The notes below the pieces were generated by a model. The model did no database searches. It worked only from the letters and a program-made list of their open reading frames with translations, and was not told where the DNA came from. Shown piece after piece: positions 1 to 37,088 of a stretch of DNA of 37,088 bases. Numbering within the stretch: position 1 is the stretch's first letter; each line of letters begins with the position of its first letter. A program made the position numbers and the translations under genes. Source of the DNA: Gelidibacter maritimus (GTDB taxonomy: Bacteria > Bacteroidota > Bacteroidia > Flavobacteriales > Flavobacteriaceae); NCBI RefSeq assembly GCF_014062315.1, contig NZ_JACGLT010000026.1, forward strand, positions 1-37,088, read 5' to 3'.

Positions 1-1
1 G

Positions 2-526
2 AACAAGCGCATCCCCAACCATAGGGTCTTCAAGGGCATCGCCACTACGGGGCGTTCCACCATGGGCTGGTTCCACGGCTTCAAGCTGCACATCATCATA
101 AACGACAGGGGTGAAATACTGAACTTTACCATAACCCAGGCGAACGTGGACGACAGGGAGCCGCTCAAAAATGAACGTTTTCTGGACAAGATCTATGGAA
201 AGCTATTCGCCGACAAGGGCTACATTGGAAAGAGCTTGATGGAAATGCTGTTCATCGATGGCGTACAGCTGATCACATCCATCAGGAACAACATGAAGAA
301 CTCGCTGATGACAATGTCGGACAAAATATTGCTGAGAAAACGATCGGTCATTGAAACGGTCAACGACGAACTAAAGAACATCTGTCAAATAGAGCACTCG
401 AGGCACAGAAGCTTCGGAAACTTTTTGGTAAATATCATCACAGGACTGATAGCCTATAGTTTCTTGCCAAAAAAGCCAAGTATTAAATATCATACCGTAA
501 AAACAGATCAACTCGTGCTTTTTTAA
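2..526 (+). CDS. IS982-family transposase, 5'-truncated by window edge
   Basis: This is a DDE transposase of the IS982 family, which cuts and pastes its own insertion sequence. The frame is open to the left edge, so the Met at position 62 is internal: residues read upstream of it (NKRIPNHRVFKG) continue the family's usual sequence. The signature block GWFHGFKLHIIINDRGE, followed by the NVDD motif and the ADKGYIGK segment, is typical. The C-terminal part looks intact, ending ...TDQLVLF. The stop codon is followed within one base by the element's terminal repeat (527-539). Base composition appears richer in G/C than the neighbouring chromosomal genes, which fits a mobile origin. Whether the element is active cannot be judged without its missing 5' half. 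Confidence 0.9.
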   Translation, partial: NKRIPNHRVFKGIATTGRSTMGWFHGFKLHIIINDRGEILNFTITQANVDDREPLKNERFLDKIYGKLFADKGYIGKSLMEMLFIDGVQLITSIRNNMKNSLMTMSDKILLRKRSVIETVNDELKNICQIEHSRHRSFGNFLVNIITGLIAYSFLPKKPSIKYHTVKTDQLVLF

Positions 527-539
527 TCGAACTCAGGTT
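527..539 (+). repeat. Right terminal inverted repeat of the IS982 element
   Basis: TCGAACTCAGGTT directly follows the transposase stop codon. The identical 13 bases lie at 11277-11289, the outer end of the second IS982 copy in the window. Both copies read outward, as inverted-repeat ends of one family should. This sets the right edge of the first element at about 539. Confidence 0.75.
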
Positions 540-1081
540 AATAATAACATTGAACAACAAAGCCTCCAATTGAAATACTGAGAATGTACTAACTTTTCAT
601 TAAGTTCAAAGTAAGCGACCACAAAGACCGAGTCATCTAATTCGTGCATATCGGTCTTAATTTGAGAAACAAAGCACCCATCATTTTAGCGAAATCAGGA
701 GTATCTTAAAAGAGAAATTTATATGCAGAAGCATAAAAAGCATGGTCCAAATCAACGGCTTAATCCGTAGGCTAAGGATGATTATTATTCTTACCACGAA
801 TTGGTATGAGCGGGGGAACTGACTTACACCTAAAACCTACTATATAGATAAATTCGCTTTATATGGAACCGTACGAAGCTCATTTATTATTTTTTACCGT
901 CAGTCCTCCTTAATAACAGTCCTCTATCTATAGATTGAATCGCAGATCAGAAGCTCAGATTTTTTCATGAAAAGTCCAAGAGCCCTATACTTTGCTCACT
1001 TGGAAATAAGAAAAACTTTGCAGCTTAATAAGAGCTTTAAAAATCAATTAAAACGTTCCCACACTTAATATTTAGATAATA

Positions 1082-1096
1082 TTCAGGTAACCTGAA
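1082..1096. promoter_or_regulatory. 15-bp perfect palindrome, candidate operator for the susC operon
   Basis: TTCAGGTAACCTGAA has 7-bp arms around a central A. It lies 16 bases upstream of a TAAATTTG -7 element, so a bound dimer would cover the -33 region. The palindrome is seen directly. The operator role is inferred, and the regulator is unknown. Confidence 0.4.
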
Positions 1097-1112
1097 GGAA
1101 GTCATTAATCAG

Positions 1113-1120
1113 TAAATTTG
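1113..1120 (+). promoter_or_regulatory. Candidate Bacteroidota -7 element for the susC operon
   Basis: TAAATTTG fits the TAnnTTTG consensus of the Bacteroidota housekeeping sigma factor. It lies 143 bases upstream of the susC start codon. I see no clear TTG at -33, which may mean the promoter needs an activator. A transcript starting here would carry the 1196-1221 hairpin in its leader. Confidence 0.4.
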
Positions 1121-1191
1121 TAGGAAATTTAAATTAACCTAAATCTGAAACTATAAGAATAAAAAACTTTTTGAGTTAGTCCTCTAAATTT

Positions 1192-1228
1192 AAAGCCCGT
1201 TTCTGCTGTAACAGAAACGGGTTCTTTA
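1192..1228 (+). terminator. Terminator-like hairpin in the presumed susC leader
   Basis: CCCGTTTCTG (1196-1205) and CAGAAACGGG (1212-1221) form a perfect 10-bp stem with a 6-base loop. TTCTTT follows on the plus strand. It ends 42 bases before the susC ATG. It may be a leader attenuator, an RNA-processing or stability element, or the relic terminator of a lost upstream gene. Confidence 0.55.
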
Positions 1229-1263
1229 AAAAAACTACAGTATAAATCCATAGTTAAATTATC

Positions 1264-4200
1264 ATGACATACAATTTACGTAAATTTTTAACACATTTAA
1301 AGAATTCGTTTTTTTTCTTTATCTTTTTCCCTCTCCTTTTTAACACCCCTCTAGTTCACTCTGCAACTGACTCTATACCACATTCAATAGATTCTTTCTC
1401 TAAAAAAACCAGTTTAAAAAAAATAATTCAGCAAACACTAAAGGGCGTTGTTCTGGATGATACGGGAATGCCTCTTCCTGGAGCATCAATTACCCTGGCC
1501 AAAACCACAAATGGGACTTCTACAGATTTTGATGGAAATTTCAGTCTTTCCATAACTGAATTACCTGCTACGATTAGAGTCTCCTATGTAGGCTTTAAAA
1601 CACAAGAGCATATTATTGAATCTTTAAGTGTCCTTCAGATTCAAATGGAGCCAGACGACAACACACTAAATGAAGTGGTTATTACTGGGTATGGCCAAGA
1701 ATCGAGAAGAAATATAACCGCTTCCATTGCTTCTATAAAACCATCAGAAATAACTTCAATCCCCACTTCAAACGTTACCGAAATGCTTGAAGGACGACTT
1801 CCAGGCGTGCAGATACTTAGTGACAATAGTCCAGGTGGTGGCACCTCCATTCGCGTTAGAGGGTATGGTACTATCAATAATAATGATCCATTAGTTGTGG
1901 TTGACGGTGTTCCCGTTTCTAATGGTTTGAATGGAATCAACCCCAATGATATCGAAACTATTCAAGTTCTTAAAGATGCCGCCTCCTCTTCCATTTATGG
2001 TTCGCGAGCCGCTAATGGCGTAGTCGTTATTACTACTAAAAATGGCAGCAAAAACGGATCGTATAAGGTTAATTTAGACGTTTACAACGGGGTGCAATCT
2101 TCATTTAATTTGCCTAAAATGCTGAACGCTCAACAATATGGAAATTTATTATGGCAAGCTTCAAAAAATGATGGTCAAACACCAGCAAGCGATATTTATG
2201 GCAATGATCCCAACACCTCTACAATTCCAAAATGGCTTAATAGTGAGCAAACCATACCTTCGGGAGATGTGTCTTGGATTGATGAAATTATGCAGGTTGC
2301 CGAAGTTCAATCTTACAATCTGTCTTTATCTAAAGGGGATGAAAAGGCACAGCATTCCTTTTCTTTAGGCTATTTTAATCAAGAAGGAATTATTAAACAC
2401 ACTGGTTTTAAGCGTTATTCTGCACGGTTTAATTCCAACTATAACATCGGGGATTTCGTCACTATTGGTCAAAATTTTACCGCTTCCTACAAAGAGCGGG
2501 TTTCCGTGGGTACCAATAGTGCTTTGGGAAGTATTGTTTACAATGCTTTGCAGTTTCCATCTATAGTTCCCCTAAAAGATAGTCATGGTAATTATGCAGG
2601 AAATCCATTAAATGATATCGCAAATCCTTTAGGCAGCTTAAATCGCAGTAAAGATAATAAGCAAAAAAGCATACAGGCTTTGGGTAATATTTTCGCAGAA
2701 TTAACCCGCTATGATTTTACTGCACGTACGTCATTAGGTTTGGATTATCAAGCAAATAACTATCGTGGTTTTTCACCAGTTTACGATGAAATTCTATCCA
2801 AAAACGATGTGAATTCCCTAAGTACAACCAATAGCTTTAACTATCAACTTACCTGGACAAACACCCTTCATTATTCCAAAAAATTTAATCTGAACAGCCT
2901 AGATATTCTAATAGGACAAGAGGCCATAAAATACTATGATGAAGGTTTTGGCGCTTCACGCCAAGGTTTTCTATACGAAGACCCAAACTTCCGTTACTTG
3001 ACTTATGGAACACAAAATCAATTAAATTTTGGAGAAGCCAGTGAATGGAAACTCAATTCCTATTTTGGCCAAGCCAAATACAATTACGATCATAAATACC
3101 TGATTACAGCAACTGTAAGACGGGATGGAACATCTAGGTTGGCAAATAACAATTGGGGCACGTTTCCTTCGTTTTCTGCAGGATGGCGTTTAGACCGAGA
3201 AGAATTCTTTGATTTTGGTGATACTTTTTCGTCCTTTTTAATTCGTGGAAGCTGGGGTCAAACCGGAAATCAACAGTTACCTTCTTATTCAACAGTAGAC
3301 AGCTACAGTAATAACAATGCATTTTCAGATTATGGTATTAATGGCGGGCAAAACTCGGTAAGTACAGGTCTTACACAAACACGGGTTCCTAATCGAAATC
3401 TGGAATGGGAAACATCAACTCAAAGTACATTTGGTTTCGATCTTGGTTTCTTTAACGATAAACTTCAACTCACGGCAGAATATTTCAACAAAATGACCGA
3501 GAATATTCTGGTATACAACATAATCCCACTTACTTATGGTGGTACAAATGATGGCCAATGGATCAATGATGGTAAGATGAAAAATAAAGGCTTTGAACTT
3601 GACCTATCTTATGCAGATAATAGTAATGATTTTGGTTATAATATAGCTTTAAATCTCACAACCTATAAAAACAAGCTCACCGAGTTAAACAGCGTTCCTT
3701 ATTTAGGTATCCCTAGTTCCACCCTGCATAGTGTCAATTTCGACCAAGAAGTCTCGAGAAGTGCCGTGGATCAATCTATTGGTTCCTTTTATGGCTATAC
3801 GGCAAACGGCTTATTTCAAAATGTGCAAGAGGTTGCTGACCATGGCTTACAGCCTAATGCACAGCCCGGCGATATACGCTTTGAAGATTCAAACGGCGAT
3901 GGAGTATTGGATAATAAGGACCGCACATTCATTGGTTCTCCGCACCCCGATGCCCTGATTGGTTTAAATTTAAATTTTACTTATAAGAATTTTGACTTAG
4001 GCTTGTTCTTCAACGGCAGTTTTGGTAACGACATTTATAATTTGACAAAATATAAAACGCATTTCTTTAATCAGGCGGCCTATAATAAAGACTCTGCATT
4101 ATTAAATGCATGGACTCCAGAAAACTCAGGGTCTTCAATTGCTCGACTATCTCTTGATGATCCTAACAATAACATCAGGCCTTCTTCTTATTACGTAGAA

Positions 4201-4452
4201 AATGGTTCTTACTTTAAACTGAACAACGCCCAGCTTGGTTACACTATTAATTCAGATATCCTTAGTGGTATGGAACTTAGAATTTATGGACAAGCCACAA
4301 ATCTTTTTACAATTACCAAGTATAGCGGTATGAATCCACAAATAGGTTTACAAAATTATTCTTCCAGTAACAGAAACTTGGATATAGGTGTCGATCGCGG
4401 TATTTATCCACCGTCACGTACTTTCACATTAGGAATCAATGCAACTTTTTAA
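1264..4452 (+). CDS. SusC/RagA-family TonB-dependent outer-membrane transporter (first pair)
   Basis: A TonB-dependent receptor that, with its SusD partner, imports oligomers across the outer membrane. The 1062 residues begin with a signal peptide (hydrophobic FFFFIFF core, cleavage near residue 33). A carboxypeptidase-regulatory-like beta domain follows at about 60-130 (GVVLDDTGMPLPGASI, YVGF), then a TonB-box-like LNEVVITGYG, a plug domain (RGYGTINNNDPLVVVDGVPV, KDAASSSIYGSRAANGV) and a 22-strand barrel ending in Phe. Length and order are normal for SusC. The susD gene begins 10 bases downstream, so the two are surely co-transcribed. The GH92 enzyme two genes on points to a mannose-containing glycan as cargo, but that comes from context and not from the receptor itself. 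Confidence 0.95.
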   Translation: MTYNLRKFLTHLKNSFFFFIFFPLLFNTPLVHSATDSIPHSIDSFSKKTSLKKIIQQTLKGVVLDDTGMPLPGASITLAKTTNGTSTDFDGNFSLSITELPATIRVSYVGFKTQEHIIESLSVLQIQMEPDDNTLNEVVITGYGQESRRNITASIASIKPSEITSIPTSNVTEMLEGRLPGVQILSDNSPGGGTSIRVRGYGTINNNDPLVVVDGVPVSNGLNGINPNDIETIQVLKDAASSSIYGSRAANGVVVITTKNGSKNGSYKVNLDVYNGVQSSFNLPKMLNAQQYGNLLWQASKNDGQTPASDIYGNDPNTSTIPKWLNSEQTIPSGDVSWIDEIMQVAEVQSYNLSLSKGDEKAQHSFSLGYFNQEGIIKHTGFKRYSARFNSNYNIGDFVTIGQNFTASYKERVSVGTNSALGSIVYNALQFPSIVPLKDSHGNYAGNPLNDIANPLGSLNRSKDNKQKSIQALGNIFAELTRYDFTARTSLGLDYQANNYRGFSPVYDEILSKNDVNSLSTTNSFNYQLTWTNTLHYSKKFNLNSLDILIGQEAIKYYDEGFGASRQGFLYEDPNFRYLTYGTQNQLNFGEASEWKLNSYFGQAKYNYDHKYLITATVRRDGTSRLANNNWGTFPSFSAGWRLDREEFFDFGDTFSSFLIRGSWGQTGNQQLPSYSTVDSYSNNNAFSDYGINGGQNSVSTGLTQTRVPNRNLEWETSTQSTFGFDLGFFNDKLQLTAEYFNKMTENILVYNIIPLTYGGTNDGQWINDGKMKNKGFELDLSYADNSNDFGYNIALNLTTYKNKLTELNSVPYLGIPSSTLHSVNFDQEVSRSAVDQSIGSFYGYTANGLFQNVQEVADHGLQPNAQPGDIRFEDSNGDGVLDNKDRTFIGSPHPDALIGLNLNFTYKNFDLGLFFNGSFGNDIYNLTKYKTHFFNQAAYNKDSALLNAWTPENSGSSIARLSLDDPNNNIRPSSYYVENGSYFKLNNAQLGYTINSDILSGMELRIYGQATNLFTITKYSGMNPQIGLQNYSSSNRNLDIGVDRGIYPPSRTFTLGINATF

Positions 4453-4462
4453 AAAACATATT

Positions 4463-6130
4463 ATGAAAATAATTAGAATAACCCAATATATCTGTATTCT
4501 TGGCTTAGCACTTCAAAATATGTCGTGCACTAACGATTATTTAGAAGAGACTACTTATGGAGAAGTAGCGCCCTCTGAAATGACTAAACCTGAAAACGTC
4601 GAACGCGCCATTATTTCTGCATACAGCGTACTTAATGGACAATTTGATGGTGCTAGCAATGCTTATAATTCGCCAGATTCCAACTGGAGCTTTGGCGATG
4701 TTGTATCTGATGACGCTTATAAAGGCGGGGGCGGAACTGGCGACCAGAACAACATTCATCAAATGGAGATCTACAACACAAATTCAACCATTATCGACGT
4801 AGAACGTAAATGGATGGCGCTTTATGAAGGCGTTAAGCGCAGCAATGAAGCGTTAAGGCTTCTTAAAACTTCTGAAGATTTTGATGCTGATCTTAAAGTA
4901 AAGCGCTTGGCAGAACTTCATTTTTTACGTGGTCATTATTATTTTGAGTTAAAAAAAATCTACAACCATATTCCGTACATTGATGAATCAGCAGAAACGG
5001 TTGGAGATTATGCAAAGTCCAATACAGCATTAACCTCAGAAGAGCTATGGGCTAAAATCGAACAAAATTTTCAAATCGCTTATGACGGGCTACCAGATAC
5101 ACAAGCCGAAATTGGACGACCTACAAAAATTGCGGCCAAAGCATATCTAACGAAATGCTATTTATTTCAAGAAAAATGGCAAAACGTTTATGATGCTACT
5201 TCCGAGGTCATGCAAAGTAGTTATGGCTTGTTAGATGATTTTCAGGATGTCTTTTTACCCGAAAATGAAAATAGCAAAGAAATTATTTTTTCTGTACAAC
5301 ATACTGTAAATGATGGACAGCCTAGTAATTATAATGGAAGCATTGGAGATCGATTGACGGCACCAGGAGGTCCATTTTATGCACAATATGGCTTTCACCG
5401 TCCGTCCCAAAATTTGGTGAACGCATTTAAAACTGATGTAACCGGTTTACCAATAGTTAATAACAATACCAACTTAACATCAACTGACATGGTTGACCCA
5501 CGACTTGATATTACAGTTGGAAGACCCGGAATTCCCTACAAAGATCTTGGGATTCTATATGAAGAAAATTGGGCACGTGATTTAGCTACTTATGGCGCTT
5601 TCGGTCCAAAAAAGCGCATCGTTTCGGTAAACTCCTCGGCTTACGTTAATGTTTGGCCCTACGTCAATGCCTTAAACTATTATATCATTCGCTATGCAGA
5701 AGTTATTCTTTGGCGTGCTGAAGCCGCTGTGGAACTGGATAAGCTTGAAGAAGCAAGACACCTTGTAAACCAGATCAGAATGCGTGCTGCAAATACAGCA
5801 GCCGTGCAAAACTTGAATGGAACTGCAGATGCTGCCAATTATAAAATAGCAACCTACGAAAACTCGTGGATTGATAAAGTTCAGGCACGTGAAAGAGTTC
5901 ACCTAGAAACACGTCTAGAACTGGCTATGGAAGGGCATCGCTTTTTTAACCTTGTACGTTGGGGTAAAGCCGGTCAAGTCCTAAATGATTATCTTGAAGT
6001 TGAAAAAACAAGAAGAACACATTTAACCAATGCCAATTTTAAAACGGGAACCAATGAATATTGGCCAATCCCACAACGTTACATTGACGGAGCTCCAAGC
6101 GGTATGGTAACACAAAGCCCGGGATACTAA
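4463..6130 (+). CDS. SusD/RagB-family surface lipoprotein (first pair)
   Basis: The substrate-capturing lid of the SusCD transporter, a lipoprotein on the cell surface. I prefer the ATG at 4463 over the in-frame ATG at 4439, which overlaps the susC stop. From 4463 the protein starts with a lipoprotein signal whose lipobox ends at Cys22 (LALQNMSC). The protein is about 555 residues. TPR-like helices with the family motif FLRGHYYFEL and the C-terminal RYAEVILWRAEA, LAMEGHRFFNLVRWGKA and YWPIPQ...QSPGY blocks are typical of RagB/SusD. It lies between susC and a long inverted repeat (6143-6221) that separates it from the next gene. Confidence 0.95.
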   Translation: MKIIRITQYICILGLALQNMSCTNDYLEETTYGEVAPSEMTKPENVERAIISAYSVLNGQFDGASNAYNSPDSNWSFGDVVSDDAYKGGGGTGDQNNIHQMEIYNTNSTIIDVERKWMALYEGVKRSNEALRLLKTSEDFDADLKVKRLAELHFLRGHYYFELKKIYNHIPYIDESAETVGDYAKSNTALTSEELWAKIEQNFQIAYDGLPDTQAEIGRPTKIAAKAYLTKCYLFQEKWQNVYDATSEVMQSSYGLLDDFQDVFLPENENSKEIIFSVQHTVNDGQPSNYNGSIGDRLTAPGGPFYAQYGFHRPSQNLVNAFKTDVTGLPIVNNNTNLTSTDMVDPRLDITVGRPGIPYKDLGILYEENWARDLATYGAFGPKKRIVSVNSSAYVNVWPYVNALNYYIIRYAEVILWRAEAAVELDKLEEARHLVNQIRMRAANTAAVQNLNGTADAANYKIATYENSWIDKVQARERVHLETRLELAMEGHRFFNLVRWGKAGQVLNDYLEVEKTRRTHLTNANFKTGTNEYWPIPQRYIDGAPSGMVTQSPGY

Positions 6131-6142
6131 TCCAATTAATCA

Positions 6143-6221
6143 GACCAAAAAGTCAATGGAGAATGGGTTAAAAGCATTTCATTAGAATATGCAGCACACC
6201 AACTTCAATAACTTTTTGGTC
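6143..6221 (+). repeat. 11-bp inverted repeat spanning the susD to DUF218-gene gap
   Basis: GACCAAAAAGT (6143-6153) pairs perfectly with ACTTTTTGGTC (6211-6221) across a 57-base spacer. AATTTTTCT follows the second arm, so on the plus strand it could end or attenuate transcription after susD. Two other readings are a small processed RNA or a miniature element with inverted ends. No target duplication is obvious at its edges. Confidence 0.5.
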
Positions 6222-6243
6222 AATTTTTCTACATATTTCAAGT

Positions 6244-7506
6244 ATGAATAAATTTTATTTTAGCCTGATGTTATTTTGTTTCTTTAATATTCAGGCTCAA
6301 ACCAAAATGCATTATGATGCCAATTTTAAAGCATCTCAATCCAATAATATTGTTCAAGACAAAAACTTTTACTTATTTACAGCGATTCAGAACGACCCAA
6401 AAGTCACTGAACTTTTAGAGGTTAATCCTGTCTTTAAGTCACTATTAAAGTCGAAAAACGAGGAAATAGAAAATAGTCTTAAGCACTGCAAGGATAACTC
6501 TGCCTGTTTGGTAAAAGCGTATTCGATTTCAGAAGACAACATCGCTAAAATTGGTGTTGAACTTGAAAACTCTCTTAAAAAATCATCGGCTTTTAAACGT
6601 TTGGTGACTGAAAACTTAAGACCTTCTGGAAAGTATGAGAATTTCAAAGAACTCTCTGATGAAAAATATCTGTCGGCCTGCTGGAGGCTATGTGCAGCTG
6701 GCATGAATCGCATTCTAAGCGTTTATGGCTTGGGTGAATCCCCACAATATAGGACTATGGATTCTATCTCATACGATGTATCTACCGACTATTATCGGGG
6801 AGCTTTATGGATGTGGAGTGACATGCTTCATCATAAAAAACCTACCAAAAACAAACTCTTTTTTCAACCAAGCCTTGATTTCTCTTTATCACTTTTATAT
6901 ATGAATCACAGGGATGAAGCGGCTCGTTATGAGCCTTTGGAACTTATGGAGAACCAAAAACCGAGAACAGAAATAAATTCGATTAACTTTAAGGATTACG
7001 ACTATCCCGCAATTCTGATATTAGGCAACGGTCCTGAGAATTACCGAGATACCCTTTCGGCTTTGGGAAAACTCAATTTACAATTAGGCGCGCTCGAATT
7101 TCAACAAAAAAAAGCCCCTTTTATTATTGTTTCGGGAGGTCATGCACATCCGTTTCGAACCCCATTTGCAGAAGCGGTTCAAATGAAAAAAGAACTCATT
7201 CAACGTTATCATATTCCTGAGGAGCGCATTATCATAGATCCATATGCAAGGCACACAACTACAAATTTAAGAAATGCAACGCGGCTCATGCTTGCCTACA
7301 ACATCCCGATTGATCGCCCTTCACTCGTAGTTACCAACAGCATGCATAGCCAATATACAGGTGCTAATAGTTTTGCAGAACGTTGCCTGGAAGAATTGGG
7401 TTATTTGCCTGCTGTAATAAAAAAACGTTTAAACTCGACTATTTTAGAATTTCAACCTAAAATTGAGTCGCTACACCAAAACCCTTTCGATCCATTAGAC
7501 CCTTAG
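6244..7506 (+). CDS. Secreted protein with C-terminal DUF218 (YdcF/ElyC/SanA-like) domain
   Basis: A 420-residue exported protein: signal peptide MNKFYFSLMLFCFFNIQAQ, then about 230 residues I do not recognise, then a DUF218 domain at about 253-395. The domain shows ILGNG, the IIVSGG turn, the IDPYARHTTTNLRNA loop and VVTNSMHS, all hallmarks of the YdcF/ElyC/SanA fold. DUF218 proteins are tied to envelope and peptidoglycan maintenance, but their chemistry is largely unknown. The N-terminal part has two Cys pairs (C82/C88, C146/C150) that could form disulphides outside the cytoplasm. Its stop lies 4 bases from the GH92 start, so the two are translationally close partners. A role in glycan processing is an inference from this placement. 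Confidence 0.8.
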   Translation: MNKFYFSLMLFCFFNIQAQTKMHYDANFKASQSNNIVQDKNFYLFTAIQNDPKVTELLEVNPVFKSLLKSKNEEIENSLKHCKDNSACLVKAYSISEDNIAKIGVELENSLKKSSAFKRLVTENLRPSGKYENFKELSDEKYLSACWRLCAAGMNRILSVYGLGESPQYRTMDSISYDVSTDYYRGALWMWSDMLHHKKPTKNKLFFQPSLDFSLSLLYMNHRDEAARYEPLELMENQKPRTEINSINFKDYDYPAILILGNGPENYRDTLSALGKLNLQLGALEFQQKKAPFIIVSGGHAHPFRTPFAEAVQMKKELIQRYHIPEERIIIDPYARHTTTNLRNATRLMLAYNIPIDRPSLVVTNSMHSQYTGANSFAERCLEELGYLPAVIKKRLNSTILEFQPKIESLHQNPFDPLDP

Positions 7507-7510
7507 AAAT

Positions 7511-9586
7511 ATGAAAAAAATAGCTCTGATTATAGTGGTATTATTCTGCGCCGCTTGTCAAAAGGAAGAAGAAAATCTTGTTATAAATGATTACAAAAGC
7601 CCTGCTGATCGCGTCAATGTGTTTTTGGGTACATCTGGAGATCACGGACAACTCTCTCCTGCTGCTTCTTCGCCATTCAATATGATGAGTATCGGACCGC
7701 AGACCAACCCTCATATACACACGGGTTATGATCATTATGCTAAACAATTTGATGGTTTTACACACACTCGCATTGAAGGTGTGGGCTGTACCGGAAGTGG
7801 CGGTAATATTCTTATAAAACCTGTTTTAGATGAAGATGTGCAGACACTACTCATTAAAAAGAAAGAGCATGCTCACCCTGGTTTTTACTCTGTTTCTTTT
7901 GAAAACGGAATAAGTGCCAAAATGAGTGTAAAAACGAATTTTGGAATTGAGCACTATAAATTTCCAAAACAAAAAAGTGGGTTGCTAATTGATCTGTCTT
8001 ATGCTTTCGCGAACCGCTTCGTCAAGGAAGCTCACAACATCAACGACAACCTGATCTATGGCTACATCGATACTAAGACCACTTGTGGTGCGGGAATTTA
8101 TCGCATCTACTACGCTCTAAAGATTAGTAATCTTGCGCAACTCACACCTATGGATGAGCACCGCTTAATGGCTGTTCGTCATGACACCACCGCGCCTATG
8201 GAGGTGCGTGTTGGTTTTTCATCGGTCAACACCGATTATGCAATCAAAAGGATCGAGCCTATTTCTATTGAAATACTTCAAAAAAATACGACGGTTGCTT
8301 GGAACAAATTATTAAACCGTATTCAGGTTCAGGGAGAAGCAGATCGTGAAAATCTATTTTATTCTTTACTCTATCGCGCCCTCCAAGCCCCTTATCTCGT
8401 TTCAGAAGAAGATTGTGTTTATCGGGCCATTGACGGTTCTTTGCAAACTTCAAATTTTCCAGTTTATAACGGTTGGGCTATTTGGGACAATTACCGAGAA
8501 CAACTACCTATGCTGTCACTCGCCTACCCCAATGAATTTGGTCCTATTGCCAAATCAATAGGAAATCTCTATCGTTACGGTAAAAAAAATTGGGCCACCA
8601 TGAACGAGCCTTCGCCCACCGTGCGAACAGAGCACGCAGTAGTTGTGCTTCTGGATGCACATCAAAAAGGATATCCCATTAATATTGAAACTATAAAAGA
8701 TTCCCTAATGGCTGAAGCAGTTCGATTGGATTATAGTTCTCCCGATAAAGCTTTGGAATCCTCTTATGATAACTGGGCCATTGCCGAATTGTTGAGAATA
8801 AATGGCGATACCTTACCAAGTGCAAAATATACTGAGAAGGCACTAGAATATAAAAAATTCTGGGAAAAGGATTTTGCAGATTTATCAAAGAATGATATCG
8901 ACCAAATGCAAGCACGCGGTTTGTATCAAGGTACGATTTGGCAATACAGATGGTTTGTTCCCTTTGATATTGCCGGCCTTAAAGAACTGGCCGGTGGCGA
9001 AGACGCTTTTATAGAACAGTTGGACCAATTTTTCTCTAAAAACAACTACAATCATGCCAATCAACCCGATTTACAAGTTCCTGGACTTTATAACGCTACG
9101 AAACAACCTTGGAAATCTCAAAAATTATTTCGCAATATCATGCTGGATACGGTTGTGCAAAATTACTTTAATGACAACAGTAAAGGAATCGATCCTTATA
9201 TCGGGAGAATCTATAAAAACCAACCCAAAGCTTTTATACGCACCATGGACGACGATGCAGGTACTATGTCCTCCTGGTTTGTAATGAGAAGCATTGGCTT
9301 TTCTCCAGCAAATATTGGCAGTCCTGTATATTACTTGACTGCTCCTATTTTTAATTCGGTTGAGATGGCTTTGGATAATGAAAAATCTTTGAAGATAGAA
9401 GTTAAAAACTATAATAAAGACCATTTTTATATTCAGTCGGCGCAGTTGAATGGCGAAGCACTCACTAGAAACTGGCTCACGCAAGAGGAGCTCACCCAGG
9501 GAGGACTTCTCATTATAGAAACTGGAACCGAACCCAATAAACATTGGGGTATTGAAAATCAATGGCTATCTCGTTATGAAAAATAA
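7511..9586 (+). CDS. GH92-family glycoside hydrolase lipoprotein with Gln at the catalytic-acid position
   Basis: GH92 enzymes are calcium-dependent exo-alpha-mannosidases. The 691 residues start with a lipoprotein signal (lipobox CAAC, Cys16). The next residues, QKEEE, match the Bacteroidota lipoprotein-export signal, so surface display is likely. Family blocks seen are VNVFLGTSGDHGQLSPAASS (35-54), GFTHTRIEGVGC (82-93), YNGWAIWDNYR (319-329), WQYRWFVPFD (477-486), the acidic D580-D581-D582 run followed by AGTMSSW, and the C-terminal IQSAQLNG. The D-x-D base residues are kept. The usual TEGNAWQY motif reads YQGTIWQY, putting Gln473 where I recall the general acid Glu. That substitution is known in a phosphomannose-uncapping GH92 enzyme. 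The protein is slightly shorter than the usual 750 residues. It is last in the susCD operon. Confidence 0.88.
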   Translation: MKKIALIIVVLFCAACQKEEENLVINDYKSPADRVNVFLGTSGDHGQLSPAASSPFNMMSIGPQTNPHIHTGYDHYAKQFDGFTHTRIEGVGCTGSGGNILIKPVLDEDVQTLLIKKKEHAHPGFYSVSFENGISAKMSVKTNFGIEHYKFPKQKSGLLIDLSYAFANRFVKEAHNINDNLIYGYIDTKTTCGAGIYRIYYALKISNLAQLTPMDEHRLMAVRHDTTAPMEVRVGFSSVNTDYAIKRIEPISIEILQKNTTVAWNKLLNRIQVQGEADRENLFYSLLYRALQAPYLVSEEDCVYRAIDGSLQTSNFPVYNGWAIWDNYREQLPMLSLAYPNEFGPIAKSIGNLYRYGKKNWATMNEPSPTVRTEHAVVVLLDAHQKGYPINIETIKDSLMAEAVRLDYSSPDKALESSYDNWAIAELLRINGDTLPSAKYTEKALEYKKFWEKDFADLSKNDIDQMQARGLYQGTIWQYRWFVPFDIAGLKELAGGEDAFIEQLDQFFSKNNYNHANQPDLQVPGLYNATKQPWKSQKLFRNIMLDTVVQNYFNDNSKGIDPYIGRIYKNQPKAFIRTMDDDAGTMSSWFVMRSIGFSPANIGSPVYYLTAPIFNSVEMALDNEKSLKIEVKNYNKDHFYIQSAQLNGEALTRNWLTQEELTQGGLLIIETGTEPNKHWGIENQWLSRYEK

Positions 9587-9690
9587 AATGCATATTAGAT
9601 GTGATTATTAATATCATCGCATACAAAAAACCCAGATATGGAAATTTTAAAGTTTGTAAGTGCAAATTAAATCATTGATGTTAGCTCTCA

Positions 9691-10278
9691 ATGATTAGCC
9701 AAGTGCTGAAATCTTCCTATAAAGAATTACAACAATCTATGCATATTCGTAAAATCCCACAACTTTTTGACTTGATCCCTTTCCATACATTTTTCACAAA
9801 GCGTTTTGGTTATGACAATGGAGAACGCATTCACTTCGGCTCGACCACGATCATGACAGGAAACAATGAAGATCCTATCAGAGACCATACAGCGAGCTAT
9901 CTGGAATTGGCAGAGTTTATTCAAATCAATGGTGCTATGGCGTGTGAGAATTTAGAGCAATTATGGCGTAGAATAGTATTTAATATTTCAATATTAAACA
10001 CAGACGACCACCTTCGTAATCATGGATTTATCTTAACAAGCCAAACTTGGATATTATCTCCTGCCTATGATGTAAATCCATCTTTAGACGAAGATGACTT
10101 GGCACTTAATATAGATATGGATAACAACGCCCTAGATTATGATTTGGTATTAAGCGTGGGTGATTATTTTCGATTGACAGACGAACAAATGAACGACATA
10201 GTGCACGACGTTAAAGCTGCTATTGTGGATTGGGAAGAATTATCTGATGAAATAGTCATTTCAAAATATGAGCTATGA
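9691..10278 (+). pseudogene. HipA-like kinase, C-terminal fragment
   Basis: The reading frame encodes the C-terminal half of a HipA-fold serine/threonine kinase. HipA phosphorylates a target protein and is the toxin of HipBA-type toxin-antitoxin modules. Visible are TKRFGYDNGERIHF (about 36-49), SYLELAEFIQ, the catalytic-loop NTDDHLRNHGF and the metal-binding AYDVNPS. The first 30 or so residues do not fit the family, and the whole N-terminal lobe with its ATP loop is missing. The end also seems clipped a few dozen residues early. No HipB or N-terminal HipA partner gene lies upstream. An IS982 element begins 12 bases after the stop, so insertion or deletion probably destroyed the locus. Confidence 0.8.
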
Positions 10279-10289
10279 GCAAAGTTTTT

Positions 10290-11289
10290 AACCTCAGTCC
10301 GATCTAAGGGTTTAACAAAAAAGAATCAATTGTCTTGTGCGTTCTGTTTCAAACTTAATACTTGGTTTTTTTCTTGAAAAGAATAAGCGATCAGACTAGC
10401 GACCAAGTTTGCAGTAAAGTTCCAAAACTCCTGTGGCTGGACTGTTCTGCTCGGGCAATATTCCTTAATTGGTCATTAATTGGTTCTATGACAGAGGGTT
10501 TTTCTTAGCAATATCTTATCCTCATGGTCATCATTACGTTTTTCAAGTTGTTCCTGATACCGGTCACCTGGTGCATGCTCCGGTCGAATAACAGGGACGC
10601 AAGTTCTTTTGAGAGATAGCCCTTGTCACCATATCGGGTGCTGTATATCTTCTACAAAAAGTTTTCTTATTTTAAAGGCATCCTGTCATCCACATTGGCG
10701 TGGGTTATGATAAAGTCGAGCAGCTCTCCCTTGTCGTTTATGATGATGTGAAGCTTAAAGCCATAGAACCAGCCCATTGTTGATTTTCCTATGGTGGCTA
10801 TGTCCTTAAAAACCTTGTTCTGCGCTATCGGCTTGTTGCCACAGGCACGGATGGATGTAGAATCCACAAACGAAATTCCTGTACATTCTCCCAGACAACA
10901 GGTCTTCATATATAGGGTCAACGGGAGTATATTGGATTGTATAAGTTCAACAAAACGGTTGTAGGAAACGGTATTCGGGAATTCTTCTCCTAGCTTGGTC
11001 CTGAACGTAATGGATATAAAAGTGCTTGAAGGTTCGAATACCACTCAAATGGAACAGAACGATAATGGTAACTATCTCGCTGGGTGACATTATAAATTTA
11101 CGTTTTCTTGTCATTTTTCCTGTGGAAAGTCGCGCCTTTTGCAGTGCAGAGTCAAATAGCAAGGCAAAATCATCGATAGAACAGAGAACTTCAGTAATTT
11201 TCATCTTTAGAAATAATAAACAAAACACCTCTTAACCTACTAAACATTAATACACTAAAAAATCGCCTTTCTTACGTCGAACTCAGGTT
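10290..11289 (-). mobile_element. Degenerate IS982-family insertion sequence, 1.0 kb
   Basis: The element is bounded by inverted ends: AACCTCAGTCCGA at 10290-10302 and TCGAACTCAGGTT at 11277-11289, which match after reverse complement at 11 of 13 positions. The 1000-base span is normal for IS982. I see no clear target-site duplication beside the ends. The outer repeat is identical to the end of the IS982 copy at the start of the window, yet the internal sequence differs, so these are related but distinct elements. Confidence 0.8.
10312..11204 (-). pseudogene. IS982-family transposase, frameshifted
   Basis: The likely start is MKITEVL at 11204, as in family members. The frame runs through MSPSEIVTIIVLFHLSG and FKHFYIHYVQ, then shifts near 11010 into the frame carrying FPNTVSYNRF, FVDSTSIRACGN and GWFYGFKLHIIINDKGE. 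That frame stops after DDRMPLK. Family-like sequence goes on in other frames (KGYLSKELASLLFD, VTGIRNN, QLILF-like end) down to about 10312. At least three frame breaks are visible, so no active transposase is made. Confidence 0.85.
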
Positions 11290-11420
11290 TCAAATGTAAT
11301 TTGGGAAAGACACACCTATTGTACACAATTATTCTCCAAAGATAATATTAGACCATAATGCTTATTTGTAACCTTAAAAACGGTTTTTCCTCTCTCAAGA
11401 TACTAAAACTACGATAAAAC

Positions 11421-11434
11421 TATCCTTAAGGATA
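11421..11434. promoter_or_regulatory. 14-bp perfect palindrome, candidate operator
   Basis: TATCCTTAAGGATA is its own reverse complement. It ends 3 bases before a TAATTTTG promoter element, so a protein bound here would block or touch RNA polymerase. The palindrome is seen directly. Its role is inferred. Confidence 0.4.
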
Positions 11435-11437
11435 ACA

Positions 11438-11445
11438 TAATTTTG
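11438..11445 (+). promoter_or_regulatory. Candidate -7 promoter element for the tautomerase gene
   Basis: TAATTTTG fits TAnnTTTG. It would give a leader of about 165 bases before the ATG at 11619, long for such a gene. A second, unrecognised promoter nearer the gene is possible. Confidence 0.3.
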
Positions 11446-11501
11446 ATAAGCTGTTTGTTAATATCATACGAATTCAAATGGAATACGGAGTCTTTGTATG
11501 T

Positions 11502-11531
11502 ACTATATTACTTAATGAATACACTATATTA
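11502..11531 (+). repeat. Two 9-bp direct repeats with 21-bp period
   Basis: ACTATATTA occurs at 11502-11510 and again at 11523-11531, 21 bases apart start to start, so both lie on the same DNA face. That is the geometry of AraC-type half-sites, and two AraC genes lie in this window. A related ACTATATTG lies at 14370-14378, between the dapA-like and araC genes. The AT-rich background weakens the case. Confidence 0.3.
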
Positions 11532-11618
11532 TCCTCTTTGGATCAAATACTATAATGGAATAGGATAAATGATTAATTTCAATGGACATATTAATTTTTG
11601 ATTTTTAAATTAGAAAAC

Positions 11619-12014
11619 ATGCCTAGCGTTAGAATAGAAGTTCGGAAAGATTACAATAAAGAAGACGGAATAAAAATAATGAATGCCGTACATTTTGCAT
11701 TACAAACTGCGTTCAAAATCCTACCATCGGATAAAGTCCTGAGATTGGTCAGCTATTCACCAGAGAGGTTTGAGTGCCCAAACAACTTAAGTAAACCTGA
11801 ATGCTATACGTATGTATGCATAGATGCTTATAGTGGTCGTTCAGTAGAAGCCAAAAGAGATTTATACAAAAGCATTGTTGATAACTTAGAGCCTTTAGGT
11901 ATACCTAAGGATCATGTTCTCATTCTTCTGAGAGAATCTTCGCAGGATAATTGGGGAATAGAAGGAGGGCAAGTTGCCAGTGAAGTCAAACTCGGGTATA
12001 AGATTGATGTATAA
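11619..12014 (+). CDS. Tautomerase-family protein (4-oxalocrotonate tautomerase-like)
   Basis: Members of this superfamily use an N-terminal proline as catalytic base to shift keto-enol forms of small acids. I take the ATG at 11619 and not the in-frame ATG at 11598, because it gives MPSVRIEVRK with Pro directly after Met, as the mechanism needs. The 131 residues show GRSVEAKRDLY in the middle and DNWGIEGGQVASE near the end, close to the Tautomerase_2 type. That type is longer than the 60-residue 4-OT subunits. It stands alone, followed by a hairpin terminator at 12057-12083 and then the convergent hydroxyproline locus. Acting on a keto-acid from that pathway is possible but not shown. Confidence 0.8.
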   Translation: MPSVRIEVRKDYNKEDGIKIMNAVHFALQTAFKILPSDKVLRLVSYSPERFECPNNLSKPECYTYVCIDAYSGRSVEAKRDLYKSIVDNLEPLGIPKDHVLILLRESSQDNWGIEGGQVASEVKLGYKIDV

Positions 12015-12056
12015 TATGATGCATGTTAATTATGTGACTAAATCCAAAGCAAAAAA

Positions 12057-12083
12057 TCAGACTTTAAATAGTCCGACTTTTTT
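12057..12083 (+). terminator. Intrinsic terminator of the tautomerase gene
   Basis: TCAGACT (12057-12063) pairs with AGTCCGA (12070-12076), with one mismatch and a 6-base loop. CTTTTTTAG follows on the plus strand, 43 bases after the tautomerase stop. Confidence 0.6.
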
Positions 12084-12093
12084 AGACCAAACG

Positions 12094-12146
12094 AAAAGTC
12101 TCATTCCAAATGGATGTTTTATACAGTCATATTGGCCGAGACTTTT
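12094..12146. terminator. Long-loop inverted repeat between convergent genes
   Basis: AAAAGTCTC (12094-12102) and GAGACTTTT (12138-12146) are perfect 9-bp arms around a 35-base spacer. It lies between the tautomerase terminator and the 3' end of the minus-strand cyclodeaminase-family gene (12183). It may help stop transcription from either side. The long loop makes this uncertain. Confidence 0.35.
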
Positions 12147-12182
12147 AGTGGAATTCTCTCCAATTTCACGTTGAAAATTCTC

Positions 12183-13139
12183 TTAATTTTTAAATAACTT
12201 ATAATAATGTGTAGCGGCAGCCAAATCTTCTAAAGCATGTCCAACAGATTTGAACAAAGTAATTTGTTCATCGTTACTTCTACCTGAATGGCCTTTAGCA
12301 GCCATTAAAAACAAATCTGCTTTAATATCTTGTTCTGCCAAAACTCCGGTGTTCAATGGAATGACGATATCACCACTTTCTTTTAGCCCGCCTTCATAAG
12401 TATCTACAAACACTTCAGATTTTTTTATGGCATCATCATCAGCTTCTCGCATATCCGGACGATAAGCGCCAACCAAATCGACATGTTGACCAGGTCTTAA
12501 GAACTTGCCCAAAACAAGTGGTGTTGATGAAAGAGTTGCGGCAGAAATGATATCCACTTCGCTAATTTTATCTTCAATATTTCTTATCGCCATTATTTCG
12601 AAATTCTCCTCACTTAAGTCCGCACAAATTGCCTTTGCTTTGTCATAATTTCTGCCCCAAACATAAACTCGTTCTATGGGCCTTACACTTGCGTGGGCCT
12701 TAATAAGATTTGGAGATAGGGCTCCAGTTCCAATCACTAATAATGATTTTGAGTCTTTTCTACTTAGATATTTTGAGGCTAAGGCTGACGCTGCTGCAGT
12801 ACGTTTTACAGTTAAACTTTTAGCTTCTATGATTGCTTTGATAGAGCCTTTTAAGGCATCTAAATAAATATAAATGGCTTGAATGGCAGGTAAATCAAAC
12901 TTTCCATTCGCTGGACTAACCGTCGCTATTTTCACACCAGCTTGCTTTCCTGGATTCCAAGCTGGCATCAATAATAGCGTGGATTCCATACCAACTTCTG
13001 GATTAGGAAAATCATGATGATGTCGCATGGGCACCAAGAGTTCTTTGTTCGCAAACATTTTTTCTAAGTCTGCAATTAAATTTGAGAAATTTGTGTTATT
13101 CTCAACAAAATCTGCATCAATTTGGACGATATTTTTCAT
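12183..13139 (-). CDS. Ornithine cyclodeaminase/mu-crystallin family; likely Delta1-pyrroline-2-carboxylate reductase
   Basis: Family members bind NAD(P)H and either cyclise ornithine or reduce cyclic imines. Among hydroxyproline genes, reduction of Delta1-pyrroline-2-carboxylate to L-proline is the likely job. The 318 residues show MPAWNPGKQAGVKIATVSP (Lys70 region), KRTAAASALASKYL (Arg113), the nucleotide-binding GTGALSP (137-143) and VDLVGAYRPDMRE (Asp221), all typical of the family. It is the last gene of the minus-strand locus. A strong terminator (13262-13310) separates it from the dapA-like gene, so it probably has its own promoter. No trans-3-hydroxyproline dehydratase is present, so its imine may come from D-proline oxidation. 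The exact substrate is inferred. Confidence 0.85.
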   Translation of the reverse strand: MKNIVQIDADFVENNTNFSNLIADLEKMFANKELLVPMRHHHDFPNPEVGMESTLLLMPAWNPGKQAGVKIATVSPANGKFDLPAIQAIYIYLDALKGSIKAIIEAKSLTVKRTAAASALASKYLSRKDSKSLLVIGTGALSPNLIKAHASVRPIERVYVWGRNYDKAKAICADLSEENFEIMAIRNIEDKISEVDIISAATLSSTPLVLGKFLRPGQHVDLVGAYRPDMREADDDAIKKSEVFVDTYEGGLKESGDIVIPLNTGVLAEQDIKADLFLMAAKGHSGRSNDEQITLFKSVGHALEDLAAATHYYKLFKN

Positions 13140-13261
13140 AAAGGTTATGGATATACGGTTATTATTGTTCGTCTCTTATGAATTGAATAAATCAATTTAT
13201 TTTGAACGCCCACCTTGGGCTTTGACGATTATCATAATATAACATTCAAAACTCACAAAAC

Positions 13262-13310
13262 AAAAAAGTAAAGAAATCCCATTAACTAAAGACAATTAGC
13301 TAATGAGATT
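13262..13310 (-). terminator. Strong intrinsic terminator after the dapA-like gene
   Basis: Arms at 13275-13289 and 13296-13310 form a 15-bp stem with a 6-base loop, and the minus strand continues into a T-rich run (13261-13274). In the minus-strand RNA two of the pairs are G-U. On the other strand they would be A-C mismatches. That fixes the direction and shows it serves the dapA-like gene ending at 13367. Confidence 0.8.
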
Positions 13311-13366
13311 CTTGAATTCATTCCATTTAATTATAAATGATAATTATTAATTGAAGGATAGGCCTC

Positions 13367-14281
13367 CTAAAGATTTTTGTAATCTGGTAAAGTAGGCCTG
13401 GTTTTTAGACTATCCTCAATTGTTTTTATAGCATATTTTCTTTCGTCTCCAATCAGCGGTAAACGTGGTGGCCGCACATTTTCAGTACCAAGACCGGTAT
13501 AAACCTCAGCCAATTTTATGTTTTGTACCAATTCTGGAACAATATCCAATTCGAACAATGGCATAAACCATCTATGAATGTCTAATGCTTCTTTAATTCG
13601 TCCGGCTTTAATCAATTCGTACATAGCAACAGTTTCTTCAGGAAATGCACAGACCAAACCTGCTACCCAACCGTCAGCGCCAAGAACCATACTTTCAAAA
13701 GCAATGGTATCTACGCCTGTCATAATTTTTAATCGATCCCCAAAACGATTTTTTATCCTGGTGATATTCATGGTATTTCGCGTCGATTCTTTTACCGCTT
13801 CAATATTGTCATGTTTTAATAACTCATCAAACATTTTATGGGTGATTTCTATTTTATAGTCCACAGGGTTATTGTACACCATTATTGGTAACGATGTGTT
13901 TTTGGCAACGGCGTTAAAAAACTCCATGGTCTCTCTATCCGTAGATTTATAGCGCATTGGAGGCAACATCATAAGCCCTGATGCACCATCTTCTTCTGCC
14001 ATGTTTGCTGCCTTAACCGCCGCTCTGGTAGATTGTTCTGCCAGTGTTATCATAACAGGCACTCTTCCTTTAACCATGTCAACTGTGGTTTTTGTCAAAC
14101 TACGTTTCTCAGCTTCTGACAAGGTACTTGCTTCACCTAAAGTACCTCCCAAAACGACACCGTGTACACCAGCATCGAGTTGTGCTTTAAGATTGGTTTC
14201 AAACATTGCAAAATCTAAAGTATCATCATCATTAAATTTTGTTGTGACTGCTGGCATGATGCCTTCCCATTTTACACTCAT
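13367..14281 (-). CDS. DapA/NAL-family lyase; likely 1-pyrroline-4-hydroxy-2-carboxylate deaminase
   Basis: The third step of bacterial 4-hydroxyproline breakdown: removal of ammonia from 1-pyrroline-4-hydroxy-2-carboxylate to give 2,5-dioxovalerate. The 304-residue protein is a TIM-barrel class I lyase with the GGTLGE loop (45-50), Tyr136 in MVYNNP and the Schiff-base Lys164 in EAVKEST. These are the DapA-family catalytic residues, and the length is normal. The family also includes dihydrodipicolinate synthase and other keto-acid aldolases. The deaminase call rests on the adjacent epimerase, dehydrogenase and semialdehyde dehydrogenase genes. It is divergent from the araC gene at 14528, with a likely promoter at 14316-14323, and is closed by its own terminator. 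Confidence 0.87.
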   Translation of the reverse strand: MSVKWEGIMPAVTTKFNDDDTLDFAMFETNLKAQLDAGVHGVVLGGTLGEASTLSEAEKRSLTKTTVDMVKGRVPVMITLAEQSTRAAVKAANMAEEDGASGLMMLPPMRYKSTDRETMEFFNAVAKNTSLPIMVYNNPVDYKIEITHKMFDELLKHDNIEAVKESTRNTMNITRIKNRFGDRLKIMTGVDTIAFESMVLGADGWVAGLVCAFPEETVAMYELIKAGRIKEALDIHRWFMPLFELDIVPELVQNIKLAEVYTGLGTENVRPPRLPLIGDERKYAIKTIEDSLKTRPTLPDYKNL

Positions 14282-14315
14282 AGATTTAAATTTTATTGTT
14301 GTTAATATTATTCAC

Positions 14316-14323
14316 CAAAGTTA
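14316..14323 (-). promoter_or_regulatory. Candidate -7 element of the dapA-like gene
   Basis: On the minus strand it reads TAACTTTG, fitting TAnnTTTG, 35 bases upstream of the ATG at 14281. Position and fit are good. No clear -33 TTG is seen at the normal distance, which suits an activator-dependent promoter next to an araC gene. Confidence 0.45.
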
Positions 14324-14368
14324 ATTAAGAAAGGCATGACGTAATGGTTCTTATTTATCAAGTGTTAA

Positions 14369-14392
14369 TACTATATTGTCCTACCTATAGTA
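14369..14392. promoter_or_regulatory. Inverted repeat in the araC/dapA-like divergent region
   Basis: TACTATA (14369-14375) and TATAGTA (14386-14392) are perfect 7-bp arms with a 10-base spacer, centred in the 246-base gap between the divergent genes. The left arm overlaps ACTATATTG, close to the ACTATATTA repeats before the tautomerase gene. It is a candidate binding site for the adjacent AraC protein. Confidence 0.35.
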
Positions 14393-14527
14393 AATAATGT
14401 TTTTTTTGAGTAATATTAGAGTCTATTTTCAACCAAATCTTGTAAACAACAGTTTCGCCACAAAATTAGAATAAGTCCAATTCGCGTAAATCAGCTTTTT
14501 CAAAATTCACCTATAAGATCAACCGAT

Positions 14528-15373
14528 ATGAGAGTACTGCCTTTTAAAATACCAAAACCGGAACATGACGCTCTGGTATATCAGGAAGATATAGGCGTGT
14601 CATTCTATGATCAATTACACCAACATGAAGAAATCCAGGTGAGCTATATTATTGAAGGTGAAGGCAAGTTAATTGTTGGAGACACCATCAATTTCTATAA
14701 GCCCAATGATATTTTGGTCATTGGTAGCTATCTACCACATCTTCTTAAAAGTGATACCAGCGTTTATAAGACATCGAAGATGTTAAGTCTGTTCTTTACA
14801 AAAGATTCCTTTGGGGAAAAGTTTTTTGAACTGGAAGAGACTAAGAGTTTACAGCCGTTGTTTACAAGAGCCACCCATGGACTGAAGGTCATTTCAGATA
14901 AAGAAGATATGGCCAAATTATTCCTGAAATTAAGATCGTCGAACAAGTTGGATCAGTTTTTAATTTTGTTGGAATTGTTAAAAATGGCATCTACCTGTGA
15001 ATACAAAAGCTTATCCTCTTTTATATATGATAAACAATACACGGACTATGAAGGCAATCGAATGCGTAATATCTTTGAATTCACAATGAGCCACTTTAAC
15101 ACCAATATTACTTTAGAAGCGGTTTCTGAGAAGGCAAACATGACCAAAAATGCCTTCTGTAAATACTTTAAAAAACGGACAAATAAAACCTATTTTCAAT
15201 TTTTAACCGAATTACGAGTAGAACATGCTACTAAGCTATTGCTCTCAAAAAACAAATTTACCATTGCCGAAATCGCTTATGAATCTGGATTTAAAAACAT
15301 ATCCAATTTTAATAGACAGTTTAAAGAGATTAAGAAAAACACGCCTTCCGATTTCAGAAAAGAAAGAACATGA
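14528..15373 (+). CDS. AraC-family transcriptional regulator (first paralogue)
   Basis: A 281-residue regulator: an N-terminal cupin-like sensing domain (about 1-150, with HQHEEIQVSYIIEGEGKLIV and NDILVIGSYLPHLLKS), then a C-terminal AraC DNA-binding domain. The two helix-turn-helix units are seen as VSEKANMTKNAFCKYFKK and IAEIAYESGFKNISNFNRQF, with NKTYFQFL between. It is divergent from the dapA-like gene and sits inside the hydroxyproline locus, so it most likely senses hydroxyproline or an intermediate and activates those genes. A collinear 281-residue paralogue lies at 30906-31751, with roughly half of residues identical by eye. The start is firm because both paralogues begin MR(V/I)LPFKIPK. 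Confidence 0.92.
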   Translation: MRVLPFKIPKPEHDALVYQEDIGVSFYDQLHQHEEIQVSYIIEGEGKLIVGDTINFYKPNDILVIGSYLPHLLKSDTSVYKTSKMLSLFFTKDSFGEKFFELEETKSLQPLFTRATHGLKVISDKEDMAKLFLKLRSSNKLDQFLILLELLKMASTCEYKSLSSFIYDKQYTDYEGNRMRNIFEFTMSHFNTNITLEAVSEKANMTKNAFCKYFKKRTNKTYFQFLTELRVEHATKLLLSKNKFTIAEIAYESGFKNISNFNRQFKEIKKNTPSDFRKERT

Positions 15374-15552
15374 TTTTTTATATCAAAGCAGGTATGGCGA
15401 GAAGAACCCAAGTCTTTCCGAAACAAGCACTATATAAAGTGTCAAAATTCACGAATGATTGGTTAAAAATTCCTCCAAAAATTGAGCAGCATCCGAAAGA
15501 GCCAAACTATAAAACTTATCACAGCTTCACTAGTTGGCTCAATAAACACTGA
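15370..15552 (+). CDS. Small ORF overlapping the araC stop (ATGA), unknown
   Basis: A 60-codon frame whose ATG shares bases with the araC TGA, a layout that allows translational coupling. I recognise no domain. The sequence is basic and rich in Lys and Tyr, with DWLKIPPKIEQHPKEPNYK and SWLNKH at the end. After the TGA the same frame stays open and protein-like (PEFYKAYFQSEYSDVV) for another 30 codons, so it may be the relic of a longer gene cut by a stop. It is convergent with the M24 peptidase gene. Treat as doubtful. Confidence 0.3.
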   Translation: MIFYIKAGMARRTQVFPKQALYKVSKFTNDWLKIPPKIEQHPKEPNYKTYHSFTSWLNKH

Positions 15553-15636
15553 CCTGAATTTTACAAAGCCTATTTTCAATCGGAATATTCAGATGTCGTC
15601 TTCACGAATAAGGTATTGAGAAATAAAGACCTAAAA

Positions 15637-16851
15637 CTATGCTCCAAATGGGTCGTCGATAGACAACATTGGCTCAGTAAACCATTTTGGCCCTTGTTCG
15701 GTCATATAAATATGATCCTCAAGGCGAATTCCAAATTGATCTGGCACACAAATCATGGGTTCGATACTAAAACACATTCCTGGCTCTATTAGAGTCTCTT
15801 CATTTCTTATGACATAAGGCCATTCGTGAATATCCAGACCAATTCCATGCCCCGTACGATGTGGCAATCCGGGCAATTCGTAATCCGGTCCAAGGCCATG
15901 CGCTTCTATCACTACCCGCGATGCATCATCAATGGAAGAAAAAGTATTTCCTAATCGAGCGGCATTAAAAGCGCCCAATTGGGTTTCTTTTTCTATATTC
16001 CAAATACGTCTTTGTAAGTCCTTTATTGTTCCGAGCACATAGGTTCGGGTAATGTCCGAGAGGTACCCATGCAATTCACAACCGGTATCTATCAGAACTA
16101 CTTCGCCGTCTTCCAAATCCTTTGGGGCTTTCACACCATGCGGAAATGAGGTATCCACACCAAACAACACAATGCAAAAATAAGACCCTGAAGAAACTCC
16201 ATAACGCTTATGCGCTTCATGAATGAAGTCAGTGACTTCTTTTGCGCTGATGCCAACATGCAAAATCCTTGCTACTGCTTTTTGTACTTCTAAAGTAATA
16301 TTCATGGCATGCTGAATGATCGCGATTTCAGCTTCGGATTTCACCATTCTACATCCCGCAGTGACCGGTTTAGAGTTAACAAGTTCAAATTTCGGATTTG
16401 CTTTTGCGATACCATCGCTAATAAAAAACGATGTGCTTTCATCAATTAGAACAATGCCGTCATCCACACCATTTTCAGAGCATGCTTGAGCCAACAATTG
16501 ATATGGGCTTTCGTGTTCTTCCCAACAATGAATTGGTCCTTCAACCACCATAAAATCTAAAATTGTTCCTTTTTCGAAGTTTGGCGCGATATAGTGCAAG
16601 CTTCCATCAGGAAACAATAAAGCACCAACCATACGTTCGCTTGCATTCCATCTGGTCCCGGTAAAATAGTACAGATTTGTCCCTGCATCTAAATACATGA
16701 CTTGCCCTTTTAGATCCTGCATTAATTTACAGGCTTTATCAATACGTGAATAAAACTCGCTTTTTTGTATTGGCTTCACTAAATGTGCATTAGGCGTGAT
16801 AGCATTTAATTCGGCTTCAATTGTACTACCGCCGATTCCTGTTGTTTTCAT
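15637..16851 (-). CDS. M24-family metallopeptidase, Xaa-Pro dipeptidase/aminopeptidase-like
   Basis: M24 'pita-bread' enzymes use two metal ions to cut the bond before proline, and here probably hydroxyproline, in the cytoplasm. The 404 residues comprise an N-terminal creatinase-like domain (about 30-165) and the catalytic domain. The metal ligands are all present: Asp255 (LIDTG), Asp266 (SDITRT), His335 (HRTGHGIG), Glu364 (SIEPM) and Glu378 (RLEDH), plus His238 in FPHGVKAP. No signal peptide is seen. It is the distal gene of the minus-strand operon, but an IS1595 element separates it from the dehydrogenase gene, and only 21 bases lie between the transposase stop and its start. Creatinase-type activity is the main alternative. 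Confidence 0.88.
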   Translation of the reverse strand: MKTTGIGGSTIEAELNAITPNAHLVKPIQKSEFYSRIDKACKLMQDLKGQVMYLDAGTNLYYFTGTRWNASERMVGALLFPDGSLHYIAPNFEKGTILDFMVVEGPIHCWEEHESPYQLLAQACSENGVDDGIVLIDESTSFFISDGIAKANPKFELVNSKPVTAGCRMVKSEAEIAIIQHAMNITLEVQKAVARILHVGISAKEVTDFIHEAHKRYGVSSGSYFCIVLFGVDTSFPHGVKAPKDLEDGEVVLIDTGCELHGYLSDITRTYVLGTIKDLQRRIWNIEKETQLGAFNAARLGNTFSSIDDASRVVIEAHGLGPDYELPGLPHRTGHGIGLDIHEWPYVIRNEETLIEPGMCFSIEPMICVPDQFGIRLEDHIYMTEQGPKWFTEPMLSIDDPFGA

Positions 16852-16872
16852 AAATTATTAAATTTTACCGAT

Positions 16873-17775
16873 TTACACACTTAGTTTCTGTTTTATTTGA
16901 TTTTGATAGATTGGTTTACTTTCGACCATTCTTTCAATTGTTTTATGAAAAATACTAGTTTTATTTTGTGACCGATTTATTCTAAAGCAAAATTCATCAA
17001 AGTAAGCTTGAATATGCCATTTACTCACATGGGTTGGTATAGCCCTAAGCCATGATTTAACCTGCATAATTATAATGTGTAATTGTTTAAAGTTTGCTCC
17101 GTTATTGCTATAAACTTGCTTGATGTTATAAGCTTCTTTTAAAGGTTCATATCCTCTCCACTTATCAGTGATTATTTTAGCCGATACACTTATAGGTTCT
17201 TCAAATATTGGTGTTAATGACTTTGCGGAATAATCGTCAATAGACTTGATATATACTCTTTTTACTTTGTTGTTGTCTGTTAATTCTACTGCGATTACGG
17301 CCTTTTTATTTTTTGTGTCATAACTTCTTCCTTGTTTTCCTTCTTCTTTTCCACCTACCGTAAATTCATCAACATGAATTAGCTTCTCTAAAGGGTACTC
17401 TTGACTGCTCTTCATGGCCGTACGCACTTTTTGCATAAAGAACCATGCTGTTCCTTGGCGTATGCTAAAACGTTTGCCCATTTGAATACTTGAAATACTT
17501 TTGCTAATGGTACTCATCTCAAAAGCAACACAAAATGCTTTTTGCAAGCCAAACTTAACCTTGTGAAAAAGCGTATTTGCTGTTGCGCTTTCTACATGAT
17601 GGCAGGAGTAACAATGGTAATTGTAATCGGCCTTTTCACATCCTTTTGTAGAACCACATTTACTGCAGGTAAAACCGTCTTGCCATTTTATTTTTGCTAG
17701 ATATGCTTTACAAGCTTCATCATTTGGTAGTTCTTTTATAAAGTTTAATATATCTTGTCCTTCAAATTGTTCCAT
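16873..17775 (-). CDS. IS1595-family transposase
   Basis: A full-length 300-residue transposase of the ISXO2/IS1595 type. An N-terminal zinc ribbon is seen as C37-x2-C40 and C55-x2-C58 (FTCSKCGS, CYSC). The catalytic residues are Asp136 (HVDEFTVGGKEEG), Asp204 (IITDKWRGYE) and Glu261 in the FDEFCFRINR block. No frameshift or stop is seen, so it may be active. It sits inside the hydroxyproline operon in the same direction as its neighbours, between the FAD dehydrogenase and M24 genes. Weakly matching ends lie near 16878-16890 (CACTTAGTTTCTG) and 17804-17816 (GGAAACTAAATGA). I could not confirm a target duplication. Confidence 0.92.
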   Translation of the reverse strand: MEQFEGQDILNFIKELPNDEACKAYLAKIKWQDGFTCSKCGSTKGCEKADYNYHCYSCHHVESATANTLFHKVKFGLQKAFCVAFEMSTISKSISSIQMGKRFSIRQGTAWFFMQKVRTAMKSSQEYPLEKLIHVDEFTVGGKEEGKQGRSYDTKNKKAVIAVELTDNNKVKRVYIKSIDDYSAKSLTPIFEEPISVSAKIITDKWRGYEPLKEAYNIKQVYSNNGANFKQLHIIIMQVKSWLRAIPTHVSKWHIQAYFDEFCFRINRSQNKTSIFHKTIERMVESKPIYQNQIKQKLSV

Positions 17776-17830
17776 ATCTCTTATTTTAAAGGATAATAGA
17801 TAAGGAAACTAAATGACTAACTCAATAATT

Positions 17831-19078
17831 TTAAAAGCTTCTGTCTGGCTGGAACGGATCAAGATTGAGGGTGGTCTTTTTACCTGAAATCACCTCAGAA
17901 ACCAACTTACCGGTAGCAGGCCCCAGCCCCCAGCCCATCATCGCATGTCCTGTTGCAATGGTCAAATTTACGCACTTTTTCGACCTTCCTATATAAGGTA
18001 AACCGTCAGGTGATACTGGACGCAACCCTGACTGTGCATTGTTTTTATCTTCCTGATCTAACGTGATTTCAGGATAGTACTTGGTTACGGCATGGGCAAT
18101 AGCATCAACTCTTGCTCTATTGATATCTTGATTGATCCCCGCTATTTCCATAGTCCCAGCAAAGCGCGTGAATCCATGCATTGGCGTTACCGCAACTTTA
18201 GCTTCGGACAGTATGGCCGGAATGGATATCCCCGTACCTTGATCAGTATTAATACGATACCCTTTTCCTGCCTGTAATAGCAATTGCAAAGATAGTTTTT
18301 TACTTAAGAATGAACTCCACGAACCCGCCGCAAGAACAAATTCGTCGGCTTGATGATTTTTTTTATTTGTTGTAATGGAGGTGATAGATCCATTTACCAT
18401 TTCAATATCATTCACTTTTTCATTGGTAAAAAACGCCACCCCAGATCCTTTTAAATAGGTTTTCATATCGCTCATAAACTCTTGAGGCGTCATGTGCGAG
18501 TCACATTTATAATATGTTGCTCCTTTCACATTTAACTTGACGTTAGGCTGAAGTTTTCTCAAATCGTCCAGACTGATTTCTGAAGCTTCCAAACCAATTT
18601 GCCGTGCCAAATCTGCCACTATAATTTCTTCTTCAAGCATTTTTTCAGATTGACACAACATCAATAAGCCTTTATTCTCCAACTGAAACTGAAAACCTTC
18701 ATCTTGCTTTATACTACTATATAACTCTTGGCTCAACATAGTAATGTCTCTAATTATCGGGACGGATTTGTTCACATGTTTTGCCGTACAGGATTTATTG
18801 AACGCCAAGGTCCATTTCATAAAATCAACATCCAACCGTGGCTTGATATACAAAGGACTGGATTTATTAAACATCCATCTAATTCCTTGTCTCATCACTC
18901 CCGGAGCTGATAAGGGAATAAAATGGCTGGGCGATAAAAAGCCTGCATTAACGTAAGAGGCGCCCATATCTAAATTGGATTGATCTATAATAGATACTTT
19001 ATGTCCTTCCTTGTGAAGATAATATGCAGAACATAAACCGATAATTCCGCCGCCAATAATAATGACTTCCTTGTTCAT
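17831..19078 (-). CDS. FAD-dependent D-amino-acid dehydrogenase (DadA type); likely cis-4-hydroxy-D-proline dehydrogenase
   Basis: The second step of hydroxyproline catabolism: oxidation of cis-4-hydroxy-D-proline to 1-pyrroline-4-hydroxy-2-carboxylate, passing electrons to the respiratory chain. The 415 residues start with the dinucleotide fold IIIGGGIIGLCSAYYLHKEG (G9, G10, G11, G14). The DAO-family features follow: MGASYVNAG, the AAGSWS motif and the C-terminal SGLRPVSPDGLPYIGRS and ATGHAMMGWGLGPATG that wrap the flavin. It lies directly downstream of the epimerase (74-base gap) and is followed by the IS1595 insertion 55 bases after its stop. The substrate is set by context. D-proline or other D-amino acids are possible. 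Confidence 0.9.
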   Translation of the reverse strand: MNKEVIIIGGGIIGLCSAYYLHKEGHKVSIIDQSNLDMGASYVNAGFLSPSHFIPLSAPGVMRQGIRWMFNKSSPLYIKPRLDVDFMKWTLAFNKSCTAKHVNKSVPIIRDITMLSQELYSSIKQDEGFQFQLENKGLLMLCQSEKMLEEEIIVADLARQIGLEASEISLDDLRKLQPNVKLNVKGATYYKCDSHMTPQEFMSDMKTYLKGSGVAFFTNEKVNDIEMVNGSITSITTNKKNHQADEFVLAAGSWSSFLSKKLSLQLLLQAGKGYRINTDQGTGISIPAILSEAKVAVTPMHGFTRFAGTMEIAGINQDINRARVDAIAHAVTKYYPEITLDQEDKNNAQSGLRPVSPDGLPYIGRSKKCVNLTIATGHAMMGWGLGPATGKLVSEVISGKKTTLNLDPFQPDRSF

Positions 19079-19152
19079 TTATTCTAAATTAAATTCCCAA
19101 ATTGGCTTTGCTCCCAAAAGAATATACATACTTTTTCATCCTATCTGAATTT

Positions 19153-20163
19153 TCAAATGACCTGAAATCCGAACGCGTACGGATCATCGTCATCATCAAT
19201 AATAATAGTATTGTACCCATACACTTTTGCCCAACCTTGTACACTCGGAATAATGGCCGATCTTCCGTTTAAAGTCGTCTCTTCAACAACGCTGCCTATA
19301 AATTTACTACCTATAAAGCTCTCGTGGATAAACTCCTCCCCTATTTTCAGAATGCCTTTTGCATAACGTTGTGCCATAACAGCGGAGGTTCCTGTGCCGC
19401 AAGGACTTCTATCAATGGCTTTATCGCCATAAAATACTGCATTTCTTGCTGTCGATGTTGGATCTGTTGGTTTTCCGGTCCATAGAATATGTGATACATC
19501 TCTAATGGAATCATTTTCCGGATGGATAAACATGTTTGGATATTTTCGGTTGATTGCATCTCTCAGTATCTGAGAATATTGAATCAACTTACCCGCGGTA
19601 AAATTTTCTACACCTGAAAAATTCTGCTGTGGATCTATGATGGCATAATAGTTTCCGCCATAAGACACATCAAAAGTCAGTTCGCCCAATTCAGGACAAT
19701 CAATGCTTAAACCTTCGGCAGCCAAATAACTCTTAACGTTGGTTAAACGTACCCAATCCACTTTATTTCCAGTGGTCTTATAATCAATTTCCACCAAGCC
19801 CGCAGGCGCCTCCATCCTTATCTTTCCTGGAACCTTTGGCGTTATCAAACCTTCTTCAATAGCTATGGTTATGGTACCAATCGTACCATGACCGCACATG
19901 GGCAAGCAGCCAGAGGTCTCAATAAATAAAATGGCAAAATCATTTTCGGGATCATGTGGCGGATAGAGGATACTCCCACTCATTATATCGTGTCCACGAG
20001 GTTCAAACATCAAGCCTCTCCGAATCCAATCGAATTCTTTTAAAAAATGCAATCGTTTTTGACTCATCGTTTCTCCAACCAAATGAGGGCCGCCTTCTTT
20101 AATAACTCGTACTGGATTTCCGCAGGTATGTGCGTCAATACAAACAAATGTACTTCTACTCAT
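19153..20163 (-). CDS. Proline racemase family; likely 4-hydroxyproline 2-epimerase
   Basis: Starts hydroxyproline breakdown by inverting C2 of trans-4-hydroxy-L-proline to cis-4-hydroxy-D-proline through a two-thiol proton shuttle. Both catalytic cysteines are present: Cys90 in PMCGHGT and Cys255 in DRSPCGTGTSA. The trans-3-hydroxyproline dehydratases of this family replace the first Cys by Ser or Thr, so the Cys/Cys pair favours the epimerase. The 336 residues are normal length, and the opening (IDAHTCGNPVRV) is typical. It lies between the semialdehyde dehydrogenase and FAD dehydrogenase genes on the same strand. Proline racemase itself is less likely given the neighbours. Confidence 0.92.
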   Translation of the reverse strand: MSRSTFVCIDAHTCGNPVRVIKEGGPHLVGETMSQKRLHFLKEFDWIRRGLMFEPRGHDIMSGSILYPPHDPENDFAILFIETSGCLPMCGHGTIGTITIAIEEGLITPKVPGKIRMEAPAGLVEIDYKTTGNKVDWVRLTNVKSYLAAEGLSIDCPELGELTFDVSYGGNYYAIIDPQQNFSGVENFTAGKLIQYSQILRDAINRKYPNMFIHPENDSIRDVSHILWTGKPTDPTSTARNAVFYGDKAIDRSPCGTGTSAVMAQRYAKGILKIGEEFIHESFIGSKFIGSVVEETTLNGRSAIIPSVQGWAKVYGYNTIIIDDDDDPYAFGFQVI

Positions 20164-20266
20164 CGCTTTATTAACTTATTTAGGGTAAATCTTATCATTC
20201 TTTTAAATAGTTTCGGTAACCACAAATCATAATTATAATCTATCAAAACCGCATTCCTTTAAACCA

Positions 20267-21793
20267 CTATCGTTTTAAAGCACAAGGTAATAACGCATTA
20301 GGAAAAGACTGATAACTCACAGGTCGCACCCATCTTTTTATGGAATTTGTTCCAACGGCGGTAAATCTTGAATCGGTAGATGCCGGATAGGGACCACCGT
20401 GTTGCATTGATGGGCAAACCTCAACCCCTGTTGGAACCCCATTAAAAATGATTCGCCCTACTCTATTTTCAAGCGCATCAATAACATCGTGAAGATTGGG
20501 ATGATCTTCTTTTTCGGCAATAATAGTGCCCGTTAATTGCCCGTCCAATCCATTTATGATGTTGATTAACTCCTCCTGATCCTTAGCTTTAACCACTAAT
20601 GCAAATGGACCAAAGGCTTCAAGGTGCAGCTTAGGATTTGCCAAAAATTCCTTTCCTGAAACACTTGTGATCTGCGAAGGCCCCTCGTTAGCATCAATTG
20701 CTTTTTCAACTTTCCCAACAACCTCTGTTCCTGCTTGAGAAGACACCATATTTACATTATCAACAAATGCTTTCTTAATATCTGGATGCAGCATATACTG
20801 TGGAGCGATAGCTATTGTTTTTTTGGCTAAATCTTTTTTGAATTGATCTGTCCCATCACCTTCAACAGTCAATAACAAACCTGGTTTTGTACAAAATTGT
20901 CCTGCTCCCATTGTTATAGAGCCAGCAAAAGCTGTCGCAATATTATCCGATCTATTCTCTATAGCTTTTTGGGTAATAATCACAGGATTGATACTTCCCA
21001 TCTCCGCAAAAACGGGAATAGGCTCTTTACGTTGAGAGGCAATATCAAACAGTGCTCGACCGCCAGAAATACTTCCTGTAAAGCCAACTGCTTTCACCTT
21101 ATCGTGCTTTACTAATTTAACACCTACAGTTCTTCCGCGACCCATAATATTTGAAAAGACCCCATTAGGCATTCCAGTTCTTTCCGCCGCTTTAATAATA
21201 GCCGAAGCCACCAACTCTGCTGTTCCTGAATGCATGGCATGTGCCTTAACAATAACTGGACACCCGGCAGCTAAAGCACTAGCAGTATCTCCACCTGCAG
21301 TCGAAAAAGCCAAAGGAAAATTACTTGCAGCAAAAACCACCACTGGACCTAATGGTATTAAGGTACGTCTTAAATCATCTTTTGGTATGGGCGTCCTTTC
21401 TGGCATGGCTTCGTCAATGGTGTTCTCCCTCCAATCCTCATTGGATACTAAATCTGCGAAAGAACGCAATTGGAATACGGTCCTTCCCCGTTCACCAATC
21501 GCTCTGGCTTCAGGCAGTCCAGATTCTGAAGTATAAGAATCTAATAATTCTTGATCCAAGGCTAAAATTTCATCGGCAATAGCATTTAAAAACTCTGCTC
21601 TTTTCACCCCGGCAACTTTCCGATAGATTTTAAAAGCACTCCAAGCCAATTCAACGGCCTCATCAACTTCATCAGAAGTAGCTTCATAAAATGCTGTTTG
21701 ATTTTGAATATTAAGTCTTGGGTTTATAGTTTTATGTGTTTTATCACCACTCGCTTTTAACGTGTTGCCTATATAATTTTTTCCTGTTATCAT
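20267..21793 (-). CDS. Aldehyde dehydrogenase; likely 2,5-dioxovalerate (alpha-ketoglutarate semialdehyde) dehydrogenase
   Basis: Oxidises 2,5-dioxovalerate to 2-oxoglutarate, the last step that feeds hydroxyproline carbon into the TCA cycle. The 508 residues carry the ALDH residues Asn158 (ASNFPLAF), Glu264 (PVFAEMGSINP), nucleophile Cys301 (GAGQFCTKPG) and FTGSISGGRALFD. The PVFAEMGS and GQFCTKPG forms are typical of the KGSADH branch. It is first of the minus-strand operon. A TATTTTTG promoter element (21846-21853) and a leader hairpin (21818-21839) lie just upstream. The epimerase starts about 100 bases after its stop. Sugar-acid pathways also use such enzymes, but the neighbours here point to hydroxyproline. 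Confidence 0.92.
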   Translation of the reverse strand: MITGKNYIGNTLKASGDKTHKTINPRLNIQNQTAFYEATSDEVDEAVELAWSAFKIYRKVAGVKRAEFLNAIADEILALDQELLDSYTSESGLPEARAIGERGRTVFQLRSFADLVSNEDWRENTIDEAMPERTPIPKDDLRRTLIPLGPVVVFAASNFPLAFSTAGGDTASALAAGCPVIVKAHAMHSGTAELVASAIIKAAERTGMPNGVFSNIMGRGRTVGVKLVKHDKVKAVGFTGSISGGRALFDIASQRKEPIPVFAEMGSINPVIITQKAIENRSDNIATAFAGSITMGAGQFCTKPGLLLTVEGDGTDQFKKDLAKKTIAIAPQYMLHPDIKKAFVDNVNMVSSQAGTEVVGKVEKAIDANEGPSQITSVSGKEFLANPKLHLEAFGPFALVVKAKDQEELINIINGLDGQLTGTIIAEKEDHPNLHDVIDALENRVGRIIFNGVPTGVEVCPSMQHGGPYPASTDSRFTAVGTNSIKRWVRPVSYQSFPNALLPCALKR

Positions 21794-21817
21794 TTGTCGT
21801 TAATTTTAATTTGTTTA

Positions 21818-21839
21818 AGGTTTATTTATTTGTAAACCT
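21818..21839 (-). promoter_or_regulatory. Hairpin/palindrome at the presumed transcription start of the hydroxyproline operon
   Basis: AGGTTTA (21818-21824) and TAAACCT (21833-21839) are perfect 7-bp arms with an 8-base spacer. They lie 6 bases downstream of the candidate -7 element, so this is either an operator over the start site or a 5'-end RNA hairpin. Confidence 0.35.
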
Positions 21840-21845
21840 CAAATA

Positions 21846-21853
21846 CAAAAATA
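21846..21853 (-). promoter_or_regulatory. Candidate -7 element of the hydroxyproline operon
   Basis: The minus strand reads TATTTTTG, fitting TAnnTTTG, 53 bases upstream of the aldehyde dehydrogenase ATG. A -33 TTG is not evident, compatible with AraC-dependent activation. Confidence 0.45.
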
Positions 21854-22590
21854 TAATTACCCATAGAGTGATTACTTTAAATATATCTAAATCCTATTAA
21901 TTGACTTCTCTTACTAATATATTCCCACAAAACCGATAACAATATTTTGAATCCATAAATTTAGATCGAACATACATATTATAATAATAGATCATTATCC
22001 ATAACCAATACTATATAATCTAAATTTAAAAGATTATTAAGTTAATTGAATAGTGTCCATTTAGTAATAAACCACTATAAAAATTCACTCGCAAATAAGA
22101 AAACAATAAGAACTTCTCGTAAAAGTCTGGACCTGACAACCATTTAACGAAATCTATCTAATTCAAACAGCGTAAAATATAAACAAACGACTTTCTACCT
22201 TTCAACAAATGAAGATCCTTTCCAAAACTCATATAGATAGAATGACCTATTAAATCTACTCGATCGAAAAGGATAAAATCTGATCAAGCTAAACATTTAT
22301 GAAAAAGAAAAACAAATGAGATTAAGTAGCAGTATTCTTTAATTTTCCAATAACCATATGTTCATTATCTACAAACTCAATCCTCTTGAAAACCTCAATA
22401 ATAAATATAAGATAAGAATACACAGAGAGCATTCGCTCTTTCCCTAAGGCTAACTACGTAAATTAAAATGGCTGTATTAGGCAGCTATGGACAAAAACAA
22501 ATCAAGAAAATTAGTAATTAATCCCTTATGCAACATCGAAGTCAGGTTTTCAAGACATCTTGAAGGATTCATCAAAATCTCTGAATGGTG

Positions 22591-22628
22591 AAAATAAAAA
22601 AACCGGAACCTAATTAAAAGTTCCGGTT
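22591..22628 (-). terminator. Strong intrinsic terminator of the second susCD operon
   Basis: AACCGGAAC (22601-22609) and GTTCCGGTT (22620-22628) form a perfect 9-bp stem with a 10-base loop. On the minus strand a T-rich run (22591-22600) follows. It lies 23 bases after the susD stop, so susCD and the hydroxyproline operon are separate transcripts. Confidence 0.85.
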
Positions 22629-22650
22629 AAACGAGATAACTAACTCAAAA

Positions 22651-24108
22651 TTAAAACTTATCCCAGAATATTTTTGTGGTCATTAAGTCGCCTCCTATGG
22701 CATTTGACGCGGCTTCATAATTGTCACCATTCAATGTTTTATCGAAAATTGAGTAAATATTACGGACAGGCACTTTACCTTTTGCTTCTTCTACAGCAGT
22801 TACAGGGGCTTTCAATACCGGAAAATCCAATCGCCTGTATTCTGTCCAAGCTTCGAAGCCACGATTAAAATATGCAATCCATAGCTGGTTTGCTATTTTT
22901 TCTTTAGAGGTTCCAGGAGCTGTAGAAAACGCCACATCACTCCTATTTAGATATATCTGAGTATCAGCGTCTGCCACACCCCAAAAACTCATACTTGCTT
23001 CAATACCTTTTGTATAATATTCTTCTGGAGTCCCTCCAACTTCAAAACCTCTATTGGCTGCATCTGCCAATAGAAAGCAAGTTTCAGTATAATCAAATAA
23101 TACACCTGGATTTGATTTTTCTTTCAATCTTTCTCCCATATTGGAATAATCGCCATAAGAAACTTGCTGCGCATATGCAGCTCCAACATATTCCCCTCCT
23201 TTTTTTGACTCTGGATTAAAGAAGACATCTCTTCTCGGATCTTCATTAGCATTTAAAATGTTTACAAAAAATGCTGTTGGAACAATTTGACTTTCGTTCA
23301 CCAAGTTATCGTACAAAGGATTCATATCTGTAATTGAAGTAAAATACTGAAACAACGCAGTTTCACTTTCATTACTCATTACCCCTGAATTAACAGCGCT
23401 TTCAACCATAGTTCTAGATTTTTCGAACTCAACATCGGCAAGATGCAACCCCATTTTTAGCTTAACACTATTCGCTAATGTTCTCCATTTGGCAACATTA
23501 CCTGCATAAACTAAATCAGCTTGACCAAAACTTTCGTTATTTACATCCATATCGGAAATAGCAGTATTTAAACGATCGGCTAAATCAAAATAAATTGTTT
23601 TCGCATCATCATATTTAGGATAAGGATATGCATCAATATCCAACGCTTCAGTGTAAACAACGTTTCCAAACAAATCCACCAGGGCTTGATAGGCCATTAT
23701 TATTTGAACTTCAAGAATTGCAATATTATTTTTCTTAACTGCAACCTCAACTGAACCTAAAGCCTCCTTATCCTGCACCATTTTTTGTGCATTAATTAAA
23801 TCTTGCAAAACATCACGATATAAAAGAATTGAATGTGAATTTCCTAGATTTCTTTTTACCTGATTATAATTTACCTCATCCGTATAGGTTGTGGTTGTCC
23901 AATGTTGGGCATATCCTCTAAAATTATTATCATTTACCGATGCGTTTGTTAAAAAATAAGCATAATTAACTTGTGCACTTGTCATTAACGCGCTTGGCAA
24001 AGTTGTGGTATATGATTTTTCATCTTCGTTTAAAGTATCCAAGCTATCACATGAGGCCATTGAAAGTATAATCGCTCCTGCAAAAAATATTGTTTTTAAA
24101 TTTTTCAT
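22651..24108 (-). CDS. SusD-like lipoprotein (SusD-like_2 type, second pair)
   Basis: Substrate-binding surface lipoprotein of the second SusCD transporter. The 485 residues start with a lipoprotein signal whose lipobox ends at Cys20 (ILSMASC), followed by DSLDTLNEDE. Features of the SusD-like_2 branch are seen: QHWTTTTYTDEVNY, AYQALVDLFGNVVYTEAL, AKWRTLANSVKLKMGLHLAD, ETCFLLADAANRGF and the C-terminal QLWIAYFNRGFEAWTEYRRLDFP. This branch is often found with peptide rather than glycan loci. The downstream hydroxyproline operon makes hydroxyproline-containing peptides a reasonable cargo. The gene starts 13 bases after the susC stop. Confidence 0.93.
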   Translation of the reverse strand: MKNLKTIFFAGAIILSMASCDSLDTLNEDEKSYTTTLPSALMTSAQVNYAYFLTNASVNDNNFRGYAQHWTTTTYTDEVNYNQVKRNLGNSHSILLYRDVLQDLINAQKMVQDKEALGSVEVAVKKNNIAILEVQIIMAYQALVDLFGNVVYTEALDIDAYPYPKYDDAKTIYFDLADRLNTAISDMDVNNESFGQADLVYAGNVAKWRTLANSVKLKMGLHLADVEFEKSRTMVESAVNSGVMSNESETALFQYFTSITDMNPLYDNLVNESQIVPTAFFVNILNANEDPRRDVFFNPESKKGGEYVGAAYAQQVSYGDYSNMGERLKEKSNPGVLFDYTETCFLLADAANRGFEVGGTPEEYYTKGIEASMSFWGVADADTQIYLNRSDVAFSTAPGTSKEKIANQLWIAYFNRGFEAWTEYRRLDFPVLKAPVTAVEEAKGKVPVRNIYSIFDKTLNGDNYEAASNAIGGDLMTTKIFWDKF

Positions 24109-24121
24109 CTTTATATTGTAT

Positions 24122-27100
24122 TTAGAATTGAACTTTCATATTAAAACTAAATTCTTTTGACGTTGGCAAAACACCTGTTTGGAAACCCTGCATATTTCCT
24201 GAAGAACTTCCTGCTTCTGGATCTGCATAGGGCAAGTTTTTACTAATTATCCATAAATTGCTACCGTTTATCGCAAAAACAATATTATTTATAAATGTAC
24301 TTGCTAACAATCTTGAAGGAAGTCTATAGCTTAATCCAACTTCCCGGAGTTTTACATATGAAGCATCATAAACATATTGTTGCTGTGGCATTGAATTGTA
24401 AAAATAATATCCATTATCTCCTTCAACACTTACTACAATATCATTCTTAGTCCCATCTTGTTTTACTCCATTAAGTAAAACCCCTCCACCATCTGCAATT
24501 GGATCTCTCTGTGGATTTCCCAAGTGATTGTTTGAAACTGTGCTCTGATAAATACCTGCGGTATGCCCGAAGCTCTGATCTAAAGAATAGACATCTCCAC
24601 CTTTTTTAACATCAATTAAAAAGTTAAATGAAAGACTTTTATAAGTGAATGTGTTGTTAAATCCACCTATCCAATCTGGATTAACATCACCGATTGTAGC
24701 TCCAGCCGTATGTTGATAATTCCCTCTAGAATTGATCACTTTTTCACCATCTAAATAAGTAAATCCTGAACCTATTAATTGACCAACCGGTTTTCCTACC
24801 TCAGCAACATATCCAACACCTTGAAAAGAGCCAAGCGAGATTCTATCTGCACCATCTAATGAAATTACTTCATTTTTATTTGTAGACCAGTTGATTGTAG
24901 TTTCCCATGTAAAGTTTTGAGTTTTTATCGGAATTGCAATTACAGACAATTCATAACCCTGGTTTTGAACATCCCCACCATTTATCCAAGCATTCGTATA
25001 ACCCGTTTGTGTTGGTGTCTGAATTGATAAAATTTGATTTGTTGTATTTGTTCTGTAGTATGATAAGTCTAAACCTAATCTGTTTCTAAAAAATTTAACT
25101 TCAATACCTGCTTCAACACCTTTAGTTAACTCACTTTTTAAATCAGTATTACTTTTACTGTTTTCTGTAGAAAAACGAATTCCATCAGGTCCAAAATTGT
25201 TGTTTTTAGAATATCTTGAGTTGGTAACTGCAAAAGGAGCATCGTTTCCGGTTTCAGCATAATTTAAACGTAGTTTACCAAAAGATAACCAATTTGCTTG
25301 GATATGATTACTGAAAATATAAGTTCCCGTAATCGATGGATATGAATACGTATTATTATCAGTTGGTAAAGTTGATGATTGATCTACACGGTATGTACCT
25401 TCTAAGAAATAGGTTTCAAAGAAATTAAAACTAGCATTAGCATAAATACTATTTGTACCTAATGTTACTTGTGATTCGCTTGGACTATTTATTCCGTCAA
25501 TTGAGTTATTCAAGGCATAAATTCCTGGCACAACCAACCCTCCACTTGTCGCTGCAAATATTGAATTACTCATCGAGCGTCTTGAATTCACTCCGAGCAT
25601 TCCATTAAATTTAATTTCTTGTTTTATATCTGCTTTAAAGTTTAAAATTAAATCCAAATTGACTTCTCTAAACGTTTTATCATATCTCGTATACTGACCT
25701 TTAGCGTTTCCAGTTCTTTTAGAACCTACGGCAATGCGCTCTTCTTGAAGTTGGTGGTAATAATCTACTGCGCCTTTTCCAGTAATATCAAACCAACTAG
25801 CAATCTCAGTATTTAAAGCGAGGTTTCCAAAAAAACGATCCCTGTCTAAAGTATTGAAATTATTCTCGCGTTGAAAATAAGGATTATCATGAAATTGTAC
25901 TGATACATCATCAGGCCCTCCAATACTCCAAGTCGTATTTTGTCCTGTCAAATTATATGCGTTTTCTAAATCTTTGAAATCAACACTTGATGAATACCAT
26001 TGTCTAACACTACTCAAATAGTTGTTACCGCCATCACCATAACCCGTTTCATTCATACCTTTTGCATTTGCTTTTAAATAGTTTGAAGAAACCGAGATTT
26101 TAGTCTTTTCACTTAAGTTATAACTTACCGATAAATTAAAATTGTCTTTACGACTATTACTATTTGGTAATACACCCTGTTCTTGGTTGTAATTCGTATA
26201 TCCAAATCTCAAATCACCATTTTCATTCGAACCGGAAATAGCAATACTATTTGTGTATGTTAAACTGTTTTGATAAAAACTATTTGGGTTGTTTTTTGGT
26301 GCTGTCCAAGGAGTTGCCTTACCGTAAGTAGGTAATTCAGGATAAAACGAGTTCCAATTGTAAACTAATAAACTTGAATCAAATTTTGGCCCCCAAGCTG
26401 CATCATCTGTTGCAGCATAAGGATAAAGTCCATTTCCTAAATCAACATTGCCGTAAAAGTCACCATATCCACCTCCATACAGATTTTGATATTCGGGCAA
26501 CGTGTTTTTATCAACAACACCAATGTTAATTCCTGAGCTGAAACTAACACCTAAACCACCTTTTGTTTTACTTCCCTTTTTTAAAGTAACTAAAATCACA
26601 CCGTTGGAAGCTCTTGAACCATACAGTGCAGTTGCCGCCGCACCTTTTAAAACGTTAATCGTTTCGATATCGTCTGGGTTAATATCCGAAGCGGCATTTC
26701 CGTAGTCATATCCGCCAACATTCCCACCACTTTTTTGGCTGGCTGTATTTGTATTATCATTGTTTAAAGGAATACCATCAACAACCCACAGAGCTTGATT
26801 GTTACCCGTGAGGGAAGTTGTTCCACGAATAACTACATTGGTAGATCCACCTATATTATTATTACGTCGAATCTCAACACCTGCAACTTTACCGGAGATA
26901 TTGTTGGCAACATTTCCTGTGTTCACTTTTGTAAGATCCTCCCCTTTCACTTCTTGAGTTGCGTAACCAAGTGATTTTCTTTCTCTTTTAACTCCCAAAG
27001 CCGTTATTACAACTTCATTCAATTTTTGAGAGTCTTCTTTCAAAATTACATTTACCACACTTGTTGACGCCGGAAGTTCTTGAGTTGCCATGCCGATATA

Positions 27101-27328
27101 ACTAAATACCATAACGTTGTTTGTTGACGCCTTTAGTGAGTATTTCCCATCAAAGTCGGTTTGAGTTCCTTCTTTGGTTCCTTTGACTAATACGCTCACA
27201 CCTGGCAAGGGTACTCCTAAATTATCTGTTACCGTTCCGGTCACTATTCGCTCCTGTGCGAATGTTAATTGCGTTACAAACACAAAAAGCATTATCGCTA
27301 ATTCATTTTTAAATAACTTAATTTTCAT
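24122..27328 (-). CDS. SusC/RagA-family TonB-dependent outer-membrane transporter (second pair)
   Basis: Outer-membrane importer for the second pair. The 1068 residues show a signal peptide ending at FVTQLTFAQ, a carboxypeptidase-like beta domain (GTVTDNLGVPLPGVSVLVKG, FDGKYSL, FSYIGM), a TonB-box region (LNEVVITALGVKRERKSLGY), a plug (VIRGTTSLTGNNQALWVVDG, LKGAAATALYGSRASNGVI) and a barrel ending in Phe (FSFNMKVQF). The ALGVKRERKSLGYA stretch is characteristic of the SusC subset paired with SusD-like_2 proteins. I found no clear TAnnTTTG promoter in the 250 bases upstream. It lies on the same strand as, and directly upstream of, the hydroxyproline operon, so RagA-like peptide import is inferred. 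Confidence 0.95.
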   Translation of the reverse strand: MKIKLFKNELAIMLFVFVTQLTFAQERIVTGTVTDNLGVPLPGVSVLVKGTKEGTQTDFDGKYSLKASTNNVMVFSYIGMATQELPASTSVVNVILKEDSQKLNEVVITALGVKRERKSLGYATQEVKGEDLTKVNTGNVANNISGKVAGVEIRRNNNIGGSTNVVIRGTTSLTGNNQALWVVDGIPLNNDNTNTASQKSGGNVGGYDYGNAASDINPDDIETINVLKGAAATALYGSRASNGVILVTLKKGSKTKGGLGVSFSSGINIGVVDKNTLPEYQNLYGGGYGDFYGNVDLGNGLYPYAATDDAAWGPKFDSSLLVYNWNSFYPELPTYGKATPWTAPKNNPNSFYQNSLTYTNSIAISGSNENGDLRFGYTNYNQEQGVLPNSNSRKDNFNLSVSYNLSEKTKISVSSNYLKANAKGMNETGYGDGGNNYLSSVRQWYSSSVDFKDLENAYNLTGQNTTWSIGGPDDVSVQFHDNPYFQRENNFNTLDRDRFFGNLALNTEIASWFDITGKGAVDYYHQLQEERIAVGSKRTGNAKGQYTRYDKTFREVNLDLILNFKADIKQEIKFNGMLGVNSRRSMSNSIFAATSGGLVVPGIYALNNSIDGINSPSESQVTLGTNSIYANASFNFFETYFLEGTYRVDQSSTLPTDNNTYSYPSITGTYIFSNHIQANWLSFGKLRLNYAETGNDAPFAVTNSRYSKNNNFGPDGIRFSTENSKSNTDLKSELTKGVEAGIEVKFFRNRLGLDLSYYRTNTTNQILSIQTPTQTGYTNAWINGGDVQNQGYELSVIAIPIKTQNFTWETTINWSTNKNEVISLDGADRISLGSFQGVGYVAEVGKPVGQLIGSGFTYLDGEKVINSRGNYQHTAGATIGDVNPDWIGGFNNTFTYKSLSFNFLIDVKKGGDVYSLDQSFGHTAGIYQSTVSNNHLGNPQRDPIADGGGVLLNGVKQDGTKNDIVVSVEGDNGYYFYNSMPQQQYVYDASYVKLREVGLSYRLPSRLLASTFINNIVFAINGSNLWIISKNLPYADPEAGSSSGNMQGFQTGVLPTSKEFSFNMKVQF

Positions 27329-28575
27329 ACAATGGTCTTTAAAATTAGTATGAGCAAATATCTTTGTTTATTGATGACTTTAATGATAAAATATTAACGA
27401 AAACAGCGCATATATTACCCAATATTTACATTTTCGTCAATTTTTTAAAATATCATCTTCCTTTTTTATATAAAAATCATTTTATGTTATTAAAATTTTC
27501 TTGGGAAAACAGAAAGAGATACCTTATTTTACAGAGTTACTCCTTCCCTAATATTTTAATTATCCATTTTGCTCCTATTTAACATCTAAATTTGGATGAT
27601 CCACTTTAAATCTCTTGAATACTTTATTCCCTGTAGAGATCAATAACATTGTCCGAATCAAGGATAAGACAAGGAGATTAAGAGGGATATACATTAAAAA
27701 CCGCCATTTAATCATCTGCATACGTCTCAATTAAACACAATTCACGAATCCTGTAAAGAACATAATGATTTTTAATTTTTGAATTTCATTTAAATAAACA
27801 TTTTTAGATTTTAAAAAATTATAACGGATCAATAAGAGACGTCTTTTATCCTGTGGAAGAATCCTTTTTATTACTCATCACAATTTAAGGAAGGGCACTC
27901 TTCTTTGAAGAAGTCGTTTCCTTCAGACTAAAACTTTCTTGGAACTTGGAAACGATTGTAATAAGATTTCTTTTCTTGTATGCGGTATGCCTATTTTTTA
28001 TTATGCTATTAATTTTATTGATATTTAGTAATAAATATTATTATTTTACCTCGAGTGACCTTACAAATTAATAAAAGTAGTTACAAGGAAATAGAAACGC
28101 ACTCAATTTGTATTAATTCCCATCAATTCGAATCGTAATCATTAATAAGTATATTTAATCAATATAGGCAAGCTCCCTCCATTTCAATCCCTAGTTATTG
28201 AAACTATCAATAAATTTTATTCATAAACGCGTTGACAGCAATTAATCACATCTATTTCCAACTCACTATTCGCTTTTCGAGAATTTTATTTTCTCGATAT
28301 CCAGCTCTTAATATAGACTATAGTTGCTTGCTTCATATTAGTATATCGGATAAGAATAATATTTCTTATTTCGAATCTGGTTGGTTATATAAGTTATTCC
28401 TTCGAAAACTTTATTAGCTTAATCTAAATTAGTGTTTTTTCATATCTAAATAATATCATTTCGGGTCCATAGGTGGAATTCTAAACTAACGAGTGGGCTG
28501 TCATAATTGCCTTAGTTTAGTTAAAGACTAACATAAAAATCAATTTATCGAATTATAAAAATCAATCTAAAACTG
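27329..28575. other. AT-rich non-coding or decayed region upstream of the second susC
   Basis: No convincing gene. Open frames of 60-70 codons at 27364-27582 and 28232-28417 on the plus strand have random-looking translations. A 48-codon minus-strand frame at 27575-27721 has one hydrophobic segment (FLMYIPLNLLVLSLIRTMLL) and a basic tail (KVFKRFKVDHPNLD), so it could be the C-terminal relic of a membrane protein. The rest is noise in all frames. Confidence 0.5.
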
Positions 28576-28725
28576 TATGAGCTTCCTTATTACAAAGATG
28601 AGCTCAATCCAATCATCATGGAGGAACCTTTTGACTATCAATACGGCGAGCGTCATGCTGCTTATGTCAACAAATTATCTAACCTCATTAAAGACACCTC
28701 ATTAGAGGATATTGGCAGACCTTAA
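28576..28725 (+). pseudogene. Iron/manganese superoxide dismutase, N-terminal remnant
   Basis: About 49 codons match the start of an Fe/Mn-SOD of roughly 200 residues: YELPYYKDELNPIIMEE, then FDYQYGERHAAYVNKLSNLI, SLEDIGRP and a stop. The family sequence is LPY-KDEL-P-I, then YHYGKHHQAYV. There is no ATG in the expected place. The first metal-ligand His (in YHYGKHH) is Gln here, and the remaining three quarters of the gene, with the other ligands, are absent. It is a dead fragment. Confidence 0.75.
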
Positions 28726-29111
28726 CGCTCTCTACCAATAGTTTATTTGACTATGGAGATTTTAAACAAGTCCTATCGGGAAATGAAGAAGCATTGTACA
28801 GAGCGGAAGTTCTTAACGATAACATTTCGAAATGCTTAAATCTAAAAATCCCTTTTTACAGGTGAATATCATTTCCTGCAATAATCTCGAAAATACGTAT
28901 ATAGCACTTGGTAAAGATAAAAAGCAGAAAAAATACTGAAGCGTAGTGTTCATTCCATATTACATCTTACCAATAATAGAACCTCATCAAAATTGAACTT
29001 CAAGTCGAACTAAAGAAAGCTGCCTTAGGATATATGTATTTTGTACCGAAACTTGATTCGGGAAACGTAAAACAAAATGAATTTCATCAAAGACTACAAA
29101 AGAACTTTTAG
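28722..29111 (+). pseudogene. Unidentified decayed gene, read across three frames
   Basis: Protein-like sequence continues from frame to frame. The first piece (28722-28865) contains FDYGDFKQVLSGNEEALYRA and VLNDNISKCLNLK. The second (about 28850-28996) contains NIISCNNLENTYIALGKDKK, a TGA at 28937 that looks like a former Trp, then SVVFIPYYILPIIEPHQ. The third (28995-29111) contains ELQVELKKAALGYMYFVPKL and EFHQRLQKNF. Each frame ends just where the next becomes plausible, as expected of a gene with two frameshifts and a nonsense change. I do not recognise the family. Confidence 0.35.
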
Positions 29112-29690
29112 AAAAAAAAATAAGGTTCGGTCAAGTATAGACATGATTATTTAACCCTCAATACGAATTATAGATAAATTTGCGGCCACCAAGCTCTTAT
29201 AAACTTAAAGTCAAATAAAGATTGAGAAAAAATCAGGAATATGGTATTGGTTTTACCGATGTGTTTTAGATTACTATCAATCAAAATACTCAACATAAAG
29301 AATGATCGATCATATGAACATTATCTACGAAATGTATTAATAAAGACAAACTACTTCTCCATGAAATTAGTAATGACAACTAATCAATAAGAAACGATAA
29401 AATAATTTTTGTATTTAATTTGAATGAATTCGATTCCTCTTCGATACGTTAGGTATATCAACGATGATTTAACAAAAAATTGATACTTAATTACTCGCAC
29501 ATAATACTAAACTATCCAACTTACAGGACAATAGGAATTAAATGAGTGTTATTTTGCTATATTTATCATTACTACCCTATTAAAACTTAAAACTGTTCTT
29601 TGAAATATTTGAAATTTAGTTATTTATAGAGGTTTGTCAGCCGAACGGACTTGAAAACAAAGCTTTGTTGCCAGATGAATCTGCCAGCCT
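29112..29690. other. Non-coding stretch and IS4 left flank
   Basis: No open frame of interest. Near the IS4 transposase start there is a 14-bp perfect palindrome AACAAAGCTTTGTT at 29656-29669. It probably belongs to the left end of the element, whose exact terminal repeat I could not locate. Confidence 0.4.
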
Positions 29691-30854
29691 ATGTTCCAAG
29701 ATAAATATGTCTTCGCTCAATTGGTCTCCTTTCTCAACTGGAGTAAGTTCAATCGAATTGTATCCAAGTATAAAGGAGACAAATACGTCAAGCATTTTAG
29801 CTGCTGGAACCAGCTGCTTGTTTTAATGTTCGGTAAGCTCTCCAATCGTGAAAGTTTAAGGAGCCTGATTGTCGCCTTAGATGCCCATTACTCCAAATGT
29901 TATCATTTGGTAATGGGGAAGAACCTCTCAAGATCATCTTTGGCAAGAACAAATCAGGACAGGGACTATCATATCTTTGAAGATTATGCCTACTACCTGG
30001 TCAACCAAGCAAGAGAGAAGAAAGCTGTCAATATCATCAATCTCAGCGGTAACGTTTATGCTTTCGATTCGACAACGATCGACTTATGCCTTTCCGTGTT
30101 TTAGTGGGCAAAGTTCCGTAGGAATAAAGGCGGTATCAAAATCCACAAACTGTATGATGTGGAAACACAGATTCCTACATTCTTTCATATTACTGAAGCT
30201 TCCATGCACGATTCAAAAGCGATGAAAGAGACCCCTTATGAACCAGATTCTTACTATATATTTGATCGAGCCTACAATAATTTTAAGATGTTGTATAAGA
30301 TCCATCAAATAGGGACCTATTTTGTGATCAGAGCAAAGAGTAATCTTCAGTACAAACCCCTCAAATGGAAACGCAGATTGCCCAAGAACGTGCTTTCAGA
30401 CCAAACGATCGAACTGACTGGATTTTATCCAAAACAGTACTATCCCCGGTCACTTCGCTTGGTCAAATACTGGGATGAGAAGCAACAACGTGAATTTATA
30501 TTTTTGACCAATGCCATTCACATTTCAGCTCTGCAAGTGGCGGAACTTTAAAAAAACCGCTGGCAGGTAGAACTCTTTTTTAAATGGTTAAAACAACACC
30601 TTAAGATCAAAAAATTATGGGGTACTACCGAAAATGCTGTCCGGGTTCAAATCTATGCCGCCATATGTACCTATTGCCTCGTGGCAATTGTTCAGCACGA
30701 CATGAAACTCGATAGAAGCACGTATGAAGTGCTACAGATACTAAGTATTTCCCTAACTGATAAATCGAATCTTAGAGAACTTTTCAGCAAAACTAAATTT
30801 CAAAATGACAAAGAACGAGATAGCCTTAAGGGGCCAAATTTATTTAATTTTTAA
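29691..30854 (+). pseudogene. IS4-family transposase with two in-frame stop codons
   Basis: One continuous frame of about 388 codons encodes a typical Bacteroidota IS4 transposase, from MFQDKYVFAQLVSFLNWSKF to SLKGPNLFNF. The catalytic aspartates are seen in YAFDSTTID and YYIFDRAY, and the glutamate in RWQVELFFKWLK. Two point changes break it: a TAG at 30102-30104 where the family has Trp (SVF-stop-WAKFRRNKGG), and a TAA at 30549-30551 replacing the Tyr of the Y-x2-R-x3-E-x6-K signature. There is no frameshift, so the inactivation is recent or purely substitutional. The element ends close to the araC start at 30906 and may have replaced that gene's promoter. Confidence 0.88.
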
Positions 30855-30905
30855 CGTCCCGATTTTAATGGGACACTAGTGATATTTATATTTAGCTAAG
30901 TTGTC

Positions 30906-31751
30906 ATGAGAATATTACCTTTTAAAATACCCAAATCGGAGCAAGCCACATTTATTTTTCAAGTAGATGATGATGAATCCTTTTTTGACAAACTACATAA
31001 ACATGAGGAGATACAAATAAGCTTGATATTTCAAGGTTCTGGGACACTCATAATTGGGAGTACAGTCAATTTTTATAACCAAGGTGACATTGTCGTCATT
31101 GGAAGTAATTTGCCTCATGTTTTTAAAAGTGATTTAAAAGCCCATAAAGAATCTAAAATGTTTACTTTATTTTTCACAAAAGACTCTTTTGGAAAACATT
31201 TTTTCGAACTTGACCCTTTAAAGGAAATGTCACCATTTTTTGAACGAGCCAAATATGGATTTAAAATACTAACAAAAAAAAAACAACTCATAAAGCTATT
31301 TCATAGCCTAGAAAACAATAATAGACATAATCAATTTATCGTACTTCTGAAAATAATTAAAATTTGTTCCACAGTCAACTATATCAGTTTATCTTCTTTT
31401 GTTTATATGAGAAAATTCTCAGAACATGAAGGGAAGAAAATACGTGACGTTATTGAATACACAATGAACAACTTCCAAGATGAAATTACTTTAGATTGTA
31501 TTTCCAATGTAGCTGCATTAAACAAAAATTCCTTCTGTAAGTACTTCAAAACACACACTAACAAAACGTATTTCGAGTTTCTAAATAAAATAAGAGTAGA
31601 ATACGCTAGTAAATTATTAATAAATAATACGGAACTGCAAATAGCCGAAATAGCTTTTGCATCTGGCTTTAAGAATATTTCCAACTTCAATAGACAATTC
31701 AAAAAATTAAAGCACCAGAGCCCTTCAGGATTTAGGAAAAAAAGAATTTAA
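30906..31751 (+). CDS. AraC-family transcriptional regulator (second paralogue)
   Basis: A 281-residue regulator that aligns end to end without gaps to the AraC protein at 14528-15373. It has a cupin-like N-terminal domain (HKHEEIQISLIFQGSGTLII, DIVVIGSNLPHVFKS) and C-terminal helix-turn-helix units (LNKNSFCKYFKTHTNKTYFEF, split around residue 210-230, and IAEIAFASGFKNISNFNRQF). The sensing and recognition helices are largely shared, so the two may answer to related signals or sites. It lies 51 bases after the dead IS4 transposase, so its native upstream region is probably lost. Together the paralogues bracket the hydroxyproline/SusCD locus. Regulation of the second susC is a guess. Confidence 0.9.
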   Translation: MRILPFKIPKSEQATFIFQVDDDESFFDKLHKHEEIQISLIFQGSGTLIIGSTVNFYNQGDIVVIGSNLPHVFKSDLKAHKESKMFTLFFTKDSFGKHFFELDPLKEMSPFFERAKYGFKILTKKKQLIKLFHSLENNNRHNQFIVLLKIIKICSTVNYISLSSFVYMRKFSEHEGKKIRDVIEYTMNNFQDEITLDCISNVAALNKNSFCKYFKTHTNKTYFEFLNKIRVEYASKLLINNTELQIAEIAFASGFKNISNFNRQFKKLKHQSPSGFRKKRI

Positions 31752-32180
31752 AGGCTGCAAGGTTTTCACCCATTTTATTGGGGAGCCCATACCTGTATCC
31801 AACACTGATATTCACACGGCCCACCAGACCATAAACAACTTAAAATGTGGGTTTGGATAAAATTAAAACATTTTTTCCCAATATCTGAATCATATCTATT
31901 ATTTTCATATTAAATAAGCCACTAAAATGGATTGTCAAAGGCTTTAGCTTCAAAAAAAGCTCAAAAGTATTCTTTGGTTTTCTAAAGAGATTAGGATCTA
32001 AATGATAATCTTTTTAAATACCAAAACAGAAAAAAATGGAAGTTTCCCAAGTGTAAATTATTCTTCACAACAATTACACAGTAATTAAATCCGTGTATTT
32101 GCCATTGCAGAGAAGAACTAAACAGAAGTAAATGCATAATGGAACTTGGCCATTATAATGATATCAAATGATTTATGAAA
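31752..32180. other. Intergenic region between araC and the M43 protease gene
   Basis: About 430 bases without a supported gene. Just after the araC stop, 31750-31843 read on the minus strand gives a short open, beta-strand-like run (GRVNISVGYRYGLPNKMGEN) bounded by stops. It may be a relic of an outer-membrane protein, but it is too short to name. Confidence 0.4.
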
Positions 32181-32213
32181 AATAAAGGGTCGAACTTTAA
32201 ACAAGTCCAACCC
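32181..32213 (-). terminator. Likely terminator of the M43 protease gene
   Basis: The segment 32187-32213 folds into an 11-pair stem with two mismatches (GGGT...ACCC outer, ACTT...AAGT inner). On the minus strand it runs into TTTATTTTT, 38 bases past the protease stop. Confidence 0.55.
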
Positions 32214-32250
32214 TATTATTTTAAGTCAACCCTTTTAATGGAATAGGGTC

Positions 32251-35200
32251 TTATTTTACTATTAATTTTTTTGTTTCAAAAATTTGACCATCAGAAACGA
32301 CAATAATGTACATTCCTTTCGCAAGATGGCTAACCGAGTAGCTTGAAGCGTTTTTAACCCTGTCAATTAGCACACCATTGGTATTGTAGATAGTCAACGT
32401 TATTTCATCAGCATTTTGTTTGAAACTAAATTTCACCAAATTAACTGCAGGATTAGGATACATGGTAAATATTGTATTATCCAACTCATAATTTTGTGTA
32501 GATAAAACAAGTGTTAACTCGTCTAAATTAACAATCGCATAGCTCCAATCACTGAATTCAGTTTCATTTTTAGCTCTAACCCTAAATTCATAAATTATCT
32601 GGGATTCAACTTTACCTATCCAATAATAATATTCTGAAGTACTACCTACAGTTATCCATTCTCCTAAGTCATTTTTTATTTCTATATCATATTCTGTCGC
32701 ATCATCAACCAGTCCCCAATTAGCATAGAAACCGACGTCATATATTCCTCCATCAGTAATGATTGGGCTCGATAAACCAGACGATGAAGCCTCCGTAAGT
32801 GTTATAGAAACAACATTCGAATACTCTGAATAATCTGAAAATGCTTGAGCGATAACTCTATATTGATAAATAACATCTCTCAATAAGCCCATGTCGGTAT
32901 ACGTGGTTTCTGTGCTTGGTAGATTGGCTATTTCTGTAAAAACATTATCAGCTCCTGATCTTTCTACTATAAGGTTTGTAGCGTTTGAAGCGTAGTTCTC
33001 CCAAGTAATGGTTGCACTCAATTCGTTGTTATCTCCCTCCACAACTAAGTTCATAGGTGCTAAAACTGTCACTAATTGTTGGTCGGCTGCTATTGGATCG
33101 TTTGGTTTTGTATTATAAGCAAAGCCCAACACAGTAAAACCTTCCCCATCAGCATCAACTGTTACATACATCCAACCATAACATACCCGCCCTCTACGTG
33201 TGTATTCAAAACCTACATATCCAGTTTGATCATCCCAAGTTGTATATGTATCAGTTCTTAAGTCCAAATAATTTGGATATGAACCTGGGGCAACAAAATT
33301 ACTGTTTGAATCTATTATAGATCCTTCTGTGAGAAGAGTTATATTTCTGGTGCCATCATCACCGACCAATCTTTTACCATAAGTTTCAATTTTTAAATTT
33401 TTCGGAGAAAACAACCAGGCTCCATACTCTGTTTCATCACCTATGCCTAAGTCGAAAAAATCCCATGGCTCTGCAGCAGAAGCAGAGGCAATGTAATCTT
33501 CATTGTTTACATAATAGATGCCGTAAGGAATTTCAAATTTCAAATTAATTGATTTGCTAGGGTTTTCTAAAATGGCAACGCCTCCAGAGATTGCATCATC
33601 AAGAAAGCTGATGACTACATCTGCATCGTTAGCAGGGAGGTGTGAAGTTGCCTTACCTTCAAAAGAAACCACCACAGTTGAATTACTCTGAAGGGTTAAA
33701 ACCGCGGTTAAGCCATCAGGTATTCCAGCTACTGTATAGTCAGTATCCAGAGTAAATGTACCACTATCTTTTGTAAAAGTGGCGTTGTTAGTTGATAAAG
33801 AGATCTCACTCGTTGTTGATATAGAACCATCGTTTTCATCTGATTCATAAACGATATCTGGCGAAATAACGACTCCTACTTTTGGTGTTACACCAGTATA
33901 GATTGTTGCACCGGGTTCTGTATTATAAGCATATTCAGATATGGTATAACCATCTCCATTTGCGTCAACTGTCACTTTAAACCAACCATAACATGTAGCC
34001 CCATCAATTAAATAATCAAAACCAACATATCCTGTTTTCCCATCCCAATCTGTATAGCCAGCATTTCGTAGATCAAGTTGATTTGGATAAGCTTCTGGGG
34101 CAGTAAAGTTACTTGCAGCATTAATAGCAACATTTGAAGCTAATAACGAAATGTTTCTCGTTCCCGTTTCACATACTAAATTTTTATCATATGTCTCAAT
34201 TTTCAATTCATTAGCGTCAAATCTCCATCCTCCAAATGCAGGATCATCACCCATAGCAATTTCAAAGTATTCCCATGTTAACGCCGAAGATATTACTACA
34301 TCTGGCATATCTACAAAAAAGATTCCATAAGGGTCTGCGTATTTAAGATAGAAAAACAAAGAATTACATGTCAAATCATCCGTACCACCCGTAAATGCAG
34401 CAGGTAAAAACGAAATTTCCCCAGTTGCATTGTCATTTAGATCATGGTTCATTGCGTTTCCAGTAAGAGTAATGGTAACTTGATTATTTGAGTTGACCGT
34501 TAAAACAGGGATAATACCTACTGGAAAGTTATGAGTAAAGTGTGTATCCGAAACCATTGTTCCAGAAGTCATTACAAACTCTTTAGATCCATCTAAACTT
34601 ATTGTTGACGAAGTGTCAAAAGAACCATCATTGATTACGGCTTCTTTAAAGGATGTTGCTGATGCCAACAAGGAACTGCCTGTTGCGTTAACTCCTGTAT
34701 CTATCAAGTTTTGTGGTTGCCAGAGTGTTACACGCGCTGGATGCTGTAAAGCAGCAAGCATGCGATCAATTTGTCCTTGGGTATACATTTTGTAACAACC
34801 TTGTGCTCCGTTATAACCCATGTAGTTTTCAATATTCACTTTATCCCCATTGCAATTTGTGCCTGGAGTACAGCCGAGATCATGATAGCCGTCTTCTGCT
34901 GGTGTATCATCTACTTGATCAGTTCCAGAGCAACCTCCCTCAAAAGTATGAATCAGATTCAGGAAATGACCAAACTCATGAGTCAGAACTGCGGAAAATT
35001 CCTTGTTGCTCGAGTTGTCATACAAATAAGCACCATTATATACTACGCGCGCTGTATTGTTATTAGTCATGGAGGTGCTAGGATACCAGGCAACTCCTGA
35101 ATTGGTTAATTGACCATCGTTATATAAATCATTTTGAATATAAACATTCATATACTTTGTGTTATCCCATGCGTCTACAGCAATTTGTGAATCATAACCT

Positions 35201-35670
35201 CCGCCATTACCGTATCCATTTTTTGCTGGATGGAAAACAACGCCATTGGTACAACCTCCGTTGGGGTCAATTTTGGCAAGTTTAAATTCTATACCCAATG
35301 TTCCTCTACGATCTTGAAAAAATGGCTCCACTGTATTAAAATCATCATTTCTGCCGTTAAAATCATCATTAAGATGTGCTAGATGATTGACTATTTTCTG
35401 GTAGGTTACCGTTTGACCACTTTGCACATCTCCATATATATGAAATACAACCGGTATAACGTACGATTCCCCATCTGCCTTTGAAGATTTTTTACTTTGC
35501 TGTAAAGCAAATCTTTTACTGAACATATCAAAGTCCATTTTCTCTTGAAGGGCACTAGGGTTATTTCTGTAAACTTTTGCGTTTTCCTCACTTGCTCTAC
35601 AAGGCAGTCCTTGCGCACTAACTTTCAATGAGCTAAAAATAAATAAGATAAATAGTAGTTTAAATTTCAT
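32251..35670 (-). CDS. Secreted M43 (pappalysin-type) metalloprotease with T9SS sorting domain
   Basis: A 1139-residue zinc protease exported by Sec (signal to about Ala19) and then by the type IX system. The catalytic domain spans about 70-320. The metzincin zinc motif HEFGHFLNLIH gives His231, Glu232, His235 and His241, and the Met-turn is ENYMGY (Met284). Two homologous units follow at about 340-595 and 610-865. They share IETY-K-LV...GTRNI-LL, YPN-LDLR-, TGYVGF-Y and CYGW--VTVDA-G-G. Two FN3-like domains (about 866-960 and 966-1050) and a type A sorting domain (YPNPAVN at about 1071 to the end) complete it. It probably degrades protein outside the cell or on its surface. Feeding peptides to the second SusCD is possible but rests only on proximity. 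Confidence 0.93.
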   Translation of the reverse strand: MKFKLLFILFIFSSLKVSAQGLPCRASEENAKVYRNNPSALQEKMDFDMFSKRFALQQSKKSSKADGESYVIPVVFHIYGDVQSGQTVTYQKIVNHLAHLNDDFNGRNDDFNTVEPFFQDRRGTLGIEFKLAKIDPNGGCTNGVVFHPAKNGYGNGGGYDSQIAVDAWDNTKYMNVYIQNDLYNDGQLTNSGVAWYPSTSMTNNNTARVVYNGAYLYDNSSNKEFSAVLTHEFGHFLNLIHTFEGGCSGTDQVDDTPAEDGYHDLGCTPGTNCNGDKVNIENYMGYNGAQGCYKMYTQGQIDRMLAALQHPARVTLWQPQNLIDTGVNATGSSLLASATSFKEAVINDGSFDTSSTISLDGSKEFVMTSGTMVSDTHFTHNFPVGIIPVLTVNSNNQVTITLTGNAMNHDLNDNATGEISFLPAAFTGGTDDLTCNSLFFYLKYADPYGIFFVDMPDVVISSALTWEYFEIAMGDDPAFGGWRFDANELKIETYDKNLVCETGTRNISLLASNVAINAASNFTAPEAYPNQLDLRNAGYTDWDGKTGYVGFDYLIDGATCYGWFKVTVDANGDGYTISEYAYNTEPGATIYTGVTPKVGVVISPDIVYESDENDGSISTTSEISLSTNNATFTKDSGTFTLDTDYTVAGIPDGLTAVLTLQSNSTVVVSFEGKATSHLPANDADVVISFLDDAISGGVAILENPSKSINLKFEIPYGIYYVNNEDYIASASAAEPWDFFDLGIGDETEYGAWLFSPKNLKIETYGKRLVGDDGTRNITLLTEGSIIDSNSNFVAPGSYPNYLDLRTDTYTTWDDQTGYVGFEYTRRGRVCYGWMYVTVDADGEGFTVLGFAYNTKPNDPIAADQQLVTVLAPMNLVVEGDNNELSATITWENYASNATNLIVERSGADNVFTEIANLPSTETTYTDMGLLRDVIYQYRVIAQAFSDYSEYSNVVSITLTEASSSGLSSPIITDGGIYDVGFYANWGLVDDATEYDIEIKNDLGEWITVGSTSEYYYWIGKVESQIIYEFRVRAKNETEFSDWSYAIVNLDELTLVLSTQNYELDNTIFTMYPNPAVNLVKFSFKQNADEITLTIYNTNGVLIDRVKNASSYSVSHLAKGMYIIVVSDGQIFETKKLIVK

Positions 35671-35752
35671 ATTTTTTTAGTTTTTATTAATATAAATCAA
35701 ACTTAATGTTAAAAGTCATATTTCATTGATACTATTTTAGGGCATTGTGCTA

Positions 35753-35760
35753 CAAAATTA
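35753..35760 (-). promoter_or_regulatory. Candidate -7 element of the M43 protease gene
   Basis: The minus strand reads TAATTTTG, fitting TAnnTTTG, 83 bases upstream of the protease ATG. No clear -33 element was seen. Confidence 0.35.
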
Positions 35761-36135
35761 TCATATTACTATGCTTAAAAAATATCTGAGATTAGATGTG
35801 GATGATTTGCTAAAAGCAGAAGTTAATTTGCTGATGAGATTTGAATTATTATATGCATATGATTAAAAAACTTGCTTCTACTTGGGTTAAGTTTGATCTC
35901 GCAATTAATAAGCCTTTGCAAAATTTAGAAATTTTTCAAAAACTCAACTTTGATAAGTTGAACCAATAATCTGAAATATTGAGAAGTGAGGTTAACAAAA
36001 GTTTATTGGCACATATGCCATATACCTAAAAACCAACTGAATATAAATAAATAATAACAAAAGCTAGGGTTTCATGGTTCCAATTCTTGTGATAAAGGAT
36101 ATCCAGCAAAGAAAAATCTGGAGTTATGCCTATGT

Positions 36136-36173
<38 letters not shown>

Positions 36174-36498
36174 GAAAAAAAAAGAAGTTTTTCCTATCAA
36201 AGATTTCCTTTTTCATACAGCTGTATCTTGAACCTACCTAAAGTTTTCTCAACATTTGCTATTCATTATGTCTTCACATATGAATAAGCACAGTTATAAT
36301 TCAAAAAAATAAAATGAGAATGTCAGAAACTCAGTTCAGTTTAAATCAATTCTTAATTTTCATTATTTTTATTCTATGAATGTTTCTTATTCTCTTCATA
36401 CTCTTAAGAATCCATTCTGAGTATTTTAAGCGAACACTATGGAGTGAGTACACTTTCGATAAATGCTCTAAAAGAATAAATATCTATTAACACTTATT

Positions 36499-36528
36499 GA
36501 AAAAGCCCCCGACAAAATGTCGAAGGCT
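36499..36528 (-). terminator. Intrinsic terminator of the downstream T9SS-protein gene
   Basis: On the minus strand AGCC and GGCT outer arms enclose CGACA/TGTCG with a 3-base loop and one internal mismatch pair. TTTTTC follows. It lies 57 bases past the stop at 36585. Confidence 0.75.
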
Positions 36529-36584
36529 CCAATCAATTAATCAAATAAAATAAGCTATTAACTCAAAATTCTTTAACACATCTC

Positions 36585-37088
36585 TTAATGTTTTACAATA
36601 ATTTTCTTGGTAAACGCCCTCTCATTATGTTTTCCCCTAATAAAATATAATCCATCAGTAAAACTATCTAATGGTATTTTAATCAAGGATACATTCTTGT
36701 TATAAGTCTTTTGAAAGACCTTCTGCCCTATCGAATTGAAAATCTCAAGAAACATTGTCTCTTGGCCATTTGTTTGAATGTACAAATTAGATTGAACAGG
36801 GTTCGGATAAACTTTCACTTGAAAATCATTTAAATCGGACACTCCCAAACTGGAGGATTTAATGACAACTCCATAGTCCAATGCGTTCCCACTATCGAAA
36901 ACACCGCACGCGGTCTCACCTCCCCTGCCATCAACATAATGACCTATTATTCTAAGTCCAACTTTATTTCCTGCCGCTGCATATAATGGTACGGTTATGT
37001 TTTCGGTGAACTCAAACTCTCCATTGACATAATCCGTAAACGCCACGTTTTTAGAAATAATCAGTTCATCTTCGGAAAACTGCCCATC
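36585..37088 (-). CDS. T9SS-secreted protein, C-terminal part (GEVED-like and type A sorting domains)
   Basis: Open to the right window edge, so the N-terminus is missing and the Met at 37046 is internal. The visible 167 residues comprise a beta-rich segment ending VGLRIIGHYVDGRGG...CGVFDSGNALDYGVVI, which resembles the end of a GEVED domain. A type IX type A sorting domain follows from VKVYPNPVQSNLYIQ to KKIIVKH. The protein is therefore secreted or surface-attached. GEVED domains often follow secreted peptidases, so a second protease is possible, but the catalytic part lies outside the window. A terminator follows at 36499-36528. Confidence 0.85.
   Translation of the reverse strand, partial: DGQFSEDELIISKNVAFTDYVNGEFEFTENITVPLYAAAGNKVGLRIIGHYVDGRGGETACGVFDSGNALDYGVVIKSSSLGVSDLNDFQVKVYPNPVQSNLYIQTNGQETMFLEIFNSIGQKVFQKTYNKNVSLIKIPLDSFTDGLYFIRGKHNERAFTKKIIVKH

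Follow-up and report, generated by a model that had tools for sequence, protein, structure and literature searches.

A putative collagen- and gelatin-peptide utilisation locus joining a SusCD importer, hydroxyproline catabolism and tandem operators in Gelidibacter maritimus

The window analysed here is a stretch of 37,088 nucleotides from Gelidibacter maritimus (assembly GCF_014062315.1, NZ_JACGLT010000026.1, positions 1-37,088). A sequence-only reading of its segment 12183-27328 had described a SusCD pair next to genes of hydroxyproline (Hyp) catabolism, and took the importer to serve collagen-type peptides. The observation is confirmed: all the genes named in that segment are open reading frames lying where they had been placed (Table 1). 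The interpretation, after the corrections given below, is largely supported. The locus also reaches past the segment, taking in a secreted M43 protease and a second AraC gene.

Table 1. Features of the locus, ordered by position in the window.
Feature	Position	Strand	Evidence and remarks
Tandem operator between transposase-like remnant and tautomerase gene	11496..11534	-	score 24.6, window maximum
Tautomerase gene, possible regulon member	11619..12014	+	PF14552 56.7 bits, cutoff 28
Delta1-pyrroline-2-carboxylate reductase type (OCD/mu-crystallin family)	12183..13139	-	PRK06141 384 bits (cutoff 322)
DapA-type protein	13367..14281	-	PF00701; under dapA cutoff; context
Tandem 21-bp operator before dapA	14343..14381	-	score 20.2; itself in motif training set
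AraC1, AraC-family protein encoded divergently to dapA; proposed locus regulator	14528..15373	+	HTH_18
M24 prolidase-type peptidase	15637..16851	-	PF00557; 375 bits to proline dipeptidase 4r60, best solved relative
IS1595 insertion, DAO/M24 intergenic (transposase 16873-17775)	16868..17826	-	NF033547 153 bits, cutoff 75
DAO, FAD-dependent D-amino-acid (probable D-hydroxyproline) dehydrogenase	17831..19078	-	PF01266; D-amino acid dehydrogenase models under cutoff
trans-4-Hydroxy-L-proline epimerase	19153..20163	-	PRK13971 571 bits (cutoff 376); Cys90/Cys254
ALDH, aldehyde dehydrogenase, probable alpha-ketoglutarate semialdehyde (KGSA) dehydrogenase	20267..21793	-	PF00171; best PDB match 3v4c
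Tandem 21-bp operator before ALDH	21983..22021	-	starts 228 bp before ATG; score 13.3; 0/400 shuffles
Intrinsic terminator after susD	22601..22628	-	11-pair stem then T run; fold z -4.86
SusD-like_2 surface lipoprotein	22651..24108	-	PF12771 406 bits; lipobox MASC read by eye from translation
SusC/RagA-type TonB-dependent outer-membrane transporter	24122..27328	-	TIGR04056 601 bits (cutoff 368), TIGR04057 over cutoff
Tandem 21-bp operator before susC	27382..27420	-	starts 92 bp before ATG; score 8.0; 0/400 shuffles
Orphan tandem operator	29479..29517	-	score 14.7; no ORF of at least 100 aa between operator and susC
DUF4372-type transposase, broken, in the susC-AraC2 interval	29691..30855	+	PF14294 in first frame, then second frame
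AraC-family regulator AraC2	30906..31751	+	54% identity to AraC1
Secreted M43 metalloprotease, cytophagalysin-like, T9SS sorting tail	32251..35670	-	PF05572, PF18962; HEFGHFLNLIH at 231
Weak tandem 21-bp operator before M43 gene	35725..35763	-	starts 93 bp before ATG; score 0.8; shuffle p 0.0025

The epimerase scores above its model cutoff and carries the Cys/Cys pair of the trans-4-Hyp epimerase route. The candidates for D-Hyp dehydrogenase, HPC deaminase and KGSA dehydrogenase belong to fitting families and all fall under the NCBIfam cutoffs (the top matches of ALDH are 2,5-dioxovalerate/KGSA dehydrogenases). The substrate specificity of these three enzymes is suggested by context; when 120 epimerase loci were collected regardless of SusD, most had relatives of the three adjoining the epimerase. 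The M24 peptidase, imine reductase and AraC genes are present as had been described.

The SusC/SusD-like_2 pair lies on the strand of the pathway genes, next to their ALDH end, as the sequence-only reading had it. It has the composition of a SusCD/RagAB-type importer, a SusC matched by both TIGR models followed after 13 bp by a SusD-family lipoprotein, and is 73-81% (SusC) and 69-78% (SusD) identical to 29 Flavobacterium orthologues. BT2264 is by far the best solved relative of SusC (E 6e-115), with RagA much weaker (1e-34); the SusD resembles BT2263 weakly (E 1e-16), other SusD homologues matching better. Neither BT2263-2264 nor RagAB is known to be linked to hydroxyproline genes. The SusCD pair of BT2264 is said to import oligopeptides (PMC10132118), and this relationship, with the gene context, makes peptide import a putative function of the window SusCD. 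The terminator after susD, whose stem has the most G-C pairs among the 14 terminator-like sites detected, marks susCD as a unit of its own; with this terminator and 857 bp separating susCD from ALDH, simple co-transcription of the two is unlikely, and a single operon running from susCD through the pathway genes is not supported. None of the ten proteins of 12183-27328 is a CAZyme, as would be looked for in a unit with SusCD in a polysaccharide utilisation locus (PUL).

The M43 protease had been overlooked, and belongs to the locus: it is 62-71% identical to the M43 proteins adjoining Flavobacterium susCD. Compared position by position with the published residue list of the cytophagalysin CPL1 (PMC11674741), rather than with its whole sequence, it retains 10 of 13 positions, namely Q20 after the signal peptide, the C24 switch of the prosegment, E232 in the zinc motif, D251, Y286 and five of the six catalytic-domain disulfide cysteines checked; A66, E67 and C434 differ, and the protein is shorter (1139 residues versus 1282). 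In the same source, recombinant truncated cytophagalysin cleaved gelatin, while its status as a true collagenase was left unsettled; neither ‘locus’ nor ‘operon’ appears in that paper. The window protein is, by this comparison, a putative gelatinase. An M9 collagenase was sought among 20 window proteins scanned with Pfam and no match was found; the locus has the M43 protein instead.

The separate units have operator-like sites in common. A motif trained on dapA promoters and then scanned as a tandem 21-bp repeat is found before dapA, ALDH and susC and, weakly, before the M43 gene. The ALDH operator has a counterpart on contig C56 of the assembly (score 15.5), the susC operator aligns with Flavobacterium susC promoters, and operators also precede Flavobacterium susC, M43 and S37 genes; none of 519 control promoters scores as high. 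One-site scoring missed the susC (5.6) and M43 (1.0) operators, and genome-wide counts of half-sites gave no excess over control. The common operators predict one AraC-type regulon, with co-induction as the predicted direction of regulation. AraC1 is the candidate to bind the tandem operator, judging from its position divergent to dapA; a relative of it lies near dapA in most fetched relatives. One further SusCD, that of locus L181, has an operator (20.0), yet the gene panel detected no Hyp gene up to 10 kb from it.

Conservation was followed in 29 Flavobacterium loci whose SusD is at least 69% identical to that of the window, taking neighbours within 10 kb. The 4-Hyp epimerase is present in 28 of the 29, an M43 gene in all and an S37 peptidase in 27 (by BLAST), with proline peptidases of the aminopeptidase P (L171) and DPP-IV (L154, L252) types, and the case for a linkage that is more than chance rests on this recurrence. 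The conserved neighbourhood proposed as a check of the sequence-only reading is real in Flavobacterium and not general: a close SusD accompanies 4 of the 120 epimerase loci, all of them Flavobacterium, and across 299 genomes of the family no SusD besides that of the window was seen by eye within ~85 kb of an epimerase among the matches listed. In trees, the window epimerase is sister to that of C56 (support 99) and the window SusCD is nested among Flavobacterium SusCDs (96 and 99), so importer and catabolic operon differ in history. These differing histories, with the IS1595 element, the broken DUF4372-type transposase and the transposase fragments in and around the locus, could reflect a mobile SusCD/M43 module that landed by the Hyp operon in an IS-rich region without functional meaning. 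Such a chance neighbourhood is highly improbable, given the same pairing in the Flavobacterium loci, the operators common to both units and a simple estimate that a module inserting at random in 4.7 Mb would come to lie within 10 kb of a given site with a chance of ~0.4% (0.8% for two copies).

The window copy is partly damaged. The IS1595 insertion, likewise overlooked before, separates M24 from DAO and so interrupts the catabolic operon; homology to a second, IS-free catabolic copy on C56 ends at 16867 and restarts at 17827, and C56 has 13 bp at that site. A SusCD is absent beside the C56 copy, and a second IS1595 was not found in the assembly, which has only a 44-bp match at 84%. Further transposase fragments occur in and around this IS-rich region. 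The insertion, the stretch between susC and the broken transposase, free of ORFs of 100 aa or more, and the uninterrupted C56 copy would suit a decaying or foreign duplicate (a paralogue, a recent transfer or a contaminating contig) that does not work as a unit, and with an assembly contamination of 2.33% the contig could be foreign. This is somewhat unlikely, and would be compatible with the collagen-peptide reading of the Flavobacterium loci: in the window the named coding frames are open, the catalytic residues are present in the epimerase and the M43 protease (the two proteins checked), and the operators before dapA, ALDH and susC are kept.

The closest prior art is a Flavobacterium collinsii ‘oligopeptide’ PUL (TRV642_0198-0209; PMC10132118) together with a Colwellia M9 collagen cluster (PMC7883544). 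The F. collinsii PUL has a SusD with IPR041662 and peptidases of the S9, S37, M24 and M43 families, and its authors judged it a likely oligopeptide importer. BLAST and the sizes of the ORFs show a similar gene set in locus L152, from another F. collinsii strain, which is probably the same locus for that reason. The window differs in gene order and in the lineage of its Hyp operon. In the main text of PMC10132118, ‘hydroxyproline’ and ‘epimerase’ have zero occurrences, and neither the link to Hyp catabolism nor the common operators are drawn. That paper's broader prediction and the closeness of SusC to BT2264, a member of a peptide-importing pair, would fit a general oligopeptide importer whose tie to Hyp genes reflects protein feeding at large, with no collagen-type preference. 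It is an unlikely account, since linkage to, and common operators with, Hyp catabolism and proline-directed peptidases indicate a Pro/Hyp-rich substrate.

On these grounds the locus is taken, with a probability of roughly 70%, to be a collagen/gelatin-peptide utilisation locus working as follows. The M43 protease, secreted by the T9SS, would act outside the cell to cut gelatin or denatured collagen; Pro/Hyp-rich oligopeptides would then be bound by SusCD and carried across the outer membrane; and peptidases, the M24 prolidase included, would free Hyp and Pro. The epimerase would convert trans-4-L-Hyp to cis-4-D-Hyp for oxidation by the FAD enzyme, with the DapA enzyme performing the deamination step and ALDH yielding 2-oxoglutarate, while the imine reductase may return pyrroline-2-carboxylate to proline. 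AraC1, and perhaps AraC2, would bind the tandem repeats before susC, M43, dapA and ALDH and thereby switch the separate units together.

Hyp catabolism alone is silent on where the Hyp comes from, and plant or algal hydroxyproline-rich glycoproteins might take the place of animal collagen. A separate plus-strand SusCD locus (1264-9586) close by includes a GH92 (7511-9586), with no operator there, and L154 has two MGH1-like glycosidase ORFs between its reverse M24 and S37 genes. This source is nevertheless quite improbable in view of the cytophagalysin type of the M43 protease, which acts on gelatin (PMC11674741), and of a second racemase-family gene in 7 of the 29 Flavobacterium loci. In L171 that gene has the Cys/Thr signature characteristic of trans-3-Hyp dehydratases, at a score under the model cutoff. 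3-Hyp is typical of collagen.

The Colwellia cluster (PMC7883544) likewise unites a secreted collagenase, a TonB-dependent receptor and proline peptidases with a 4-Hyp epimerase, D-Hyp dehydrogenase, deaminase and KGSA dehydrogenase; it differs in its M9 collagenase, MFS transporter and secreted PPIase and in belonging to the Gammaproteobacteria, and SusD has 0 occurrences in that paper. For F. psychrophilum, a collagenase and a SusCD fall in one expression cluster and joint feeding on collagen peptides was proposed (PMC9723704); for the F. psychrophilum locus L183 (SusD 47%), which may differ from that SusCD, the gene panel gave no Hyp gene up to 10 kb away.

The collagen-peptide reading describes a nutrition kit for collagen, resembling the polysaccharide kits of the same bacterial group. 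Most SusCD systems are interpreted as serving glycans, and many pairs have not been assigned a ligand; the conserved link to Hyp catabolism, the gelatinase-type protease and the common operator offer one SusCD subclass a concrete and testable candidate ligand, Pro/Hyp-rich peptides, along with candidates for its regulator and for the inner-membrane carrier. If true, this signature could allow the capacity for collagen feeding to be recognised in Bacteroidota genomes.

The candidate carrier is an EamA permease, encoded on another contig behind the same type of operator. A wider proposal, with about even odds, is a Bacteroidota collagen regulon, in which an AraC-type regulator and the tandem 21-bp operator govern gelatinase, Hyp-peptide SusCD, proline peptidases, Hyp catabolism and the unlinked EamA permease, and from which a SusCD-M43 module moves between genera with its operators into recipient Hyp operons already under the same operator. 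The EamA operator site is found in 3 of 6 epimerase-bearing genomes and in 0 of 7 that lack the epimerase.

The sequence-only reading, in which a SusCD transporter takes up collagen-type peptides for an adjoining hydroxyproline pathway, stands with a probability of roughly 70%. It is strengthened by an M43 protease, by the neighbourhoods found in Flavobacterium and by the operators; confidence is slightly reduced by the weak operator of the window M43 gene and by a glycosidase in the surroundings of the Flavobacterium locus L154. The case for this particular copy is weaker, because of an IS element, an ORF-free stretch and the possibility that the window, which is the whole of contig C19, is a duplicate or foreign contig within its assembly (4.7 Mb, 70 contigs, contamination 2.33%).

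Every gene that had been named is found in the window with an open frame. Of the pathway steps, the epimerase is borne out by its model, scoring 571 bits against 4-hydroxyproline epimerase (cutoff 376), and by a Cys/Cys pair (Cys90 and Cys254), which PMC4364671 assigns to epimerases and racemases, as against Cys/Thr in dehydratases. The DapA, ALDH and FAD (DAO) proteins belong to the expected families with scores under the NCBIfam cutoffs, and their roles therefore rest on context: their relatives lie beside the epimerase in most of 120 neighbourhoods examined. The closest solved structures to the window M24 protein are bacterial proline dipeptidases (375 bits).

The linkage of importer and pathway at first appeared unique to the window. 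In a genus-even sample of 299 genomes of the family, taken to be Flavobacteriaceae because genomes in it have epimerases identical to those of named Flavobacterium records, 157 carry the epimerase and 86 a SusD relative (E at most 1e-40); apart from the window's own, the top SusD reaches 45% identity, and the nearest other SusD-epimerase pair on one contig, by eye among the matches listed, is ∼85 kb apart. The survey missed the linkage because it contained few Flavobacterium genomes, and a SusD scan of genome contigs overturned the impression: of 79 loci, 29 show 69-78% identity, all in Flavobacterium. Within 10 kb of SusD, 28 of these 29 have an epimerase (at least 70% identical) and all 29 have both M43 and M24 peptidase genes; F. 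poyangense (L162), without a linked epimerase, has a second racemase-family gene and the reductase in its place. The conserved neighbourhood is seen around close SusD genes but seldom around epimerases. In a count with less bias, among 120 epimerase neighbourhoods picked regardless of SusD (80 + 40 from two place lists, mostly list tops, many near contig ends omitted), a close SusD is present in only four (L246, L250, L251, L253), M43 in four (L247, L251, L252, L257) and any SusC, by two queries, in 12. Those with close SusD or M43 all belong to genus g127, identified as Flavobacterium from identical epimerases, except L257; the fetched stretch contains SusCD or M43 in 6/10 g127 genomes of the set and neither in 4/10. 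L257 belongs to a different family within the order; its M43 gene comes directly behind genes for DAO, DPP-IV and aminopeptidase P, and the locus also includes one end of a SusD gene (40%). Among the 50 loci with SusD below 60%, the gene panel found an epimerase only in Segetibacter L192 (SusD 39%), which holds DapA, epimerase, DAO, an amino-acid permease, AraC, SusCD and two S9 peptidases.

The interval between DAO and susC contains aminopeptidase P in L171 and a DPP-IV-type peptidase in L154; in L252, which has M43 without SusCD, a DPP-IV-type peptidase sits between DAO and M43. Beyond the Flavobacterium M43 gene lie a reverse-strand M24 and then an S37 peptidase (27/29 by BLAST). A second racemase-family gene and a reductase follow M43 in 7/29 loci; that of L171 encodes a Cys/Thr-type protein whose best model is trans-3-hydroxyproline dehydratase (367 bits, under the cutoff of 540). 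Not all of the surroundings are peptidases: in L154 (F. johnsoniae CI04), the reverse M24 gene and the S37 gene enclose two neighbouring ORFs, both matching portions of an MGH1-like glycosidase and perhaps the pieces of a single split gene. A hydroxyproline operon of a congener (G244, locus L106) also encodes, all on one strand, a DPP-IV-type peptidase as well as a DUF885 protein; the latter, at a guess, may be a peptidase for such peptides.

Judged by its sequence, the window M43 protein is of the cytophagalysin type. Cytophagalysin (CPL1) has 1282 residues; Q20 follows its signal peptide, C24 serves as the switch and the catalytic base is E232 (PMC11674741). The Flavobacterium proteins are 1279-1320 residues long, their zinc motif begins at position 230-237, and the window protein, of 1139 residues, agrees with CPL1 at 10 of 13 checked positions. 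CPL1 from its host is reported in the same source to cut collagens and gelatin; the truncated recombinant enzyme cut gelatin, leaving open its status as a true collagenase (PMC11674741). Two more M43 matches, on contigs C22 and C25, have equal values (42% to the window protein) and are perhaps one gene duplicated or split across contig ends.

Parts of the arrangement have precedents. The F. collinsii genome paper describes a SusCD unit with S9, S37, M24 and M43 peptidases and predicts oligopeptide uptake; hydroxyproline is absent from its main text. A Colwellia cluster combines an M9 collagenase and a TonB receptor with the same hydroxyproline pathway (PMC7883544), and for F. psychrophilum a transcriptome study proposes that a collagenase and SusCD jointly serve to feed on collagen peptides (PMC9723704). 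Among the papers listed by literature searches, in which subscription journals are thinly covered, none, judged by title or opening of the abstract, brings SusCD together with hydroxyproline catabolism and with a common operator.

A common candidate operator would connect the transporter with the pathway genes. Expectation maximisation on the AraC-dapA intergenic regions of 66 loci (window, C56 and 64 of 91 examined, the rest having no usable divergent AraC-dapA pair) gave the motif GGATAATATAGTATTAAT, which exceeds 8 bits in 62/66 regions, all of them from the training set. Scores of at least 9.5 are reached in 22/29 Flavobacterium susC promoters and 22/29 M43 promoters (shuffle background for both, 4.5%), in 26/26 S37 promoters tested and in 20/28 reverse-strand M24 promoters, the last probably through the common divergent S37 region. 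This threshold is reached in 3/46 susC promoters of other clades and in 0/29 each of the operon-internal regions upstream of susD and the epimerase gene.

Motif sites tend to form direct repeats at 21-bp spacing. AraC-family proteins bind spaced direct repeats, and AraC1, divergent from dapA in the window, is a candidate binder. A tandem score, set up after the spacing was seen and hence partly post hoc, with 519 control promoters as a guard, is at least 7.3 in 29/29 susC and at least 8.9 in 29/29 M43 promoters of Flavobacterium; 0/519 control ORF promoters (220 bp; L182-L230) score 0 or more. The control count excluded L181, a SusCD locus of Flavobacterium sp. ZT3R18 (55% SusD) scoring 20.0 before susC; the gene panel found no hydroxyproline genes within 10 kb of it, and it is a possible distant regulon member. 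Six separate window places, all on one strand, score at least 0.8 (Table), against a mean of 0.19 places at 0 or more, and at most 2, in 100 random window copies; single-site scoring had missed the susC (5.6) and M43 (1.0) sites. The ALDH site lies just beyond the 220 bp of the control promoters and was scored separately. In the window, the promoters of the first SusC, the DUF218-GH92 unit and AraC2 were scored as well and gave no tandem site.

Table. Predicted tandem operators and other located features
Feature	Location	Strand	Tandem score	Remark
Tandem operator	before dapA	-	20.2	training-set member
Tandem operator	before ALDH	-	13.3	
Tandem operator	before susC	-	8.0	
Tandem operator	before M43	-	0.8	
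Tandem operator	11496-11534	-	24.6	no obvious downstream gene; also before divergent tautomerase gene
Tandem operator	29479	-	14.7	no obvious downstream gene
ORF-free stretch	upstream of susC			no 100-aa ORF
Broken transposase	upstream of susC			DUF4372 type
AraC2	upstream of susC			
M43 protease	upstream of susC			secreted
Fe/Mn superoxide dismutase-like fragment	28580-28720			by eye; between susC and broken transposase
Transposase gene remnant	10300-11230			by eye; adjoins orphan operator 11496-11534
Separate SusCD locus	1264-9586	+		with DUF218 protein and GH92-family enzyme
Second operon copy	C56:8593-17304 (L003)			
EamA permease gene	C45:203917-204783 (L286, L294)		19.7	site begins 95 bp before gene
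M43 matches	C22:8190-9491; C25:1491-2792			
MGH1-like ORFs	L154:17066-19055			
Hydroxyproline operon of congener	L106:7246-12242			
SusCD of ZT3R18	L181:6796-11455		20.0	

The operator adjoining the transposase remnant may once have controlled a gene that has since disappeared from this place. The tautomerase was rejected as a constant member of the locus, having no tblastn relative (E 1e-5) in the loci searched.

No inner-membrane carrier was recognised among the 20 window proteins scanned. Whole-genome counts of half-sites with two mismatches were discarded as regulon evidence, being not above the reversed-pattern control (28+27 vs 27+33). Of six short loci outside C19 and C56 inspected after this search, one, on contig C45, has a tandem site; it is also the sole exact half-site pattern match in the genome and precedes an EamA-family permease gene. 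The permease is present in 13/100 genomes, with a tandem site (at least 12.5) in 3/6 that have the epimerase vs 0/7 without it, small numbers in both groups. This permease is a candidate inner-membrane carrier of the regulon.

Importer and operon differ in history, because their trees place the window differently. A quick tree of 151 epimerases, with no support values other than SH-aLRT, makes the sequences of the window and C56 sisters (99, starred), in a group that also takes in three genomes from other genera (97, starred) and is separate from the 28 SusCD-linked Flavobacterium epimerases. In the SusC+SusD tree, also a quick one (45 rows: the window and 44/46 loci of L152-L197), the window is nested within close Flavobacterium sequences (forks 96 and 99, both starred); the M43 tree puts it beside most Flavobacterium sequences on a long branch, without starred support. 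By these trees the importer came from the Flavobacterium module or shares a recent ancestor with it, unlike the catabolic operon. Two histories could account for this: the module was added to an operon of resident type, or the operon itself was swapped. Under either one the pairing formed anew, an argument for function.

The C56 copy comprises ALDH, epimerase, DAO, M24, AraC, DapA and reductase genes (90-95% protein identity to the window); it is IS-free and has no SusCD like that of the window. A SusCD of a different family lies ∼1.5 kb past its reductase end. In the window, an IS1595 element separates the DAO and M24 genes, and DNA homology with C56 ends at 16867 and restarts at 17827. The window susCD is probably a separate transcription unit, since a strong terminator directly follows susD; a single operon from susC to M24 was rejected as unlikely on account of this terminator and the gap before ALDH. 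AraC2 has 54% identity to AraC1. It was considered as a Flavobacterium regulator brought along with SusCD and rejected, being no nearer to Flavobacterium AraC proteins than AraC1 is (45-50% vs 48-52% identity; seven g127 loci, L246-L248 and L250-L253). The separate SusCD locus at the start of the window, where no hydroxyproline-type operator precedes the SusC or DUF218 gene, would by its families be an ordinary glycan-type PUL.
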